DNA from: Thiomicrorhabdus sp. Milos-T2
GTDB lineage: Bacteria; Pseudomonadota; Gammaproteobacteria; Thiomicrospirales; Thiomicrospiraceae
Direction of reading: 5' to 3'
Assembly (NCBI RefSeq): GCF_000702325.1
Contig: NZ_KL370892.1
Span: forward strand, 62,001-126,000
DNA length: 64,000 bases
The notes beneath the pieces are model-generated. The model was not told the origin of the DNA and searched no databases. It saw only the letters and a list, made by a program, of their open reading frames with translations. Shown here one piece after another: positions 1-64,000 of this stretch. Numbering within the stretch: the stretch's first letter is position 1; the number at the start of each line of letters is the position of its first letter. Made by a program: the position numbers and the translations under genes.

Positions 1-19
1 GTGATTCACACTCTCAAAC

Positions 20-1333
20 TCAAATACGAGATAAAAGAAATTCAGTGTAATAAAGCGGCATAACAATATTATCTTGCTCTAACTCACTAGAGCCTTGAGT
101 GCCTGTCAGTTTAATGGTCTTATGAGGAGCATACTTATCAATATAAGATTTAAGGGACTTAGCTCGAGTCCGCTTACCACTTTTTACCTCTACTGGGACA
201 ATTTTCCCAGAATCATTACTTACAACAAATTCAATTTCAGCTCGCCCACTTAACCACGAAAAACTTGGTTCTATACCCAGTGCAGCCAACTCTTGTTGCA
301 CAAAATTTTCTGCAATATATCCTTTATACGCATAACCCTGCTGTTTAATCTCCTTAAAGCTTGTTTCCAGCATGGCATTAAGCAGACCAACATCAAATAA
401 AAACAGCTTAACCATATTATCTTTTTTATACGCCGCCAAAGGCGATCTAGGCTTACCTTCAATAGGATAGTTTTTTAAAACTAAACGGCAACGATGCAAC
501 CAGTTAATCGCCCCCTCAAACTCTAAATAACGTGATTTTTTTTCAAAAACACCTTTAAACTTAAAGCGCTTAACCGACTCATCTAACACCAAAGACAATT
601 GAGAAGGCACCCCACTAAAAACAGACTCAATTAACTGTGAATCCAACTTGCCAGAATATTTTCCAAAATCTCTTTTATACCCCTCAATCAAGTTCAAATG
701 TATCTGACTTACCGCCGCAATTCTCTCCAAACTGCCCACATTAGAATTTTCAAACCAGCACTTAACAGCTTCAGGCATACCACCCGTAAAGTAATAATCT
801 GTTAATTTTTCAAATAACTTAGTATGAACGATTTCTGAGTTAGCCTGGGATTCAAAAGCCTTAATAAGCATAGCCTCATTAGATGCCCATAAAAACTCTC
901 TAAAAGTAAACGGCCTTAAATAATACTGCTCTACCTTACCAACCGGAAAAGAACTCAATAAACCGATATTAGAACCACTCGCAGCAACAAAATATTCAGG
1001 AGCCTTTTCCGCAAAATATTTTAAAGACGTCACCGCTCTCTGGCATTCGCCAATCTCATCTAATATCAATAAATCGGCTTTAGGATCAAACGCAACTCCG
1101 GTAAAAACTTCTATATTTGCAATTAATTCAGTAGGATCAAGACTTCCTGAAAAAACCTGAATCAAATCAGGGGTTTCAAGAAAATCTAAACGTAAAACCT
1201 GAGCAAACTCCTTACCTAACAACTCCTCCAATAGAAAAGTTTTTCCAGTTTGCCTAGCACCATCAATTAATAATGGTTTTCTTTTATCTCGATTCTTCCA
1301 AGCAATCAGCTTATCCAACAACAGGCGTTTCAT
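20..1333 (-). CDS. AAA family ATPase with DUF4143 domain
   Basis: This 437-residue protein is an ATP-binding protein of the AAA_14/DUF4143 family. A Walker A motif GARQTGKT lies at about residues 25-32, and a Walker B-like LLILDEIGE at about 88-96. The C-terminal half has the DUF4143 layout, ending in a nuclease-like E-x-E/V-P-V-E-V-K-S-G segment (IEFVVS...VPVEVKSGK) that recalls a PD-(D/E)XK core. The molecular role of the family is not established; such genes are common in accessory DNA and are sometimes proposed to be toxin- or defence-like. It stands alone, facing left, with two copies of a 14-bp direct repeat upstream of its start. A second, divergent member lies at 28.7-30.0 kb. The family call is firm; the function is unknown. 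Confidence 0.85.
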   Translation of the reverse strand: MKRLLLDKLIAWKNRDKRKPLLIDGARQTGKTFLLEELLGKEFAQVLRLDFLETPDLIQVFSGSLDPTELIANIEVFTGVAFDPKADLLILDEIGECQRAVTSLKYFAEKAPEYFVAASGSNIGLLSSFPVGKVEQYYLRPFTFREFLWASNEAMLIKAFESQANSEIVHTKLFEKLTDYYFTGGMPEAVKCWFENSNVGSLERIAAVSQIHLNLIEGYKRDFGKYSGKLDSQLIESVFSGVPSQLSLVLDESVKRFKFKGVFEKKSRYLEFEGAINWLHRCRLVLKNYPIEGKPRSPLAAYKKDNMVKLFLFDVGLLNAMLETSFKEIKQQGYAYKGYIAENFVQQELAALGIEPSFSWLSGRAEIEFVVSNDSGKIVPVEVKSGKRTRAKSLKSYIDKYAPHKTIKLTGTQGSSELEQDNIVMPLYYTEFLLSRI

Positions 1334-1377
1334 CTATAGACCTTATTAATTTACACACCCTTTCCATTATAACAAAT

Positions 1378-1424
1378 ACACTTTTATGTACAATTTTTTT
1401 GTAAAAAAACACACTTATATGTAC
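1378..1424 (-). promoter_or_regulatory. Tandem operator-like direct repeats upstream of the AAA/DUF4143 gene
   Basis: The 14-mer ACACTT(T/A)TATGTAC occurs at 1378-1391 and again at 1411-1424, exactly 33 bp apart, about 45-90 bp upstream of the start at 1333. Two like sites three helical turns apart suggest a cooperative repressor. The regulator is unknown; autoregulation by the ATPase is only a possibility. Confidence 0.5.
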
Positions 1425-1449
1425 GTAAAAATGTAAAAACCAATAAATA

Positions 1450-1776
1450 TTATCCGGTCAAGCAGGATAATGACGAACCACTAGACCATCATTGCGAGGA
1501 ACGAAGTGACGTTGCAATCTATGAACACTCGCCGTCATCCTCGGGCTTGACCCGGGGATCTTCCTAAGGCAAAGCAAAGCAAAGCAAAGAATCAAACTCA
1601 AACCATGGATTACCACGCTGCGCTCGTAATGACAAACCCAAAAACCTTAATGCCTTCGTGTCTTCGTGACTTCGTGGTTAACCCATCTCGTCATTGCGAG
1701 AAGAAAAGTGACGTGGCAATCTCATTCGGCAAAATGCTTAGCCTTGGAAGATTCTTCACTGCGTTCAGAATGACAG
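1450..1776. repeat. Cluster of dispersed hairpin repeats
   Basis: No gene is supported between 1334 and 2051. The stretch holds a mosaic of short repeats: a TTATCC...GGATAATGAC type near 1450, GTCATTGCGAGG...GCAATCT types near 1490 and 1690, a GTCATCCTCGGG...CCCGGGGATCT type near 1534, a GGATTACCACGC...CGTAATGAC type near 1608, a CTTCGTGTCTTCGTG type near 1655 and a GATTCTTCAC...CAGAATGAC type near 1750. The open frame at 1605-1829 is made of these repeats and is not a gene. A 9/10 copy of CCAGGCCTGG ends the cluster at 1773-1782. Confidence 0.8.
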
Positions 1777-2051
1777 GCCTGGTAAATAGCATTAAACTCA
1801 AACTCTGGACTAGCAATCTCTGCAAGTAAGACCATCAGAAATCGCTAAACCCAAATCTACATTCAAAAAATAAGAATACACTCAAAACCTTTATCTACCA
1901 TTACAAACAAGAAATCATTATAATTAAATCACCAAAAATCAATATCTATACAGAGAAAATCGTGCCTAAATTATTCGAGTATCTTGGTATCATCATTATG
2001 TTTTTCTCCAATTAACATGAACCCATTCATGTCCATGGTAAATTTCAAGGA

Positions 2052-2267
2052 ATGGAAACCAAGGCTGAAATAATTATAGAAGACGGCAAAGTCATAAATG
2101 TAATCTTAAAAGACGTTGCCGGCCATAAACCTCTCGAACTAAATAAATCAAAGGCTTTTAAAGAATTTGTAGAAACATTCTCTGATCAAATCGTTCAACG
2201 CTGGGTTGACTACTTTATTTATCATAAATCAGTTAAATGCATAAAAGTTGAAGGAAAAATAAAATGA
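2052..2267 (+). CDS. Small protein of unknown function paired with DUF2442
   Basis: This 71-residue acidic/basic protein has no signal peptide or membrane segment and I do not recognise its family. Its stop overlaps the start of the following DUF2442 gene by four bases (ATGA), so the two are translationally coupled. By analogy with the DUF4160-DUF2442 pair at 25.4-25.9 kb, it occupies the place of the first partner in a two-gene toxin-antitoxin-like module, but it lacks the PHIHARY-type signature of DUF4160. Being a coupled real gene is likely; function is unknown. Confidence 0.55.
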   Translation: METKAEIIIEDGKVINVILKDVAGHKPLELNKSKAFKEFVETFSDQIVQRWVDYFIYHKSVKCIKVEGKIK

Positions 2268-2542
2268 TTCCAACAGAATTAGCTATCACAAATGTGAAAC
2301 ATTTAAGCAACTATAAATTATTAATCTCTTTTAGTGATGGTCATCAGCAGTTGATAAATTTTGAACACTTCCTATTCAATCACCAGCATCCTGATATCAA
2401 AAAATATCAAGACATCAATCTATTTAAAAACTACTCCATTACAGATGGGGATTTAGAATGGAATAATTATGAGCTTTGCTTTCCCATAGCAGATATATAT
2501 CTAAATCAGCATATAGAACACAAAAAAACAAATGTTGCCTAA
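2264..2542 (+). CDS. DUF2442 domain-containing protein
   Basis: This 92-residue protein matches the DUF2442 pattern: an N-terminal strand pair with LLISFSDGHQQLINF, a central YQDINLFKNYSITDGD segment and the typical D-x-x-W-x-x-(Y/G) end (GDLEWNNYELCFPIADIYL). DUF2442 proteins are small and often encoded beside DUF4160 or other two-gene addiction-like partners; their biochemistry is not known to me. It overlaps the preceding 71-residue gene by four bases. A related DUF2442 gene lies at 25.7 kb. Confidence 0.7.
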   Translation: MIPTELAITNVKHLSNYKLLISFSDGHQQLINFEHFLFNHQHPDIKKYQDINLFKNYSITDGDLEWNNYELCFPIADIYLNQHIEHKKTNVA

Positions 2543-2569
2543 GAAAACCATCAAACAAAATAGTGCAAC

Positions 2570-2735
2570 AACCATGGATTACCACGCTGCGTTCGTAATG
2601 ACAAACCAAAAAAACTTGGTGTCTTCGTGACTTCGTGGTTAACCAATCTCGTCATTGCGAGGAGAAAAGCGACGTGGCAATCCATGAACACTCACCGTCA
2701 TCCTCGGGCTCGACCCGGGGATCTTCCAAAGGCAA
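2570..2735. repeat. Cluster of dispersed hairpin repeats
   Basis: The gap 2543-2867 holds a GGATTACCACGC...CGTAATGAC copy near 2577, a CTTCGTGACTTCGTGGTTAA copy near 2622, a GTCATTGCGAGG...GTGGCAATCC copy near 2651 and a GTCATCCTCGGG...CCCGGGGATCT copy near 2697. These are the same families as at 1.5 kb. Confidence 0.75.
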
Positions 2736-2867
2736 GAATTAACCATCTAAATACAACACATGAATAAAACTACTATTCATCCTGTCTTAACCTCTGCACA
2801 AGCCACTTAAAATCTTAGACTTTCATTCTCAAATAAACTATGATTAATATCCAATAAGGAGCAATTA

Positions 2868-3104
2868 ATGATATTTCACAGAGACGGGTTAACTCAACCA
2901 ACCACTCAAAAATCAATCTCTTTTATAAAAGCTAACTCAGCCTTAGAAGGTCAACGTTTAAGCTTTACGGATATTAAAAACTCTTTAAAAGTAGTTTCAA
3001 AAAAATCAAAAGCGGACGACGTCATTGAGCAAATTATTATACGAAAAGGTCTCAGAAAAGCAGCTTCATCCCTACCCTCAAGCCAAAGGGATTTATGCAA
3101 ATAA
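2868..3104 (+). CDS. Probable antitoxin of the adjacent Fic protein
   Basis: This 78-residue protein precedes a Fic gene and overlaps it by 80 bp in another frame. A good ribosome site (AAGGAG) precedes its ATG. Residues 24-28 read S-A-L-E-G, resembling the S-x-x-x-E-G/N inhibitory-helix motif of separate (class I) Fic antitoxins, where the glutamate blocks ATP gamma-phosphate binding. The spacing is one residue shorter than the textbook motif. The last 25 or so residues are translated from the Fic coding region and end in an unfamiliar tail, so the original stop may have been lost through a small indel. The antitoxin role is inferred from position and this motif. Confidence 0.6.
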   Translation: MIFHRDGLTQPTTQKSISFIKANSALEGQRLSFTDIKNSLKVVSKKSKADDVIEQIIIRKGLRKAASSLPSSQRDLCK

Positions 3105-3657
3105 CTTTAATATTCTAAACAAAAAAGAACTTGAATCTCTAGAAAGAGAAATAACTTCAGTTAGACAAGCTGAGCTTATTTCAGATATATCAACTATTAT
3201 CAAAATAACCATCCCCCAATACCTCTATAACTTTAAAACTTTCACGATGATTCATCAGCGCCTATTTTCTGACCTATACCCTTGGGCTGGTAAAATTAGA
3301 GATTTTGATATGTCATATGACGGACATATTTTCACCAACTATAAGGAATTAGTTTTTTATGGTGAAAAAGTCTTTAATGAATTTAGAACTCATGTAGAAC
3401 AAGGCTTTGAAGATCAAACTCATTTTATTAAAGAAAGTGCAAAGTTTTTAAATTTAATTAACACCCTACATCCTTTTCCAGATGGAAATGGACGAACCCA
3501 GCGCAATATCATTAACATCCACTTTAATTATCATGGCTTTGAACTTAATTGGAATAACATCCACCAGTGGGAAGTATATGAAACCCTAAAACAATCTTTT
3601 GAAGGAAATATTGAACCATTAATAGACATGCTCAAAAAGCACCTTAAAGAGTTGTAA
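3025..3657 (+). CDS. Fic family protein (AMP-transferase type)
   Basis: This 210-residue protein has a complete Fic core: HPFPDGNGRTQR starts at residue 149 and supplies the catalytic His, the anion-binding loop and the terminal Arg of the canonical H-P-F-x-x-G-N-G-R-x-x-R motif. The N-terminal half has the usual Fic features, including LYPWAGKIRDFDM with the flap and a Tyr-rich helix. Intact Fic proteins of this type transfer AMP from ATP to a hydroxyl side chain of a target protein. It is preceded and overlapped by a candidate antitoxin, consistent with a FicTA-type module. The target cannot be inferred. Confidence 0.88.
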   Translation: MSKLLYEKVSEKQLHPYPQAKGIYANNFNILNKKELESLEREITSVRQAELISDISTIIKITIPQYLYNFKTFTMIHQRLFSDLYPWAGKIRDFDMSYDGHIFTNYKELVFYGEKVFNEFRTHVEQGFEDQTHFIKESAKFLNLINTLHPFPDGNGRTQRNIINIHFNYHGFELNWNNIHQWEVYETLKQSFEGNIEPLIDMLKKHLKEL

Positions 3658-3764
3658 AAATCTAAGTATTTAAATTCATAATATCTCCTCACGTTTTGGT
3701 AAATAAAGCAAATACATACAAAAACTGAGAGAGCTTCTCCCCTTATTTACAAAAAGCAAAACAA

Positions 3765-4445
3765 CTCGGCAATCCATGAACACACACCGTCATTCTCAGG
3801 TTTGAACAACTACGTCATCCTCGGGCTTGACCCGGGGATCTTCCAAAGGCAAAGCCAAGAATCAAGCTCAAACCCTGGATTACCACGCTGCGCTCGTAAT
3901 GACAAAACCCAAAAACCTTCGTGTCTTCGTGATCAATCAATCCCGTCATCCTCGGTCTGAGCAACGCCGTCATCCTCGGGCTTGACCCGGGGATCTTTCA
4001 AAGGCAAAACACAGATTATCCAGTCAAGCTGAATAATGATGTAATGAAACAGATTACCCAATCAAGTCGGGTAATGACGAACCACTAGACCGTCATTGCG
4101 AGGAGCAAAGCGACGTGGCAATCTCATTTGGCAAAGTGCTTAGCCTTGGAAGATTCTTCGCTGCGTTCAGAATGACAGAACTATTTTGCAATCTTGCGTT
4201 ACCCATGTCATCCTGAGCAAAGCGAAGGATCTCCCAATGGCACGATAAAAACCTAATGACTAAAAAATGGAAGCTGCCAGGCCTGGTAAGTTCGCAATCA
4301 GCAAAGCTAAGCATCAAACTCAAACCCTGGATTACCACGCTTCGCTCGTAATGACAAACCCAAAAACCTTCGTGACTTCGTGTCTTCGTGGTTAACCCAT
4401 AACAAAAACCCAAAAACAACATAACTTCATAACTTCATAACTTCA
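3765..4445. repeat. Long mosaic of dispersed hairpin repeats
   Basis: No gene is supported from 3658 to 4564. The stretch contains GTCATCCTCGGG...CCCGGGGATCT copies near 3813 and 3968, GTAATGAC-ended copies near 3875 and 4330, ATTACCCAATC-type copies near 4020-4075, a GTCATTGCGAGG...GTGGCAATCT copy near 4092, a GATTCTTCGC...CAGAATGAC copy near 4150, a CATCCTGAGCAAAGC-type copy near 4208 and CTTCGTGACTTCGTG copies near 4370. A perfect CCAGGCCTGG lies at 4277-4286. The long open frame on the minus strand here is repeat-derived. Confidence 0.8.
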
Positions 4446-4493
4446 TGGTTCATCCATTCAAAACCAAACACATTAGCAATCACTTAAATTTAT

Positions 4494-4535
4494 TTACGTA
4501 TATTTATTTACCTTGTGATAAATATTCGCTAAGAT
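4494..4535 (+). promoter_or_regulatory. Candidate ugd promoter with 18-bp activator-like motif
   Basis: The 18-mer TTACGTATATTTATTTAC (4494-4511) ends in a possible -35 hexamer TTTACC (4507-4512), followed after 17 bp by TAAGAT (4530-4535) as a -10. The ATG lies 29 bp downstream. The 18-mer matches the consensus TTACGTATNNTNATTTAC also found upstream of glmS and wcaJ. A regulator binding just upstream of and over the -35 is inferred. Confidence 0.55.
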
Positions 4536-4564
4536 AAACAAAATTTATCTATAAAGGTGTATAC

Positions 4565-5803
4565 ATGAAAATCGCAGTGGCTGGAACCGGTTATGTTGGC
4601 TTATCACTTGCTATGCTTATGGCACAAAACCATGAAGTGGTGGCGTTAGATATTATTCCTGAAAAAATTGATTTACTTAACAACAAAAAATCACCGATTG
4701 TTGACAATGAAATCACCCACTTTCTAGAAAACAAAACCCTCAACTTTACCGCAACCTTAGACAAAGACCAGGCCTACCAAAATGCCGATTTTGTCGTCAT
4801 TGCCACGCCAACAGATTACGATACAGAAACAAACACCTTTAATACACGTTCAGTAGAAGCCGTTATTAATGACGTAATCGCAATAAACCCCAACACAACC
4901 ATGATTATTAAAAGCACCATCCCTGTTGGATACACTGAAGCGTTAAAAAAACAATTAAAAAGTCAAAATCCCGCATTAAACATTAAACTATTCTTCTCAC
5001 CAGAATTTTTAAGAGAAGGTAAAGCGCTTTACGACAACCTCTACCCATCACGCATTATTGTGGGAGAACAATCTCAACAAGCCAAAACCTTTGCAGGCCT
5101 GTTAGTAGAAGGCGCAGAAAAGCCAGAACAAGACATTCCCGTTCTATTTACCGACAACACCGAAGCAGAAGCCGTTAAACTATTTTCAAACACCTACCTA
5201 GCCATGCGAGTTTCCTACTTTAACGAACTAGACACCTACTGCGAATCTCACGGATTAAGTGCAAAACAAGTCATAGAAGGCGTAGGCTTAGACCCTCGCA
5301 TTGGTGATCACTACAACAACCCAAGCTTTGGTTACGGAGGTTACTGCCTACCCAAAGACACCAAACAACTACTTGCCAATTATCAAGATGTACCCAACAA
5401 CATCATCAAAGCAATCGTAGACTCAAACACCACCCGTAAAGACTTTATTGCCAGTCAAGTCATTAAAAAATTGACTGCTGGCAGTCATCCTGAGCAAAGC
5501 GAAGGATCTCCTAATAGCAAAGTCGGCATCTACCGCCTAGTCATGAAACAAGGCTCAGACAACTTTAGAGCCAGTGCAATACAAGGCATAATGAAACGCA
5601 TAAAAGCCAAAGGGATTGAAGTCGTAATCTACGAACCCGTATTAACCGAAGAAGGCAAAACCGAATTCTTTCACTCAAAAGTTATCAGTGATCTCAATGA
5701 GTTTAAACAACAAAGCAACGTAATCATCGCCAATCGTATGATTGATGATTTACAAGATGTAGCAGATAAAGTCTACACCCGTGATTTATTTGGGAATGAT
5801 TAA
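4565..5803 (+). CDS. ugd: UDP-glucose 6-dehydrogenase
   Basis: The protein (412 residues) oxidises UDP-glucose to UDP-glucuronate with two NAD+, supplying the acidic sugar of the polysaccharide. The N-terminal Rossmann loop GTGYVGLS (residues 7-14) binds NAD; the catalytic cysteine is Cys261 in [13 protein letters not shown]; the C-terminal domain ends in the family-typical [10 protein letters not shown]. It is the short Ugd type, as in E. coli. Residues about 303-318, between the helix FIASQVIKK and the strand KVGIYRL, contain an extra segment including [10 protein letters not shown]; this is translated from a dispersed hairpin repeat inserted in frame (5484-5509). Homologues I know go directly from one element to the other. 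All catalytic parts are intact, so activity is plausible. Confidence 0.95.
5484..5509. repeat. In-frame repeat copy inside ugd
   Basis: This 26-bp copy of the GTCATCCTGAGC...GAAGGATCT repeat, also seen near 4208, lies inside ugd and is read as part of the protein without breaking the frame. Confidence 0.8.
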
Positions 5804-5907
5804 AAATTTTGAATAATAAATTTACCCTGTGCTCACAATGCAGAAATAGCCACAGGGAATGCCAGGCCTGGTAAAAGAAACACCAAACAGAAAAAAGCCA
5901 AAACTAG

Positions 5908-5949
5908 TTACGTATTATCATTTACTGAATCATACAAAACAGCTATGGT
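5908..5949 (+). promoter_or_regulatory. Candidate glmS promoter with 18-bp activator-like motif
   Basis: TTACGTATTATCATTTAC (5908-5925) matches the motif upstream of ugd. Its end gives a -35-like TTTACT (5921-5926), followed after 17 bp by TATGGT (5944-5949). The start codon of glmS is at 6011. A perfect CCAGGCCTGG (5862-5871) lies just upstream, in the ugd-glmS gap. Confidence 0.5.
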
Positions 5950-6010
5950 AATTTTCTTTTATATTACTTATTAACAACTTTTAAACCACGCTATATTGAC
6001 AGGAAAACTC

Positions 6011-7864
6011 ATGTGCGGAATTGTTTGCGGCGTCGCAGAAAGAAATATTGTTCCCATTCTTTTAGAAGGTTTAAAGCGACTAGAATATCGTGGATATGAT
6101 TCTGCAGGGATTGCTTTATTAAATTCACAGTCCCAATTTCAACGAGTTCGTTCATTGGGTAAAATTGTAAATTTAGAAAATTGCATTCAAGCTCAACAAA
6201 CTGATTTTAATAGCAATATTGGTATTGCCCATACCCGCTGGGCCACTCATGGAGTACCCGCCGAACACAATGCCCACCCGCACATCTGCAACAATCAAGT
6301 TGCTGTCGTTCACAATGGTATTATTGAAAACTACCAGTCTCTAAAGTCAGATCAAATAGCTGAAGGTTATGTTTTTACCTCAGAAACCGACACTGAAGTA
6401 ATTGCTCATTGCATTCATAAAGAATTACAAAACTCATCAACACTGCTGCGAGCAGTACAACAAGCTATAAATCACTTTAAAGGTGCATTTGCCCTTGGTG
6501 TGATCACCACAAATTATCCAGACACACTAATTGCTGCTCGTAAAGGTAGCCCATTAGTTATTGGCGTAGGTATTGGAGAATTCTTTATTGCCTCTGATGT
6601 TTCTGCACTATTACCAGTAACTCAAAACTTTATCTTTTTAGAAGAAGGTGATATTGCTGAAATCACACGCCAAGAAATTAAAATTTACGACCTTGATGGT
6701 AAGTTAATAGAACGACCAATTAAACAATCGCAATTAACCACAAATTCAATAGAGCTAGGCGAACACCGTCACTTCATGCACAAAGAAATTTTTGAACAGC
6801 CGCAAGCGGTTATGGACACCCTTGAAGGCCGTGTTACCAAAGATACCGTGCTAATCTCAGCATTTGGACACCAAGCAGAAGAAATCTTTAAGAGTATTAA
6901 ACAAATTCAAATCATTGCCTGCGGTACCTCATACCACTCTGGTCTTGTTGCCAAATATTGGTTTGAAGATATTATCGGTTTACCATGCCATGTAGAGGTC
7001 GCCAGCGAATACCGCTACCGAAACCCTGTAATACAAAACAACACATTGTTTATCTCCATTAGTCAATCAGGAGAAACCGCTGATACGTTAGCAGCTTTAC
7101 AGAAAGTAAAACAACTAAAAAACAAATTCAACATTCCAACTTTAACTATCTGCAACGTGCCAGAATCCAGTTTAACTAGAGAAAGTGACTTAACCTTCTT
7201 AACTCATGCAGGCCCAGAGATTGGCGTAGCCTCTACCAAAGCTTTTACTACACAGTTAGTTGCACTGTCTTTACTGTTAACCTGTATTGGTAAAAGCTTA
7301 GGTGTAATGTCACAAGTGCAAGAACAGCTTATTGTAGATGGTTTACTGAAGCTACCTAACTTAATAAGAAATGTTTTAAAAAACGAAAGCCTAATACAAA
7401 AATTAGCCAATTCTTTTGCCGATAAACATAATGCCCTATTCCTTGGGCGTGGCACAATGGCACCCATTGCAATGGAAGGTGCTTTAAAACTGAAAGAAGT
7501 AAGTTACATACACGCTGAAGCCTACCCAGCTGGCGAATTAAAACACGGGCCATTAGCCTTAATTGACGAACAAACCCCAGTAATTGCCATTGCCCCAAAT
7601 GACGATTTAATAGAAAAATTAAAGTCAAACCTTCAAGAAGTTAAAGCCCGCGGCGGTCAAATGATAGTATTTGAAGATGAATGGTCTAATGTAGATAGCG
7701 TGCCTGGCTTAGAAATAATAAAAACGACTAAACATGTTGGACGTATCACAGCGCCCATAACTTTCAATATTCCACTTCAATTGCTTAGTTATCATGTTGC
7801 CTTAATAAAGGGAACAGATGTCGATCAACCGAGAAACCTAGCAAAATCAGTAACAGTTGAATAA
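6011..7864 (+). CDS. glmS: Glutamine-fructose-6-phosphate aminotransferase (isomerising)
   Basis: The enzyme (617 residues) makes glucosamine-6-phosphate from fructose-6-phosphate and glutamine, the entry to UDP-GlcNAc for wall, LPS and capsule. The start was set at 6011 so that Cys2 of MCGIV becomes the N-terminal nucleophile of the glutaminase domain (about 2-225, with RWATHG and the HNG-I-EN loop). Two SIS sugar-isomerase domains follow (about 290-420 and 460-600; CGTSYHSG and SQSGETADT are visible). The C-terminus PRNLAKSVTVE is the usual one. It is the first gene of a same-strand run with galE. This may be the only glmS or a locus-linked second copy; the window cannot tell. Confidence 0.96.
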   Translation: MCGIVCGVAERNIVPILLEGLKRLEYRGYDSAGIALLNSQSQFQRVRSLGKIVNLENCIQAQQTDFNSNIGIAHTRWATHGVPAEHNAHPHICNNQVAVVHNGIIENYQSLKSDQIAEGYVFTSETDTEVIAHCIHKELQNSSTLLRAVQQAINHFKGAFALGVITTNYPDTLIAARKGSPLVIGVGIGEFFIASDVSALLPVTQNFIFLEEGDIAEITRQEIKIYDLDGKLIERPIKQSQLTTNSIELGEHRHFMHKEIFEQPQAVMDTLEGRVTKDTVLISAFGHQAEEIFKSIKQIQIIACGTSYHSGLVAKYWFEDIIGLPCHVEVASEYRYRNPVIQNNTLFISISQSGETADTLAALQKVKQLKNKFNIPTLTICNVPESSLTRESDLTFLTHAGPEIGVASTKAFTTQLVALSLLLTCIGKSLGVMSQVQEQLIVDGLLKLPNLIRNVLKNESLIQKLANSFADKHNALFLGRGTMAPIAMEGALKLKEVSYIHAEAYPAGELKHGPLALIDEQTPVIAIAPNDDLIEKLKSNLQEVKARGGQMIVFEDEWSNVDSVPGLEIIKTTKHVGRITAPITFNIPLQLLSYHVALIKGTDVDQPRNLAKSVTVE

Positions 7865-7880
7865 ATTCAAAGGAAACTCT

Positions 7881-8897
7881 ATGGAAAGTATACTCATAAC
7901 CGGCGGTGCTGGCTATATTGGTTCTCATACATCTATTGAGATATTACAAGCAGGTTATCATTTGGTAGTACTTGATAATCTTAGCAACTCTTCAATTGAA
8001 GCTATTCATCGTGTTGAAAACATCACTAATAAATCAATTGAATTTATTAATGGTGATATTCGTGATCAAAAGTTATTGAGAGTGATTTTTGAACGTTTTA
8101 AAATCAGAGCAGTAATTCACTTTGCCGGATTAAAGGCGGTGGGTGAATCGGTAGCAATGCCGTTACGCTATTACGACAACAATGTATCAGGCTCGGTAGC
8201 ATTATTTGAAGTTATGGAAGAGTTTGGTTGCAATCAATTAGTGTTTAGCTCTTCCGCTACAGTATATGGTGACCCAGCCAGTGTTCCAATAAAAGAAGAC
8301 TTCCCTTTATCGACTACCAACCCCTATGGGGCCTCTAAATTAATGATCGAAAACATTTTACGTGATCTACATACCAGCAACCAGGATTGGTCAATCGCCT
8401 TGTTGCGCTACTTTAATCCAGTGGGTGCTCATGCGTCTGGCCTAATCGGTGAAGATCCAAATGGCACACCCAACAATCTAATGCCATTTGTATCTCAAGT
8501 AGCTATTGGTAAGCGTGAATGTTTAAGTGTATTTGGCGATGACTACAATACGGCTGATGGAACAGGTGTTCGAGATTACATTCATGTAGTGGATTTGGCA
8601 AAAGGTCACCTAAAAGCCATACAAGCCATAGAAAATAGTAAAGGGGTCATTACTCTAAACCTAGGGACCGGAAGAGGGTATTCAGTTCTTGAGGTTATAA
8701 AAGCATTTGAAAACGCGTCTGGAAAATCTGTGCCTTATGAAATTGTTGACAGACGCCCTGGGGATGTGGCCGAATGCTATGCAAACACAGCCCTTGCAAA
8801 AGATATCTTAGGCTGGGAGGCTAGTTTAGATATTAATGAAATGTGCCAAGACTCATGGAATTGGCAATGTGCAAACCCTAATGGGTATCAAAAGTAA
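7881..8897 (+). CDS. galE: UDP-glucose 4-epimerase (copy 1)
   Basis: This 338-residue SDR enzyme interconverts UDP-glucose and UDP-galactose. The NAD loop is GGAGYIGSH near residue 10, the Ser segment is FSSSATVYG and the catalytic Y-x-x-x-K is in NPYGASKLM. The start at 7881 is chosen because AAAGGAAA precedes it and the GalE family begins here. It follows glmS after 16 bp. A second galE (32.7 kb) with distinct sequence is present; this copy has the standard bacterial GalE pattern (PYYIVxRRPGDVAECYA-like end). Confidence 0.94.
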   Translation: MESILITGGAGYIGSHTSIEILQAGYHLVVLDNLSNSSIEAIHRVENITNKSIEFINGDIRDQKLLRVIFERFKIRAVIHFAGLKAVGESVAMPLRYYDNNVSGSVALFEVMEEFGCNQLVFSSSATVYGDPASVPIKEDFPLSTTNPYGASKLMIENILRDLHTSNQDWSIALLRYFNPVGAHASGLIGEDPNGTPNNLMPFVSQVAIGKRECLSVFGDDYNTADGTGVRDYIHVVDLAKGHLKAIQAIENSKGVITLNLGTGRGYSVLEVIKAFENASGKSVPYEIVDRRPGDVAECYANTALAKDILGWEASLDINEMCQDSWNWQCANPNGYQK

Positions 8898-8947
8898 AAT
8901 ATTTTTAACATAAAGTACCGTTGTAAGTAACAAAAGAGGCCTCATAA

Positions 8948-9961
8948 GTGAAAATTTTAGTAACAGGTAGCGCTGGGTTTATTGGTTTTTCTTTAACAAA
9001 GACCTTAATAAAATTAGGTCATACAGTTATTGGCATAGATAATCTTAATGACTATTACGATGTAGCCCTTAAACTTGACCGACTAAAACATCTAGACAAA
9101 GAAGAGCAGAATGGCAGATTTATTTTTTTAAACATTGATTTAACTAATCGAAATAAAATTGAAAAGTTATTCATCACTGAAAAATTTGATATTGTTGTGA
9201 ACTTAGCAGCACAAGCGGGTGTTAGATATTCCATTGATAACCCGCATGCATATGTCGACTCTAATTTGGTTGGGTTTTTAAACATCCTAGAAGGTTGCAG
9301 ACACACCAATGTAAAACATTTAGTTTACGCAAGCTCTAGCTCAGTCTATGGTATGAACACAAAACAACCATTTAGCACAGAGGACCGCGTAGACTTTCCT
9401 ATTAGCTTATATGCAGCGACTAAAAAATCAAATGAATTAATGGCCCACACCTATAGTCATCTTTACAACATTCCAACAACTGGATTAAGGTTTTTTACAG
9501 TTTATGGGCCAATGGGAAGGCCTGATATGGCTTATTTTAAATTCACTAAAGCCATCCTTGAAGGTAGACCAATTGATGTTTATAACAATGGCGATATGAA
9601 ACGAGATTTCACTTATATAGACGATATTATCGAAGGTGTTATACGCGTTATGGAAAATATTCCAAAATCTAAAGACTCTATAGTTTCAACCGCTAAAGCA
9701 CCATATAAAATTTACAACATTGGTAATAACCAACCAGTAACACTACGTCGTTTCATTACAGCAATAGAAGATGCTTGTGGTGTAAAAGCCAAAGAAAACC
9801 CACTACCAATGCAAGCTGGAGATGTTCCAATTACTTACGCTGATATAGATGATTTAATTACTGACACCGGTTTTAAGCCAAGTACATCCATTGAAGATGG
9901 GATATATAAGTTTGTGCAATGGTACATTGAGTATTACAAAATAATCAATAAGAGAGTATAA
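8948..9961 (+). CDS. NAD-dependent epimerase, UDP-glucuronate 4-epimerase-like
   Basis: The protein (337 residues, GTG start) is an extended SDR of the CapI/LpsL type, which usually converts UDP-glucuronate to UDP-galacturonate. The Rossmann loop GSAGFIGFS is near residue 7, with SSSSVYG and the catalytic YAATK. The segment IDNLNDYYDVALKLDRLKHL is typical of this subfamily. It would use the product of ugd at 4.6 kb, so the polymer may contain galacturonate. Assignment to this exact substrate is by family resemblance; other UDP-sugar epimerases are alternatives. Confidence 0.85.
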   Translation: MKILVTGSAGFIGFSLTKTLIKLGHTVIGIDNLNDYYDVALKLDRLKHLDKEEQNGRFIFLNIDLTNRNKIEKLFITEKFDIVVNLAAQAGVRYSIDNPHAYVDSNLVGFLNILEGCRHTNVKHLVYASSSSVYGMNTKQPFSTEDRVDFPISLYAATKKSNELMAHTYSHLYNIPTTGLRFFTVYGPMGRPDMAYFKFTKAILEGRPIDVYNNGDMKRDFTYIDDIIEGVIRVMENIPKSKDSIVSTAKAPYKIYNIGNNQPVTLRRFITAIEDACGVKAKENPLPMQAGDVPITYADIDDLITDTGFKPSTSIEDGIYKFVQWYIEYYKIINKRV

Positions 9962-10028
9962 AAAATGCATTGCTTTATTATTGCATCCTTATGCTTTGAT
10001 TATAGAAATTATTAGATAAAGGCGTTTC

Positions 10029-10466
10029 ATGCTTAGCGGATTAAAAGAAAGATTATTTAGATATATGCTTGGAAATGAAAACTATTTCAGAAGGCAAGGG
10101 GTAAAAATAGGTAAAAACTGCCGCCTGTTAGGTGCTATTAGCATCGGGTCAGAGCCTCACTTGATCAAGATTGGTGATGATGTCAGCATCACTGAAAGCA
10201 TATTCATTACTCACGATGGTGGCGGATGGGTTTTTAAAAATGAAAATGACTGGCCGCGATTTTATAAAGAAATCAAAATAGGGAACAAGGTTTTTATTGG
10301 TACTAGATGTATTATTACCCCTGGTGCTGTGATTGAAGACAACGTTGTAATTGGTGCAGGTTCTTTAGTACACGGAACACTTGAATCTGGCTGGGTCTAT
10401 GCTGGCATACCTGCAAAAAAAATTAAGACGATTAATGAATATGGAAGAAAGTTTGAAAACATATAA
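10029..10466 (+). CDS. Left-handed beta-helix acyltransferase
   Basis: This 145-residue protein is a hexapeptide-repeat acyltransferase. Repeats of the I-G-x-x-V type run through the C-terminal two thirds (KIGDDVSI, KIGNKVFIG, ITPGAVIEDNVVIGAGSLV), followed by the usual VYAGIPAKKIK. Such enzymes O-acetylate sugars using acetyl-CoA. It overlaps the start of the flippase gene by about 30 bp. The acceptor sugar is unknown. Confidence 0.85.
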   Translation: MLSGLKERLFRYMLGNENYFRRQGVKIGKNCRLLGAISIGSEPHLIKIGDDVSITESIFITHDGGGWVFKNENDWPRFYKEIKIGNKVFIGTRCIITPGAVIEDNVVIGAGSLVHGTLESGWVYAGIPAKKIKTINEYGRKFENI

Positions 10467-11685
10467 AGATAGATTGGCTTTTAATATATTTTCATTAAGC
10501 TTCGCAAATATGTTAGGGCCATTGATTAGCTTTTTAAGTCTTCCTATAATCACAAGATTGTATAGCGAAAACGAGATTGCGGAGTTTTATTTTGCAGTAG
10601 CTCTAACACAGTTTTTCATTATAATTTTGAACCTGAATGTCAATCAATCTATTCTTAGCTCAAACTCAATATTTTCAATTATAAAACGACTATCATTAAG
10701 CATCTCCCTAGCGTTTATGCTATTCACAGCTATCATAATTGCTACGTTTATTTATTCTTTATTTTCCGATATTGAAAGCTACTTTTGGTTTGCTTTAGTA
10801 TATTCATTGCTTGGATCATGGATACTAACATTTAATATACTGCTCGCCAGATTTAAAAAAATTAAAACTATTGCTCTTTTTGCAGTATCTAAGCCACTGT
10901 TATTTATATTTTGTACCTTGGGTAGTTATTACTTTTTAAACGAACCTTACTCTCTCTACATATCATATTTATTTGCGGAGCTTTTAACACTATTTGCAAT
11001 ACTTTATATCTTTAGGAAAAACATTTTTTTATTAAAAAGATTAAAAATTCAAAAAAAAATGTACATTGATGATGTTGCATGGTCTTATTCAAAGTACATA
11101 CTCCCATCTTCTGTAAACTCTGCAGGATTTAATGTGTTTTTAATGTGGGTACTTAAAATCAGCTCAGCAGAAATGCTCGCAATTTATGTATTACTCTATA
11201 GGCTTGTTGGTGTACCTGTAAATGCTGTCGCTTCAGGTGTTAAACTTACAATATACAGATCATATATTGATCACAAAATATGCTTAACTTCCTTCCAAAA
11301 AAAAGCAGTATTAATACTATCTATTATTATTTTTATCATAGCTATTTTGGAACCTATTTATGGTGACCTAATTTTTGGCTTCTATCTCGGAAAAAACTAT
11401 ACAAATTATTCTAATTTTCTTTTAGTTACATTAATCTGGCTTGCCAGCTCTTTATTATTAGCAATACCGGTTGAAATTCTAAAGCATAGCCCAAGCAAAA
11501 AAATAATATTTAAAATTGACATGATAGGCATGCTTTTCAAAGTGTTAGGTGTATATCTACTATGGCTTAACTACAATGGAATAAACTACTTAAACCACTT
11601 ATTCATAATGCTCACATCAATAAACATCACTTCTTTTTTTATTTATAATTTTTATTTGCGGAATCAATTAAAGGTTCACGAATGA
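10435..11685 (+). CDS. Polysaccharide flippase (Wzx-like)
   Basis: This very hydrophobic protein of about 416 residues has some twelve predicted membrane helices and the beginning typical of MATE/MOP flippases (LAFNIFSLSFANMLGPLIS then FLSLPIITRLYS). It should flip lipid-linked repeat units across the inner membrane. The start at 10435 (or 10441) is preferred over an upstream ATG at 10381, because the flippase homology begins at RLAFNIF. Strong A/T bias compared with neighbours on the right suggests recent acquisition of the wzx-wzy core. Confidence 0.85.
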   Translation: MNMEESLKTYKDRLAFNIFSLSFANMLGPLISFLSLPIITRLYSENEIAEFYFAVALTQFFIIILNLNVNQSILSSNSIFSIIKRLSLSISLAFMLFTAIIIATFIYSLFSDIESYFWFALVYSLLGSWILTFNILLARFKKIKTIALFAVSKPLLFIFCTLGSYYFLNEPYSLYISYLFAELLTLFAILYIFRKNIFLLKRLKIQKKMYIDDVAWSYSKYILPSSVNSAGFNVFLMWVLKISSAEMLAIYVLLYRLVGVPVNAVASGVKLTIYRSYIDHKICLTSFQKKAVLILSIIIFIIAILEPIYGDLIFGFYLGKNYTNYSNFLLVTLIWLASSLLLAIPVEILKHSPSKKIIFKIDMIGMLFKVLGVYLLWLNYNGINYLNHLFIMLTSINITSFFIYNFYLRNQLKVHE

Positions 11686-12851
11686 TTATTACAAAAAGAA
11701 TCATATTTGTGTTCTTGCTCGCAGGGGTATTTATTTTCGGCTTAGCAATGAGTGCAACTCAGTTATCTAAACTTGCACATATATCATTAGGTTTAACTTT
11801 AGTATTCTACTTTTTAAATGCTCAATCTCTTCAAATAAAACTACCATCAGGCTTTGGATATATATTTGTTTTTTATTTATTCACGGCTCTAAGCTGGTAT
11901 TGGACGGAAGGCTATAATTTCAACTTACTATTTAGGCTAATAACACTATTCTTTCTAATTCTAATTATTGGTGCACTTCTTCAAGAGAAGCTAATTAGAC
12001 CAATAGATATCTTATATTTATCCTATATTCCAGGCTTAATTAATGTTTTAGCCTATTTTCTAGATATTAATTACGTAACAATAATTTACGAAATCAACAG
12101 CGACCTTGCTAAACTAAGATTTGGTGGCTTGGCAGGTCACCCAAGTGCTCTGTCCTTAGTAGCTGCTCTACCATTAATGCTAATGACTCTATTGACTTTT
12201 AGATCGCTTTTATCAAAAAAAGAGTTAATATTCAACGGCATACTCAGCATTGCATTAATTCTTTTCTTTATTACTGTCACAGGATCAAAAAAACTAGTCA
12301 TATTTGGTGTTATATCAATTATTTTTTTTGGATTTTTCACATCCAAGATTTACTTTAAACATACAAAGCTTTTTGCTTATGTCATCTTCACTTCAGTATT
12401 CATTTTAACTCTTATCAGTTTGGCAGGTTCTGATTTAGAAGTTATTAGACGACTACAACTTATGCTCGAAGGGGATGAGTCAACCTTAGAGCGTGCACAG
12501 ATGATTTTTATAGGATTCAATATTTTCACTGACAATATTCTGTTCGGATCTGGATTAGGTTCATTCGCTGTAAAAAGCGGACTAGGCTACTATTCTCATA
12601 ACAACTTGATTGAGATTTTGGTTACTGGTGGTGTTTTCGGATTCATTCTTTACTATAGCTACATGTTATACATACTGAAAAGTACTTTTAAACATAAACA
12701 CCATAAGACTATGTTTCTATTTCTTTTGTTGTTAATTTTGTTGAATGATTTTACTGGTGTCACTTTTTTTGAAAGATCAACTCAAATCTTTTTTATCACA
12801 GCTTTATATATTTTAAGGAATGAACATGAACATTATCCTGTTAATAGATAA
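11682..12851 (+). CDS. O-antigen/exopolysaccharide polymerase (Wzy-like)
   Basis: This 389-residue polytopic membrane protein has about ten hydrophobic segments and a large periplasmic loop around GGLAGHPSALSLVA and EGDESTLERAQMIFIGFNIF...LFGSGLGSF, the layout of Wzy_C/WaaL-type enzymes. It would polymerise repeat units delivered by the flippase just upstream, with which it overlaps by four bases (ATGA). Sequence alone does not separate polymerases from ligases of this family; the position beside wzx favours polymerase. Confidence 0.82.
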   Translation: MIITKRIIFVFLLAGVFIFGLAMSATQLSKLAHISLGLTLVFYFLNAQSLQIKLPSGFGYIFVFYLFTALSWYWTEGYNFNLLFRLITLFFLILIIGALLQEKLIRPIDILYLSYIPGLINVLAYFLDINYVTIIYEINSDLAKLRFGGLAGHPSALSLVAALPLMLMTLLTFRSLLSKKELIFNGILSIALILFFITVTGSKKLVIFGVISIIFFGFFTSKIYFKHTKLFAYVIFTSVFILTLISLAGSDLEVIRRLQLMLEGDESTLERAQMIFIGFNIFTDNILFGSGLGSFAVKSGLGYYSHNNLIEILVTGGVFGFILYYSYMLYILKSTFKHKHHKTMFLFLLLLILLNDFTGVTFFERSTQIFFITALYILRNEHEHYPVNR

Positions 12852-13908
12852 TCTTGGGAGTGGCGGAGCGCAAAGACAAATAGTAAATTTGGCTAATGAC
12901 TTAATTTGTTTAAAATTTAACGTCACACTTATTTACTACAGAGATTTAACTCATTACCAAAAAGACCTGTCCTCCTCTGTCAAACTAGTGAGGATAGGGC
13001 ATAATAAAAACTCAAATATAAGCTTATTATTTAAGGTAATTAAACGTGTTAATACTGAAAAACCTGACGTATTAATTTCTTATTTAAACACCCCAAATAT
13101 GATAGGCCTTATGTGTAAACTATTACGCCCAAGAACAAATTGGATTGCCTCAGAAAGAAATACTGTCAAAGAGCCTAAACTAAAAGAGTTGTTATGGAGA
13201 AAAATTGCGTTTTTCTTTGCTGATTCCGTTGTTTCGAATAGTTATTCACAAAAAGAATGGCTTGAAAACAATAAGTTAGTAAAAAAAAGCAAATCACATT
13301 TGATATGGAACTCTGTTGCACCTCAGTTCTTTCAAGTTAGCTCCAGTGGGGCGCCCAATAAATTTCTTTCAATTGGCAGAATCTCATATCAAAAAAACCC
13401 TGAACTTTTAGTAGATACAATAAAAGCTGGCAAAGAGTTGTTACCGCCAGATTTTTCAATGGATTGGTATGGTGATGATGACCCAGAAATTGGAGATATG
13501 CGCGAAAGAATACAACAAAAAATAAGAAAGCACGCCATACCTATTACTTTTCATAGTTCAACGACAAACATCATTGACGCATACCAAAACTCAGGATGTC
13601 TAATATTAACTTCAAGATTCGAGGGGTTACCTAATGTTGTACTTGAAGCAATGGCAAATGGTGTGTTTGTAATCGCTTCAAATGTATCAGACATACCCCT
13701 TTTGCTAGGCAAAAATGAGCGCGGTTTTATATATGAAGAAGGCAACTCAGAGGCTCTATTAGCAAAAATAAAAAAATACTTCACTTTAAATGAACAAGAA
13801 CGTTTTACTCTTATTGCGAAAGCAAAAACTTTTGCCTTAAATAACTTTGAAAATGGCTCATTAGGCAAAAATCATTTAAAACTAATTTATAAAGGTAAAA
13901 GTAAATGA
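12826..13908 (+). CDS. Glycosyltransferase family 4
   Basis: This protein of about 360 residues is a GT-B fold retaining glycosyltransferase. It opens with LLIDNLGSGGAQRQIVNLA, a donor/acceptor loop typical of GT4, and carries the donor-binding motif EGLPNVVLEAMANG with its E-x7-E spacing near residue 265. The start at 12826 is preferred over 12820 because AAGGA then sits seven bases upstream. The gene begins inside the end of the polymerase gene and overlaps the next glycosyltransferase by four bases. Confidence 0.88.
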   Translation: MNIILLIDNLGSGGAQRQIVNLANDLICLKFNVTLIYYRDLTHYQKDLSSSVKLVRIGHNKNSNISLLFKVIKRVNTEKPDVLISYLNTPNMIGLMCKLLRPRTNWIASERNTVKEPKLKELLWRKIAFFFADSVVSNSYSQKEWLENNKLVKKSKSHLIWNSVAPQFFQVSSSGAPNKFLSIGRISYQKNPELLVDTIKAGKELLPPDFSMDWYGDDDPEIGDMRERIQQKIRKHAIPITFHSSTTNIIDAYQNSGCLILTSRFEGLPNVVLEAMANGVFVIASNVSDIPLLLGKNERGFIYEEGNSEALLAKIKKYFTLNEQERFTLIAKAKTFALNNFENGSLGKNHLKLIYKGKSK

Positions 13909-14981
13909 TTCTAATTTGTACTCCAATGCCACCACCTACAGGTGGTATTACTACTTGGAATTCCGAACTGGTTAAGAGTGGAGTTTTTACTGAAAAAGAA
14001 CTCTATTTCTTTAAAACTAATTCCGAAAGAAAAGAATCTGGTATTTATAGTTCAGGTCGTCGAATATTTGACGGCATAAAACATTTACGAAAAAAGATAA
14101 GTTCATTCTATAAACTTGTTAACTCAAAGGAGAATGGTGTTGATTTAGTACATATAAACTCATCTGGCGGTCTAGCTCATTTTAGAGACCTTATGTTGAT
14201 TATAATTTCGAAACTATCAGGTAAACCTGTAGTGCTCCATTGTCACTTTAATTTTTATAATGCTTGGAATAACAACATATTTAATAGCTCGGTGTTTAAA
14301 GTAGCTTGCTTATTATCCAACAAAGTATTGATTTTTGACGAACCTTCAAAGCATCACTTAAATGAACAAAAATACATTTCAATTTTTAACGGTTTTGGAA
14401 AAATTAAATTCGTACCAACGAACTATCCTGAAAAAGAAAATATATTTTTTTATGCTGGGTGGATAATTCCACAAAAAGGAGTATTTGATCTAGTTGCCGC
14501 TTGGTCTAAACTTGGAGAACAGGCTAAACACTTTAAATTAATTTTAGCAGGCTCTTCTCAAAATAATTATAAACAACTCATTACACAGCAAATATCTAAC
14601 CAAAATAATATTGAATACGTAGGGCAACTAAACAGAGAACAAATGAATGCACTCTTAGGGAGAGCCAAATTCTTTGTACTTCCAAGTTATAGCGAAGGTT
14701 TTCCATTTGTATTAACCGAAGCACTTGCTTATGGATGTCATTTAATATCAACAGATGTTGGTGGGTTTTATAGCTACTTGAATGATAAATCGGTATGTAG
14801 CTTGGTTGAAGTTGGAAATATAGATAATCTCGCTAACCAATTAAAGCAGTCAATAGTTTCGAGTGAAAGCTCAAGTTCATCAACATTCAATTCTTTAAGT
14901 GAATACCAAAACTACTTAACAAATGAACAGATGGCTTTAGCACTAAAAAAGATTTGGGAACAATTGATAAGTACAAAATAA
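13905..14981 (+). CDS. Glycosyltransferase family 4
   Basis: This 358-residue GT-B enzyme has an N-terminal PMPPPTGGITTW loop and the donor motif EGFPFVLTEALAYG near residue 265. It is translationally coupled to the preceding glycosyltransferase (ATGA overlap) and ends the wzx-wzy-GT-GT run. Linkage and sugar cannot be assigned. Confidence 0.87.
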   Translation: MILICTPMPPPTGGITTWNSELVKSGVFTEKELYFFKTNSERKESGIYSSGRRIFDGIKHLRKKISSFYKLVNSKENGVDLVHINSSGGLAHFRDLMLIIISKLSGKPVVLHCHFNFYNAWNNNIFNSSVFKVACLLSNKVLIFDEPSKHHLNEQKYISIFNGFGKIKFVPTNYPEKENIFFYAGWIIPQKGVFDLVAAWSKLGEQAKHFKLILAGSSQNNYKQLITQQISNQNNIEYVGQLNREQMNALLGRAKFFVLPSYSEGFPFVLTEALAYGCHLISTDVGGFYSYLNDKSVCSLVEVGNIDNLANQLKQSIVSSESSSSSTFNSLSEYQNYLTNEQMALALKKIWEQLISTK

Positions 14982-15130
14982 TATCGCAAGATTAATTCGT
15001 ATTCGGTTTACCGAAATTGAAAAAACATCTATATAAGATTAGTACATACAAAAAAGCGGTCTTCCACTATCTAGAAATATAAGGTTAGGAGATGAATTTT
15101 GTTAATTGATGTGTAATTGAATACAAGAAA

Positions 15131-15481
15131 ATGAAATACTTTTACTTTATAAATTTGGAATACAAAATGAAAATCGGCATATTAACTTTTCACTTTAATA
15201 AAAACTTTAGAATTGTGGTACCCGATGCTTTAGCGTTAGGCACCCGTGTTTTAATATCCGACAAGGTCAACATAGCGCGTGAAATTGAACAAATGCAAGC
15301 AAGCCTGGTAGAAAGTGATACTTTAGAAGGTACACAAAATCTTATCCAGGCCTGGTAAGATTTATCAGCTGAATAAAAACAAACCATTAAACAAAACACC
15401 ACTCCATGCTATGGGCAAAAATTTGATATTGCACAAGCTGCTAAAAATCTTATTAGCTTAATTCGAGAAGATACAAAATGA
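15131..15481 (+). pseudogene. Degenerate glycosyltransferase remnant
   Basis: Only ends of genes remain. The start MKIGILTFHF (from 15167) resembles the beginning of polysaccharide pyruvyl transferases. It is joined directly to a GT4 C-terminus (PDALALGTRVLISDKVNI, then QASLVESDTLEG). The same frame runs on past TAA at 15356-15358 and a second TAA 15 bases later into QKFDIAQAAKNLISLIRED, the usual GT4 tail, and reaches TGA overlapping the ATG at 15478. So this is a chimera with an internal deletion and two in-frame stops. The first stop directly follows a CCAGGCCTGG palindrome (15346-15355). Confidence 0.75.
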
Positions 15482-16035
15482 TCAAACAAGGTATTAATCC
15501 ATATCAACAAGCTAGCTTTAGTTTAAAAAATCGTTTGGCTAGAGTTTTTTGGGGGGTGATTTACCTTCTTTTTTTTAGATTCAGCCCTCGCCCTTTGCAT
15601 GGCTATCGGGCTTTTATCTTAAAGCTTTTTGGAGCAAAACTTGGCAAGGATTGTCATGTGTACCCGACTGCAAAAATTTGGGCTCCTTGGAATTTAGAAA
15701 TGGATGATAATGCTGGGTTGGCCAGTGAAGTAATATGCTACAACATGGCTAAAATTAAAATTGGAAAAAAAGCAGTCGTTTCGCAAGGATCTCATCTATG
15801 TACAGGTACACATGATTATACCGATCCTAACTTTCAACTTTATGCATTACCAATTAAAATTGGTGAACAAGCCTGGCTATGCACAGAGTGTTTTATTAGT
15901 CCTGGTGTAAAAATTGGTGATGGTGCCGTCATAGGGGCGCGCTCAGTTGTAACTAAAGATATACCAGAATGGATGGTGTGTGCAGGTATGCCTGCTAAAC
16001 CGATTAAGCAAAGAGTAATTAAAGATAATGAATGA
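15478..16035 (+). CDS. WcaF-like acetyltransferase
   Basis: This 185-residue protein has the WcaF-type left-handed beta-helix fold: a basic, aromatic N-terminus (RVFWGVIYLLFF then RFSPRPLHGYRAFIL), hexapeptide repeats, the catalytic-region signature SQGSHLCTGTHDY with its histidine, and WLCTECFISPGVKIGDGAVIGA. WcaF enzymes acetylate fucose in colanic acid. Its start overlaps the dead glycosyltransferase frame, indicating the ancestral operon was tightly packed. The exact acceptor is inferred only from the fucose genes in the locus. Confidence 0.85.
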   Translation: MIKQGINPYQQASFSLKNRLARVFWGVIYLLFFRFSPRPLHGYRAFILKLFGAKLGKDCHVYPTAKIWAPWNLEMDDNAGLASEVICYNMAKIKIGKKAVVSQGSHLCTGTHDYTDPNFQLYALPIKIGEQAWLCTECFISPGVKIGDGAVIGARSVVTKDIPEWMVCAGMPAKPIKQRVIKDNE

Positions 16036-16957
16036 ACTTCCTGGTATCACTTTAATTGTTCTCACATTTAATGAATCTTTACACATTGAACGTTGTATTA
16101 ACTCCTGTTCAAATTTGAATGCTCGAGTTATTGTTGTAGATTCCTTCTCTACCGATTCCACCTGCTCTCTTGCCAAAAACTTAGGTGCCGAAGTATTTCA
16201 AAATCCATTTATTAGCCAGGCCCAGCAATTTCAATGGGCAATGGACAATTGTGATATCAATACCGAATGGGTATTTCGCTTAGATGCCGATGAAACCATC
16301 GATGATGAGTTAGTTCAAAACATAAACACCTTTATTGATGACGATGGCTTTGGCAATAATGGCGCTATATTTCACCGTAAACATATCTTTTTAGGCAAGT
16401 GGGTTCGATTTGGTGGGCGCTACCCATTGGCTATGTTGCGTTTATTTAGAAATGGAAAAGCTCACGTTGAACAACGTTGGATGGACGAACATATTGTTTT
16501 GGATGAGGGTACTTCAACCTTTTTAAAGGGTGGGTTTGAAGACAATAATTTAAACTCCGTTTCTTGGTTTATTGACAAGCACAACAAATACGCTACTCGT
16601 GAAATGCTTGATATTATGCTCAAAAAACATGGCTTTAATTCGGATGAATCTATCTCAGAAGGAACTGGCCTGGCAATTCGTTTAAAGCGTTTTTTAAAGC
16701 AGTCAATTTACATGAAACTTCCCTACTTTGTTCGCCCTTTTCTTTATTTCAACTACCGCTACTTCATTCAACTTGGCTTTTTAGATGGGGCTAGAGGTTT
16801 TGCATATCACTTTATGCAGGGCTTCTGGTATAGAGCTTTAGTCGATTTAAAGTGTTTAGAAGTTGAGCGAGAATTGATTAAAGTTGCTTCCACTAACGAC
16901 AAGCTTAAAATTTTAGAGCAGTACACTGGCTATAAATTGGATGAGTATAAACAATGA
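16028..16957 (+). CDS. Glycosyltransferase family 2
   Basis: This 309-residue GT-A enzyme begins ITLIVLTFNESLHIERC and carries VVDSFSTDST and the metal/nucleotide motif RLDADE (D-x-D region) near residue 90. It resembles the WaaE/KdtX and WcaE-like group of inverting transferases. It overlaps wcaF-like by eight bases and its stop overlaps the ATG of a truncated wcaI copy, so wcaI was originally the next gene in this operon. Confidence 0.87.
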   Translation: MNELPGITLIVLTFNESLHIERCINSCSNLNARVIVVDSFSTDSTCSLAKNLGAEVFQNPFISQAQQFQWAMDNCDINTEWVFRLDADETIDDELVQNINTFIDDDGFGNNGAIFHRKHIFLGKWVRFGGRYPLAMLRLFRNGKAHVEQRWMDEHIVLDEGTSTFLKGGFEDNNLNSVSWFIDKHNKYATREMLDIMLKKHGFNSDESISEGTGLAIRLKRFLKQSIYMKLPYFVRPFLYFNYRYFIQLGFLDGARGFAYHFMQGFWYRALVDLKCLEVERELIKVASTNDKLKILEQYTGYKLDEYKQ

Positions 16958-16993
16958 AAATCCTTTTAATCTCAACCAACTATTCCCCTGAAC
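16954..16993 (+). pseudogene. 5' fragment of wcaI (copy 1)
   Basis: Forty bases encode MKILLISTNYSPE, nearly identical to the start of the intact wcaI at 17900, then break off. The following bases (16993-17040) read G-P-Q-I-A-T-S in one frame, like the LRSQFVTS segment of ORF6N proteins. The insertion therefore appears to have brought ORF6N-type DNA, plus a duplication of the wcaI start. Confidence 0.75.
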
Positions 16994-17036
16994 GGGCCGC
17001 AAATTGCGACCAGTTGCTTTACTCATGGCTTCAATC

Positions 17037-17903
17037 ATGAGTGATTTAGTTGTGCAAGCGGAGACTATTCAAGACAAAATTTTTACTATTCGTGGTATGC
17101 AGGTGATGCTGGATTCTGATTTAGCTGAACTCTATGAGGTTGAAACCAAAGTATTGAATCAGGCTGTTAAACGAAACATTACACGTTTTCCAGAACGGTT
17201 TTGTTTTCAGTTGTCTGAAGCAGAGCATCAAAACTTGAGGTCACAATTTGTGACCTCAAGTAAACACGGTGGTCGAAGAACCCTTCCATATGTATTTACT
17301 GAACAGGGGGTTTCTATGCTATCAGCTGTATTACGCAGCAAAGTCGCTATTGAGATCAGTGTACAAATTATGGATGCTTTTGTTGTGATGCGTCGGTTTG
17401 TTAACCAACACGCTTTGGTGTTTGAGAGAATGAATGCTTTAGAACATAAACAATACGCCACAGACTCTAAAGTAGATGCGATTTTGAATGCGATTGAGTC
17501 TAATCAAACCATACCAAATCAAGGTGTGTTTTATAAAGGACAAATCTTCGACGCTTATCAATTTGCCGGCGATTTAATTCGTAGCGCAAAATCTCACCTT
17601 GTTCTTATTGATAATTATGTGGACGATACCACTCTAACCTTGTTGAGCAAAAATCAAAATATTGAAATTACTATCTATACCCAGACCGTTAATAAACAAT
17701 TGCAATTAGATCTAGATAAATACAATAGCCAGTACCACCCTATTAAAATTAAAGTGCTTAAAAACGTGCATGACCGATTTTTAATAATTGATGACACCGA
17801 GTGTTATTTAATTGGTGCAAGCTTAAAAGACTTAGGTAATAAATTATTTGGTTTTTCTAAACTTAAAAAGGGGCTGCTCAATTTGGATAAGGTACTTGCA
17901 TGA
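17037..17903 (+). CDS. ORF6N domain-containing protein
   Basis: The protein has an N-terminal ORF6N domain (IQDKIFTIRGMQVMLDSDLA, then LAELYEVETKVLNQAVKRN), related to phage antirepressor DNA-binding modules. A linker follows, then a C-terminal domain ending KNVHDRFLIIDDTECYLIGA and SLKDLGNKLFGFSKL, which resembles a degenerate phospholipase-D-like fold (H-D-R-F-x-I-x-D). Homologues usually begin near MSDLVVQ, so 17037 is preferred over 17004. The stop overlaps the ATG of the intact wcaI by four bases. A 29-bp perfect palindrome lies inside the coding region. The function of these chromosomal ORF6N proteins is unknown. Confidence 0.8.
   Translation: MSDLVVQAETIQDKIFTIRGMQVMLDSDLAELYEVETKVLNQAVKRNITRFPERFCFQLSEAEHQNLRSQFVTSSKHGGRRTLPYVFTEQGVSMLSAVLRSKVAIEISVQIMDAFVVMRRFVNQHALVFERMNALEHKQYATDSKVDAILNAIESNQTIPNQGVFYKGQIFDAYQFAGDLIRSAKSHLVLIDNYVDDTTLTLLSKNQNIEITIYTQTVNKQLQLDLDKYNSQYHPIKIKVLKNVHDRFLIIDDTECYLIGASLKDLGNKLFGFSKLKKGLLNLDKVLA
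17233..17261. repeat. 29-bp perfect palindrome within the ORF6N gene
   Basis: Two 14-bp arms (ACTTGAGGTCACAA and TTGTGACCTCAAGT) flank a single central T at 17247. It encodes the conserved L-R-S-Q-F-V-T-S-S segment, about 65 codons after the start. A similar, partly matching palindrome core (GGCCGCAAATTGCGACC) lies at 16995-17011, at the left edge of the insertion. Confidence 0.85.
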
Positions 17904-19114
17904 AAATCCTTTTAATATCCACCAACTACTCTCCTGAACTCACGGGTATAGGTAAATACTCTGGTGAAATGGCGCAATGGTTGTCTGATAATGGGCATGA
18001 TGTGCTGGTAATTTGTTCTCCACCCTATTATCCTGAGTGGAAAGTCAGTGAAGGTTATTCTGCGTGGAAATATCAAAAACAAACTTCTGAAAACTTAACC
18101 GTTTACCGTTGCCCTATTTGGGTGCCTGCTAAACCTAGTGGTTTAAAGCGTTTAGTTCACTTGGCTTCTTTTGCGTTAACCAGTTTACCTGTGGTGTTAC
18201 GCCATATTTTTTGGCGAGCGGATGTGGTGATTTGTATTGAACCGCCTTTGTTTAATAGTTTTGGCGCTATTTTGACTAGCAAGCTATCGGGTGCTAAATC
18301 TATTTTACATATTCAAGATTTTGAGGTGGATGCGGCTTTTGAGTTAGGCATTGTAAAAGCCAATTGGTTGAAACGATTTATTTATGGGTTTGAACGTTTT
18401 TTAATGCGCCGTTTTGATAAAGTTTCGACCATCTCTGAAGCGATGTTAGATAAGCTTGATCAAAAAAATATACCTAAAGACAAACAACTGTTTTTTCCTA
18501 ACTGGGTTGATACTTCTTTTATTCATCCTTTAGAAACCGTTTCTGAATATCGCGCTGAACTCAATATTCCATTAGATAAGCCTGTGGTTTTGTATTCGGG
18601 AAACATGGGTGAAAAGCAAGGTTTGGAGATTGTGATTGAAGCGGCTAGAAACCTTAAAGACCAAAACATTCAATTTATACTATGTGGTTCTGGTGCGGCT
18701 TTAGAACGTTTGCAAACCTTAGCCGAGGGTTTAGATAATATAATTTGGTTGCCTTTACAGCCTTTTGAGCGCCTTAACCAATTTTTAAATTTAGCAGACA
18801 TTCACCTTTTGCCGCAACAAGCTGGGGCGGCAGATTTGGTGATGCCCTCTAAACTCACGGGCATTTTATCTTCTGGCCGCCCGGTTGTTGCCACGGCACA
18901 GCAAGGCACTCAAGTCGCTCGTGTTGTTGAAGGAAAAGGCTCTGTGGTTGAGCCTGCAAATACAGAAGCTTTTACCCAAGCAATAGAGGCCTTAGCAAAT
19001 AACCCAGACTTACGCATTGAATTGGGTTTAAAGGCTAGAGATTATGCAGAAAACAACTTAGAATACAACGCAATTATGCGTAATTTTAAAACCGAATTAA
19101 AAAAACTTATTTAA
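17900..19114 (+). CDS. wcaI: WcaI-like colanic acid glycosyltransferase
   Basis: This 404-residue GT4-type enzyme matches the WcaI family from end to end: MKILLISTNYSPELTGIGKY, the SPPYYPEWKV segment, HIQDFEVDAAFELGIVK, FFPNWVDTSFI and a GT-B C-domain with PVVLYSGNMGEKQGLEIVIE and QQAGAADLVMPSKLTGIL. WcaI is thought to add fucose or a related sugar to the lipid-linked acceptor. It is the intact middle member of three copies. Flanking fragments at 16954 and 20514 mark tandem duplication around inserted ORF6N and RhuM genes. Confidence 0.9.
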   Translation: MKILLISTNYSPELTGIGKYSGEMAQWLSDNGHDVLVICSPPYYPEWKVSEGYSAWKYQKQTSENLTVYRCPIWVPAKPSGLKRLVHLASFALTSLPVVLRHIFWRADVVICIEPPLFNSFGAILTSKLSGAKSILHIQDFEVDAAFELGIVKANWLKRFIYGFERFLMRRFDKVSTISEAMLDKLDQKNIPKDKQLFFPNWVDTSFIHPLETVSEYRAELNIPLDKPVVLYSGNMGEKQGLEIVIEAARNLKDQNIQFILCGSGAALERLQTLAEGLDNIIWLPLQPFERLNQFLNLADIHLLPQQAGAADLVMPSKLTGILSSGRPVVATAQQGTQVARVVEGKGSVVEPANTEAFTQAIEALANNPDLRIELGLKARDYAENNLEYNAIMRNFKTELKKLI

Positions 19115-19389
19115 AACCCTTTTAGCGAGAATGAAATAGTGGCTTTCCGTATTATGGTGTTGATAACCCAAAAATCATAAGTTTTTGAAAATATCTAATC
19201 CATGTTGATTTAATTAAAGTTCATCATTCAAAATCTTATTTAAGAAGGTTGAAGCCTTCGCCCCAATTGATTCGTGATTTAACAGGGGCGCAGACTTTAG
19301 TCTGCTTATGTTTTGTTGTTAACGCAAAGTCGGATAATAACTGCAATGCCAAATCAACACTAAAATGCGGTTACCCGAGATTGTTAGCG

Positions 19390-19500
19390 TCAAATTACGC
19401 AGCAAAGTGGCTGTTGAAATCAGTGTACAAATTATTGATGCTGTTGTTGTGATGTGACGTTTTGTTAATCAACACGCTTTGGTATTTGAGCGAATGGAAT
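19390..19500 (+). pseudogene. Remnant of a second ORF6N-type gene
   Basis: About 100 bp closely resemble 17330-17440 of the ORF6N gene (LRSKVAIEISVQIMDAFVVM segment) but contain a TGA and lack the rest. The stretch before it (19115-19390) holds two small hairpins: GAAGG/CCTTC near 19238 and GCAGACT/AGTCTGC near 19291. A duplicate of the wcaI-gmd spacer (CCCTTTTAGCGAGAA, 19117 and 20819) is also there. Confidence 0.7.
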
Positions 19501-19506
19501 TGTCTA

Positions 19507-20448
19507 ATGAGTAACATTAAAATTTTTACCACACAGGATAATGAAGTTTGCCTTGAAGTTTCTTTGCACGAAGAAACGGTTTGGCTTTCTCAGGCACAGA
19601 TGGTCATGCTTTTTGGTAGAAACCAGTCAACCATAGCTCGACACATTTCAAATGTTTTTACAGAGGGTGAGCTTGAGGAAAAAAGCAATATGCAAAAAAT
19701 GCATATTGCAAATTCAGACAAGCCTGTAAGATTCTTTAACCTTGATGTAATAATCTCTGTGGGCTATCGGGTCAAATCTGAACGCGGTGTTCAATTTCGT
19801 AAATGGGCAACCAGTGTTTTAAAACAATATTTGATTGAAGGCTATGCGTTAAATCAAAAGCGTCTTCAAGAACGCAATATTGAGTTTGAACAAGTGCTTT
19901 CACTACTCACATCTACACTGAGCAATCAATCTTTAGTTAATCAAGATGGTGAGTTAGTCTTAGGTGTTGTGCATGAGTATGCACGAAGCTGGTCATTACT
20001 ACAAGGTTATGATGAACAGAGTTTAGAGGATAATAAGTCCAGTCAAAAAGATATGTTGGCAATCCAGCTACATGATGCTTTAAAAGCCATTGAAACACTT
20101 AAATTAGAATTGATTTCTAAAGGCGAAGCAACTGAACTTTTTGGGAAATTACGTGGTAACGGACTGGCTTCTGCTTTGGCGACAATTGAGCAGGGTTTTG
20201 GTGATGAGCTGTTTTACCCAAATGTTGCGAGCCGTGCTGCTCATTTGCTGTATTTCATTATCAAAAACCATCCGTTAGCAGACGGCAATAAAAGAAGTGG
20301 TTCCTTTTTATTTCTATGGTATTTGAGGTTAAATCAAGCTTTTCTTGCTAAAAATATTGAGCAGTTAATTAACGATAATACGTTGGTAGCATTGGCTTTA
20401 CTTGTGGCAGAAAGTAAACCTAATCAAAAGGAATTGATGATTCGTTAA
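19507..20448 (+). CDS. RhuM family protein with C-terminal Fic/Doc domain
   Basis: This protein of about 313 residues fuses a RhuM (virulence_RhuM) N-domain (ETVWLSQAQMVMLFGRNQST, NLDVIISVGYRVKSERGVQF) to a Fic/Doc domain with HPLADGNKRSGSF starting at residue 255. The motif lacks the second glycine-asparagine-glycine pattern of AMPylating Fic proteins (DGNKR, as in Doc kinases), so phosphotransfer like Doc is possible. The start at 19507 (MSNIKIF) matches homologues. It sits in the wcaI duplication next to ORF6N sequences. A 25-bp hairpin lies inside its coding region. Confidence 0.85.
   Translation: MSNIKIFTTQDNEVCLEVSLHEETVWLSQAQMVMLFGRNQSTIARHISNVFTEGELEEKSNMQKMHIANSDKPVRFFNLDVIISVGYRVKSERGVQFRKWATSVLKQYLIEGYALNQKRLQERNIEFEQVLSLLTSTLSNQSLVNQDGELVLGVVHEYARSWSLLQGYDEQSLEDNKSSQKDMLAIQLHDALKAIETLKLELISKGEATELFGKLRGNGLASALATIEQGFGDELFYPNVASRAAHLLYFIIKNHPLADGNKRSGSFLFLWYLRLNQAFLAKNIEQLINDNTLVALALLVAESKPNQKELMIR
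19685..19709. repeat. 25-bp hairpin within the rhuM-like gene
   Basis: Arms GCAATATGCA and TGCATATTGC enclose five A residues. It encodes the S-N-M-Q-K-M-H-I-A-N segment about 60 codons after the start, a position equivalent to that of the palindrome in the ORF6N gene. Confidence 0.85.
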
Positions 20449-20513
20449 ATAATGCATTTTTTACCTCTTAAATAATCTTTGCTCTTCAAACTCTCATAGG
20501 AAAATGACTTGCA

Positions 20514-20778
20514 TGAAAATCCTTTTAATCTCCACTCACTTTTCTCCAAAGCTCACGGGCATTGGTAAACACTAGGGTGAAAAGGTGTAGTGATTGAAGG
20601 AAAAGGGACTGTCGTTGTGCCCGCCGACAACGGCGATTTTACCCAAGCGATAGAGGCCTTAGCAAATAATCCAGAATTACGCATTGAACTTGTCTTAAAG
20701 GCTAGAAATTATGCAGAAAACAACTTAGAATATATCGCAATTATGCGTAATTTTGAAACCGAATTAAAAACGACTTAA
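20514..20778 (+). pseudogene. Internally deleted wcaI (copy 3)
   Basis: The start ATGAAAATCCTTTTAATCTC and about 60 following bases match wcaI, then a TAG occurs and roughly 1 kb is missing. The C-terminal 60 codons (from IEGKGTVVVPADNGDFTQAI) resume at about 20590 and are clearly homologous to the end of the intact copy, with many substitutions. The stretch before it (20449-20513) ends in CTTGCATG exactly as before the intact wcaI. Confidence 0.8.
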
Positions 20779-20840
20779 TAAACAACTTAATAAACTAATT
20801 AGCAAAACCGATTTTAAACCCTTTTAGCGAGAAGATTAAC

Positions 20841-21959
20841 ATGAAGAAAAAAGCACTTATTACCGGTGTCACCGGCCAAGACGGCTCTTACTTAGCCGAG
20901 TTTTTATTAGAAAAAGGCTATGAAGTTCATGGTATTAAACGTCGTGCTTCTTCATTTAATACTCAGCGTGTAGATCATATTTACCAAGATCCGCATGTGG
21001 ATAATAAAAACTTTATTCTGCATTACGGTGATTTAACCGATTCTTCAAACCTAACGCGTATTTTGCAAGAAGTACAGCCTGATGAAGTTTATAACTTAGG
21101 TGCTCAGTCTCACGTAGCCGTATCATTTGAATCACCAGAATATACTGCTGATGTTGATGGTATGGGAACATTGCGTTTATTAGAATCAATTCGTTTATTA
21201 GGTTTAGAAAAGAAAACCAAATTCTACCAGGCCTCTACCTCTGAACTGTTTGGTGAAGTACAAGAGATTCCACAAAAAGAAACCACTCCTTTCTATCCGC
21301 GATCACCTTATGCCGTGGCCAAAATGTACGCCTATTGGATTGTAGTGAACTACCGTGAATCTTATGGCATGTATGCCTGTAACGGGATTTTGTTTAACCA
21401 CGAATCACCGCGCCGTGGTGAAACCTTTGTAACCCGTAAAATCACCCGAGGTTTAGCCAATATCTCACAAGGGTTAGAGCAATGTTTATATATGGGGAAT
21501 ATAGGTGCCTTGCGTGACTGGGGACATGCCAAAGACTACGTGCGTATGCAATGGATGATGTTACAGCAAGAACAAGCCGATGACTTTGTGATTGCAACCG
21601 GCGTGCAGTACTCAGTTCGTCAGTTTATAAAATGGTCTGCAGAAGAGTTAGGCGTTACTTTAGAATTTACTGGTGAAGGCCTAGATGAAATTGGAACCAT
21701 TACCGCGATTGAAGGTGATAATGCCCCAGCACTTAATGTAGGTGATGTGATTGTGAGAATTGACCCACGTTACTTCCGCCCTGCTGAAGTAGAGACGTTA
21801 TTAGGTGATCCAGCTAAAGCCAAAGAAAAACTAGGCTGGACACCAGAAATTACCGTACAAGAAATGTGTGCAGAAATGGTAGCAGAAGACCTAAAAGTCG
21901 CACAACGCCATGCCTTGCTAAAAGAACATGGACATGATATAGCTGTTTCTGTGGAGTAG
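20841..21959 (+). CDS. gmd: GDP-mannose 4,6-dehydratase
   Basis: This 372-residue SDR enzyme converts GDP-mannose to GDP-4-keto-6-deoxymannose, the first step to GDP-L-fucose. Visible are [20 protein letters not shown] with the NADP loop, the catalytic Thr/Ser-Glu region [12 protein letters not shown]-x-x-x-K in SPYAVAKMY, and the family hallmark [16 protein letters not shown]. It would be followed directly by fcl, but an MNT-HEPN toxin pair and a repeat tract now lie between them. Confidence 0.96.
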
Positions 21960-21984
21960 TTTTACTACAAAGATTTTCACCACG

Positions 21985-22535
21985 AAGGCACTAAGACACG
22001 AAGGTTTTGGAGATTCTTCACTGCGTTCAGAATGACAAGTTGTTGGGTCATTCTGAGGCTTTAGCCGAAGGATCTAACACCCCACTGTCATTGCGAGGAG
22101 AAAATCGACGTGGCAATCTCTTTAGGCAAAACTCGCCCCCAACGTCATTACCCGACTTGATCGGGTAATCTCCTGGGAGACACGGTGGTTTTGGAGATTC
22201 TTCACTTCGTTCAGAATGACAATCGGCACCACTGTCATTGCGAGGAGCAAAGCGACGTGGCAATCTCTTTAGGCAAAGCTCTCCCCCAACGTCATTACCC
22301 GACTTGATCGGGTAATCTCCTGGGAGACACCGAGGTTTTGGAGATTCTTCACTTCGTTCAGAATGACAATCCGCGCCACTGTCATTGCGAGCCTTTAGGC
22401 GTGGCAATCTTGTTTGGCAAAACTCTCCCTCAACGTCATTACCCGACTTGATCGGGTAATCTCCTGAGAGACACGGTGGTTTTGGAGATTCTTCGCTTTG
22501 CTCAGAATGACAATGTGGCGTTCAGAATGACAATG
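21985..22535. repeat. Higher-order tandem array of hairpin repeats
   Basis: The 680-bp gap after gmd contains about three tandem copies of a roughly 145-bp composite unit. GTCATTACCCGA...TCGGGTAATCT copies begin near 22143, 22290 and 22433; each is followed by a GATTCTTC...CAGAATGAC copy and a GTCATTGCGAG...GGCAATCT copy. The 119-codon open frame on the minus strand is a translation of these repeats, not a gene. Confidence 0.85.
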
Positions 22536-22640
22536 TGTGGTTTAGAGTAACGCGACAAGTAATTTGTACATTTAATTCTTTTAGCCAAAAAACTTAGCAA
22601 AATAGGCTTATTTATTTGGTTAATTTAGGGCATTAGGTTT

Positions 22641-22937
22641 ATGCGAATAACAACAGAGCAAGCATTTCAAATAAAACAAGTCGTTCATCAAATATTTGGT
22701 GAGCAAGCTTCTGTTTGGTTGTTTGGTTCAAGGGTAAATGATAATGCTCAGGGTGGCGATGTTGACTTATTAATTAAAACTCAAACTCCGCTCTTGAATC
22801 CAGCTGTATTAGCAGCCAAAGTGTCTGTTAAAGTAATGAAGTTACAACATGGTCGAAAAGTTGATGTTGTTCAAGCACCGAACTCAACTCCTCAGCCTAT
22901 TTTTGATATTGCTGTTCAAACGGGTGTTTTATTATGA
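22641..22937 (+). CDS. MNT-type nucleotidyltransferase antitoxin
   Basis: This 98-residue protein is a minimal nucleotidyltransferase: the motif LFGSRVNDNAQGGDVDLLI carries G-S-x(9)-G-D-x-D, the metal-binding pair of the polymerase-beta superfamily. In MNT-HEPN pairs the MNT protein can AMPylate and silence the HEPN toxin. It overlaps the HEPN gene by four bases. It lies between gmd and fcl and faces the same way. Confidence 0.85.
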   Translation: MRITTEQAFQIKQVVHQIFGEQASVWLFGSRVNDNAQGGDVDLLIKTQTPLLNPAVLAAKVSVKVMKLQHGRKVDVVQAPNSTPQPIFDIAVQTGVLL

Positions 22938-23422
22938 ATATTGCAGAAGCTGACTTTGAAAAGCTATCTTTTCTGATACGCGTGATTGAAAAAGAAGTAA
23001 AACATTTGAAATATACTTCAAATAAAATCTTTTCAGTCCCCTTAAATGATGTGCATATTAAAACCTTGGAAGACAATCCGGTTTTTGCTGAGCAACTCGA
23101 AGCCTATACAAGCCGTTTTTGTCGTCTACAAGATACATTGGGCGACAAACTATTGCCTGCTTGGTTGGAGTTTCTGGGCGAATCGAGCCGGTCTGTAATT
23201 GATAACCTTGATAAGGCTAGCAAACTAGGCTTTACAGTTGATCCTGATGAATGGCTAGTTATACGACAATTACGCAATAAGATGGTGCATGAATACATTG
23301 AAGCAGAAGAAGTCTTTTTAAATGCTCTTAACTTTACACACGATTATGAAGAAAACCTGTTTGTATTTGCAAATGAAATCATCGCCGACTTAAAAGCGCG
23401 AGGAATAAAGGAAAATAAATGA
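22934..23422 (+). CDS. HEPN-domain toxin-like protein
   Basis: This 162-residue helical protein carries R114-N-K-M-V-H119-E-Y, the R-x4-6-H motif of HEPN ribonucleases, usually followed by Y/E as here. With the upstream MNT gene it forms a type II or VII MNT-HEPN toxin-antitoxin pair. Its stop codon TGA overlaps the ATG of fcl by four bases, so the toxin gene is translationally coupled to a fucose-pathway gene. Confidence 0.82.
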
Positions 23423-24378
23423 CAACTATTTTTGTAGCAGGCCATAGAGGCATGGTAGGTTCTGCCATTGTTCGTCAGTTAGAACAAGACCGCAGTAACA
23501 AGGTGATTACAGCTACTCGTTCTGAATTGGACTTAACTAATCAGCAAGCAGTCAATGATTATTTTGTGGCTAACCAAATTGACCAAGTCTATTTAGCCGC
23601 AGCTAAGGTGGGCGGTATTCATGCTAATAATGAATACCCGGCAGAATTCATTTATGAAAACCTCATGATTGAAGCCAATATTGTGCACGCTGCGCATATG
23701 AATGATGTGCAACAACTGCTGTTTTTAGGGTCGTCTTGTATTTACCCTAAGCTTGCACCACAACCTATGAAAGAAGATGCGTTGCTAACGGGTGAACTGG
23801 AATGCACTAATGAACCTTATGCCATTGCTAAGATTGCCGGCATTAAATTGTGTGAAAGTTATAACCGTCAATACGGTCGTGATTACCGTTCAGTGATGCC
23901 AACCAATCTGTATGGTGAAAACGATAACTTTCACCCAGAGAACTCACATGTGATTCCTGCTTTATTAAGACGTTTTCATGAAGCAAAGTTAAATAATGAC
24001 CCGGTTGTGATGGCTTGGGGTTCTGGTAAGCCAATGCGTGAGTTTTTGCATGTAGATGATATGGCAAAAGCCTCTATTTTTGTGATGAACTTAGATAATG
24101 AAATTTATCAAAAAGAAACTCAGCCCATGCTCTCTCATATTAACGTGGGAACAGGGGTGGATTGTACGATTCGTGAATTGGTAGAGACCGTGGCTAAAGT
24201 GACGGGTTATGAAGGCCAAATTGAATTTGATGCCACCAAACCCGATGGCGCACCTAGAAAGCTAATGGATGTATCGCGGTTAGAAAGATTAGGCTGGAAA
24301 GCTAAAACGTCTTTAGAAGAAGGTTTAGCGATGACTTATGAGTGGTTTTTAGCGCATCAAGATGACTATAGAGGATAG
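23419..24378 (+). CDS. fcl: GDP-L-fucose synthase
   Basis: This 319-residue SDR epimerase-reductase makes GDP-L-fucose from the Gmd product with [20 protein letters not shown] is the NADP loop; the SSCIYP segment and the Y-x-x-x-K of [10 protein letters not shown] supply catalytic residues; [20 protein letters not shown] is typical of the family. It starts within the HEPN toxin stop codon. Confidence 0.95.
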
Positions 24379-24383
24379 CGTTT

Positions 24384-24812
24384 AGCCTTGTGAGACTCTT
24401 CACTGCGTTCAGAATGACAATCGGCACCACTGTCATTGCGAGGAGCAAAGCGACGTGGCAATCTAATTTGACAAAGTGTTTAGCCTTGGAAGATTCTTCA
24501 CTTCGTTCAGAATGACAATCGGCACCACTGTCATTGTGAGGAGCGAAGCGACGTGACAATCTTATTTGGCAAAGTGTTTAGCCTTGGGAGATTCTTCACT
24601 TCGTTCAGAATGACAATCTGCCCAACTGTCATTGTGAGGAGCGAAGCGACGTGGCAATCTTATTTGACAAAGTGTTTAGGCCTTGGGAGATTCTTCACTT
24701 CGTTCAGAATGACAATCTACCCAACTGTCATTGTGAGGAGTGAAGCGACGTGGCAATCTTATTTGGCAAAGTGTTTAGCCTTGGTAGATTCTTCACTTCG
24801 TTCAGAATGACA
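24384..24812. repeat. 98-bp tandem repeat array
   Basis: Four units of 98 bp (one is 99) plus a partial fifth fill the gap 24379-24828; the word AGAATGAC recurs at 24411, 24509, 24607, 24706 and 24804. Each unit joins one TCTTCACTTCGTTCAGAATGAC repeat to one GTCATTGTGAGG...GGCAATCT repeat. Units differ by few substitutions, so the array expanded recently. There are no variable spacers, so it is not a CRISPR. Confidence 0.9.
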
Positions 24813-24828
24813 GGAATGGTGCTTAATT

Positions 24829-25113
24829 TTGAAATCTTACTATGTTTATATTTTGACCACACAAAACAATAAAGTGATGTATGTAGGTGTAACAAACAAC
24901 TTAATAAGAAGGCTTTACGAGCATAAAAATCATTTAATTGATGGGTTTACTAAAAAGTACAACGTTATAAAATTAGTATATTTTGAAGAGACGAACTGTA
25001 TTCAATCTGCAATAGCTAGAGAAAAACAAATTAAAGGCTGGAGACGAGACAAGAAAAACAATCTCGTTGAAAGTCAAAACCCTAGTTGGAATGAAATTAA
25101 TCTTGAATATTAA
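24829..25113 (+). CDS. GIY-YIG nuclease family protein
   Basis: This small protein of 94 residues (TTG start) carries the single-domain GIY-YIG fold: YYVYIL and MYVGVTNNLIRRLYEHKN at the N-terminus with the catalytic Arg, then a Lys/Glu-rich helix (AIAREKQIKGWRRDKK). The usual G-I-Y/Y-I-G signature is present as Y-V-Y...Y-V-G. It sits directly against the 98-bp repeat array. A close paralogue at 33885 is also surrounded by the same repeats. The cellular role of this orphan subfamily is unknown. Confidence 0.85.
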   Translation: MKSYYVYILTTQNNKVMYVGVTNNLIRRLYEHKNHLIDGFTKKYNVIKLVYFEETNCIQSAIAREKQIKGWRRDKKNNLVESQNPSWNEINLEY

Positions 25114-25162
25114 TCATTTCATTTAGAGAATAATAAACTATCTCAGAAAAAAGGAGTTTTTG

Positions 25163-25372
25163 ATGTTAATCGATACGAAAAAAATAGATAAACTACCTTT
25201 AAGTGGTCAAATCGAGTTAATGGAAGCCGTGATGGGGGCTTTAGGTCAGAATCAGACTGACTTTGAACCTCCAGCGTGGCATTTGGATGATTTAGAAGCA
25301 CGCGCTCAAGAGCTTAATGAGCCTGAAAAATGGCTAACTTTTGAGGAAGTTCGTGAAACCCTAAAGTCATGA
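25163..25372 (+). CDS. Addiction-module antitoxin-like protein
   Basis: This 69-residue protein matches the 'putative addiction module component' family: KLPLSGQIELMEAVMGALG, then PPAWHLDDLEARAQEL and a C-terminal LTFEEVRETLKS. The ATG at 25163 has AAGGAG six bases upstream. Such proteins usually precede a RelE-type toxin; here the next genes are DUF4160 and DUF2442, so the usual toxin is missing. Confidence 0.75.
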   Translation: MLIDTKKIDKLPLSGQIELMEAVMGALGQNQTDFEPPAWHLDDLEARAQELNEPEKWLTFEEVRETLKS

Positions 25373-25418
25373 GTTTGACTATTCGCTTTAAATATTTTAA
25401 TTAAATAGTGAGTTAAAT

Positions 25419-25688
25419 ATGCCAACAATTTCTATGTTTTATGGAATTATGATTTCCATTTTCTATGGAGAAACTGAATTACATAATAAGCCACACATTC
25501 ATGCTCGTTATCAAAATTTTAAAGCTTCTATTTGCATAGAAACAGGTGATGTTTTAGCTGGTGACTTTCCACCTAAGAAATTAAAATTAATTCAAGCTTG
25601 GATAGAGATTCATAGAGATGAATTATTTGCGGACTGGGAGCTGGCTCAAAGTGGTGAAGAACCCTATAAAATAGCGCCTTTACAGTAG
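25419..25688 (+). CDS. DUF4160 domain-containing protein
   Basis: This 89-residue protein has the DUF4160 signature PTISMFYGIMISIFYGE, H-x-x-P-H-I-H-A-R-Y and GDFPPKKLKLIQAWIEIHRD with ELFADWELA. DUF4160 genes commonly sit beside DUF2442, as here, in what looks like a two-gene toxin-antitoxin-like pair of unknown mechanism. Confidence 0.85.
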   Translation: MPTISMFYGIMISIFYGETELHNKPHIHARYQNFKASICIETGDVLAGDFPPKKLKLIQAWIEIHRDELFADWELAQSGEEPYKIAPLQ

Positions 25689-25698
25689 AGGATTTTAA

Positions 25699-25935
25699 AT
25701 GCTTTTAGACGTCATTAGTGTAAAAACAAAACCAAACTTTGGATTAGTACTTGAATTTGAAAATGGTGAACTACGTAAATTTGATATGAATCATTTCTTA
25801 AACAAGAAACCGTTCAATAAAATCGCGAAGGCTGAAATTTTCAATCAAGTCAAAGTTCAATATGGAACTTTAATTTGGCCGGGCAATATTGATATTGCGC
25901 CCGAAACACTTTACCAATATTCTGAGAAAATTTAA
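25699..25935 (+). CDS. DUF2442 domain-containing protein
   Basis: This 78-residue protein matches DUF2442: LVLEFENGELRKFDM, a central FNQVKVQYGTLIW and the end GNIDIAPETLYQYSE. It follows the DUF4160 gene after 10 bp. Another DUF2442 gene is at 2.3 kb. Function is unknown. Confidence 0.85.
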   Translation: MLLDVISVKTKPNFGLVLEFENGELRKFDMNHFLNKKPFNKIAKAEIFNQVKVQYGTLIWPGNIDIAPETLYQYSEKI

Positions 25936-25938
25936 TCC

Positions 25939-26415
25939 TTGTTAAGTTTAGATATATTTAAGCAAATAGTTGAAAACGCACCCCTATTTGCCATCGATTT
26001 GGTTGTAGTAAATAATCAAAACCAAATTCTGGTTGGTGAGCGTTTAAATGCACCTGCTAAAGGCAGTTGGTTTGTACCAGGTGGCCGTGTTTATAAAAAT
26101 GAATCTTTAGAGGATGCCTTTAAACGTATTTCTAAAGCGGAATTGGGGCTAGAAATAGAAAGACACCACGCCTGGTTATTAAGTTTGTATGACCATTTTT
26201 ATGATGATAGTTTTTTCAGCACTGAAACATCAACGCACTATATCAATGCAACTCATGTAATTAAGCTTTCAAGCGAACAACTTAGCTTGCCGCAAGAGCA
26301 ACACAGCCATTACCAATGGATTTCAATTGATGATTTACAACAAAACAACGACGTTCACAAATACAGTAAAATATTTTTAACCGAATTAAAGAGATGGATG
26401 AAAAACCATGATTAA
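25939..26415 (+). CDS. gmm: GDP-mannose mannosyl hydrolase (Nudix-like)
   Basis: This 158-residue protein (TTG start) follows the WcaH/GDPMH pattern: PLFAIDLVVVN, GSWFVPGGRVYKNESLEDAF, a Nudix helix with the GDPMH-specific changes (no canonical REUXEE), AELGLEIE, and DHFYDDSFF near the ligand loop. It hydrolyses GDP-mannose or GDP-fucose to GDP and free sugar, regulating precursor pools. It overlaps manC by eight bases, the usual wcaH-manC order of colanic-acid loci. Confidence 0.88.
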   Translation: MLSLDIFKQIVENAPLFAIDLVVVNNQNQILVGERLNAPAKGSWFVPGGRVYKNESLEDAFKRISKAELGLEIERHHAWLLSLYDHFYDDSFFSTETSTHYINATHVIKLSSEQLSLPQEQHSHYQWISIDDLQQNNDVHKYSKIFLTELKRWMKNHD

Positions 26416-27868
26416 CCTTATTTTATGCGGCGGTTCTGGAACACGCCTTTGGCCTTTGAGCCGCACAATGTTGCCAAAGCAATTTGTGCGTTTGTTTAAT
26501 AATCGTTCTCTGTTTCAAGATACGGTGTTAAGAAACCAACCGGTTTGTTCTAGTATGTTTGTGGTGTCTAATAACGAGCAGTTCTTTTTGGCAGTGGATC
26601 AGTTAGACCAAATATCAGGGAGTGAGATCCCCGGGTCAAGCTCGAGGATGACGTGTGATTTTAGTCGTTCACAATTTTTATTAGAACCCGTTGGCCGAAA
26701 TACCGCGCCGGCTATTGCCTTAGCTTGTATGGCATTGGATGCTGATGATTTAGTGTTAGTGACAACCTCTGACCATTTAGTTAAAGATCAAGCGGCTTAT
26801 GAAACCGCTGTGTTAGAAGCGAAAAAATTAGCTGAAGAAGATAATCTCGTCACCTTCGGGATTAAACCTACTTACCCTGAAGTGGGCTTTGGGTATATTG
26901 AAGCGAATGGTAATGATGTTTCTTCTTTTAAAGAAAAACCCGATGCGGATACGGCTCAATCGTATATTGATCAAGGAAACTATTACTGGAACTCCGGTAT
27001 GTTTTGTTTTAAAGCCGGGGTGTTTTTAGATGAACTTAAACAATACGCGCCAGAAATGTACCAGGCCTGCTTAAATGCCGTGCCAAAAAACCATCGTCAT
27101 TGCGAGGAGCAAAGCGACGAAGTAATCCATGCTTCTGAAATTCGTATTGATCTGGATGCCATGAACGCCATTCCAGAAGACAGTATTGATTATGCGGTAA
27201 TGGAACAATCACAAAAAGTAAAAGTGGTGCCTTGTGATATGGGTTGGTCTGACTTGGGGAGTTTTGATGCTTTGTATGATGAAGTAAAACAACCAGGCCT
27301 GGGTAATGCCGTTTTATCGCGCTTAGATGATTCACCTGAACCGATTTGCATTGATTCTAAAGACAACTTGATTGTGGCACGTGAACGCCAAATAGCTTTA
27401 GTGGATGTGGAAGATTTATTGGTAGTGGATACTTCTGATGCCATTTTAATTTCTAAAAAAGGTAGCTCACAAAAAGTTAAAGCCGTTGTTGCTCAAATCA
27501 AAAAACAGGCTCCAGAATTATCGGATATTCACCGCTTGGCATTCCGCCCTTGGGGTTCTTATGAAGTGTTAGTAAATACCGAAGGTTATAAAGTTAAACG
27601 CATTATTGTGAAGCCTGGCGGTCGTTTATCACTGCAAAAGCATTTTCACCGTAATGAACATTGGATTGTGGTGTCTGGAACAGCCACGGTAACCGTTGAT
27701 GATCACCGTTGCTTGGTTAGACCCAATGAATCAACCTATATCAAAATGGGACAAACCCACCGCTTAGAAAACGAAGGTAAAATTGATTTGGTCATGGTAG
27801 AAGTCCAAGTAGGTGAATACACCGGCGAAGACGATATTGTAAGAATTGAAGATGTTTATGGGAGATAG
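26408..27868 (+). CDS. manC: Mannose-1-phosphate guanylyltransferase / mannose-6-phosphate isomerase
   Basis: This 486-residue bifunctional type II enzyme makes GDP-mannose. The nucleotidyltransferase signature GGSGTRLWPLSR is at residues 6-17, EPVGRNTAPAIALA follows, and the C-terminal cupin PMI domain begins at RPWGSYEVLVN with KPGGRLSLQKHFHRNEHW. Two segments absent from homologues I know are translated from dispersed repeats: GSEIPGSSSRMT around residues 72-83 (26625-26654) and HRHCEEQSDEVIH around 229-241 (27096-27128). Both preserve frame and lie between, not within, catalytic motifs. It also contains one exact and one near-exact CCAGGCCTGG. Activity is plausible but untested. Confidence 0.94.
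   Translation: MINLILCGGSGTRLWPLSRTMLPKQFVRLFNNRSLFQDTVLRNQPVCSSMFVVSNNEQFFLAVDQLDQISGSEIPGSSSRMTCDFSRSQFLLEPVGRNTAPAIALACMALDADDLVLVTTSDHLVKDQAAYETAVLEAKKLAEEDNLVTFGIKPTYPEVGFGYIEANGNDVSSFKEKPDADTAQSYIDQGNYYWNSGMFCFKAGVFLDELKQYAPEMYQACLNAVPKNHRHCEEQSDEVIHASEIRIDLDAMNAIPEDSIDYAVMEQSQKVKVVPCDMGWSDLGSFDALYDEVKQPGLGNAVLSRLDDSPEPICIDSKDNLIVARERQIALVDVEDLLVVDTSDAILISKKGSSQKVKAVVAQIKKQAPELSDIHRLAFRPWGSYEVLVNTEGYKVKRIIVKPGGRLSLQKHFHRNEHWIVVSGTATVTVDDHRCLVRPNESTYIKMGQTHRLENEGKIDLVMVEVQVGEYTGEDDIVRIEDVYGR
26625..26654. repeat. In-frame repeat copy 1 inside manC
   Basis: A copy of the AGATCCCCGGG...GAGGATGAC repeat, the reverse orientation of the CCTCGGGCTTGA family common in the gaps, lies inside manC without breaking the frame. 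Confidence 0.85.
27096..27128. repeat. In-frame repeat copy 2 inside manC
   Basis: A copy of the GTCATTGCGAGG...GTAATCC repeat lies inside manC and is read as H-C-E-E-Q-S-D-E-V-I. It belongs to a different arm family from copy 1. Confidence 0.85.
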
Positions 27869-27889
27869 TCGTTGGTCTTTAGTCGTTGG

Positions 27890-28650
27890 TCTTTGGTAGA
27901 TCCATCGCCTCCACTCGGGATGACGGTGTTAGTTGCTTGGGATGACCATTCCACTATGGTCATTGCGGGGAACAAAGTGACGTGGCAATCTAATCTAACA
28001 TTATATGACAACCCAACGTCATTATCGGACTTGATCCGATAATCTCTGTTGTGGTTTTAGATCCCCGGGTCAAGCCCGAGGATGACGGTTTGGGATTGAT
28101 TATCATAGGTTGACGTTAATTATTGACCCCACGGTCATTGCGAGGAGCAAAGCGATGTGGCAATCTCTTTAGGCAAAACTCGCCCCCAACGCCACTACCT
28201 GAGAACACACGTCATTACCCGACTTGATCGGGTAATCTATTCCAGTTTACAAAGCCATTAAACTTACCACACCCCGCAAGGGGGTATAAAGGCCTGGTAA
28301 AACCAGAATAATGGGAAATCGTCATTGCGAGCCTTTAGGTGTGGCAATCTTTAAAAGGTTTTACGGTATTCAAGGTGGATTGCTTCACCACTGCGTGACT
28401 CGCAATGACAGGGTTTTATTTTGCCGCAAATAAGATCCCCGGGTCAAGCCCGAGGATGACGGTTTGGGATTGGTTATCACGAGGATGACGGTAGTTATTA
28501 CCCCCACTTTCATTGTGAGGAGCAAAGCGACGTGGCAATCTAATTCGGCAAAACTCTCCCCCAAAACCACTACCTGAGAACACACGTCATTACCCGACTT
28601 GATCGGATAATCTCTAGGGAACCACGAAGGTTTTAGGGGATTCTTCACTC
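27890..28650. repeat. Long mosaic of dispersed hairpin repeats
   Basis: No gene is supported in the 880-bp gap. It holds GTCATTGCG...GGCAATCT copies near 27960, 28135, 28320 and 28510, ATCCCCGGGTCAAGCCCGAG copies near 28063 and 28436, and GTCATTACCCGA...GGGTAATCT copies near 28212 and 28585. The part 28202-28423 is repeated almost intact at 30082-30302, on the other side of the AAA gene. The open frame at 28385-28648 is repeat-derived. Confidence 0.85.
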
Positions 28651-28675
28651 CATTTCTTATATAACTTCTTTCTAA

Positions 28676-28730
28676 TAAGTAAAGTAGACTTTACTTAATT
28701 ACTCTAGTTTAGTAAAGTAAGTTTTACTAA
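28676..28730 (+). promoter_or_regulatory. Two tandem palindromic operators upstream of the second AAA/DUF4143 gene
   Basis: Two 22-bp palindromes lie 33 bp apart, at 28676-28697 (arms AAGTAAAGT/ACTTTACTT) and 28709-28730 (arms TTAGTAAA/TTTACTAA), ending 21 bp before the ATG. Both share AGTAAA...TTTACT. The 33-bp spacing equals that of the different repeats before the first AAA/DUF4143 gene. Confidence 0.65.
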
Positions 28731-28751
28731 TTAAACCAACAGGTCTATTAC

Positions 28752-29963
28752 ATGCAAGCAATACTAGAAAGTTCAAGGCGTCTTTACTTAGGTTTATTAC
28801 AAAAAAAATTGCCTTCTTATGAAAGGAGTCTGTTAGATAAGTTGATGGTTGCACAATCTGACATCATAGGCATCTACGGTTCTAGAGGCGTTGGCAAAAC
28901 AACGTTAATGCTGCAATGGCTGAGTAAGCAATCTTTTACCCCATCAGAAACACTCTATATTTCTTGTGACCACGCTATTTTTAAAGGCGTTAACTTATTT
29001 GACTTGGTGGAGTTCTTTAGTCAACACGGTGGAAAACTGATTGTTATTGATGAAATTCACGAAGCACAAGACTTTGAACAATCCCTTAAATCAATCTATG
29101 ATTTTTTAGATATTAAAATTCTTTTTTCTGGTTCATCTGCCATTTCATTAAGTAATCCAGATTTAAGTCGTCGATTTGCTATGCATAGACTATCACAGCT
29201 CTCTTTTAGGGAGTTTATAGAGATATCAACCCATAAACGTCTAAATCATTATAGTCTTGAACAAGCTCTTGAGAACTCCGTAGACATCTGCTTTGAAGTG
29301 ACTAAAGAACTCGAGGAGCAAAAAATACTACCTCTGTTTAATCAATATTTAGAACATGGTGGCTATCCATTTTATTTTGAATCTCCTGAAAGCTTTGCTC
29401 AAAAATTAAACGACACTCTTAATTTAGTGGTTCAGATTGAGCTAAGCCGACTCTTTTCAATCCAACCGGATAAAGTCGATTTACTTAAAAAGCTGTTAGT
29501 CGTAATTTGTCGTTCAAAACCTCTTGAGCTCTCAATTGAAAAACTGACAACCAATGTTGAACTTTCTAAACCTACCCTTTATAAGTTTTTAGATTATCTC
29601 CAAAAGGGAGAGTTATTAAGACTTGTACCACATGAGCTAAAAAAATATAAAAGTATCCGTAAAGCTGACAAGCTTTATTTATTTCATCCAAACTTATTGA
29701 ATGTTTTGTGCTCACAGGCAGACGTTGGAACCATTAGAGAGACCTTTTTTGCCTCACAACTCGCAGCAGCTAATCACACAGTAGAGTTTGCACAACAAGC
29801 AGACTTCATTATTGATGAACAACAAGTGTTTGAAGTAGGCGGCAAATCCAAAGATTTTAGCCAATTGAAAAACATTGAAAAACCCACTTTTTTGGCCTTA
29901 GATAACATAGAAGTCGGTTCAGATAAAAAAATCCCTTTATGGTTATTTGGATTTTTATACTAA
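28752..29963 (+). CDS. AAA family ATPase with DUF4143 domain (second copy)
   Basis: This 403-residue protein has Walker A YGSRGVGKTTLML (near residue 40), Walker B KLIVIDEIHEAQDFEQSLK, a sensor-like ILFSGSSAISLSNPDLSRRF and a winged-helix/DUF4143 C-terminal half ending in a degenerate nuclease-like QADFIIDEQQVFEVGGKSKD. It is diverged from the gene at 20-1333. Its own tandem operators and flanking direct repeats of about 220 bp make it look like a self-contained unit. Function is unknown. Confidence 0.85.
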   Translation: MQAILESSRRLYLGLLQKKLPSYERSLLDKLMVAQSDIIGIYGSRGVGKTTLMLQWLSKQSFTPSETLYISCDHAIFKGVNLFDLVEFFSQHGGKLIVIDEIHEAQDFEQSLKSIYDFLDIKILFSGSSAISLSNPDLSRRFAMHRLSQLSFREFIEISTHKRLNHYSLEQALENSVDICFEVTKELEEQKILPLFNQYLEHGGYPFYFESPESFAQKLNDTLNLVVQIELSRLFSIQPDKVDLLKKLLVVICRSKPLELSIEKLTTNVELSKPTLYKFLDYLQKGELLRLVPHELKKYKSIRKADKLYLFHPNLLNVLCSQADVGTIRETFFASQLAAANHTVEFAQQADFIIDEQQVFEVGGKSKDFSQLKNIEKPTFLALDNIEVGSDKKIPLWLFGFLY

Positions 29964-30029
29964 CCCCATATTTCTTCAAGCGTTTTTGTATCGATGCCAG
30001 AAAGAAACAGGCCTATTTATTGGTAGCTT

Positions 30030-30303
30030 AAAGATCCCCGGGTCAAGCCCGAGGATGACGGTGGATAACTTATCATCACCCAGAACACACGTCATTACCC
30101 AACTTGATTGGGTAATCTATTCCAGTTTACAAAGTGATTAAACTTACCACACCCCGCAAGGGGGTATAAAGGCCTGGTAAAACGAGAATAAGGAAAATCG
30201 TTATTGCGAGCCGCTAGGCGTGGCAATCTCTAAAAGGTTTTACGGTATTCAGGGTGGATTGCTTCGCCACTGCGTGACTCGCAATGACAGGGTTTAGTTT
30301 TGT
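30030..30303. repeat. Repeat cluster with right copy of a ~220-bp direct repeat
   Basis: After an ATCCCCGGGTCAAGCCCGAG copy near 30033, the stretch 30082-30302 repeats 28202-28423 with few changes, including the ACACCCCGCAAGGGGGTATA word, GGCCTGGTAAAAC and the TGCGTGACTCGCAATGACAG end. The gap 29964-30378 has no gene. Confidence 0.85.
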
Positions 30304-30340
30304 TTGGGTCGATTAGCTTCCTTATTCGAATCATTATTTG

Positions 30341-30355
30341 ATATGATTATCATAT
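30341..30355 (+). promoter_or_regulatory. 15-bp palindrome upstream of the Fic gene
   Basis: ATATGAT and ATCATAT flank a central T, 24 bp before the ATG at 30379. Repeated TCGAATCA words lie on both sides (about 30326 and 30361). An operator for this gene is plausible. Confidence 0.4.
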
Positions 30356-30378
30356 ATTAATCGAATCAAGGAACTTAG

Positions 30379-31482
30379 ATGACGCAGCAATGGATTTGGG
30401 AGAGTGAAAACTGGCCAAACTTTTTTATTAATCATGAACTCATCATGCCGCATCTTCTTAACACGGTGAGAACAGTCGCTCCGCTTGTGGCCTTATCAAA
30501 AGAATTATCACCCGAAAAACTGGCTGAGTTTGAAAGCAAAGTCCTGCTTGATGAAACCTTGTCTACCTCGAGTATAGAAAGAGAATACCTGGACCGTGAC
30601 TCTGTTCGTTCTAGTATCGCTCGCCACCTTGGCTTGCCTATTGTAAATATGCATGACAAACGTTATGAGTCTTTTACTGAAGCTTACTTTGAATCTATCC
30701 GTACGGCCAACCAACCATTAACCGCTGATCAGTTAAAAAAATGGCATGGAATGTTGTTTATGGATAAGCCTGTATTAAAGACGATTACGATTGGAGCTTA
30801 CCGAACACAAGAGATGTCTGTTGTATCAGGCCATTTTGGAAGAAATGAAACGGTTCACTTTAAGGCGCCTTGTAATAGCCAAGCATGCGTACAAACTTAC
30901 ATGCATACGTTTCTTGAATGGCTCAATAATAAACAAGGTTTTTCCGATTATCTTAGGGCTGCGATTGCCAAATTTTGGTTTGTAACCATTCACCCATTTG
31001 ATGATGGTAATGGACGTTTGTCTCGTATTATCGCAGAACGTTGTTTGGCTGAGGCAGATTACACCGATGTTCGTTTGTACTCTCTCTCTTCAGAAATAGA
31101 AAATAGAAAATCAGAATACTACGATATCTTAGAAAAGAGCCAAAAAGGCCTTGGTGACCTTACGGATTGGACTATTTGGTTTTTGCACTGCGTGCAAGCT
31201 GCTGCAAAAACGAGCCTAAAGCGACTAGAAAAAATTCGCGCAGCCACACAGTTTTGGGATAAATACCGCCAGCAAACCTTTAATAATAGACAGCGCAAAC
31301 TTTTAGTTCGTCTTTTGGAAACCAGTGATTTTGATGACGGCATAGCAAAACGAAAGTACAAGAACTTGGTTTCAACATCTGATGCAACAGCCGCTCGTGA
31401 TTTAAGCGAATTGGTTTCCGTTGGTGTATTACTTACACAGGGAAAAGGTCGATCTGTTAAGTATTTTATAGATTTAAGCTAG
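30379..31482 (+). CDS. Fic family protein with DUF4172 N-domain
   Basis: This 367-residue protein begins QQWIWESENWPNF (DUF4172), has an inhibitory-helix-like segment TLSTSSIEREYL (S-x-x-x-E) typical of class II Fic proteins, and the active-site motif HPFDDGNGRLSR starting at His205. The C-terminal part ends in a winged-helix-like DNA-binding region (LVSTSDATAARDLSELV). It is expected to be a self-inhibited AMP-transferase. It is a separate unit with its own upstream palindrome. Confidence 0.9.
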   Translation: MTQQWIWESENWPNFFINHELIMPHLLNTVRTVAPLVALSKELSPEKLAEFESKVLLDETLSTSSIEREYLDRDSVRSSIARHLGLPIVNMHDKRYESFTEAYFESIRTANQPLTADQLKKWHGMLFMDKPVLKTITIGAYRTQEMSVVSGHFGRNETVHFKAPCNSQACVQTYMHTFLEWLNNKQGFSDYLRAAIAKFWFVTIHPFDDGNGRLSRIIAERCLAEADYTDVRLYSLSSEIENRKSEYYDILEKSQKGLGDLTDWTIWFLHCVQAAAKTSLKRLEKIRAATQFWDKYRQQTFNNRQRKLLVRLLETSDFDDGIAKRKYKNLVSTSDATAARDLSELVSVGVLLTQGKGRSVKYFIDLS

Positions 31483-31484
31483 TG

Positions 31485-31870
31485 TTCAGAATGACAATTA
31501 TTGGATTTAGAGACGCATATCGTCATTACCCGACTTGATCTGGTAATCTCTTAATCTTTCGTCATTATCGAACTTGATCCGATAATCTCGTTTTGACCTA
31601 GATAAAATCCCCGGGTCAAGCCCGAGGATGACGGTAGTTGTTGCCCCACTGTCATTGCGAGGAGCAAAGCGACGTGGCAATCTCTTTAGGCAAAGCTCTC
31701 CCCCAACTACATTCCCCTCTCCCAGAACGTCATTACCCGACTTGATTGGGTAATCTCTTAATGTTTCGTCATTATCGGACTTGATCTGATAATCTTATTA
31801 CTTAGCTTGCCACTTTAAACAACGACTATACTTACCAGGCCTTTATACCCCCTTGCGGGGTGTGGCAAAT
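31485..31870. repeat. Mosaic of dispersed hairpin repeats
   Basis: The gap 31483-31961 contains GTCATTACCCGA-type copies near 31512 and 31731, GTCATTATCG-type copies near 31559 and 31767, a CCCCGGGTCAAGCCCGAGG copy near 31608 and a GTCATTGCGAGG...GGCAATCT copy near 31650. At 31832-31866 lies an inverted copy of the CACACCCCGCAAGGGGGTAT word found at 28.27 and 30.15 kb, joined to CCAGGCCT. Confidence 0.8.
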
Positions 31871-31961
31871 TTAGTTTCAAAATGCCTTTGTTTTCATAAC
31901 TCTTGAACATGCGAACGTAAAAGCGTACGATACAGTTAATCTGAGTTAGGAGATATAATTT

Positions 31962-32204
31962 ATGACAACACTAAATTCTACTGAAGCACGCTCAAACCTT
32001 TACGGTTTAATTGCCCAGGTGAATGAATCGCATGAGCCTGTGACCATTACTGGTAAGAAAGGCAACGCTATTTTGATTTCAGAAGATGACTGGAGTGCCA
32101 TTAACGAAACACTTACACTCTTGAATATCAAAGGGTTACGTGAATCTATTGTTGAAGGCATACAAACGCCTCTTGATGAATGTAGTAAAGATTTAGAATG
32201 GTAA
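31962..32204 (+). CDS. yefM: YefM-type antitoxin
   Basis: This 80-residue Phd/YefM protein has the N-terminal DNA-binding pattern TTLNSTEARSNLYGLIAQVN, then PVTITGKKGNAILISEDDW. It binds and neutralises the YoeB toxin encoded immediately downstream (7-bp overlap) and normally represses the operon. Confidence 0.92.
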   Translation: MTTLNSTEARSNLYGLIAQVNESHEPVTITGKKGNAILISEDDWSAINETLTLLNIKGLRESIVEGIQTPLDECSKDLEW

Positions 32205-32476
32205 TAGCATCAACAAAGTGGACATTGCTTTATACCAAACAGGCGCAAAAAGACGCTAAAAAATTATCTGCCAGTGATTTAAAATCAAAAACACAATCAT
32301 TACTGAGCATTATTGAAAAAGCCCCTTATAAAAACCCACCACGTTTTGAAAAGCTTGTTGGTGATTTAACAGGGGCTTATTCTAGACGAATTAATATTCA
32401 ACACCGCATCGTATACCAAGTTTTTGAAGAGCAAAAAATAATCAAAGTTTTACGCCTTTGGACTCATTATGAATAA
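32198..32476 (+). CDS. yoeB: YoeB-type mRNA interferase toxin
   Basis: This 92-residue protein matches Txe/YoeB: WTLLYTKQAQKDAKKLSAS, PRFEKLVGDLTGAYSRRINI, QHRIVYQVFEEQ and the C-terminal LRLWTHYE with the catalytic His-Tyr. YoeB cleaves mRNA on the ribosome. It forms a complete type II pair with the upstream yefM. Confidence 0.92.
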   Translation: MVIASTKWTLLYTKQAQKDAKKLSASDLKSKTQSLLSIIEKAPYKNPPRFEKLVGDLTGAYSRRINIQHRIVYQVFEEQKIIKVLRLWTHYE

Positions 32477-32485
32477 ATCGTTTAT

Positions 32486-32567
32486 AGATCCCAGGGTCAA
32501 GCCCGAGGATGACGAAAAGAGATTGTCATTACCTAACTCGATTAGTGAACGAAACAGCCAGGCCTGG
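32486..32567. repeat. Repeat copy and iterated palindrome
   Basis: One ATCCCAGGGTCAAGCCCGAG copy near 32487 and an exact CCAGGCCTGG at 32558-32567 lie between yoeB and the second galE. Confidence 0.75.
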
Positions 32568-32671
32568 TTGTTTTCATTTGCTTAACGTTATAAGCTACCC
32601 CCTAAATGTAAAAATACTTATTTAGCTACTCGAATAGCTAAACAATCCCATCGTAACTCCAAGGAATGTAC

Positions 32672-33670
32672 ATGAAAGTTTTAGTGGTAGGTGGTGCGGG
32701 TTATATTGGCTCTCACATGGTTAAAATGCTGGCTAATTCTGGCCATGAAGTGATTGTATTAGACAATCTATCTACAGGGTTTAGAGATTCTGTTAAATAT
32801 GGCAAGCTTGTCATTGGTGATTTGGCCGATATTCACTTATTAGAAAACCTTTTTATTGAACATCAATTTGATGGCGTAATGCACTTTGCCGCTAATAGTT
32901 TGGTGGGTGAGTCTATGACTCTGCCAGCGAAATATTATCGTAATAATGTTGCTAATACATTAAACCTGCTTGATGTAATGGTTCGCCATGATGTGAAACA
33001 TTTTATTTTCTCTTCGACTGCTGCTACTTTTGGTGAACCTGAGTATTCACCCATTGATGAAAAACATCCTCAAAACCCCATTAACCCTTATGGTTCAAGT
33101 AAATTGATGGTGGAACGTGTTTTAAAAGACTATGCAGATGCTTATGGTTTAAATTCGGTTTGTTTACGTTATTTTAATGCATGTGGAGCTGACCCAGAAG
33201 GTGAAATAGGTGAACTCCACGACCCTGAAACGCATTTGATTCCACTCATTTTACAAGCGGCTTCTGGACGCAGAAAATCCATTACTGTTTTTGGACGCGA
33301 TTATGCGACTGAAGATGGAACCTGTATTCGAGATTACATTCACATTAATGACTTATGTTCAGCTCATGCCTTAGCATTAGACTTAATTTTATCTGGAAAG
33401 CAATCCGGCGCTTTAGCTTATAACTTGGGTAATGGAACAGGTTTTTCTGTGCAGCAAGTGATTGATGCCGTCATTAAGGTGGTGGCTGAAGATGGTTATT
33501 CTTTAAAGGTAGAAGATGGTGAGCGCCGACCTGGCGACCCAGCTGTATTAGTCGCCGATGCCACCCAAGCCAAAGCCGTTTTAAACTGGCAACCCAAGTT
33601 TGCCGATTTAGAAACCATTATTCGCCACGCCTGGTCTTGGGAGAAAAAGGTATTTAACAGAAAAACGTAA
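32672..33670 (+). CDS. galE: UDP-glucose 4-epimerase (copy 2)
   Basis: The protein (332 residues) is a GalE of the shorter type: VGGAGYIGSHMVKML, SSTAATFGEPEYSPIDE and Y-G-S-S-K in NPYGSSKLM, with the RRPGDPAVLVADATQAK end typical of exo-oligosaccharide-linked epimerases (ExoB-like). ATG at 32672 is chosen because AAGGA lies right before the other ATG at 32666. It is a paralogue of the gene at 7.9 kb, so substrate roles may be divided (UDP-Glc/Gal versus another pair). Confidence 0.93.
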   Translation: MKVLVVGGAGYIGSHMVKMLANSGHEVIVLDNLSTGFRDSVKYGKLVIGDLADIHLLENLFIEHQFDGVMHFAANSLVGESMTLPAKYYRNNVANTLNLLDVMVRHDVKHFIFSSTAATFGEPEYSPIDEKHPQNPINPYGSSKLMVERVLKDYADAYGLNSVCLRYFNACGADPEGEIGELHDPETHLIPLILQAASGRRKSITVFGRDYATEDGTCIRDYIHINDLCSAHALALDLILSGKQSGALAYNLGNGTGFSVQQVIDAVIKVVAEDGYSLKVEDGERRPGDPAVLVADATQAKAVLNWQPKFADLETIIRHAWSWEKKVFNRKT

Positions 33671-33674
33671 TATA

Positions 33675-33865
33675 TCTTAATCTTTCGTCATTATTGGACT
33701 TGATCCGATAATCTCGTTTTAACCTAGACAAGATCCCCGGGTCAAGCCCGAGGATGACGGTAGGTGATTGTCATTACCCGTCTCAATTAGGTAATCCATT
33801 CCAGTTTTCGTCATTACCCGACGCCCCAACGTCATTACCCAACTTGATTGGGTAATCTCCTTTAA
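33675..33865. repeat. Dispersed hairpin repeats
   Basis: GTCATTATTGGAC...GATAATCT near 33687, ATCCCCGGGTCAAGCCCGAG near 33732 and GTCATTACCC-type copies near 33770, 33811 and 33830 fill the gap between galE and the GIY-YIG gene. Confidence 0.8.
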
Positions 33866-33884
33866 AACTCAAAGGAAACGTCAT

Positions 33885-34175
33885 ATGAAAACCCCTGCTG
33901 TTTATATTTTGTCTAACTCATCCAACTCTACTCTTTATATTGGCGTCACATCTAATTTAGTTCAACGTATTTACCAGCATAAAAACCATTTAACCGATGG
34001 TTTTACTAAAAAATATAAAGTGCATAAGCTTGTTTATTTTGAACAATTTGAAGATATGGAAAATGCGATTAAACGCGAAAAGGCTTTAAAAAAGTGGAAT
34101 CGTGATTGGAAGAACAAATTAGTTGAACAAGAAAACCCAAAATGGGAGGACTTATGGGAAACCATCACTTCTTGA
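33885..34175 (+). CDS. GIY-YIG nuclease family protein (second copy)
   Basis: This 96-residue protein has VYILSNSSNSTLYIGVTSNL and VQRIYQHKNHLTDGFTKKY, the GIY-YIG core with the catalytic Arg, then VYFEQFEDMENAIKREKALK. It is paralogous to the gene at 24829 (shared DGFTKKY, AREK/KREK and LVEQENPKW/LVESQNPSW ends). A ribosome site AAAGGAAA precedes the ATG. Like its paralogue it is bordered on both sides by the dispersed hairpin repeats. Confidence 0.88.
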   Translation: MKTPAVYILSNSSNSTLYIGVTSNLVQRIYQHKNHLTDGFTKKYKVHKLVYFEQFEDMENAIKREKALKKWNRDWKNKLVEQENPKWEDLWETITS

Positions 34176-34202
34176 TTAAATTTTAGATTTGAGATAAATA
34201 AT

Positions 34203-34535
34203 TAAAGATCCACGGGTCAAGCCCGAGGATGACAGTCGTTGGTTTCAAGGAATTACCGCCAATTTATTCACACTGAAGAATAATGATGAGCTGTTTTTAT
34301 TCGAATATGAGCATCCTGATTCATCATTAGCTGACACCATAACGTCATTACCCGACTTGATCGGGTAATCTCTAAATATTTCGTCGTTATCAAACGTATT
34401 CCAATAATCTCGTTTTTACCTAGACAAGATCCCCGGGTCAAGCCCGAGGATGACGTTAGGAGATTGTCATTACTCAACTTGATCCGGTAATAAAGCTTCG
34501 TTTGCGTCATTACCCGACTTGATCGGGTAATCCAT
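34203..34535. repeat. Dispersed hairpin repeats
   Basis: ATCCACGGGTCAAGCCCGAG near 34206, GTCATTACCCGA...GGGTAATCT near 34344 and 34507, a GTCGTTATC variant near 34383, an ATCCCCGGGTCAAGCCCGAG copy near 34429 and a GTCATTACTCAAC variant near 34468 occupy the gap before wcaJ. The minus-strand open frame here is repeat-derived. The rest (34536-34766) is AT-rich promoter DNA. Confidence 0.8.
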
Positions 34536-34678
34536 TTTTATTATTGTCATGATCGAACATGATTTTATAACCTTTACCCCCCCCTATTTTCTAACTAAAA
34601 AAGTAGATTATTTAAATTCTTTTTTTACTTATCACATACTTTTTTTTCATGATAAAATCAGTAGCTAGGCGCTAATTA

Positions 34679-34696
34679 TTACGTATCATTATTTAC
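34679..34696 (+). promoter_or_regulatory. Third copy of the 18-bp motif, upstream of wcaJ
   Basis: TTACGTATCATTATTTAC matches the motif upstream of ugd and glmS at every fixed position, 71 bp before the wcaJ ATG. Its end could again form a -35 (TTTACG), but the hexamer 17 bp further (TTTACA) is a poor -10, so the promoter here is less clear. Confidence 0.5.
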
Positions 34697-34766
34697 GTAA
34701 TTCAATTTTAGCTTTTTACACGATGTATAGTTAAATTCACAACAAAACTTAAATAGGTTTACCTAA

Positions 34767-36164
34767 ATGGATAGCAATCTTAATAGCTTACGTTTTAATG
34801 ACAATGCGCCCTCTCTATTTAGAGTGTATGACTTAGTCATTCTTTCATTAAGTTTAGTCATTATTACTGCGTTGTATAAAATCCAATTAAATGATGAATA
34901 TTTACTATTACTGACTTTTACGATAGCAGCTTTTCTATACCTTTCTGAATCAATGCAACTCTACCGTAAGCTTAGACTTGGGCGTTTTACACAAAGAGTG
35001 ATGACGGTTTTTGCGGTAACCACATTAAGTTTTTTACTGGTTACAGCCTTATTATTCTTATTAAAACAAGGAGAAGCTTTTTCTAGAGTCGTGGTATTTA
35101 GTTGGTATTTGGTCTCTTTAGCTGGTTTTATTAGTTGGCGAATTTTATACCGGTTAACCAAAAGAAAACTCTATTCACAAGGCATCAATGTACGAAATAT
35201 TGCCATTATTGGATTAACTCCTGTAGGCAAAACCTTATTAAAAGAAATTAACCAATACCCTGAATTAGGCTATAAATTTATTGGTTTTTATGACGACCGA
35301 GAAAGAGAGCGTTTAAAAGGCGATTTAAGTCAGTTAAAGGGGTCTGTTGAAGATGCCTTAAAACTTGCTCAGAGTGGAGAACTTGATAGTATTTACATTT
35401 GCATTCCATTAACTGCAGAATCTCGTATTGCAAATATTATTCACACCTTAAGTGATTCAACCATTAATGTATTTATGGTTCCTGACTTTTTATTAAGCAC
35501 ATTAATGCACGGCAACGTAGGTAGCTTGGGAAAATTAGATACCATTAGTGTTTTTGAAGAACCTATGGGAGGCAGTAAAGAGTTTTATAAACGTTCTTTT
35601 GATATTTTATTTAGCCTTAGCGTACTCATATTATTGAGCCCGGTATTTATTATTATTGCCCTGGCTATTAAATTGACCTCACCAGGTTCGGTGTTATTTA
35701 AACAAGATCGTTATGGCTTAGATGGTAAATTTATTGGCGTGTATAAATTTAGATCGATGCGAGTGATGGAAAATTCTGAAAAAGTTACTCAAGCCACTAA
35801 AAATGATAGCCGCATCACTCCCGTTGGTAATTTTTTAAGACGTACCTCTTTAGATGAACTACCCCAATTTTTTAATGTGCTAATAGGTAATATGTCTGTT
35901 GTTGGCCCAAGACCGCATGCGGTAGCGCATAATGAAGAATATCGTAAATTAGTAGATTACTATATGTTACGTCACAAGGTTAAGCCTGGCATTACTGGGT
36001 GGGCGCAAATTAACGGCTGGCGCGGAGAAACCGATACCGTTGATAAAATGGAAAAACGCATAGAATATGACCTGCAATACATTCGTAACTGGTCATTATG
36101 GTGGGACATTAAAATTGTATTTTTAACCGTATTTAAAGGTTTTATCAACAAAAACGCTTATTGA
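34767..36164 (+). CDS. wcaJ: Undecaprenyl-phosphate glucose phosphotransferase
   Basis: This 465-residue membrane enzyme transfers glucose-1-phosphate (or a related sugar phosphate) from its UDP-sugar to undecaprenyl phosphate and starts repeat-unit assembly. It has four N-terminal membrane helices, a CoA-binding-like Rossmann segment (NIAIIGLTPVGKTLLKEI, FIGFYDDRERERLKG), a re-entrant helix (FDILFSLSVLILLSPVFII) and the PHPT catalytic domain with KFRSMR, DELPQFFNVLIGNMSVVGPR and KPGITGWAQINGWRG. It is the WcaJ type with the full N-terminal half. Confidence 0.94.
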   Translation: MDSNLNSLRFNDNAPSLFRVYDLVILSLSLVIITALYKIQLNDEYLLLLTFTIAAFLYLSESMQLYRKLRLGRFTQRVMTVFAVTTLSFLLVTALLFLLKQGEAFSRVVVFSWYLVSLAGFISWRILYRLTKRKLYSQGINVRNIAIIGLTPVGKTLLKEINQYPELGYKFIGFYDDRERERLKGDLSQLKGSVEDALKLAQSGELDSIYICIPLTAESRIANIIHTLSDSTINVFMVPDFLLSTLMHGNVGSLGKLDTISVFEEPMGGSKEFYKRSFDILFSLSVLILLSPVFIIIALAIKLTSPGSVLFKQDRYGLDGKFIGVYKFRSMRVMENSEKVTQATKNDSRITPVGNFLRRTSLDELPQFFNVLIGNMSVVGPRPHAVAHNEEYRKLVDYYMLRHKVKPGITGWAQINGWRGETDTVDKMEKRIEYDLQYIRNWSLWWDIKIVFLTVFKGFINKNAY

Positions 36165-36303
36165 TAAATTGCTTTTATTCAATCGTGAAAGTCATTGCCT
36201 AAGAAATACAACGCTATCATCAGGCTTGATTTAATAACCTTTAACGTGTCTAAGTTATACTTTTGTTGTTAGCTCGTGTTAAGGTTCTTTAAAAAGCACT
36301 ATT

Positions 36304-36570
36304 ATGGATACGATTATGATTATTACCGCAAATGACGTTAAAACAAAAAGAGTTGCTCTTTTTGGAAGAATGCTTGAAAAGGCTGATGAATTAATCATTA
36401 ATGTACGAGGGAAAAACAAGTACGTCGTTTTGGACATTGAGCGCTATAACGATTTTAGACAGAATGAACTCGACCTTGCTCATATAAAAGTAATGCAAGA
36501 CATCAAGGAGGGGCGTTTTAAAGTTCAAACCGCTTCAGAGCATACCAAAGAGCTTATGAATGAGCTATAA
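36304..36570 (+). CDS. Phd/YefM-type antitoxin
   Basis: This 88-residue protein follows the short prevent-host-death pattern: MIITANDVKTKRVALFGRML, then ADELIINVRGKNKYVVLDIERYN and a C-terminal helix rich in charged residues. Translation may start at 36304 or at 36316 (MIITAND, closer to homologues). The following RelE-like toxin begins inside its last codons (ATG at 36560), in the normal overlapping arrangement, but that toxin is frameshifted. Confidence 0.8.
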   Translation: MDTIMIITANDVKTKRVALFGRMLEKADELIINVRGKNKYVVLDIERYNDFRQNELDLAHIKVMQDIKEGRFKVQTASEHTKELMNEL

Positions 36571-36831
36571 AATAATTCGAACCGAAAAATATTTTAAAAA
36601 ACTAAAAAAATTATAAAAAAGCACCCTGACGCTTTAGATAAATATATAAAAACGATTGGGCTACTTGAGGTAAATCCTTTTCATCCGTTGCTCCGTTTAC
36701 ATAAACTTCAGGGTAAATTAAAAACTTACCACAGTGTTTCAATCAGTATGAAATATCGGATTGTGATTGACTTTATCTTGCTTGAAGAAGAAATCATCCC
36801 AATCAGCATTGGCACTCATGATGAAGTGTAA
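36560..36831 (+). pseudogene. RelE/ParE-type toxin with a -1 frameshift at an A7 run
   Basis: Frame 1 starts at ATG 36560 (MSYKIIRTEKYFKKLKK), reaches A AAA AAA at 36604-36610 and stops at TAA 36614. The -1 frame continues at once with I-I-K-K-H-P-D-A-L-D-K-Y and runs to TAA at 36829-36831 through LLRLHKLQGKLKTYHSVSIS and MKYRIVIDFILLEEE, the typical RelE core and end. Joined at the A run, the two parts give a complete toxin of about 90 residues. It may be inactivated, or expressed by ribosomal or transcriptional slippage. Confidence 0.8.
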
Positions 36832-36876
36832 TAACAGTCCTTTGTACCCAAACCAATCGGACATGACACAACAAAC

Positions 36877-36987
36877 AAGCGTCATTACTCAACTTGATTG
36901 GGTAATCTATAAATATATCGTCATTACCCGACTTAATCCGGTAATCTATTTCTATATCGTCATTACCCGACTTGATCGGGTAATCTG
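36877..36987. repeat. Three tandem copies of one hairpin repeat
   Basis: GTCATTAC(C/T)C...GGTAATCT copies start near 36881, 36920 and 36960, about 39 bp apart, between the toxin remnant and the VanZ-like gene. They differ by compensating arm changes (ACTCAA/TTGGGT, ACCCGA/TCCGGT, ACCCGA/TCGGGT). Confidence 0.85.
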
Positions 36988-37026
36988 TTTTTAGCCATTT
37001 AATCCCTCATTGAAACTAGGTGCAAT

Positions 37027-37386
37027 TTGACTCTTTTATATCGTCTTCGTTATGTTATTTTTTTGATATGCCTAAGTATTTTATTGTGGGGAATTTTTAG
37101 ACCGGAGTCTCCCCCACAACCTTTCGAGAATGCGGATAAAATCTGGCATACATTGGCTTTTTTTGGTTTTAGTTTAGCAGCACGTTTTGCATTTTGTAAT
37201 AAGGCGATTTGGCTAGTTTGGATAGTATTGGTCGTTTGCGCCCCTACATTAGAGTATTTACAAGGGCTTTTACAAACTAGCAGACAATTTAGTTATGGCG
37301 ATATGCTTGGAAATTTAAGCGGTGTGATGTTAGCGTTTATTGTTTGGAAGTTACTTTTAAAACGTTTATCTATTATTAAAATGTAA
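37027..37386 (+). CDS. VanZ family membrane protein
   Basis: This 119-residue protein (TTG start, AGGTG six bases upstream) has four membrane helices and the VanZ-like signature: NADKIWHTLAFFGFSLAARF with conserved H, then PTLEYLQGLLQTSRQFSYGD and MLGNLSGVMLA with the conserved E and D. VanZ-like proteins are often found at the end of exopolysaccharide loci; their biochemical role is unclear. Confidence 0.82.
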   Translation: MTLLYRLRYVIFLICLSILLWGIFRPESPPQPFENADKIWHTLAFFGFSLAARFAFCNKAIWLVWIVLVVCAPTLEYLQGLLQTSRQFSYGDMLGNLSGVMLAFIVWKLLLKRLSIIKM

Positions 37387-37478
37387 ACTAATATTAACCA
37401 ATGTGCCATATTGACACACAGATATTGCAGTGTCATAATTTACTCGTACGACAAATTGTCACGTTTATTTATTAAGAG

Positions 37479-37595
37479 AGACCTTTGCAAGAGTAGATGA
37501 ATTTATAAAAAAAGCTATTAATCAATCTTCAGCCTAAAAAATGTAAAGAATTCTCTCTCTGATTTTCTTACATCCACGACTCATGTAAAGGTCTC
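37479..37595. mobile_element. 117-bp MITE-like element
   Basis: The ends GAGACCTTTGCAAGAGT and, inverted, GAGACCTTTACATGAGT form imperfect terminal inverted repeats around a gene-free AT-rich centre. The ends match those of the 183-bp element at 39.95 kb. It lies just upstream of the TacA-like gene and may carry part of its promoter. No transposase is present. Confidence 0.6.
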
Positions 37596-37606
37596 AAGGT
37601 ACAAAT

Positions 37607-37882
37607 ATGACTACAAAAACTTTACCTCGTATTACTGCACGTGTAGATTTAGACACACAGGAGTTACTCACTAAAGCGGCGGCTTTATCTGGCATTACTA
37701 GCATTAATGCGTTTGTTTTAAATTCCGCTGTTGAAAAAGCTAAGCAAATTATAGAAAGCGAACAATCTATTAAGTTATCTCAAAAGGATGCAATGTTATT
37801 TATAGAAGCACTGGATAGACCAGAGCAGGTAAATAACAATCTTAAATCAGCATTCAATCGCTATGAAAACAGTCAAGCTTAA
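37607..37882 (+). CDS. tacA: DUF1778/TacA-type antitoxin
   Basis: This 91-residue protein has the ribbon-helix-helix start TLPRITARVDLDTQELLTKA and the helix AAALSGITSINAFVLNSAVE, followed by a toxin-binding C-terminus. Antitoxins of this type bind and inhibit GNAT toxins encoded directly downstream; here the genes overlap (TAATG). Confidence 0.9.
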   Translation: MTTKTLPRITARVDLDTQELLTKAAALSGITSINAFVLNSAVEKAKQIIESEQSIKLSQKDAMLFIEALDRPEQVNNNLKSAFNRYENSQA

Positions 37883-38376
37883 TGAATACCGTTTTGCTAT
37901 CTAAAGTTAAGCATGACCGAAAAACATTTGACTGCGGCATAGATTCGCTAAATAATTATCTAAAGCTTACCGCCGGACAAAGCTCTAAAAGAGACAATGC
38001 CAGAACCTTTGTTTTGGAAGATGAGTTAAATGATTCACAAATTACCGGGTTCTACACTCTAACGATGACCACCCTTAATTTAGAGAGCTTACCTACCGCA
38101 CTGCAAAAAAAATATGCACATTCTAAGTCAGCAGGCCTAATAGCTCGTCTGGCGGTTGACAAAAATTATAAAGGCAAAGGCTTAGGTGAGTGGTTACTGA
38201 TTGATGCCTTAAAAAAACTACTGCTGGCGAGTGATACTGTAGGCTTTCCTTTAGTTCTAGTTGATGCAAAAGATGGCGCCAAAGAATTCTATCAAAAGTA
38301 TGGATTCACCTCTTTTATTGACACCGAGAACCGTCTTTTTGTAACTATTTCAGATATCCGAGCAAGTTTTCAATAA
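37882..38376 (+). CDS. tacT: GNAT-family acetyltransferase toxin (TacT-like)
   Basis: This 164-residue protein follows the TacT/AtaT pattern: FDCGIDSLNNYLKLTAGQSS, IARLAVDKNYKGKGLGEWLL with the acetyl-CoA loop (K-G-K-G-L-G), and FYQKYGFTSF near the end with a conserved Tyr. Such toxins acetylate aminoacyl-tRNA and block translation. It is coupled to the upstream antitoxin. A small hairpin (AGCACC/GGTGCT, 38410-38426) follows the gene but lacks a T-run. Confidence 0.9.
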   Translation: MNTVLLSKVKHDRKTFDCGIDSLNNYLKLTAGQSSKRDNARTFVLEDELNDSQITGFYTLTMTTLNLESLPTALQKKYAHSKSAGLIARLAVDKNYKGKGLGEWLLIDALKKLLLASDTVGFPLVLVDAKDGAKEFYQKYGFTSFIDTENRLFVTISDIRASFQ

Positions 38377-38509
38377 TTTAAACTGAGCCCCCTTGCTCCC
38401 AAGGGCATAAGCACCAGATAGGTGCTAAAGAAAGATGAGTGAAATTTTAATCACTTTAATTTTTCAATACTCTCCTGGCGGGGTTCAATTTAAACGTTAT
38501 TCTTTTCAA

Positions 38510-39889
38510 TCAAGCTCTTAATCTCTTATTTTTATGACTATTTGCCAGTACGGCTATGGCGCAAACAATGACAAACGTCATGGCATTTGCAGGAATTTGT
38601 AGATTAAAGTCTGAAGCGGAGTGGATGATAATGGCAATAATCGCCATAGCGGCTCCAAAACCGACACCACTTCGATAGGCGGATTGTTTGTTTTTTAAGG
38701 CTCTAAAGGCTTGATAAAGCGCAAATAATGCAAAGATTAGTAGCGGTAAAGCGCCAATAATTCCGTACTCTACCCAAAATTGAATGTAGTCATTATGAGC
38801 CTTATCAAAATGGCCACCAAAATTAGGGCCGGCGTAAGCCATAAAGACCACTTCAAAACTGCCTGCACCATGCCCTATCAAGGGTTTTTCTTGAGCCAAA
38901 GGTATTGAGTTAGTAAACGCTAACCCCCGCAGATCATTAATATCAAATACCAACTTTCCATCTTCTTGCGAAATGCTCACCTCTGTATTAATAATACGAT
39001 CTTTTAAACGTTCTAATCCAAAATACTGGCTGATAACAATCATATCAATAATAATAAAACTCGCCAGCAATAAACTATTACGTAAACGGTGTTCTTTAGT
39101 AATCAAAACAAAGATAGAGCCTACAATTAATAAGCTACTAAAAAAGCCCGCATTCCCCATACGTGATTGAGTCATCACCAAACCAATAACCATAATCACA
39201 ATAGCTAAACGAATTTTGGTTTTTGGTCCCAAAAGCAATTCAATAATATTACGCCAGCGAAACGCTTTACCATCTCTTAAGGCCAACATTAACCCTATGC
39301 CCAAACCAATGGTCATTTCTAAATAACCGGCTAAATGGTTACGGTTTACGAATGTACCGGTAGCTTTACCAAGATAATACTCTTTAGGCACACCAAACAA
39401 CCACTCTACCCCCGAAAGCACCATTGAAGCACCCCAAAATGCCTGAAATGCTCCACTCACTAAAAATACACTGAGCAATAAGGTAAGACGTTTACGAGTA
39501 TTAAATAGACTTAAAATCATTACAAACATTAAGGTGTATGCAATACCTAGCATTAAATACTGAAAGCTGGCGGCTGGATTATCTGACCAACCGATTAACC
39601 ATTGAGCAGCCACCCAGACTTGGGTAGAAGAGAGCAAAACTAACATTACCAGGCCTGGTTGATTCAATCTTTGGTTGGCATTGCGATCTGATTGCGATTG
39701 ACGCAATAAATTAACACCCCGAAGTAAGGCTAATATGGCAATGAGTAAGATAAGTAAGGCGGCAGACCAATCTCGGTTACTGCCTAAAGGTAGAGGAGCC
39801 CAAAATATAACGGCTAATAAACCCGCTACAATAAAACGCTCTAAACGTGATTTTTCTTCTTGTTCAAAACTTTGCATAAACAGGCTCAC
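38510..39889 (-). CDS. O-antigen ligase/polymerase family membrane protein
   Basis: This 459-residue protein has about eleven hydrophobic segments and a Wzy_C/WaaL-type region: GTFVNRNHLAGYLEMTIGLG, then VMTQSRMGNAGFFSSLLIVG, and a periplasmic loop with LIGHGAGSFEVVF and KAHNDYIQFWVEYGIIGALP. The R-N-H-L-A-G and H-N-D/Y motifs are those of the O-antigen ligase superfamily. It faces opposite to the polysaccharide genes and marks the end of the locus. A role as ligase or second polymerase cannot be decided. It contains one exact CCAGGCCTGG. Confidence 0.82.
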   Translation of the reverse strand: MSLFMQSFEQEEKSRLERFIVAGLLAVIFWAPLPLGSNRDWSAALLILLIAILALLRGVNLLRQSQSDRNANQRLNQPGLVMLVLLSSTQVWVAAQWLIGWSDNPAASFQYLMLGIAYTLMFVMILSLFNTRKRLTLLLSVFLVSGAFQAFWGASMVLSGVEWLFGVPKEYYLGKATGTFVNRNHLAGYLEMTIGLGIGLMLALRDGKAFRWRNIIELLLGPKTKIRLAIVIMVIGLVMTQSRMGNAGFFSSLLIVGSIFVLITKEHRLRNSLLLASFIIIDMIVISQYFGLERLKDRIINTEVSISQEDGKLVFDINDLRGLAFTNSIPLAQEKPLIGHGAGSFEVVFMAYAGPNFGGHFDKAHNDYIQFWVEYGIIGALPLLIFALFALYQAFRALKNKQSAYRSGVGFGAAMAIIAIIIHSASDFNLQIPANAMTFVIVCAIAVLANSHKNKRLRA

Positions 39890-39953
39890 TAACCCAAAAT
39901 TTGAATAGGGTTTATTCTACCGATAAATACTTAAATCGGGAGAATTAATTGTG

Positions 39954-40136
39954 AAGAGACCTTTGCACGAGAGTATGCACGAGTAAAAATGGTTCTAGGT
40001 GCCCCTTGAGGGTAAAAATTCACCTGATTTTTGTTGAAAAACTTGCGAATAGCTAGCTATTCCCTGCGTTTTCCGCCGCAATCAGGCAAATTTTCTCTCA
40101 TTTTTCTTTCGCACCTATCTCGAACAAAGGTCTCTT
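39954..40136. mobile_element. 183-bp MITE-like element
   Basis: Terminal inverted repeats AAGAGACCTTTG (39954-39965) and CAAAGGTCTCTT (40125-40136) are perfect over 12 bp, with CGAGA shared a little further in. The interior has no gene. Ends of the GAGACCTTTGC type recall IS5-group elements, but I cannot name the parent. It fills the gap between the ligase-like gene and the SDR gene. Confidence 0.7.
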
Positions 40137-40193
40137 GAAGTTTTATGTTCCAGAAAAATGCAGAGTATTTTTTGAAATCCTATATTTTGTTTA

Positions 40194-41048
40194 TTATTTC
40201 ACTATATTTTTTAATGCCGGTTCTACTTCTGAATAATTAAATGTAAAACCATTTTCTAGTAGTCGAGTGGGGACTATGGCTGATGAATGCGTTAACACTT
40301 GTGCTCCTTCACCAAACATTAACTTGAGTTGAAACTCTGGCAATGGCAACCAAAAAGGTCTATGTAATACTTTAGCTAAACTTTTGCCAAACATATTATT
40401 CGTCACTGGGTTGGGTGCCGTTAGATTAAAAACTCCATTAAGTTGGGGTTTGTCTATAAAGAAGTTAACCGCTCTGGCTAAATCTTCAATATGAATCCAA
40501 CTAAAGCACTGCTTTCCTCCGGCAACCGGACCACCTAATCCCATTTTGAATGGCGGTAACATTTTTTGCAGTGCGCCACCGTTTTTACCTAACACCACTC
40601 CAAAACGCATTATGAGTGGTTTAGGGCTTAACTCTAAACTGGCTAACTCCCACTGTTTAGTTAAGCTGCCTAAAAAACCAAGGCCTGATTCTACTTGGCT
40701 CTCATCTATAGGATGCTGACAATCATTTTCTGGATAAAAACCAATCGCGGATGCTGAAAATATGCGCTTAGGGGGATGACTGCATGCTTCTAAACTTTGC
40801 TTTAACTTTTGATTTGTTAGAGTGCGACTTTCTAGCAAAGCTTTTTTATAAGACTCATTCCAACGCTGTCCAATATTTTCGCCTGCAAGCATGATTAACA
40901 AATCTTGCTTTTCTAACACGGCGGCTAGGTCGAAATCATCTAAAAAGGCTTTGCGACCAAATGCCTGAACTTCATAACCCTTTTCTTCAAAATTTGCTTT
41001 TAAATAACTTCCCACAAAACCTGTGCCACCCAAAATTGTAATTTTCAT
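40194..41048 (-). CDS. TIGR01777-type SDR family epimerase
   Basis: This 284-residue protein matches the YfcH/SulA-like TIGR01777 family: ILGGTGFVGSYLKANFEEKG, GENIGQRWNESYKKALLESR, SASAIGFYPEN, RFGVVLGKNGGALQKMLPPF, GGKQCFSWIHIEDLARA and FNLTAPNPVTNNMF. These are NAD(P)-binding proteins of uncertain substrate, often in light- or stress-regulated gene sets beside photolyases. Its upstream region carries the shared TGTACA/TGTATA motif. Confidence 0.9.
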   Translation of the reverse strand: MKITILGGTGFVGSYLKANFEEKGYEVQAFGRKAFLDDFDLAAVLEKQDLLIMLAGENIGQRWNESYKKALLESRTLTNQKLKQSLEACSHPPKRIFSASAIGFYPENDCQHPIDESQVESGLGFLGSLTKQWELASLELSPKPLIMRFGVVLGKNGGALQKMLPPFKMGLGGPVAGGKQCFSWIHIEDLARAVNFFIDKPQLNGVFNLTAPNPVTNNMFGKSLAKVLHRPFWLPLPEFQLKLMFGEGAQVLTHSSAIVPTRLLENGFTFNYSEVEPALKNIVK

Positions 41049-41150
41049 TTTTAATTACCCACATTGCTTAGAATTTTATACAGATGAAACCTTTGCGCTT
41101 ACCGTTAGCGCTATCTTAAGCACTACCTCCAGCGTTAACTTAGGCTCATT

Positions 41151-41209
41151 TGTACAACTTTTAAAATATATTTGTACATTAATAATACATTATTTAAAAT
41201 ATATGTATA
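41151..41209. promoter_or_regulatory. Shared light-regulon motif upstream of the SDR gene
   Basis: TGTACA at 41151, TGTACA-N5-AATACA at 41173-41189 and TGTATA at 41204-41209 lie upstream of the minus-strand gene starting at 41048. The TNTACA-N5-NATACA arrangement recurs in other gaps of this region. Confidence 0.5.
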
Positions 41210-41310
41210 ATATTTAATACTAATAAGAAAACCTTAATATTTATTATTATCTAAAAACATGATCTAAAAACCCTATTTAAACCATAGTATTATCAGGGTT
41301 ATTTAATTAA

Positions 41311-41340
41311 AGACCTTTGTACAAAATATGCACAAGCAAA
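41311..41340. mobile_element. Solo end of a MITE-like element
   Basis: AGACCTTTGTAC...ATATGCACAAGC resembles the left end of the 183-bp element (AGACCTTTGCAC...GTATGCACGAG). No partner end is seen nearby. Confidence 0.5.
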
Positions 41341-41361
41341 ATTTACAGATAGACAGCATAT

Positions 41362-41396
41362 AGTTATACATATAGTTAGTTATACACAAAGTTATA
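41362..41396 (+). promoter_or_regulatory. Shared AGTTATACA motifs upstream of the CIA30-like gene
   Basis: AGTTATACA occurs at 41362-41370 and 41378-41386, and AGTTATAT starts at 41390, 30-65 bp before the ATG at 41427. The same 9-mer occurs near 44754, 47541 (inverted) and 59640. Confidence 0.55.
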
Positions 41397-41426
41397 TTTG
41401 GCCACAAAAAACCTTAAAGGTTCATC

Positions 41427-41939
41427 ATGCAACATAGCACTCATGAAATGTTTGAAATCTATAACCCAAACATGCATAAAAGCCAAACCTGGCGCTTTGT
41501 AAGCGACCAAGTTATGGGTGGCGTTTCACAAGGCCAAGTTAATGTTGTAACGGATCAAAACTCAACGTTTCATTGCTTAAGCGGTCAAGTCAGCCTTGAA
41601 AACAATGGCGGTTTTTTACAAATGCAGTTGGTGAATTTGGACAAACTAGCCATTAATTTTTCTGATTATTTAGGCTTATACATCGAGGTTAAAGGAAATA
41701 GTCATAACTACAACCTACACATTAGAACCTCTCAATTATGGTTGCCTTGGCAGTCTTTTAGAAGTGAGTTTTATGCATCTAATGAGTGGCAAAGAATCTT
41801 TTTGCCGTTTGACAAATTTAAGTCGTACAAAACGCTTTCTAAGCTTAATCCTAAAAAAATAAATCGTTTAGGAATACTGGCGATTGGAGAGGTCTTTCAA
41901 GCGGATATATGTATTAGAAATTTTGGGGTTTATCGTTAG
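41427..41939 (+). CDS. CIA30 family protein
   Basis: This 170-residue protein matches the CIA30/NDUFAF1-like family: WRFVSDQVMGGVSQGQ, FHCLSGQVSLENNGGFLQMQ, YNLHIRTSQLWLPWQSFRSE and a final INRLGILAIGE. The fold is a jelly-roll with a carbohydrate-binding-like shape. Bacterial members often lie beside photolyase-type genes, as here; their role is not known. Confidence 0.85.
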   Translation: MQHSTHEMFEIYNPNMHKSQTWRFVSDQVMGGVSQGQVNVVTDQNSTFHCLSGQVSLENNGGFLQMQLVNLDKLAINFSDYLGLYIEVKGNSHNYNLHIRTSQLWLPWQSFRSEFYASNEWQRIFLPFDKFKSYKTLSKLNPKKINRLGILAIGEVFQADICIRNFGVYR

Positions 41940-42091
41940 GCTAATAGGCTTGCACCCAAAAGGCATCAACACGACATAGACACATTATAAACAAAATATA
42001 AACACGAGAGAGAGACTCGAATAAAGCTCTCAAATCCAATTTAAATAAGCTTAACAACCAAAATTAGGCTATTGCTGTAAGGAATTTCACT

Positions 42092-42904
42092 ATGCGATTT
42101 TATGAAACGTTGCTAAACGGAAAATTTGTACCGGTCACGCTAGAAGGTAAAAATTCTCGTGAACGTTTTACAGACTGGGCATTGTTAGAAAAACCTTTAG
42201 TCTCTTCTCCCATTAGTGGTGGGCTTAAAGCTGCACAAGAAAGACTCGCCGCACTAGACTTTGTTGCTTACAAAAAAACACGTAATAACCTAGATGGTGC
42301 AGTCAGTGGCTTGTCTCCATACATTGAACACGGGCTAATTCAAGCCGATGAAGTTCTGAAATTTATTGATACCAATAATGCTCGCATTGAGGCTTATCAT
42401 TTTTTACAGCAACTAAGCTGGAGAGCCTTTTATGAACAAAAGTATCTTGAAGACCCAACATTAGTTTGGAAAGATGCCGACCACTATAAAACCGGGTTTA
42501 AAGCAGAAGATTATGCGGATGAATTACCCCAAGATATTCAAAAAGCACAAACCCCTGTCGCCGTCATTAATCAATTTATTGAAGAATTGTATAACACAGG
42601 TTACTTACACAATCATGCTCGCTTATATTTAGCCGCTTATATTGTGCATTGGCGCCGAATTAAATGGCAAGCTGGAGCTAAATGGATGTTAAGCCACCTA
42701 ATGGATGGCAATTTAGCGTCTAACAATTATTCTTGGCAGTGGGTGGCCAGTACGGCCAGTAGCAAACCTTATATTTTTAATTTGGACAATGTTATTCAGT
42801 TTGCTAATAACAAATATAAAACAGCCAGGCCTGAGAACATTGAAATTGATAAATCTTATGAAGTGTTAACAAAACAGCTATTTCCCAATTTGGAGGGCAT
42901 TTAA
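42092..42904 (+). CDS. Photolyase-like FAD-binding domain protein (split)
   Basis: This 270-residue protein corresponds to the C-terminal FAD-binding domain of photolyases/cryptochromes without the N-terminal antenna domain. Visible are SGLSPYIEHGLIQADEVLKF, the QLSWRAFYEQKYLE segment, NTGYLHNHARLYLAAYIVHW and HLMDGNLASNNYSWQWVAST, all equivalents of photolyase FAD-contact motifs. The next gene, two bases away, encodes an N-domain-like protein, so the pair looks like a split photolyase with domain order reversed. Substrate (DNA lesion or signalling) is unknown. Confidence 0.85.
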   Translation: MRFYETLLNGKFVPVTLEGKNSRERFTDWALLEKPLVSSPISGGLKAAQERLAALDFVAYKKTRNNLDGAVSGLSPYIEHGLIQADEVLKFIDTNNARIEAYHFLQQLSWRAFYEQKYLEDPTLVWKDADHYKTGFKAEDYADELPQDIQKAQTPVAVINQFIEELYNTGYLHNHARLYLAAYIVHWRRIKWQAGAKWMLSHLMDGNLASNNYSWQWVASTASSKPYIFNLDNVIQFANNKYKTARPENIEIDKSYEVLTKQLFPNLEGI

Positions 42905-42905
42905 A

Positions 42906-43346
42906 ATGAATAGAAATATGGATACATTAGTTTGGTTAGCACCAAGTCAACTTAATGCTAACCACCCTATTTACCAAGAGATTGATGGCAGAGTAGGGAC
43001 TTTATTTATTTGGGATGAAGCTTATTTTGAAAAAATGGGCTTTTCTATTAAACGCCAATACTTTATTTGGCAGTGTTTGCAAGACTTTAAAAAACGCAAT
43101 TTAATGGTGATTAAAGGTGAAACTGACCAGGTATTAAAGGCAATTTACCAAAGAAGCCCAGACATAAAAATCGTCACTCCAGAAGACAGGCGTTTAGATT
43201 ACAGCCGCTGGAGTTTTATTGATAAAATCAAACAACCCCAGTTTTTGGTTTACCAGGGTAAAGTTCCGTTTGGCTTCTTTAAGTTTTGGAAACAAGCAGA
43301 ACAAACCTTATTTCCCAACAAACCACACTTATCAAAGTCAGCTTAA
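42906..43346 (+). CDS. Photolyase N-terminal-domain-like protein (split partner)
   Basis: This 146-residue protein begins DTLVWLAPSQLNANHPIYQE and continues with alternating strand/helix segments (LFIWDEAYF, IWQCLQDFKKRNLMVIKGE, DIKIVTPEDRRLDYSR), resembling the alpha/beta antenna-binding domain of photolyases. It directly follows the FAD-domain gene. The assignment rests on pattern and context, since sequence identity in this domain is low. Confidence 0.65.
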   Translation: MNRNMDTLVWLAPSQLNANHPIYQEIDGRVGTLFIWDEAYFEKMGFSIKRQYFIWQCLQDFKKRNLMVIKGETDQVLKAIYQRSPDIKIVTPEDRRLDYSRWSFIDKIKQPQFLVYQGKVPFGFFKFWKQAEQTLFPNKPHLSKSA

Positions 43347-43365
43347 TCATAAGCAACCTTAAACT

Positions 43366-43387
43366 AACTTACCAGGCCTGGTAAGTT
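43366..43387. repeat. 22-bp perfect palindrome built on CCAGGCCTGG
   Basis: The iterated core at 43372-43381 is extended by six further bases on each side (AACTTA and TAAGTT) into a perfect 22-bp palindrome. It lies between convergent genes, just before a terminator. Confidence 0.8.
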
Positions 43388-43404
43388 CATTTAATAACCC
43401 GCAT

Positions 43405-43429
43405 AAAAAAGGGGCTAAACTCTAGCCCC
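43405..43429 (-). terminator. Rho-independent terminator of the 43.5-kb gene
   Basis: GGGGCTA and TAGCCCC (43411-43417 and 43423-43429) enclose five bases, and on the minus strand the stem is followed by six U (A run at 43405-43410). It lies 36 bp after the stop of the minus-strand gene ending at 43466 and could act weakly on the plus strand too. Confidence 0.8.
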
Positions 43430-43465
43430 CTTCATTAATACCCTATTAAAAATGCCTGATTAAGA

Positions 43466-43705
43466 CTACAAACCCCTGACCATTTTACGGCAAGGTTTAG
43501 TCGCCTGTACTGCCGCATTTTCATAGGCAATTTCATAAGCTAATGCCGCATAAGCATCTTTAAATGTTTTACCGTTTTCTACAAAAGCAGAATACTGATT
43601 TTGTATTGCTCTAATATCTGTTGTCTGTTGTGCTTGATCTGCGAAAATGGGTGCACTTAACATCATGCTTAACCCTGTAATGAGTAATTTATTTTTAAGC
43701 TCCAT
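43466..43705 (-). CDS. Small secreted protein
   Basis: This 79-residue protein starts at MELKNKLLITG (43705), which has AGGAG eight bases upstream; an in-frame ATG at 43732 lacks such a site. A signal peptide (LLITGLSMMLSAPIFA) precedes a mature part of about 57 residues with a single Cys and a basic C-terminus. I do not recognise a family. It has its own terminator. Confidence 0.7.
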   Translation of the reverse strand: MELKNKLLITGLSMMLSAPIFADQAQQTTDIRAIQNQYSAFVENGKTFKDAYAALAYEIAYENAAVQATKPCRKMVRGL

Positions 43706-43844
43706 CACTTTTCTCCTGTTTAAAGCCTTCAAGATTAAAGCCTAATGACATCATTTAATGAATTTAATGCCATCAGGCTTTTAGTCAATATTAAATTTAC
43801 TTTGCCTTAATCATTGAATTAAAGCACTTTGGATTAGCGTTATT

Positions 43845-44675
43845 CTAAAGTGGTAATTTCTCTAGATTATCATCCACTTCAATTAAGTCATTAAATGCGT
43901 GCCAACTTGCGTATCCCAGTAAGGGCATAACAATGACCATTGCTAAACCTACGGTTACAATGCCAACTGCAACCAGCGCTGCAATGGTTAAGGCCCATAG
44001 CGCCATCACTTTTTTGTTTTCCATAACAACCTGAAAACTTAACACCATTGCCGAAATGACTCCGATTTTAGAGTCTCTTAGTAACAATGGAATTGTCACC
44101 ACACTAATAGTGAAAACAAAAGCCGCAACTAATGAGGCACTAACACCAAATATCAACATAAAGGTTTGCCCTGCGTCAGACATTAAAAACCCTAAGGCTC
44201 CGGCACTAGGGTCAACGATTAGCAATGAATTAGATTTAACTATTGCCGCAATTAAAGGCACAATTCTCGCCCATATGGCAACAATAATTCCTAACGCCAA
44301 GGCAAATAATGCAAACTCTGTAGCATTACGTTTCCATGAAAACATTGAACGAATTAAGTCAGGACGTTCTCCTTTAGCCAATTGACATGAAATCGCATAC
44401 AGACCAGTCGCTAAAAAGGGTGATAAAATGACAAAGAAAGTGGCAATTTTAAACATCATTATCGGTTGATTTTGAAATGTAAAATATACCAGCATGACAG
44501 ACAATGTCATAACCAGGCCATAAAAAGCAGATTCAACAGGCGCATTTGCCATATCAAACCATCCTTTCTTTAGCCAAGTACCAATACTGGCAATGGATGC
44601 ATCTTTAGTAACAATGTGTTCACCACTTTCTGTGTAGTGATGGTGTAAAGTTTGATTTAATGTAGACTGTGACAT
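43845..44675 (-). CDS. DUF2189 family membrane protein
   Basis: This 276-residue protein has about six membrane helices in the DUF2189 layout: IGTWLKKGWFDMANAPVES, FYGLVMTLSVMLVYF, PFLATGLYAISCQLAKGERP and a final MPLLGYASWHAFNDLI. The family is found in many proteobacteria and was once linked to cytochrome oxidase assembly, but its function is not established. A TATACA-N5-TATACA motif lies 80-100 bp upstream. Confidence 0.85.
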   Translation of the reverse strand: MSQSTLNQTLHHHYTESGEHIVTKDASIASIGTWLKKGWFDMANAPVESAFYGLVMTLSVMLVYFTFQNQPIMMFKIATFFVILSPFLATGLYAISCQLAKGERPDLIRSMFSWKRNATEFALFALALGIIVAIWARIVPLIAAIVKSNSLLIVDPSAGALGFLMSDAGQTFMLIFGVSASLVAAFVFTISVVTIPLLLRDSKIGVISAMVLSFQVVMENKKVMALWALTIAALVAVGIVTVGLAMVIVMPLLGYASWHAFNDLIEVDDNLEKLPL

Positions 44676-44753
44676 GATAACCTCCTAAGGTTAAGTAACA
44701 ACTAGATAACCAGGTAATTTAATAACCAAGTAATTTACTCAGGTACTGAATAT

Positions 44754-44773
44754 AGTTATACAGAGTCTATACA
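44754..44773. promoter_or_regulatory. TATACA-N5-TATACA motif upstream of the DUF2189 gene
   Basis: AGTTATACA at 44754-44762 overlaps a pair of TATACA sites 11 bp apart (44757-44762 and 44768-44773). It is one of the clearest copies of the motif shared across 41-60 kb. Confidence 0.6.
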
Positions 44774-44908
44774 TAAATATCTAATACAAAGTATCAATAG
44801 GTACCATTGGTATTTTAAATATTAGAAGAAAGTGATGTTTTCTAGACTAGGTTTTACAGGCATAACAAGAAATTCACCAAATATAATTTGGCGAACATCT
44901 AACCAAAA

Positions 44909-45541
44909 TTAAATTCTATCATTAGGGGTTGATGGCTTGTCTTCAAGAAGATAAGGAGTTGATGGTGGCGAATCTTTGCCATGATTTTTGGGTAAATCCT
45001 GGGGTAAATCCTGGGGTAAATCCTGATATAAATCTTCAGGTAAGTTTTTATGAGGATTATTTTGATAAGGACGGTATTGATGTGGATTAATCACCATAGG
45101 GTTTTCTTGCATACGCTTATGAACCAACTCCTTAATGTATTTTCTTCTAATATCAACCACTTGATAAGACATATCAAGCTCTTCTTGCAAAACTTTAGGT
45201 GGTGGTGAAAATACATCTGGTACATCGACATAAGCCAATTTTGATTGTCTTAACGCTATAAATTGAGGCAAACAGACATGATGCAAACGCTTGGCAACGA
45301 TTTTACGGCTGTCGGCCAAATGTTCAACACTAGAAACCTTATTACGTAAACATTCACCTACAGCCTGGGCAATCTGTTTTTGATCGGCTTTAAGTTCGCT
45401 AGGGGTTAGGCGGATACTATTCGATTGCTCACTCTGTTCAGTAGACAGCGCTTTATCAGATTGCTCACAACCCTGCATGGTGAATGCAAAGAATACTAAA
45501 AGTATCATTTTTGTAAAACTTGCATAAATTTTGTATAACAT
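44909..45541 (-). CDS. Putative lipoprotein with QDLP repeats
   Basis: This protein of about 210 residues starts at MLYKIYASF (45541), placed by GAGGTGG just upstream. Its N-terminus (ILLVFFAFTMQGCEQ) ends in a lipobox, so it is probably a lipoprotein. The middle is soluble with two Cys; the C-terminal 60 residues are rich in Pro, Asp and Gln and include three Q-D-L-P units encoded by a 12-bp tandem repeat. I do not recognise a family. Confidence 0.65.
   Translation of the reverse strand: MLYKIYASFTKMILLVFFAFTMQGCEQSDKALSTEQSEQSNSIRLTPSELKADQKQIAQAVGECLRNKVSSVEHLADSRKIVAKRLHHVCLPQFIALRQSKLAYVDVPDVFSPPPKVLQEELDMSYQVVDIRRKYIKELVHKRMQENPMVINPHQYRPYQNNPHKNLPEDLYQDLPQDLPQDLPKNHGKDSPPSTPYLLEDKPSTPNDRI
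44990..45025. repeat. 12-bp tandem repeat, three units
   Basis: GGGTAAATCCTG is repeated three times head to tail (44990, 45002, 45014), followed by a degenerate unit. It encodes a Q-D-L-P tetrapeptide repeat on the minus strand and could vary by slippage without shifting the frame. Confidence 0.9.
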
Positions 45542-45610
45542 ATACCACCTCAATCAACTGAAGTACTAACGAACAGGATTATTTACGAACTTGATTATTA
45601 ACGAACTTGA

Positions 45611-46390
45611 TCAAGGAGCTAATCGCTTAATATTCCATTGCTTATGTTCTGAATCTTGAATTGTGGATGTTTCGTTTAAATTTTTATTTAAGGTTTCAGT
45701 CGGTTCATACACAATTCTGTCATGCAAGCGGTTATCGCCTCCCTGCCAAAACTCAAAATATTCTGGTTCAATACGATAACCGCCCCAAAAATCAGGAAAT
45801 GGAACCTCACCATGCATAAATTTATCTTTGAGCTTATGGTACTGACTAGAAAGCAGAAAACGTGAGCTAATTACCTGGCTTTGATGACTTACCCAGGCAC
45901 CAATTTGGCTGCCTTTAGGGCGTGCAAAAAAATAATGCATCGACTCTTTTAAGGCAATACGCTTTGCGGTGCCTCTAATTTTAACCTGGCGCTCTAAACC
46001 CAGCCATAAGAACTGAATTGACACATTGGGGTTCCGATCAATTTCTTTGGCTTTTTGGCTGGTGTAATTGGTAAAAAACACAAAACCTTTTTCATCAAAT
46101 ACCTTTAGTAAAACCGTACGAGTATTCGGTGCATTATGTTCATCTACCGTAGCAATCACCATGGCATTGGGCTCTTCTAAACCTTGGCTTTCGGCCTCTT
46201 CATACCACTGTTTAAATTGTGCAAACGGGTTTTTAGACACCACGTCTTCAGTTAAATGCGCTTTTTTATAGGCTTTACGTGCCGAATAGAGGTCTTTTTG
46301 TGATTGACTTTGTTCTTGCTGCTCGTCATTCAGTAAAGGCGTATCCAATGTAGGCGCATCGTTTTTAGTTTGATTTACATTAGAACTCAT
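45611..46390 (-). CDS. pdxH: Pyridoxamine 5'-phosphate oxidase
   Basis: This 259-residue FMN enzyme oxidises pyridoxamine/pyridoxine 5'-phosphate to pyridoxal 5'-phosphate. NPFAQFKQWYEEAESQGLEE, the FMN-binding TRTVLLKVFDEKGFVFFTNY, RPKGSQIGAWVSHQSQVI and WGGYRIEPEYFEFWQGGDNR with the C-terminal LHDR are canonical. A 40-residue Gln-rich N-terminal extension is unusual. It overlaps the hydrolase gene upstream by four bases. Confidence 0.94.
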   Translation of the reverse strand: MSSNVNQTKNDAPTLDTPLLNDEQQEQSQSQKDLYSARKAYKKAHLTEDVVSKNPFAQFKQWYEEAESQGLEEPNAMVIATVDEHNAPNTRTVLLKVFDEKGFVFFTNYTSQKAKEIDRNPNVSIQFLWLGLERQVKIRGTAKRIALKESMHYFFARPKGSQIGAWVSHQSQVISSRFLLSSQYHKLKDKFMHGEVPFPDFWGGYRIEPEYFEFWQGGDNRLHDRIVYEPTETLNKNLNETSTIQDSEHKQWNIKRLAP

Positions 46391-47382
46391 GAAGAGCCTC
46401 CTAATAAAGAGTGGCTGAGCGAAGGTTTAATTGCAACTGTAGCGTCATTAACTAAGTGCTCTTTAAGCAAACGATAAAACGTTTTAGATTGCTCTATCCA
46501 TGGAAAGTGCCCACACTGATCAATTAAGTCAACCTGTTGAAACTGCATTTTGTTTTGCATCGCATTAAGGTTATAAGGCATTAAATAATCTTGGTTACAA
46601 TCAATAAAACTCACCGGTTGTTTAAACTGGTTAATGGTTTTGAATTTAATAGGATTTTGATCGTACTCTTTCCAGGCCTGAATATTTAAATCAATATTAA
46701 AGTCTTTAACGGTAAATTGCTTGGCATATTTAACCCCTAAGTTATAATCCATAAAATAGGTTGGCAACACTTGCTGAATTTGTCTCAAGGTTAAATGTTC
46801 TAAATCTTGATTTTGCTCGCCAATCTCATTTGACCAGGCCTGGTCACTATCCCAATCAACATTCACATTTTCTTGGTTTCGTAGATGAATCTCATCCGTT
46901 AAGTTTTGCATGGCGGCTTTTTCTGGATCTACCGGGTTAAGCAAGATAATTTTAGCGACTTTGTTATTATGAGATTGCGCATAAAGCATCGCCATAAGGG
47001 CTCCCCAAGAATGCCCAACTAAAATAACTTTTTCACCCGCATTTAACTGATGCGTTAATAAGGTATCAAGTTGCTCTACCCAAGCATTTAGAACGGGTTG
47101 CGGGTTTAGGTGTCTATTTTCTCCGATACCTAGCATATCAGCTAAAAAAACTCGATAGTCCATTGCGGCGATTTTGGTTTGGATAGGTTCTAAATTCCAG
47201 CTTGAAAACCCAGGACCACCCCCAAGTAACAAAACTTTAGGCGCATCAATTTCACCCTTAACATGATAACTAAATTTTTGCTGCTGCCAATTAGCAGACA
47301 AAGGAGGGGTTGTAAAACTTGCTTGAACGTTAAGAACAAGAAATAAAAGACTGCCAAGAACAATGGCTTTTAAAAAAGACAT
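46387..47382 (-). CDS. Alpha/beta hydrolase, proline iminopeptidase-like
   Basis: This 331-residue protein has a signal-like N-terminus (FLKAIVLGSLLFLVLNVQA), the oxyanion-hole segment LLGGGPGFSSWNLEP and the nucleophile elbow GHSWGALMA; a late GHFPWIEQ supplies the His. It resembles proline iminopeptidases/epoxide-hydrolase-like proteins. It starts an operon with pdxH, and the TGTATA-N5-TGTAAA motif lies upstream. A hairpin with 8-bp arms (AATTAAGC/GCTTAATT, 47451-47473) sits in its leader. Substrate is unknown. Confidence 0.85.
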   Translation of the reverse strand: MSFLKAIVLGSLLFLVLNVQASFTTPPLSANWQQQKFSYHVKGEIDAPKVLLLGGGPGFSSWNLEPIQTKIAAMDYRVFLADMLGIGENRHLNPQPVLNAWVEQLDTLLTHQLNAGEKVILVGHSWGALMAMLYAQSHNNKVAKIILLNPVDPEKAAMQNLTDEIHLRNQENVNVDWDSDQAWSNEIGEQNQDLEHLTLRQIQQVLPTYFMDYNLGVKYAKQFTVKDFNIDLNIQAWKEYDQNPIKFKTINQFKQPVSFIDCNQDYLMPYNLNAMQNKMQFQQVDLIDQCGHFPWIEQSKTFYRLLKEHLVNDATVAIKPSLSHSLLGGSS

Positions 47383-47538
47383 GAAAACTCCAGGCGAAAG
47401 AAAAGATAAAAAACTACTTTACGTGCAACGGGCTGTAAACCACTTAACCAAATTAAGCTTGTAAGGCTTAATTCTCTTATCGCAAAGTAGGAGGAAGTAC
47501 CGAATCTAAAATTAGATTACACATTAAATATACACAAC

Positions 47539-47555
47539 TGTATAACTATTGTAAA
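47539..47555. promoter_or_regulatory. TGTATA-N5-TGTAAA motif upstream of the hydrolase-pdxH operon
   Basis: Read on the minus strand this is TTTACA-N5-TATACA within ATAGTTATACAG, matching the motif at 44754. It lies about 160 bp upstream of the start at 47382. Confidence 0.55.
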
Positions 47556-47626
47556 GGTTATTGATATTTTTTAATTAAGCTTGAAGGCGAGACTATGATG
47601 AAAATGTTTATATGAGAGACCTTTAA

Positions 47627-48217
47627 TTACCAGGATTCTTCTCTAATTAAACAAAGATAGTTATGAAAACCTTGGCGCCAGGCCTCTATCATTTGAACTC
47701 TAAGAGCTTCATCTAAATCCGTGTCAGTTATGTGGTGGGCGGATTCTAAGACCGATTTTTTAAATAGGTCATAAGGGTTTTCAGAAAATTGTAATTGCTG
47801 CCCTTGTTCAACTAACAATTCGGGATCTAAAGAGCGAGCTAAATCCAAACCCTCGGCACGGGCTTTTTTAACTCTAAACTCTAACCACCCTTGCTTAACC
47901 CATTGCTTTAAGTTGTTAGCTATCTCTTTTGCTAAAACGTCATTTGATTTTTTAGCATAAACAAACATCTCTTCTAATTGCTGCCAAAGTTTGCGCTCTT
48001 CATCACTCGACTGCAACAGCACTTCTGCTAGCATCCATGGAATTTTATACCCCTCTAAAGCGGCAAGTAAATAACGCATACGCTCCGCTAAAACATTCTC
48101 ACTCGTCAAGAACACAACTTGTTTAGGCGTTAATTGTATATTTGCCTGCTTTTGGTCATGTTTATGGCCTTGTTTATGGTTTTGGTCTTGCAAATTATCT
48201 TTATCCTTTACTTGCAT
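47627..48217 (-). CDS. Conserved-looking protein of unknown function
   Basis: This 196-residue protein starts within the lipocalin stop region (10-bp overlap) and so is co-transcribed with it. The first 30 residues are Gln/His/Lys-rich and low in complexity; the rest is mostly helical with a Trp-rich end (EAWRQGFHNYLCLIREESW). There is no signal peptide or membrane segment. I do not recognise a family; a soluble cytoplasmic role is likely. Confidence 0.65.
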   Translation of the reverse strand: MQVKDKDNLQDQNHKQGHKHDQKQANIQLTPKQVVFLTSENVLAERMRYLLAALEGYKIPWMLAEVLLQSSDEERKLWQQLEEMFVYAKKSNDVLAKEIANNLKQWVKQGWLEFRVKKARAEGLDLARSLDPELLVEQGQQLQFSENPYDLFKKSVLESAHHITDTDLDEALRVQMIEAWRQGFHNYLCLIREESW

Positions 48218-48783
48218 TTCTCCCCCTCAATCCAGTCACTACGCTTAATGCCTAAACTTTCAGCGGTTTGGTAATATTCATTACACTTAACCAGGCCTGG
48301 TTGCTTGGTTCTGGATAGAATCCAAGCATAATCGGTATTTGGGCCAATCACCAATGCCATTTGATAATCAGGATCTAATTTTGCAATATGATAGCCTCCA
48401 TAAAACGGCCCAAAAAATGAGACTTTTAAACTACCTATATTTTTAGCACCAATAAAGTAAGCTTTACCCTCTGCAATTTTAGGTTGATTATTTTCAGTGT
48501 TAATCCCTGAGTTAATAACTCTAACCCCACCGTCTTCACGCATAGAATAGTCAGCCGTAACTTGAGTTAATCCCCGTTCAAAACTATGGTCTAAACGTGC
48601 AATTTCATACCATTTACCTAAATAACGCTCTAACTCAAAATTTTGAATGGGTGTCACCCCTTTAGGCACTTGCGTACAGCCTGTTAACAAAGCCGGGACA
48701 CCCACAATCATCAAACTGAAAGTGAATCGTTTAAATACATTAAACACTCTGTTCTGAATAGGATTGGGTTTAACCTGATTCAT
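48208..48783 (-). CDS. blc: Outer-membrane lipocalin
   Basis: This protein of about 191 residues carries the lipocalin signature FELERYLGKWYEIARLDHSFERG, GLTQVTADYSMR, the conserved T-D-Y-A-W-I-L-S-R-T motif and a lipobox (GVPALLTGCTQ). The start at 48783 is placed by AGAGG upstream; an upstream ATG at 48828 has no such site. Blc binds lysophospholipid or other hydrophobic ligands in the outer membrane. Lipocalins are commonly part of photolyase/cfa gene sets. One exact CCAGGCCTGG lies in the gene. Confidence 0.92.
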   Translation of the reverse strand: MNQVKPNPIQNRVFNVFKRFTFSLMIVGVPALLTGCTQVPKGVTPIQNFELERYLGKWYEIARLDHSFERGLTQVTADYSMREDGGVRVINSGINTENNQPKIAEGKAYFIGAKNIGSLKVSFFGPFYGGYHIAKLDPDYQMALVIGPNTDYAWILSRTKQPGLVKCNEYYQTAESLGIKRSDWIEGEKCK

Positions 48784-48900
48784 AAAACCTCTTTTTGCTA
48801 TGGTTATCAAAGAAATTATCTCTTTCAAGTAATTATCACTTTCTAATTATCACTATCTTATCCCCGTCGATGGAATCGATTTAAATCAAACCAAACCAAA

Positions 48901-49149
48901 TCACTTCCAGCCCTGAAGCCAAGTGGCCGCATCCTTTAACTGTTCACAACGTATTTCATAATCATTTTTATGCATAACAGATTGCAATATACAGGCTTCA
49001 ATCTTGCCTTCTATTTGCGGATCTTCTAACAATTTTACAACAATAAAATGACGTTCTTTATTTTGTGGGTTTACGGCAGTCCACTTAGCATTTAATAGCT
49101 TTTTAGGGTTAAACTTATTGGCTTTATTCGCTTTGTTTGTCTTATTCAC
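48901..49149 (-). CDS. TIGR02450-type Trp-rich protein
   Basis: This 82-residue protein matches the TIGR02450 family: FNPKKLLNAKWTAVNPQNKE, RHFIVVKLLEDP, ILQSVMHKNDYEI and ATWLQGWK. The family is small, basic, conserved in proteobacteria and frequently linked to photolyase genes; its function is unknown. It lies just downstream of hemH on the same strand, with an exact CCAGGCCTGG in the gap. Confidence 0.82.
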   Translation of the reverse strand: MNKTNKANKANKFNPKKLLNAKWTAVNPQNKERHFIVVKLLEDPQIEGKIEACILQSVMHKNDYEIRCEQLKDAATWLQGWK

Positions 49150-49197
49150 AGGATTTACCAGGCCTGGTGATTTTGTAAAATCAATGCCTGAGCTTCA

Positions 49198-50301
49198 CTA
49201 AGCATTGTCCGCTCCGAGAAGTTTGGCATTTGCTTTTACTTTAGCTAAATCTTCATCGGCAACAATTACATCCCAACCTTGCAGGTGTTGCAAGACTAAC
49301 TCGCCTAAGGCTTGGGTGTGATCTTCTCGATCGTTTAGGCACTTAATGTAGCCAAAAATCTCCCCGCCAGCTTCTTCAAAATATTCTCGGTTCTCTTCAC
49401 CAATTTCCTCTATGGTTTCTAAACAATCGGCAGAAAAACCTGGGCAAATCACTTGCACATTTTTAATGCCTTGTTTTGGCAAATTCATCATGGTTTCATC
49501 GGTATAAGGTTTGACCCAAGGCTCACGGCCAAAACGTGACTGAAAGGTCACTTTATATTCGTCTTTTGATAACCCTAGTTTTTCTGCTACCAAACGTGAT
49601 GTTAAATGACAATTACAAGGATAGGAGTCGCCGTTGTCCCAATAACGTTGTGGAATGCCATGATAAGACATAACCAATAAATCAGGTTTACCATGTTCGG
49701 CTTGATATTCTTGAATTGAATTTGCTAAGGCATCAATATAACCGGGATGACGATAATACTGATTTATAGAACGCATTTCTGGCACCCAGCGCCAGTGCAA
49801 AAGTTCACTATTTACCGCATCAAACGTAGAGGCGGTTGTCGCACCTGCGTATTGAGGATACAAAGGTAGCACTAAAATCTTTTGGCAACCTTTGGCTTGT
49901 AGTTTTTGCAATGCCGATGCAATTGAAGGATTGCCGTAACGCATTCCTAATTCAAATTCTACATGAGTCTTAAGATGAGGGGTAACATGTTTGGCAATGG
50001 CATCTACCTGACGCTGAGCAATATTTAATAACGGCGCACCTGGACCTTCTGAATCCCAAACAGTTTTGTAGGCTTCAGCGGATTTTGCTGGACGAGTATT
50101 TAAAATAATTCCATTTAAAATCAAACGCCATAACCAACGAGCAGGTGGCGGCTCAACCACTCTAGGATCTGATAAAAACTCTTTTAAATAAGGTTTTAAA
50201 GCTTCTTTAGTGGGCGCGTCTGGCGTACCTAAATTGGTAATTAATACCCCAATAACGGAAGCATCACCGTGCTGATACTGACTGTATGATTGATAGTGCA
50301 T
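49198..50301 (-). CDS. hemH: Ferrochelatase
   Basis: This 367-residue enzyme inserts Fe2+ into protoporphyrin IX to make haem. VLITNLGTPDAPTKEALKPY, the PLYPQYAGATTASTFDAVN region, SYHGIPQRYWDNGDSYPCNC with the catalytic His, and CPGFSADCLETIEEIGEE with the conserved Glu are all present. Protoporphyrin is a photosensitiser, so light-linked control of hemH makes sense. The TGTACA-N5-TGTATA motif lies 120 bp upstream, between hemH and the divergent DUF523 gene. Confidence 0.95.
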   Translation of the reverse strand: MHYQSYSQYQHGDASVIGVLITNLGTPDAPTKEALKPYLKEFLSDPRVVEPPPARWLWRLILNGIILNTRPAKSAEAYKTVWDSEGPGAPLLNIAQRQVDAIAKHVTPHLKTHVEFELGMRYGNPSIASALQKLQAKGCQKILVLPLYPQYAGATTASTFDAVNSELLHWRWVPEMRSINQYYRHPGYIDALANSIQEYQAEHGKPDLLVMSYHGIPQRYWDNGDSYPCNCHLTSRLVAEKLGLSKDEYKVTFQSRFGREPWVKPYTDETMMNLPKQGIKNVQVICPGFSADCLETIEEIGEENREYFEEAGGEIFGYIKCLNDREDHTQALGELVLQHLQGWDVIVADEDLAKVKANAKLLGADNA

Positions 50302-50420
50302 GTTATTCCTTAATGTATAAATCCTACGCTTAATCTGAGCTTAAACTAAGTTTAACGTTTACTTAACCTGAGCTAAAATTATGCCTGGATAGAGAGGTGT
50401 GTATTAAAACTAATAATTGA

Positions 50421-50437
50421 TGTACAAGTATTGTATA
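50421..50437. promoter_or_regulatory. TGTACA-N5-TGTATA motif between hemH and the DUF523 gene
   Basis: TGTACA (50421-50426) and TGTATA (50432-50437) are 11 bp apart. The site lies between divergent genes, 80 bp before the DUF523/DUF1722 start and 120 bp before hemH, so it could control either or both. Confidence 0.55.
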
Positions 50438-50516
50438 ATATTTAATATTGAATGTATCGGTTTAATTTTGTGAATTATTTTCTGAATTATCGATTGAGTT
50501 ACCAAGAGGATTTAAA

Positions 50517-51491
50517 ATGCACTTTCCAAGACTAAAAATTGCGGTTTCTGATTGTTTGAGAGGCACAGAATGCCGTTATAACGGCGGTCATGCTCAAGAT
50601 GATTTTGTGAACCACCATCTTGCCAAATATGCAGACTTTTATCCTTTTTGCCCCGAAGCCGCCGTGCTTGGCACACCAAGAGAAACTATTCGGTTAGTCG
50701 GCATTGATAACGAAGTTCGCGTTATAGGGCCAAAATCTAATACTGACTACACCGACGGCCTGCAAGCTTATAACGATAATATTGTGCCTAAACTTGCCGA
50801 AAAGAAAATGGATGGTGCGGTGGTTAAGTCACGCTCGCCAAGTTGTGGTTTAGAACGTATTAAGGTTTATCAACCTTCTGGAGAATGGCATGGTTCTAAA
50901 GATCCAATGCAATCTGGGTTATTTACGGGTGATTTAAAAAATGCCATGCCGCATTTAGCCATTGAAGAAGAAGGCCGCTTAAATGATGCATGGTTACGTG
51001 AAACCTTTATGGTACAAGCCTTTACCTCGGCTCGTTGGCGTGACTTTAGCGAGAACAATCCTACCGTTGGTAAGTTTCAGGAATTTCATCGTGACCATAA
51101 ATACCTGTTTCTTTCAAAAAATGAAGATATCTATCGTAATTTAGGCGCATTAGTCGCCACAACTCGAAAGCACAATCTATCTGAAAGTATGGCGGATTAT
51201 GAACAAAAAATGTTTCAACTATTAGCCTGTCGATCTAAAAAAGGCCATGTCAAAAATGTTTTAGACCACATTTATGGCTACTTTAAACATGACATTACCC
51301 CAAGCGAAAAAGAACTTTACCACGAAACTGTGACTGAATTTATGGAGGGTATTATTCCATTAATTGCGGTGATGAAGCTTTTAGAACAGTTCTTAAAACA
51401 CTATGGTTCCGATTATCTTGAATCTCAAGTTTTCTTTCATCCATACCCAGCCGATTTAGCATTGCGATCCAAAACATCGGCTTATCGATAA
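50517..51491 (+). CDS. DUF523 and DUF1722 domain-containing protein (YbgA-like)
   Basis: This 324-residue protein joins an N-terminal DUF523 (KIAVSDCLRGTECRYNGGHA, PFCPEAAVLGTPRETIRLV, KSRSPSCGLERIKVY; conserved Cys residues suggest metal or Fe-S binding) to a C-terminal DUF1722 (EFHRDHKYLFLSKNEDIYRN to the end). Fusions of this kind are typically next to phrB in proteobacteria and are thought to act in light or stress response; recent work on DUF523 suggests tRNA or thiouracil-type chemistry in relatives, which I cannot confirm here. Confidence 0.85.
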   Translation: MHFPRLKIAVSDCLRGTECRYNGGHAQDDFVNHHLAKYADFYPFCPEAAVLGTPRETIRLVGIDNEVRVIGPKSNTDYTDGLQAYNDNIVPKLAEKKMDGAVVKSRSPSCGLERIKVYQPSGEWHGSKDPMQSGLFTGDLKNAMPHLAIEEEGRLNDAWLRETFMVQAFTSARWRDFSENNPTVGKFQEFHRDHKYLFLSKNEDIYRNLGALVATTRKHNLSESMADYEQKMFQLLACRSKKGHVKNVLDHIYGYFKHDITPSEKELYHETVTEFMEGIIPLIAVMKLLEQFLKHYGSDYLESQVFFHPYPADLALRSKTSAYR

Positions 51492-51598
51492 TTAATACTG
51501 CTAAATAATATTGCTAAACAGCATCGCCAAAACATGACGCTTAATAAAAGCAATCATTAAGTATTTTTATTTATCATCAAGGATAAAGGTTTGTACTC

Positions 51599-51626
51599 TT
51601 GACCCTTGGTGAGATAAAGGCATAAT
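51599..51626 (+). promoter_or_regulatory. Candidate sigma-70 promoter of the LOV gene
   Basis: TTGACC (51599-51604), a 16-bp spacer and CATAAT (51621-51626) precede the ATG at 51665. TTTGTACTC lies directly upstream and partly resembles the shared TGTACA motif. Confidence 0.5.
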
Positions 51627-51664
51627 AGAACAAATTAGAAACAGCCAAATCCTTTGATGGTGTT

Positions 51665-52123
51665 ATGAAAGATCCAAAATTACGAACAAATTTACTGCTT
51701 CAACTGGTTGAAAACGCGCAAGAAGGCATCGTGGTTGCCGAAAAAGAAGGCCATGACACCATTTTGATTTATGTTAATCCCGCTTTTGAGAAGTTAACGG
51801 GTTATAAATCTGAAGAAATCTTGTACCAAGATTGTCGATTTTTACAAGGTGAAGATACTCAACAAGAGTCTATTAAGATTATCCGAAGTGCGATTGATGG
51901 CTCTGACCCTGTTCGTACCATTCTTAAAAACTACCGTAAAGACGGAACGGTTTTTTGGAACGAACTCAGCGTTACCCCATTCTTTGATGAAATTGATGAA
52001 CTGACCTATTACATTGGTATTCAAAAAGATGTGACTGAAGAAGTCTTATTGCAAGAGGCTTTAGACAAAGCGAATGAAGAAATCGCGCAGTTAAACGCTG
52101 AATTAAAAGCATTGAAAAAATAA
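51665..52123 (+). CDS. LOV-domain blue-light photoreceptor
   Basis: This 152-residue protein is a single LOV/PAS domain with a C-terminal helix. The motif DCRFLQGED contains Cys57, equivalent to the flavin-adduct cysteine of LOV domains, with the usual following L-Q and R; the FMN-contact N-P-A-F and N-x-x-R-K-D-G-T-x-F-W-N pattern (KNYRKDGTVFWNELSVTP) is present. A C-terminal coiled-coil-like helix (EEVLLQEALDKANEEIAQLN) likely makes it a short LOV dimer. It lies 360 bp from the MerR/LitR-like gene, the pairing known from Pseudomonas light sensing. Confidence 0.92.
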   Translation: MKDPKLRTNLLLQLVENAQEGIVVAEKEGHDTILIYVNPAFEKLTGYKSEEILYQDCRFLQGEDTQQESIKIIRSAIDGSDPVRTILKNYRKDGTVFWNELSVTPFFDEIDELTYYIGIQKDVTEEVLLQEALDKANEEIAQLNAELKALKK

Positions 52124-52178
52124 CACTATTTTAGAGACCGTAGCAAAAACCTTTAGATTTATGAGTCCCAAAGGGTAT

Positions 52179-52457
52179 CCGTATTTTGTGATTGATTATC
52201 GAGTTTTGTAAAAATTAACCACGAAGACACAGAGGCACGAAGATTAAAAACACAAATAAAAGTGATTAGAAAACCATAGCCTAACGATCTTAAGTCATGC
52301 CTATAAGCTCTGCAGCTCTGCATTTGTAAAGTGTAAAAGCGATTAATTTATTATGTTTAGTTTGATTATACGTTTAGTTTGGTATTAGACATTAGAAATC
52401 ATCGTGCTTTCGTGTCTTCGTGGTTAAAAGATTTGTTTAATCAATCACAAAATACGG
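52179..52457. mobile_element. 279-bp inverted-repeat element
   Basis: Perfect 19-bp ends (CCGTATTTTGTGATTGATT at 52179-52197, inverted at 52439-52457) enclose a second inverted pair built from the TTAACCACGAAGACAC word (near 52217 and inverted near 52413). There is no gene inside. It fills the 357-bp gap between the LOV gene and the convergent MerR gene and contains one of the dispersed repeat families. Confidence 0.7.
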
Positions 52458-52480
52458 TTAGCCTATTTAAATAAAGTTCT

Positions 52481-53320
52481 CTAAATATTATAAGCGTAAC
52501 ATTGAATTTCTTTACTTAAGTCTGTGTTTTCAGCAAGTTCCGAAAAATAATGCAATTCTAGACCAGGATGCGTTTCTACCCAATTTGTCCAACGACTTTC
52601 ATCAAAACCCTTTTGAGTATCTACAACGACCACGCCTTGGCTTTTCGAAATTTTAACCCTCTCAAACAATAATGCATCATTGTGCGTGGGTTCAGAATTA
52701 ATAATACAAACAAAGCCTTTTTGAGCCAGTCTAATCGCAGCAATAATTAATGATGAACGTAAATCATCTTCTGATTCTGGCAATAACCATAAGATTTTGG
52801 CTGAATGCATGGCAATATGGCGACTAGCAAAACGTAAACGCGTGTGAAGCCTTGGCAGTAGCTGAGATTCCCAAAAGGCTAATAAAACATTGTTAGCCGT
52901 GCCTTCATCGCCTTTTAATTGATGACTAATTTCAATAAATATGCCATATAAAAGTGCATCACTAACATCCATAAAAGCATGGTCGAGTTCTAAATTTAAA
53001 GTCTCTAAATCAAAGGCAGTACAAGCTTCTTTCAATTTGGAAAGGTAATCGTAATCATCTTGATTAACCATTTCTTTTTCTTTAACGGCAACCTGGGTCA
53101 GTCGGCTTTTAACCTGACTAATCGGAATCCCTTGTTCAGTTAATTTAACCGCCCCTTTAATGCGTTCAATGTGCTCCATGGTATAAAGACGATGACCACC
53201 CTCTGTACGAACAGGTTCAATTAACCCATAACGTCTTTCCCAGGCTCTTAGAGTAATGGAGTTGACTCCTGTTAAGTTGGAGACTTCTCTAATTGGATAA
53301 AGGGCTTCTTGGTTTTTCAT
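52481..53320 (-). CDS. MerR family regulator, class II LitR-like
   Basis: This 279-residue protein has a MerR helix-turn-helix (YPIREVSNLTGVNSITLRAW, ERRYGLIEPVRTEGGHRLY) and a helical C-domain of the CarH/LitR type (ELDHAFMDVSDALLYGIFIE, the LLAFWESQLLPRLHTRLRF segment), but no D-x-H-x-x-G motif for cobalamin. Class II LitR proteins lack B12 and work together with a LOV protein in the light response of Pseudomonas. The LOV gene lies next to it. It probably controls the genes with the shared TATACA-type motif. Confidence 0.85.
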   Translation of the reverse strand: MKNQEALYPIREVSNLTGVNSITLRAWERRYGLIEPVRTEGGHRLYTMEHIERIKGAVKLTEQGIPISQVKSRLTQVAVKEKEMVNQDDYDYLSKLKEACTAFDLETLNLELDHAFMDVSDALLYGIFIEISHQLKGDEGTANNVLLAFWESQLLPRLHTRLRFASRHIAMHSAKILWLLPESEDDLRSSLIIAAIRLAQKGFVCIINSEPTHNDALLFERVKISKSQGVVVVDTQKGFDESRWTNWVETHPGLELHYFSELAENTDLSKEIQCYAYNI

Positions 53321-53447
53321 AGTGGTTCAATTTCTTTATTTAATGCTGGGAGAATTCCCCCAATAGTTATGCGTATGTTAGACAAAAACTTGTACTAAAG
53401 CAATTTTGCTCCATCAAGTCTTTGGTCAACATAATTTACGCCTCAGA

Positions 53448-54926
53448 TTAACTTGCTGTTTTCATTGCTGCGACACGTTCTAAATGTTCTGTTCTACTCT
53501 GTTTTAAATCCACCTGCGGTTTTGGATAATCTTGACCTAGCTGTATTGCTTTTAAACTACATTCAGCAAGATGTTCCCAAGGAGCATGAATTGCCTTGTT
53601 AGATAGCGCTTTTAACTCAGGTACCCATTTGCGAATGTATTCACCCTTAGCATCAAACTTTACACTTTGAGTGACCGGATTAAACAATCGGTAATACGGT
53701 GAGGCATCAACACCACAACCTGCTACCCACTGCCAACCCATTGAATTATTAGCTGGATCGGCATCGAATAGGGTTTTATCAAACCAAGCCTTACCCAGTA
53801 ACCAATGCTGATTTAGGTTTTTGGTTAAAAACGAAGCAACCAACATTCGCACGCGGTTGTGCATGCTGCCTGTTTCATAAAGCTCTCTCATTCCAGCATC
53901 AATAATTGGAATCCCCGTTAAGCCTTTCTGCCAGGCCTGGTAACTTGGCAAGTCTTGTTGCCAAGACATGGTTTTGTATTTGATTTGAAATGGCTCAGTT
54001 TCAGTTTGCGGAAAATGCACCAGTAAATGTCGCGCAAACTCCTTCCAGATTAACTGCCTTATCCATGGCATGCCTTGATCGGTTTTAATCTCACCTTGTG
54101 CCATCAAATCTTGAAAGTAAAAATAGATGACTCTTGAGTTTATCTCACCAAAATGCAGATACGGCGACAAGCCACTGGTGCCCTCTAAAATCGGAAAATC
54201 ACGATCATGATCATAATGTGCGAGTCCGTTTTTAATAAAGGTTTTTAACTTATCCCAAGCGGCTTTTTCTCCAACTTGCCAATGCGTCATTAGCTTTTTA
54301 GCCCAAGGCTCTTGAATAAGGGTTTGTAAGTCTTTTGGCAAATTTAACCAGGCCTGGTTGGTTGGCGTTAATTGCGCACATTGACTAAAATCTTTGCCAA
54401 GACTTAAATCTTCTTGCAAAGGTTCAATTAAATTTTGCTTAGCCAGTAAAGCTTTGTAAAAAGGCGTAAACACTAAATACGGTTTATGCTGTTGATTACG
54501 AATCAATTCTGGTGCTATTAAAAACTCTGAATAAAACGGCTGCAGAGCAATTTTGCATTGCTGACAAACTTGTAAAGCTTGTTGCTGCATCTCAACAAAA
54601 GGCGACCCCACTTGGTAACTGTATAAAACCTGATTTACCTTGTAATCTGAAATGACTTGCTTAAGTTGTTGCTCAAACGCACCGTCTATAATCCACAATT
54701 GACCGCCCTTGGCTGAAATCTCAGCTTGCAGTTTTTGTAAACTTTGTGCCAACCAAACAAGATTAGCTTCACCAATGACCTGTTTTGAATCATGAAAATA
54801 AGCCACAATGACCAGGCCTGGTGATTCCAATGCCGTTTGTAAAGCAGGCAAAGCAGTGAGTCTTAATTCTCTTTGCAACCAAACTAAGCTTACGTTTTGG
54901 TGATGCTTTATTGACGTTAATGCCAT
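53448..54926 (-). CDS. phrB: Deoxyribodipyrimidine photolyase
   Basis: This 492-residue CPD photolyase repairs cyclobutane pyrimidine dimers using FADH- and light. The antenna domain begins VSLVWLQRELRLTALPALQT; the FAD domain shows SGLSPYLHFGEINSRVIY, WIRQLIWKEFARHLLVHFP, TGIPIIDAGMRELYETGSMH, NRVRMLVASFLTKNLNQHW and ADPANNSMGWQWVAGCGVDA. It contains three exact CCAGGCCTGG palindromes. It is the last gene of the operon starting at 59.6 kb, or close to it. Confidence 0.95.
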   Translation of the reverse strand: MALTSIKHHQNVSLVWLQRELRLTALPALQTALESPGLVIVAYFHDSKQVIGEANLVWLAQSLQKLQAEISAKGGQLWIIDGAFEQQLKQVISDYKVNQVLYSYQVGSPFVEMQQQALQVCQQCKIALQPFYSEFLIAPELIRNQQHKPYLVFTPFYKALLAKQNLIEPLQEDLSLGKDFSQCAQLTPTNQAWLNLPKDLQTLIQEPWAKKLMTHWQVGEKAAWDKLKTFIKNGLAHYDHDRDFPILEGTSGLSPYLHFGEINSRVIYFYFQDLMAQGEIKTDQGMPWIRQLIWKEFARHLLVHFPQTETEPFQIKYKTMSWQQDLPSYQAWQKGLTGIPIIDAGMRELYETGSMHNRVRMLVASFLTKNLNQHWLLGKAWFDKTLFDADPANNSMGWQWVAGCGVDASPYYRLFNPVTQSVKFDAKGEYIRKWVPELKALSNKAIHAPWEHLAECSLKAIQLGQDYPKPQVDLKQSRTEHLERVAAMKTAS

Positions 54927-55478
54927 TTAATTTCCAATTAAGTTCGATTTTAAATCTTCAGAAAGCGGGTTTTCACCCAACCAAATCCCAAAATACACTG
55001 CCTTAAAGCCTGGCGCTGATGAGCTAAAAATAGGGACATCATTAAGTAATAATGTTGTTCCGTCTTGTGGTGTATATTTCAATGTATAGCAATCACCAGG
55101 TTTTACCGCTTTATAAGCCATGTGTAATCGCTCAACTTCTTTTTTTAGTTGCGGGCTAATGTCTTTAGGTAAGACCTTGTTTGCGCCTTCAATAAAAATA
55201 TCGGGCGTAATCTCTTTTAAATAACACAGCTTAAGTTTTAAGAGTTCTGAGTCCTCTAAAAAATTGTTAGGTAACGATTTTTTGCTGCTATCGACATACA
55301 AACTGGCTTGATAAATATCAAAAAACAACCAAGTTGCGGTGCCCTCAGAAACTTTAAACCACTTGTTATCAGACGCTGATGCCGCTGATGCCGCTGATGC
55401 CTGATTAGCGGTTAGCAAAAACAGTGAGGTAAAAAAAGCAAAAACAATCGATTTTAAAAACATATAACGCTGATTCAT
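54927..55478 (-). CDS. Chalcone isomerase-like periplasmic protein
   Basis: This protein of about 183 residues (start uncertain: 55478 or the ATG at 55463) has a signal peptide (LKSIVFAFFTSLFLLTANQA) and a chalcone-isomerase-like domain (YQASLYVDSS, ELLKLKLCYLKEITPDIFIE, PGFKAVYFGIWLGENPLSED). Bacterial members lack known flavonoid activity; they are thought to bind fatty acids, which fits the lipid genes around it. It abuts phrB. Confidence 0.82.
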   Translation of the reverse strand: MNQRYMFLKSIVFAFFTSLFLLTANQASAASAASASDNKWFKVSEGTATWLFFDIYQASLYVDSSKKSLPNNFLEDSELLKLKLCYLKEITPDIFIEGANKVLPKDISPQLKKEVERLHMAYKAVKPGDCYTLKYTPQDGTTLLLNDVPIFSSSAPGFKAVYFGIWLGENPLSEDLKSNLIGN

Positions 55479-55526
55479 AGGTAAAACCCATAACATTTAA
55501 TCTCATTTAATCTCATTTAAGCTCGA

Positions 55527-56075
55527 CTATAGTGGGTTTTTACTAAAGAACAGTGTGACTTCACCAACATTAAAGCCCCATTTAGTCACGCTTGCACGAT
55601 TCATCATCGTGGTGTCAGTATGTAAAAACATCCAGTCATTAAATTGCACATGAATCGTGCTATCTTTATAGGGTAAATCTAAAGTGTAACGCCAATTTAA
55701 AGCATTTCCGGCAGATTCTCCTATGGCTTCACCAATGACATCATCAGCCTTACCTATAAACTGACCCTCTGCTGTTTTGGTAATGTGCCAAATGCGTTGT
55801 TGTTTTTCACCATCGTTGTAAACAAAACGTTCATCTAAAGTCAGCTGATTACCTTCGATTGTTCCGGTGATATCCACCGTAAAACGACGCAAAACTTTGC
55901 CTGAACGGTCTTGAAACTGCCCTTGTGCAAATGTCTTGCCTTTAAAATAATCAAACAAGTTAAGTTGCGGTTTTTCATTTTGGTAATCTTGAACTTTCAC
56001 AGAACTGCATCCTGATATTAGAGTGATTGAGAGAAAACTGACTAAGAGTAAAACGTATCTAAAATTCTTCATCAC
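55527..56075 (-). CDS. DUF3833 family lipoprotein
   Basis: This 182-residue protein has a lipobox (FLSITLISGCSS) and the DUF3833 body: LNLFDYFKGKTFAQGQFQDR, VDITGTIEGNQLTLDERFVY, ALNWRYTLDLPY and DWMFLHTDTTMMNRASVTKW. DUF3833 genes regularly accompany cfa/DUF1365/FAD-oxidase sets; the function is unknown, perhaps lipid handling in the outer membrane. Confidence 0.88.
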   Translation of the reverse strand: MMKNFRYVLLLVSFLSITLISGCSSVKVQDYQNEKPQLNLFDYFKGKTFAQGQFQDRSGKVLRRFTVDITGTIEGNQLTLDERFVYNDGEKQQRIWHITKTAEGQFIGKADDVIGEAIGESAGNALNWRYTLDLPYKDSTIHVQFNDWMFLHTDTTMMNRASVTKWGFNVGEVTLFFSKNPL

Positions 56076-56080
56076 AACTC

Positions 56081-57313
56081 CTAAATTTGCTCTAACTTTG
56101 AAAACGTTAACTGCACAACACTTGTGTTCTGGGTTTCAAAACCTACGGTGCAGTAGTCTAAATAGTAGTTCCACATTTTTTGGAATGACTTGCCATAACC
56201 CTGCTCTAATAATACTTGGCTATGTTTATTAAAATCCTGTTTCCATAACTGGCAAGTTTTGGCGTAATCTTGTCCAAAATCAAAGACATTTTCAACTCTA
56301 AAGCCGTGTTTTGCAGCTAAATGCTTTAACTGCCTTAAACTTGGTAATAATCCACCCGGAAAAATATAAGTCTGAATAAAGTCCACATTAGATTGATAGT
56401 GTTCGGCAATTTTTTCATCAATAGTAATAACTTGTAATGCAGCTTTGCCGTCTGGTTTTAAGCACTCATTCAGTTTTTCAAAATACACATTCCAATACTC
56501 TTTGCCGACCGCTTCAAACATTTCAATACTTACAATATGATCGTACTGCTGAGTTTCATGTCGATAATCTTGCAGAGCAACTTCATAATGAGCGGTATTT
56601 GGAATTGCCTCCAAACGATTTTGTGCAAACTTTTGCTGTTCGGTTGACAAGGTCAGACCTTTAACGTTGGCTCCTTGGCGAGTAGCGGCTTCCATAAACC
56701 CTCCCCAACCGCAACCAATTTCAAGTACTGTTTGACCAGCCTTTAAGTTGATTTGATTAATTAACCTTTGATACTTTTGATCTTGAGCTTGCTCTAAACT
56801 CATATTAGCATCACTAAAAATAGCACTTGAGTAAGACATGGTTTTATCTAGCCATTTTTCATAAAACGCATTGCCTAAATCGTAGTGATAGGAGATATTC
56901 TTGCGGCTATTTTTTACCGAATTATGACGTTTACGGTGTTGCCATAAATGCCATAAATTAAAACTCTTTTTCCCCAATAAACCTTCTAAAACGGCTTTAT
57001 TTTGGTAAACCAAATTCATTAGGTTATATAAAGAAATTGTTTCAACCGCATCTTCAAAATAGGCTTGAGCAAATCCTAGCTCACCTTGTGTTTTCATTAA
57101 CCAGTAAGCTCTAAAGGGATTATTTAAAATCAGTTCGGCATGCGGACCAGCCTTTGATCCTTGAAAACGATGAGTTTCGCCAAACAACTTCAACGTTAAG
57201 CTTCCCTGCTCTAATTTATTAAATGGCAAGTTAAGAATCATTTTTTGAACAAAAGAAGGTGTAACCATCTTTTCTAATAGAGTAAATCCGCTATTTGATA
57301 TGGCTTTTAACAT
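56081..57313 (-). CDS. Cyclopropane-fatty-acyl-phospholipid synthase family methyltransferase
   Basis: This 410-residue SAM-dependent enzyme acts on membrane phospholipid acyl chains. The SAM-binding motif VLEIGCGWGGFMEAATRQGA, the YHYDLGNAFYEKWLDKTMSYS active-site segment and FIQTYIFPGGLLPSLRQL are those of the CFA synthase family. In this gene context (FAD oxidoreductase, DUF1365, DUF3833) the homologue in Rhodobacter (UfaM-type) methylates fatty acids on the way to furan fatty acids, so that role is as likely as cyclopropanation. Confidence 0.92.
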   Translation of the reverse strand: MLKAISNSGFTLLEKMVTPSFVQKMILNLPFNKLEQGSLTLKLFGETHRFQGSKAGPHAELILNNPFRAYWLMKTQGELGFAQAYFEDAVETISLYNLMNLVYQNKAVLEGLLGKKSFNLWHLWQHRKRHNSVKNSRKNISYHYDLGNAFYEKWLDKTMSYSSAIFSDANMSLEQAQDQKYQRLINQINLKAGQTVLEIGCGWGGFMEAATRQGANVKGLTLSTEQQKFAQNRLEAIPNTAHYEVALQDYRHETQQYDHIVSIEMFEAVGKEYWNVYFEKLNECLKPDGKAALQVITIDEKIAEHYQSNVDFIQTYIFPGGLLPSLRQLKHLAAKHGFRVENVFDFGQDYAKTCQLWKQDFNKHSQVLLEQGYGKSFQKMWNYYLDYCTVGFETQNTSVVQLTFSKLEQI

Positions 57314-58092
57314 TGGTTCATCTCCGTGTGACTGTAGTCAATTTTTTCGAGCTGTTTCGGGGTTTTGTGAAATTTACCACCTTTTAACCAAATTTTAAGT
57401 GCCCACCAATGAATCATGGCGAGAACTTTAAGGGTATTAAAAGGATGTTTAAAGGCGGCTTTAATTAGGTTTTTATCACTTAAAGATTGTGCTTGACCCA
57501 CTTGAGTAGAGATAAGCACTTGTTGATTATTTTCGGTTTGATAAATTCCAATTTTGTATTGTTCAGAAGGCTTACTAAAACGAAACTGATACTGGCAATC
57601 CATGCCAATAAAAGGGGAAACATGAAACACTTTTTTAGCCTGAGCTTTAACACTATCAGCCAAAGGTTGACCGTGGTTGGTTAAGACGTAATGATGCCAT
57701 TGACCAAAGGTGTTACTCACCTCGCCAATAATGCCAATCATTTGCCCTTGTTGATTGTAGGCGTACCACATAGCCAAAGGATTAAACGTGACATTCATAA
57801 AACGGGGAAAACAAACCAATTCAATCTTATGAGCCGCTTCAGGCAAGCCATATTCTGCTAATAACTTATCCGCCCAAACCCGCCAGGCCTGGTTAGTTTT
57901 ACGAGCGCCGTAATCTTTAAAGTGCAAACTAAACAAGTTAAAACGATTGAGCGATAACCACTTAAGCGCACTGGCCTCTGCTTCAATCTCATCAATATCA
58001 ACACGCAAGCTCATCACTCCATAACGAAACTGATATTGCATCGGAAAAAATCGTTGATGCATCACTTGGCCTAAATAGATTTGACTAGGCAT
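57307..58092 (-). CDS. DUF1365 domain-containing protein
   Basis: This 261-residue protein is a DUF1365 member: YLGQVMHQRFFPMQYQFRYG at the start, PRFMNVTFNPLAMWYAYNQQ, FHVSPFIGMDCQYQFRFSKP and a C-terminal HPFNTLKVLAMIHWWALKIW. It is almost always encoded between a FAD-dependent oxidoreductase and a CFA-type enzyme, as here with overlaps on both sides, so it acts in the same lipid pathway. Biochemistry is unknown. Confidence 0.93.
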   Translation of the reverse strand: MPSQIYLGQVMHQRFFPMQYQFRYGVMSLRVDIDEIEAEASALKWLSLNRFNLFSLHFKDYGARKTNQAWRVWADKLLAEYGLPEAAHKIELVCFPRFMNVTFNPLAMWYAYNQQGQMIGIIGEVSNTFGQWHHYVLTNHGQPLADSVKAQAKKVFHVSPFIGMDCQYQFRFSKPSEQYKIGIYQTENNQQVLISTQVGQAQSLSDKNLIKAAFKHPFNTLKVLAMIHWWALKIWLKGGKFHKTPKQLEKIDYSHTEMNQC

Positions 58093-59563
58093 TTTTTTGA
58101 TCCTGAGCAGAAGATTGGTTAGATTGGCTGGCTTGATTGGATTGTTCAGATGGTTTAAGGTCGTCCTCTGATAAGTTCTCTAATGGCTTTTCAGGGGTTT
58201 GCTTTGTGCTAGCCTTTTTATCCCACGGCAAATCAATATTCCAAAGTTTGGCAAGGTTCACCGAACTGGTTAAACCATCTTCGTGAAAACCATACCCAAA
58301 GTAACTCCCGCAAAACCACAGGTTGTGTTTACCTTGAATATCCGACAAATACTTTTGTGATGTCATCGCATCTGAATCAAATACAGGATGTTGATAAACA
58401 ATACGTTGGTGAGTGAGTGATTTTTGCGGAGGTTGGCTTGGGTTTAAGGTGACTAATAGAGGTGTTTTGGTTTTAAAGTTTTGTAATAAGTTCATCCAAT
58501 AGGTGACTGCCACAGGACTTTCTTCAGAGTGTGTATCGCGAAGATAATTCCAGGCTGCCCAAGCCAATTTACGTTTTGGCATCAGTTTTAAATCACTATG
58601 CAAATAGGCGATATTTTCTTGATATTTAAAATTAGACAGCAGTTCAAAGTCAGTTTTTAAATCATCATCCAATATTTGATAGGTTTCGTCTGCATGAGAG
58701 GCAAACACCACATCATCAAAGACCATTTCTTGCCCTTTTGGTGTGCAGACTGCCATACCAAAATCGGTTTTATAAACGTTTGTTACTGGGCTAGATAACT
58801 GAACTGCAAAAGGTTCATTTGCCATAATGGCTTTAATATATTGCTCAGAACCATTCACAACCGACTCCCACTGAGGTCGGTCTTCAATATTGAGTAATCC
58901 GTGGTTTTCAAAAAATTGTAAAAAACTGCCTACTGGAAATTTCATCATGGTTTCTAACGGGCATGACCAAATTGCCGCAGCCATAGGTAACAAATAGTAA
59001 TCACGCATACGCTGACTAAAACCATGGTTATCCAAATAATCACCTAAACTTAATGTCAATGGCGCGTCTGTTCCAAAATGATTCACCTCTAAATCTTGTT
59101 TGGCCTGCTTATTAAAGCGCAAGATTTCACCAATCATTTTCCAGTGAGCAACTGAAAATAAATTACGACGTTGAGCAAATAGAGTATTAATATTGTTACC
59201 AGAATATTCCAACTCACCTTGATTAGCCGTCACCGAGAAACTCATTTCAGTTTCTTGAGTCTTAACCTGCAAATGCTTAAACATGGCGGTAAGGTTTGGA
59301 TAGTTGGGCGTATTAAAGACAATAAAACCGGTATCTACAGGCTGAGACTTGCCATCTAAATCCAAAGTAGTGGTATTGGTGTGGCCACCTAACTTTTCAT
59401 TTTTTTCAAACAGGGTAACATCATGTTCTTGGCTTAAAAACCAAGCCGCGCTTATGCCACTTATACCACTGCCGACTACCGCAACCTTTTTTCGTTGATT
59501 TTTTTGGTTTTTTTGTTCAGATTCACCTTGGTTAGCGTCTTTTGCAATCGTTAAATTTGTCAT
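58085..59563 (-). CDS. FAD-dependent amine oxidase-like oxidoreductase
   Basis: This 492-residue flavoprotein has the dinucleotide-binding start VAVVGSGISGISAAWFLSQE, the F-x-x-N-x-x-L-G-G-H-T-N-T loop and the C-terminal FAD motif FCGSYFGYGFHEDGLTSSVN. A Gln/Ser/Lys-rich tail of about 50 residues is unusual. It opens the fatty-acid modification operon and overlaps DUF1365 by eight bases. In Rhodobacter, related oxidoreductases act in furan fatty-acid formation; that reaction is inferred here. Confidence 0.9.
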   Translation of the reverse strand: MTNLTIAKDANQGESEQKNQKNQRKKVAVVGSGISGISAAWFLSQEHDVTLFEKNEKLGGHTNTTTLDLDGKSQPVDTGFIVFNTPNYPNLTAMFKHLQVKTQETEMSFSVTANQGELEYSGNNINTLFAQRRNLFSVAHWKMIGEILRFNKQAKQDLEVNHFGTDAPLTLSLGDYLDNHGFSQRMRDYYLLPMAAAIWSCPLETMMKFPVGSFLQFFENHGLLNIEDRPQWESVVNGSEQYIKAIMANEPFAVQLSSPVTNVYKTDFGMAVCTPKGQEMVFDDVVFASHADETYQILDDDLKTDFELLSNFKYQENIAYLHSDLKLMPKRKLAWAAWNYLRDTHSEESPVAVTYWMNLLQNFKTKTPLLVTLNPSQPPQKSLTHQRIVYQHPVFDSDAMTSQKYLSDIQGKHNLWFCGSYFGYGFHEDGLTSSVNLAKLWNIDLPWDKKASTKQTPEKPLENLSEDDLKPSEQSNQASQSNQSSAQDQKNA

Positions 59564-59608
59564 ACAGCTCTCATTGCGTTGTCACAATTATTATCAATAG
59601 TTTTAATT

Positions 59609-59648
59609 TATACAAAACCTATACATTTTGCAAGTAAAAAGTTATACA
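59609..59648. promoter_or_regulatory. Divergent shared motif between the FAD-oxidoreductase and SDR operons
   Basis: TATACA-N5-TATACA (59609-59625) and AGTTATACA (59640-59648) lie in the 110-bp gap between divergent operons starting at 59563 and 59674. Both operons can be controlled from here. Confidence 0.65.
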
Positions 59649-59673
59649 ATAAATTCAAAAGGTGAGAGTTATT

Positions 59674-60480
59674 ATGAAAAGTGATACAGAAACTTTACAA
59701 AATGAAAAGTCACAACGAATTTGGGTGGTAGGCGCTTCAGAAGGCATTGGCTTGGAACTGGTAAAGCAACTCCTTACAGAAGAGCACCAATTAGTGGTCT
59801 CTGCACGAAATGCAGAAACCCATACAAACTTACTCGATTTACAAATAAAGCACCCTGACAAGCTCGCCTTATTAAATTGCGATGTCACCCAAAAACAGAA
59901 TTTAAAAGAGATAACTGACCAGGCCTGGTCAGTTTTTAAGGGGTTAGATAGCTGGATATATAATGCCGGTGTCTATAAACCCATGAGGCTAAAAGAATGG
60001 GATATTGAAGCCTTTGAAAGCATGAACCAAGTTAATTATTTAGGTGCGGTGTATTTAATGAATCACCTTTTACCTCTCTTTATGTCAGAAGCAACATCCC
60101 ATAAAAAACCAATTTGGTTATGGAATATTAGCCTAGCCTCTGATTTTGGCTTACCTTATGGTGGAGGTTATTCAGCACCCAAAGCCGCCTTACAAAACTT
60201 AGCCGAGGCATTACAACCCGAGTTACAACAATCGGGCATTGAATTAAAAGTGATTAATCATGGTTTTGTAAAAACGCGTTTAACCGCCAAAAATGATTTT
60301 ACGATGCTTGGGTTAATGGCTCCTAAAGAGGCGGCGATAAAAATTCATCAAGCACTTAAAAACCATCGTTTTGAAACACGTTTTCCCTTTAATTTATCGT
60401 TAGTTTTGGCTACGCTAAAACGGCTACCAAAATCCTGGGCATTAGCCATAACTAAAAAGGCGTTAAAAGATGACGGATAA
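59674..60480 (+). CDS. SDR family oxidoreductase
   Basis: This protein of about 268 residues is a classical short-chain dehydrogenase: WVVGASEGIGLELVKQLL (cofactor loop), D-V-T after beta-4, IYNAGVY, and the catalytic Ser and Y-x-x-x-K in LASDFGLPYGGGYSAPKAAL. The start at 59674 is chosen for the preceding AGGTGAG. It overlaps the NTF2-like gene by 11 bases. Substrate unknown, though the context suggests a lipid. Confidence 0.88.
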   Translation: MKSDTETLQNEKSQRIWVVGASEGIGLELVKQLLTEEHQLVVSARNAETHTNLLDLQIKHPDKLALLNCDVTQKQNLKEITDQAWSVFKGLDSWIYNAGVYKPMRLKEWDIEAFESMNQVNYLGAVYLMNHLLPLFMSEATSHKKPIWLWNISLASDFGLPYGGGYSAPKAALQNLAEALQPELQQSGIELKVINHGFVKTRLTAKNDFTMLGLMAPKEAAIKIHQALKNHRFETRFPFNLSLVLATLKRLPKSWALAITKKALKDDG

Positions 60481-60898
60481 CCCAAATTTAAGTGCTTATA
60501 TTCAAGCCTATCAAAACCTTACACCCAAAAACCTGCCTGAACTCGGTGAGCTTTTAAGCGAACAGGTGTTTTTTAAAGACCCTTTTAATAAGGTTAAAGG
60601 TAAAGCGGCCACCTTAGCGATTTTTGAACATATGTTTGCCACCACACAAAGACCTCAGTTTAAAGTGATCAATGCCGCCATGCACCAAGACATTGGACTC
60701 CTCTATTGGCACTTTGATTTTGTCATGCCCTCTAACCAAAGCCAACAATCGATTCAAGGCATGAGTCGAGTTCGGTTTGATAAAAATGGGTTAGTCACTG
60801 AACATATCGATCACTGGGATGCTGGCGAACAGGTTTACAGCAAAGTGCCAATACTGGGTTGGTTAATTAAACAAGTGCAAAAAAGATTGTCGGCATGA
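60470..60898 (+). CDS. NTF2-like (SnoaL-type) protein
   Basis: This 142-residue protein has the nuclear transport factor 2 fold: SAYIQAYQNLTPKNLPELGE, FKDPFNKVKGKAATLAIFEH, and GMSRVRFDKNGLVTEHIDHW as the last strand. Such proteins are small ligand-binding or isomerase-type enzymes. It is co-transcribed with the SDR gene and nearly always sits in this type of cluster. Confidence 0.85.
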   Translation: MTDNPNLSAYIQAYQNLTPKNLPELGELLSEQVFFKDPFNKVKGKAATLAIFEHMFATTQRPQFKVINAAMHQDIGLLYWHFDFVMPSNQSQQSIQGMSRVRFDKNGLVTEHIDHWDAGEQVYSKVPILGWLIKQVQKRLSA

Positions 60899-60962
60899 TA
60901 AATTTTAGGCAAAAAATTCTAGTCAATAAATCATAACCCCTAAAACGCAGACTCTAAAAGCT

Positions 60963-62225
60963 ATGACCTCACAACCCATTTCAAAAGTCGTGTTAATTCG
61001 TTATGGTTGGTTAGGCTTTGCCTTAGCTATGCTGGGTATACCTCTGTATGTTTATCTACCCACTTATTACGCACAACAAAGTGCCTTAAGTTATTCCGCC
61101 GTAGGTGCAGCGCTATTATTAGCGCGTTCTTTAGATGTGATCACAGACCCATTAATTGGTTGGTGGAGTGACCGCTTACAAGCTAAAATTTCTCGTAGTT
61201 GGCAAATCGCTTTATCTAGCCTGGTGTTGGCCATTGGCGTATATCAACTTTGGTTACCAGACTTAAATACCTTAGGTATGGGCTATTTGTTTATTTGGAG
61301 TTTTATTACCTACCTTGCCTGGACATGGATGAGTATTCCCTACTTAGCTTTAGCGGCAGAAATCAGTCAAAACCACCATACCAAAACGCAACTCTCTGGT
61401 TCACGCGAAGGTTTTGCCATTGTAGGGGTCATTACGGTGTTATTGCTCCCCCTTTTAAGTGGCTTAAGCGCCCAAAGTTTCGACTTTTATAGCCTTTTAT
61501 TTATTCTGTTTTTAATCGTGCTATTTAGCGGCAGTCTTTGGCTTATTAATATTCCCACTCTACCCATCCAGAACAGCCAACCTATTGCACCCTGGATAAT
61601 TTTAAAAAACCTTAAACAAAATCATCCCCGCAGTTTTAGCATTATGCCTAGCTATTTTTTAAACAATTTAGCCAATTCACTTCCAGCCACTCTATTTTTA
61701 ATCTTTGTTTCAGACTATTTACAATTAGAGAGTCAAACGGGACTGTTTTTAATAACCTACTTTTTAGCAGGCCTGGTCGCTTTGCCGTTATGGATAAAAC
61801 TGGCTAAACGCATAGGTAAACAAACAACCTGGAAAATCTCTATGCTACTCGCAAGTGTCAGTTTTATTGGGGTATTTGGTTTACAGCCTGGAAACAGTAT
61901 CGGGTTTTTAATCGTAAGTATTCTCACCGGATTTAGCTTAGGCATAGACGTAGCTATGCCAGCGTCTATTCAGAGCGATATTACTCAAGAAGTTACTCAA
62001 AAAGACACCCAAGCAACAGGACTGTTATTTGGATTATGGGGCATGCTCACCAAATTAGCCCTTGCCTTAGCCGTTGGGCTGGCTTTTCCCATATTAGATT
62101 GGAGTGAAAGTATAGAACAACAAAGCACCGCTTTACTTTGGCTATATGCTGGATTGCCAATTCTGCTAAAACTGATGGCTTGGAAATTACTACCTCCTCA
62201 AAAATCGAATGAAAAATCAATTTAA
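60963..62225 (+). CDS. MFS transporter (MelB/GPH-like)
   Basis: This 420-residue protein has twelve membrane helices and the GPH-type signature ARSLDVITDPLIGWWSDRLQ, with a second half-repeat around LAGLVALPLWIKLAKRIGKQ. Members of this branch in photolyase-linked clusters have no assigned substrate; export of a lipid or small molecule is possible. It follows the SDR-NTF2 pair. Confidence 0.88.
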   Translation: MTSQPISKVVLIRYGWLGFALAMLGIPLYVYLPTYYAQQSALSYSAVGAALLLARSLDVITDPLIGWWSDRLQAKISRSWQIALSSLVLAIGVYQLWLPDLNTLGMGYLFIWSFITYLAWTWMSIPYLALAAEISQNHHTKTQLSGSREGFAIVGVITVLLLPLLSGLSAQSFDFYSLLFILFLIVLFSGSLWLINIPTLPIQNSQPIAPWIILKNLKQNHPRSFSIMPSYFLNNLANSLPATLFLIFVSDYLQLESQTGLFLITYFLAGLVALPLWIKLAKRIGKQTTWKISMLLASVSFIGVFGLQPGNSIGFLIVSILTGFSLGIDVAMPASIQSDITQEVTQKDTQATGLLFGLWGMLTKLALALAVGLAFPILDWSESIEQQSTALLWLYAGLPILLKLMAWKLLPPQKSNEKSI

Positions 62226-62295
62226 GAAGTCACCAGGCCTGGTAGTTTGTTGAAATAACTTTGTTAATGAGGCATTCTATTTTAAGTTATTTGCC

Positions 62296-63285
62296 TTATT
62301 TAGAAGTTTTTGCATGAGAAAGTTCTTGATTAGGTAAGGCAACATATTGCATACCTTTATCTAATAAAAAACCGAGAAATTCATTGGCCATGACTGAGAG
62401 TTGCTTATTTTTGGGATAGACAATATTCCACTGTTTTTGAATAGGAAAATTCTCAACATCTAAAATTTCAAACTGATTATTAGGCTCACATACCTGTAAG
62501 GCATGCTGAGATACGCAAGCTATCCCTAGCTCCGCTGCCACACACTGTTTAATTGCTTCGTTAGAAGCTAAAACCATACGTTGATTGACTTTTAAGTCCG
62601 CCTTAGCAAGAGTACGTTCAACCGCATATCGAATTCCAGAGCCCTCTTCACGCATTAAAAATGGCTCTTTTGCTAAACGTTTAAGGCTCACTTTTTGCCC
62701 CACTAACGCATGATTTTTAGGCGCAATAATCACCAAAGGATTGGGAGCAAAAGGAGTAACATTTAAATCCAGTTCTTGCGGAGGAATTTGCCCCATAATA
62801 TAGAGATCGTCCAAGTTATTATTGATACGTTTTAAAATATTCTCTCGATTAACAATCTCAAGACCTAACTCTATATCCGGGTAAGCTTTACAAAACTGGC
62901 CTAAAACTAATGGCGCAAAATATTTAGCGGTTGAAATCACCGAAATTCTTAACCTACCGCGCTTCATCCCTCTAAATTCATCAAGCGTACTTTCTAGATT
63001 AGAAAGCTGATTAATGACATCACGACAACTGCTTGCCACCTCTTCACCGACTTCTGTAAGATGAATTTTGCGCCCTACTTGCTCATACAAAGGCATATCA
63101 ATCGCCTCAGCCAAACTCTTTACCTGAACAGAGATAGTGGGTTGGGTTAAAAACAGTTCTTCAGCGGTACGGGTAAAACTTAAATTTCGTGCTAAGGACT
63201 CAAAGATTTGAATTTGCCTTAATGAAGCGTGACGAATTAAAAAATTAGAACTGGCAGGATGATTTTCTAAAGTCGGTTCAGTCAT
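62296..63285 (-). CDS. LysR family regulator, CbbR-like
   Basis: This 329-residue protein has an N-terminal LysR helix-turn-helix (LRQIQIFESLARNLSFTRTA, EELFLTQPTISVQVKSLAEA) and an effector domain of CbbR type (RLRISVISTAKYFAPLVLGQ, LEIVNRENILKRINNNLDDL, YIMGQIPPQ, REEGSGIRYAVER, ASNEAIKQCVAAELGIACVS). CbbR controls Calvin-cycle genes in autotrophs. No cbb genes are in view, so the exact target is open. It converges with the MFS gene; an exact CCAGGCCTGG (62233) lies between. Confidence 0.82.
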   Translation of the reverse strand: MTEPTLENHPASSNFLIRHASLRQIQIFESLARNLSFTRTAEELFLTQPTISVQVKSLAEAIDMPLYEQVGRKIHLTEVGEEVASSCRDVINQLSNLESTLDEFRGMKRGRLRISVISTAKYFAPLVLGQFCKAYPDIELGLEIVNRENILKRINNNLDDLYIMGQIPPQELDLNVTPFAPNPLVIIAPKNHALVGQKVSLKRLAKEPFLMREEGSGIRYAVERTLAKADLKVNQRMVLASNEAIKQCVAAELGIACVSQHALQVCEPNNQFEILDVENFPIQKQWNIVYPKNKQLSVMANEFLGFLLDKGMQYVALPNQELSHAKTSK

Positions 63286-63471
63286 AAAAAGCCCTTAATT
63301 TAAAAATAAAAGTTTTTCACGATTAAAAATTGCGCAAAACTCTCAACAGGCTTCATCTTACCCAAAAAAAGACTTTAGGTCACACTCGATAAAACTAAAT
63401 TTAAATCAGACAAACCAACTTCATCGTGATGAATTCAAGTTCAAAATTCCCAATTGGGATATAAACAGATT

Positions 63472-64000
63472 TTAGAAAGGAAGCTTTAAATTTGAATCGA
63501 CTGCGAGAATTTTTTCACGAAATAAGGCTTTAATTCGATCCAAAGCGGCTTGGGTTTCCCCTTCAAATCGTAAGGTCACAATGGGTGAGGTATTGGATGG
63601 GCGAATCAAACCCCATCCATCTGCAAAATCGACCCGCAAACCATCTAAATCAAACACCTTGCCTTCTGTAAATTGGGTTAGTTCTTTAAACTTATTAAAA
63701 AATTGGTAATGCTCGCCTTCTGCAAAAGGCATGTCGAGTTCTGGGGTGTTGATGCCATTGGGTAAAGTTGCAAACAGATCGGCGGCTGTTTGCTCTGATT
63801 TCGCGACTATTTCACACATACGCGCACCCGTATAGATTCCGTCATCAAAACCAAACCAGCGCTCTTTCCAGAAAATGTGCCCTGAAACTTCACCCCCTAA
63901 AACGGCACCTGTTTCACGCATTTTGGCTTTCATAAAAGAGTGGCCAGTTTTCCAGATAGTGGCTTTACCACCAGCTTGCTCAATGATTTTTGGTAATAAA
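63472..64000 (-). CDS. Phosphomannomutase/phosphoglucomutase, C-terminal part
   Basis: The reading frame runs off the right edge, so only the C-terminal 175 or so residues are seen. KTGHSFMKAKMRETGAVLGG, GEVSGHIFWKERWFGFDDG (the sugar-binding G-E-x-S-G-H loop) and RPSNTSPIVTLRFEGE (phosphate-binding loop) are those of the AlgC/ManB family. It interconverts mannose-6- and mannose-1-phosphate (and the glucose pair), feeding manC. The start codon lies outside the window. Confidence 0.92.
   Translation of the reverse strand, partial: LLPKIIEQAGGKATIWKTGHSFMKAKMRETGAVLGGEVSGHIFWKERWFGFDDGIYTGARMCEIVAKSEQTAADLFATLPNGINTPELDMPFAEGEHYQFFNKFKELTQFTEGKVFDLDGLRVDFADGWGLIRPSNTSPIVTLRFEGETQAALDRIKALFREKILAVDSNLKLPF

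Follow-up and report, generated by a model that had tools for sequence, protein, structure and literature searches.

To our knowledge, only two bacterial families, both mostly host-associated, have an established system of self-specific DNA uptake guided by a short signal in the genome. In cyanobacteria, highly iterated palindromes of the HIP1 type are reportedly proposed to be enriched by a solitary methyltransferase acting together with methylation-directed mismatch repair or selection. The ComP receptor is a Neisseria-specific feature. Among Pasteurellaceae, USS occur as a Hin type (AAGTGCGGT) and an Apl type (ACAAGCGGT), and in the available text of PMC12616744 their receptor is described as no more than predicted. 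Here we present CCAGGCCTGG, a GC-rich palindrome of Thiomicrorhabdus sp. Milos-T2, which, judged by comparison of related genomes, probably forms the core of a signal for DNA uptake in this family of sulfur-oxidising gammaproteobacteria. Among the matches listed from the open-access literature, neither a description of the motif nor a report of motif-preferential DNA uptake was found for this group. With respect to motif surveys, the accessible parts of PMC5217627 contained no match for Thiomicrospira or GGCC, and those of PMC1939737 did not mention the motif.

Abundance and placement of CCAGGCCTGG

The window analyzed is the whole stretch of 64,000 nucleotides, in which a first-pass annotation had noticed a highly iterated palindrome, with sixteen exact and at least five one-mismatch copies of CCAGGCCTGG against a hand estimate of about 0.02 expected. 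This observation was confirmed. Exact copies numbered 16, between positions 4277 and 62242, one-mismatch copies numbered 7, and the dinucleotide expectation for the exact word in the window was 0.021. CCAGGCCTGG ranked first in over-representation among the palindromic 10-mers of the window, and when up to one mismatch was allowed the shuffled window gave 0.66 matches, with none of 100 shuffles reaching the observed 23. The inner CAGGCCTG was kept in five of the seven one-mismatch copies, all of them on the + strand, where an outer position differed: ACAGGCCTGG at 1773..1782, which adjoins a dispersed-repeat copy starting at 1763, CCAGGCCTGC at 27061..27070, CCAGGCCTGA at both 42825..42834 and 46672..46681, and GCAGGCCTGG at 61767..61776. 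It was broken at an inner position in the other two, both CCACGCCTGG on the + strand (26166..26175 and 33625..33634), which may be chance occurrences.

Exact copies were found both within genes and between them. Those read as P-G-L lie at 27293..27302 (P-G-L-G, ORF 26408-27868), 39649..39658 (P-G-L-V, ORF 38510-39889), 48291..48300 (P-G-L-V, ORF 48208-48828) and 54812..54821 (P-G-L-V, alignment column 85 of the photolyase gene, 53448-54926). The Q-A-W frame is used at 46834..46843 (ORF 46387-47382), 57883..57892 (ORF 57307-58092), 59919..59928 (ORF 59662-60480) and twice more in the photolyase gene, at 53931..53940 (column 418) and 54348..54357 (column 267). A copy at 4277..4286 is read as T-R-P-G in a 109-aa ORF, 4093-4422, that may be no gene. 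Outside ORFs, copies were located 59 bp 3' of the ORF ending at 5803 (5862..5871), in the gap between the ORF end at 14981 and the ORF start at 15478 (15346..15355), upstream of ORF 32666-33670 (32558..32567), 26 bp 3' of the ORF ending at 43346 (43372..43381), about 30 bp 3' of the ferrochelatase gene (49198-50301, minus strand; copy at 49158..49167) and between convergent ORFs, right behind the ORF end at 62225 (62233..62242).

Across the whole genome (2.66 Mb, 2 contigs) there were 612 copies of CCAGGCCTGG and none of the reversed-word control. The count is therefore not near expectation, and the motif is not confined to one recently duplicated segment. Expectation, ORF and flank statistics were taken from a 364-kb sample of the same genome, window included, which held 84 copies against 0.16 expected under a second-order Markov model, an excess of about 500-fold. 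Density in this genome was 1 per 4.3 kb for CCAGGCCTGG and 1 per 3.2 kb for the core CAGGCCTG, and in the sample the spacing of CCAGGCCTGG was no more even than random (CV 1.11). Perfect and single-mismatch copies in the sample stood at 84:32, a ratio of 2.6; for Neisseria DUS a ratio of about 2.4 is given for aligned regions in the available text of PMC2397512.

By a simple ORF model, 44 of the 84 copies were within ORFs and 40 were in the 15% of the sample that is non-ORF DNA, a density about 5-fold greater outside ORFs than inside. The two reading frames noted earlier accounted for most ORF copies (27 as P-G-L followed by V, G, A or D, and 14 as X-Q-A-W), to which a rare third, T-R-P-G, must be added with 3. 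Among the 40 non-ORF copies, 25 were no more than 84 bp from a gene 3' end and 13 no more than 84 bp from a gene start; density per kb was 1.14 in convergent, 0.74 in tandem and 0.34 in divergent gaps. The longest stretch free of CCAGGCCTGG, 36 kb, consists mainly of the rpoBC/EF/ribosomal-protein cluster. Another of the longest measures 22.6 kb, has a GC content of 0.32 and carries a phage-type integrase; it is a single stretch chosen for being motif-free.

Flanks, dialects and orthologous sites

In the 364-kb sample CCAGGCCTGG forms the centre of a wider palindrome, AAANYWA-CCAGGCCTGG-TWRNTTT, a dyad of 24 bp. Preferences read outward on both sides were T(.87) W R(.88) N T(.59) T(.54) T(.45) (n = 167 half-sites), placing an A/T tract on either side at a distance of about one helical turn from the dyad centre. 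The flank signal was weaker inside ORFs than outside. Base preferences reached background past about 7 bp from the core, and the motif is thus not part of a longer copied element. The half-site alone was rejected as the unit in this genome, with 1 seen against about 2 expected.

The presence of the motif in relatives, like its spread through the genome, was borne out by counts. Counts of CAGGCCTG are bimodal across the 62 family genomes: 32 of them hold 236-1173 copies and the remaining 30 no more than 74 each. Each of 365 genomes of the class from outside the family had at most 46 copies of CCAGGCCTGG. The motif is thus specific to the family, which probably comprises Thiomicrorhabdus, Hydrogenovibrio and kin. 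Four dialects, placed on a single-gene tree, follow lineage. A ACAGGCCTGT-type dialect occurs in G024 and G047 (sampled) and in G033, G041 and G046 (by counts); the ACCGGCCGGT or CCGG dialect occurs in G027, together with 1217 copies of CCGGCCGG; and G007, G008 and G013 carry AAAATCTRCCAGGYTGGG, a non-palindromic form that keeps one half-site, with one inverted pair in each of three sampled genomes. The outer T-tract was found again in the sampled dialects and is weak or missing in g6. No other dispersed motif stood out in 20-80 kb samples of the motif-free relatives G030, G050, G042, G025 and G017, and judged on k-mer lists the top words of G031 and G051 resemble clustered or longer repeats. 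Four loci from a CbbR search, from Thiomicrorhabdus or Thiotrichales (68 kb in total, two being from T. marina), contained neither CCAGGCCTGG nor CAGGCCTG.

Orthologous sites were compared in one gene, photolyase. Its motif sites were kept in 9 of 12 comparisons, against 4-6% of all 10-bp windows, and they replace other residues next to a conserved Trp. As had been proposed for a check between strains, site positions do shift among lineages, and the same three codons are common to two dialects. Of the 33 CAGGCCTG copies counted among the photolyase sequences compared, three belong to genomes taken as motif-free (G042, G050, G051), and therefore some Q-A-W copies need no drive. Together with the ORF frames and the non-ORF copies, this comparison upholds the earlier claim that protein selection is an insufficient explanation.

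Uptake machinery and competing explanations

ComEC (PF03772) was present in 56 of the 62 family genomes, including that of Milos-T2. As it was detected in 31 of 32 core-rich genomes and also in 25 of the 30 others, machinery and motif do not co-vary. N_methyl pilins were found in all eight genomes searched. No genome of the 62 matched ComP_DUS (PF16732) over cut-off; the one sub-cutoff match to this Neisseria domain was in motif-free G051. The LPCPD pilin profile matched 61 of 62 genomes regardless of motif, some of them weakly, so that pilins were rejected as a presence/absence correlate and no candidate receptor is named; the sole genome without a match, G048, is core-rich. Counted against an uptake signal is the palindromic form of the main dialect, as we know of no palindromic DUS or USS. 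The density of 1 per 4.3 kb is likewise counted against it, USS and DUS occurring at about 1 per kb in the available text of PMC1626085. So are the absence of even spacing and the lack of half-site enrichment in this genome.

The first-pass annotation had likened the palindrome to HIP1 or to an uptake or methylation signal. The uptake part fits better, owing to the dialects, the A-tract flanks and the preference for non-coding DNA and the 3' ends of genes. The methylation part drew no support from the two methyltransferase families searched, PF00145 (E 1e-10) and PF01555 (E 1e-5). We consider it unlikely that the motif owes its abundance, as proposed for HIP1, to a solitary methyltransferase that modifies all or part of the site, with enrichment through methylation-directed mismatch repair or through selection. 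The resemblance is real in that HIP1 and the alternate HIPs, in the available text of PMC4390886, are GC-rich, highly iterated palindromes replaced by other palindromes in relatives, as is the case here, and GGCC is present in three of the four dialects. HIPs, however, accompany a matching methyltransferase, and here both families were missing from the genome itself, from 15 of 32 core-rich genomes and from the CCGG-dialect genome G027; Dcm/VSR or HaeIII-type cytosine methylation was rejected for the genome itself on the lack of a PF00145 match, and PF01555 enzymes likewise. One dialect is non-palindromic, which HIPs are not, and by inspection no 4-6 bp site recurs in all four dialects, the asymmetric one lacking GGCC and two lacking CCWGG. 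Outside the motif GGCC is depleted, with 1088 occurrences on both strands versus 1566 expected; CCAGG shows no enrichment (364 versus 381 expected); and the signal with its A/T tract extends 7 bp past the core. The two CCWGG (Dcm) sites and the AGGCCT core that had been pointed out look incidental.

A dyad of 24 bp bordered by A/T tracts would suit a dimeric reader, and neither ComEC nor pilins follow the motif in their distribution, but we judge it improbable that the copies are binding sites of some chromosome-organising or global DNA-binding protein, spread over the chromosome and kept by selection. A non-palindromic, one-half-site form in some sister species ill suits an obligate dimer; the photolyase sites override residues of an enzyme gene and shift among lineages; copies are enriched outside ORFs and by gene 3' ends and missing from the ribosomal cluster; and a series of dialects is the pattern of the two known uptake systems. 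The clustering of non-ORF copies near gene 3' ends, their higher density in convergent gaps and the terminator-like look of the inverted pairs of the asymmetric dialect would fit transcription termination or another RNA-level role at gene ends, which we nevertheless regard as very unlikely, with 44 of 84 copies in ORFs. Lacking a loop, a lone 10-bp palindrome cannot fold into a terminator hairpin. In Neisseria, moreover, termination is a use made of paired uptake signals, according to the available text of PMC2397512. Nothing found but the shortness of the motif speaks for a mutational or compositional by-product or for relics of a mobile element, and the 500-fold excess over the Markov expectation makes such an origin barely credible. 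A mobile-element origin was rejected, since copies have no sequence in common past about 7 bp from the core and viral contigs are not enriched; in IMG/VR the exact 14-bp form matched 36 stretches, versus 62 for a shuffled palindrome control.

If CCAGGCCTGG is the core of an uptake signal, as is probable, the GC-rich core with A/T tracts one helical turn away would be bound during natural transformation by a DNA receptor on the cell surface, for which a type IV (minor) pilin is the likeliest candidate, and such DNA would be imported preferentially. Tagged fragments would then recombine into the chromosome and copy the tag to homologous sites. Biased uptake would thereby act as a molecular drive, under which permissive sites such as gene ends and variable codons would fill up over time, leaving constrained genes and fresh islands without the tag. 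As kin have a dialect in common, the tag would favour uptake of related DNA.

Comparison with described uptake signals

On balance we favour the view that the motif represents a third bacterial uptake-signal family, independent of DUS and USS, found in chemolithoautotrophic sulfur bacteria, with a 24-bp palindromic main form and with switches between palindromic and asymmetric forms that keep at least one position. If so, receptor specificity and self-recognition could be traced through a switch between a palindrome and one half-site. A third, environmental case with dialects would mean that the trait evolves repeatedly, also outside hosts, and would supply independent data with which to look for receptors and to address the old question whether selection or molecular drive accounts for uptake signals. 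Adding the right tag to DNA would also open practical transformation of sulfur-oxidising autotrophs.

As described in the available text of PMC1626085, USS share with this motif a short core of strong consensus in hundreds of copies, A/T-rich segments alongside, a family-wide distribution with subtypes, a preference for non-coding DNA despite being common in genes, and some inverted pairs. The main core here differs in being palindromic, with A/T tracts on both sides and a lower density; several family lineages are without any motif found, and its role in uptake is a predicted one. The sequence is unrelated to DUS except for a CTG/CAG triplet, which is missing in the CCGG dialect and is probably a coincidence, and unlike in Neisseria the ComP_DUS domain was not found over cut-off in the 62 genomes. 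Neisseria DUS are without flanking motifs in the same portion of PMC1626085, whereas CCAGGCCTGG is flanked by A/T tracts. Like the motif, Neisseriaceae DUS form lineage dialects, with some family genomes lacking an obvious DUS (PMC3630211, available text). In the accessible part of PMC2397512, Neisseria DUS are missing from recently acquired genes, strongly conserved and, as inverted pairs, used as terminators, and, besides a possible absence from recent genes, the strong conservation and the inverted pairs count among the likenesses to the motif described here.

Abundance and form of the palindrome

The palindromic 10-mer CCAGGCCTGG was present in the window as 16 exact and 7 one-mismatch copies, with a dinucleotide expectation of 0.021 for exact copies and 0.66 in shuffles for exact and one-mismatch copies combined; the first-pass annotation had reported 16 exact and at least five one-mismatch copies with about 0.02 expected. 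Its description of the word as highly iterated was borne out across the whole genome (G000; 2 contigs, 2,655,367 bases, the window being C2:62001-126000), which carried 612 copies versus 0 of the backwards-read control word. The comparison with a Markov-model expectation, proposed as a check, was run on a 364-kb sample of G000 that included the window, where 84 copies far exceeded the 0.16 expected from a second-order model at a density (0.23 per kb) equal to that of the genome.

Read outward from the core in 167 half-sites, the flanks on both sides were T (87%), A/T, A/G (88%), any base, then T (59%, 54% and 45%), with base preference at about background beyond the third outer T. As both flanks are patterned alike, the full signal is a 24-bp palindrome, AAANYWA-CCAGGCCTGG-TWRNTTT, whose A/T tracts lie about one helical turn from its centre. 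This flank pattern was present both inside and outside ORFs and was stronger outside. The outer position of each half tolerates mismatch (23 single-mismatch copies versus 1.0 expected) and the inner four are nearly fixed (9 versus 3.6).

Dispersed longer repeats of the window (22025-22520, 24407-24800, 28210-28585, 31484-31728, 33809-36958 and others), traced by 12-mer markers and nearly all on one strand, are unrelated to the palindrome; CGTCATTACCCG occurred 12 times on the plus strand and once on the minus strand, GTTCAGAATGAC 12 times and GACGTGGCAATC 11 times. The over-represented words AAAGGTCTC/GACCTTTGC and ATAGCTAGC, with about 50-60 copies per 364 kb (stretches L041-L055 and the window), are probably a repeat element, and AAAGGTCTC/GACCTTTGC was also found in the relative G021.

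Position relative to genes

A simple ORF model with a minimum length of 80 aa assigned 85% of the 364-kb sample to coding sequence; 44 copies of CCAGGCCTGG fell in ORFs and 40 outside, in agreement with the earlier statement that copies lie both in genes and in gaps, and density was five-fold higher outside. Convergent gaps held 1.14 copies per kb, tandem gaps 0.74 and divergent gaps 0.34; 25 of the 40 non-ORF copies were at most 84 bp from a gene 3' end and 13 at most 84 bp from a gene start. Regular spacing was not found in the first 100 copies listed (CV 1.11, P of a CV so large about 0.10).

The longest gap among the copies listed was 36 kb (probability of such a maximum about 0.035) and the second 22.6 kb, both stretches being picked for absence of the motif. 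The first gene of the former encodes a transposase, and most of the remainder is a cluster of RNA polymerase, elongation-factor and ribosomal-protein genes; rpoB, rpoC, EF-G, EF-Tu, L2 and the transposase were confirmed by Pfam, and the remaining gene names are our presumed assignments. In the second gap, the 20 kb read (L144; G000:C1:404001-424000) had 0 copies and a GC of 0.32; a few housekeeping-like ORFs came first, then a phage-type integrase gene (PF00589), with other genes over about 16 kb after it. This stretch, which also encodes DUF927 and DUF4344 proteins, is likely a genomic island. Of the 16 copies in the window, the right-hand 25 kb held 11, and the left-hand 38 kb, where the sugar-nucleotide and polysaccharide genes lie, held the other 5. 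Two Fic, one RhuM-Fic, one ORF6N and two AAA_14 ATPase ORFs (by Pfam; 20-1333, 3025-3657, 17004-17903, 19462-20448, 28752-29963 and 30379-31482), scattered in the left part of the window and among the sugar-nucleotide genes, are possibly mobile or defence genes.

Distribution and dialects in relatives

Counts of CCAGGCCTGG in 62 genomes of the family, which is probably that of Thiomicrorhabdus and Hydrogenovibrio, were bimodal with a few intermediates. The inner 8-mer CAGGCCTG was present at 236-1173 copies in 32 (core-rich) genomes and at most 74 in the remaining 30. A class-wide draw of 370 genomes, each at least 90% complete, included 365 outside the family, none with more than 46 copies of CCAGGCCTGG. 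No copies were found in 68 kb of loci from named Thiomicrorhabdus relatives obtained in a CbbR search.

Several lineages carried their own form of the signal. In samples of G024 and G047 the core stood mainly within ACAGGCCTGT/GCAGGCCTGC-like forms, and the same count contrast, many CAGGCCTG and few CCAGGCCTGG, was seen in G033, G041 and G046; G048 was mixed (234 CCAGGCCTGG of 655 CAGGCCTG). G027 had 0 CCAGGCCTGG and 1217 CCGGCCGG (next-highest genome 159, control 148), in the form ACCGGCCGGT at 17 of 19 sampled sites. A non-palindromic signal, AAAATCTRCCAGGYTGGG, whose left part is one palindrome half-site, AAANYWACCAGG, was found in G007 (9 sites in 80 kb), G008 (12 in 80 kb) and G013 (7 in 40 kb), where 0.08-0.16 exact 10-mers were expected; each sample held one inverted pair within 60 bp. 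No outstanding dispersed motif was detected in 20-80 kb samples of G030, G050, G042, G025 and G017, and the top words of G031 and G051 looked like clustered or longer repeats. Of these two motif-free relatives, G051 (L031-L032) had a AAACCTCTTATAA-type word that reached about 15 copies within 40 kb and gained no more when the sample was doubled, and G031 (L029-L030) had the repeated word GACCTACTAGG.

For one gene only, the photolyase (window 53448-54926, minus strand; PF03441, PF00875), 30 family orthologs were compared. On a tree of these 30 rows the five motif states needed 7 changes, versus 14.7 with shuffled labels, and the asymmetric form was a single supported clade, in a tree that splits members of genus g3 over two places and is unsafe as a species tree. 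The codons CAG-GCC-TGG (Q-A-W) were used by 28 of 33 CAGGCCTG copies, and three of the 33 lay in genomes counted motif-free (G042, G050, G051). At column 418 tryptophan was present in 30/30 proteins and the motif before it in 11, two of them of the ACAG type; of the 19 orthologs without the motif, 17 had residues other than Q-A beside the fixed tryptophan. The DNA word thus overrides the protein sequence here, in line with the first-pass view that protein selection does not explain the copies. At columns 304-306 the motif of the three asymmetric-dialect genomes occupied the same three codons as CAGGCCTGG in G005, G010, G015 and G057. Sites were exactly kept in 9 of 12 comparisons with four near relatives (69-72% nucleotide identity), versus 4.4-5.9% of all 10-bp windows.

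Methylation and uptake readings

The first-pass annotation had likened the word to HIP1 or an uptake or methylation signal. In Elhai's paper (PMC4390886), highly over-represented cyanobacterial words are tied to matching methyltransferases; here, in contrast, searches for PF00145 (E 1e-10) and PF01555 (E 1e-5) gave no match to either in 15 of 32 core-rich genomes (G000 and 14 others, of which G048 and G057 are <90% complete) or in G027. CCAGG outside the motif was at expectation, GGCC was below it, and no short site was common to all dialects. These results, which cover two methyltransferase families, weigh strongly though not conclusively against the methylation half of the proposal and make it the less likely one.

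The uptake half stands as the best explanation, the signal probably working like a DNA uptake signal. ComEC was found in 56/62 family genomes (31 of 32 core-rich, 25 of 30 others). G050, 99% complete with 6 motif copies and 39 CAGGCCTG, had no ComEC match; the other ComEC-negative genomes (G019, G020, G035, G036, G043) are less complete or in at least 100 contigs. With respect to a receptor, none was identified in the 62 family genomes: no Neisseria ComP domain scored over the cut-off, and an LPCPD pilin profile matched 61 of them irrespective of the motif. That profile was built from a cluster beside a miaB-like ORF in five genomes read (L177:5885-12866, L180, L181, L182, L184; pilins by PF07963), which we take to comprise a GQELI-type pilin, a response-regulator-like ORF, a second conserved ORF and large LPCPD-motif pilins. 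We infer membership of the uptake-signal class. No description of the signal for these genera was found among the listed matches in mostly open-access literature on uptake sequences and natural transformation; the matches listed for the 10-mer itself had titles on human or animal genes, the physics of DNA or oligonucleotide chemistry.

Known uptake signals are described as combining a strong consensus with adjacent A/T segments, clade subtypes, non-coding preference and inverted pairs (PMC1626085). They form dialects and are missing from some genomes (PMC3630211), and they are absent from recently acquired genes (PMC2397512). The last trait, known from the Neisseriaceae DNA uptake sequence (DUS), has one candidate case here, the integrase-bearing 22.6-kb gap, which was picked for absence of the motif. 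At 84:32, perfect copies outnumber single-mismatch ones by 2.6 to 1, similar to the 2.4 given for Neisseria DUS in aligned regions (PMC2397512). As far as sequence can show, the CCAGGCCTGG signal shares most of the sequence features of DUS and of the Pasteurellaceae uptake signal sequence (USS).
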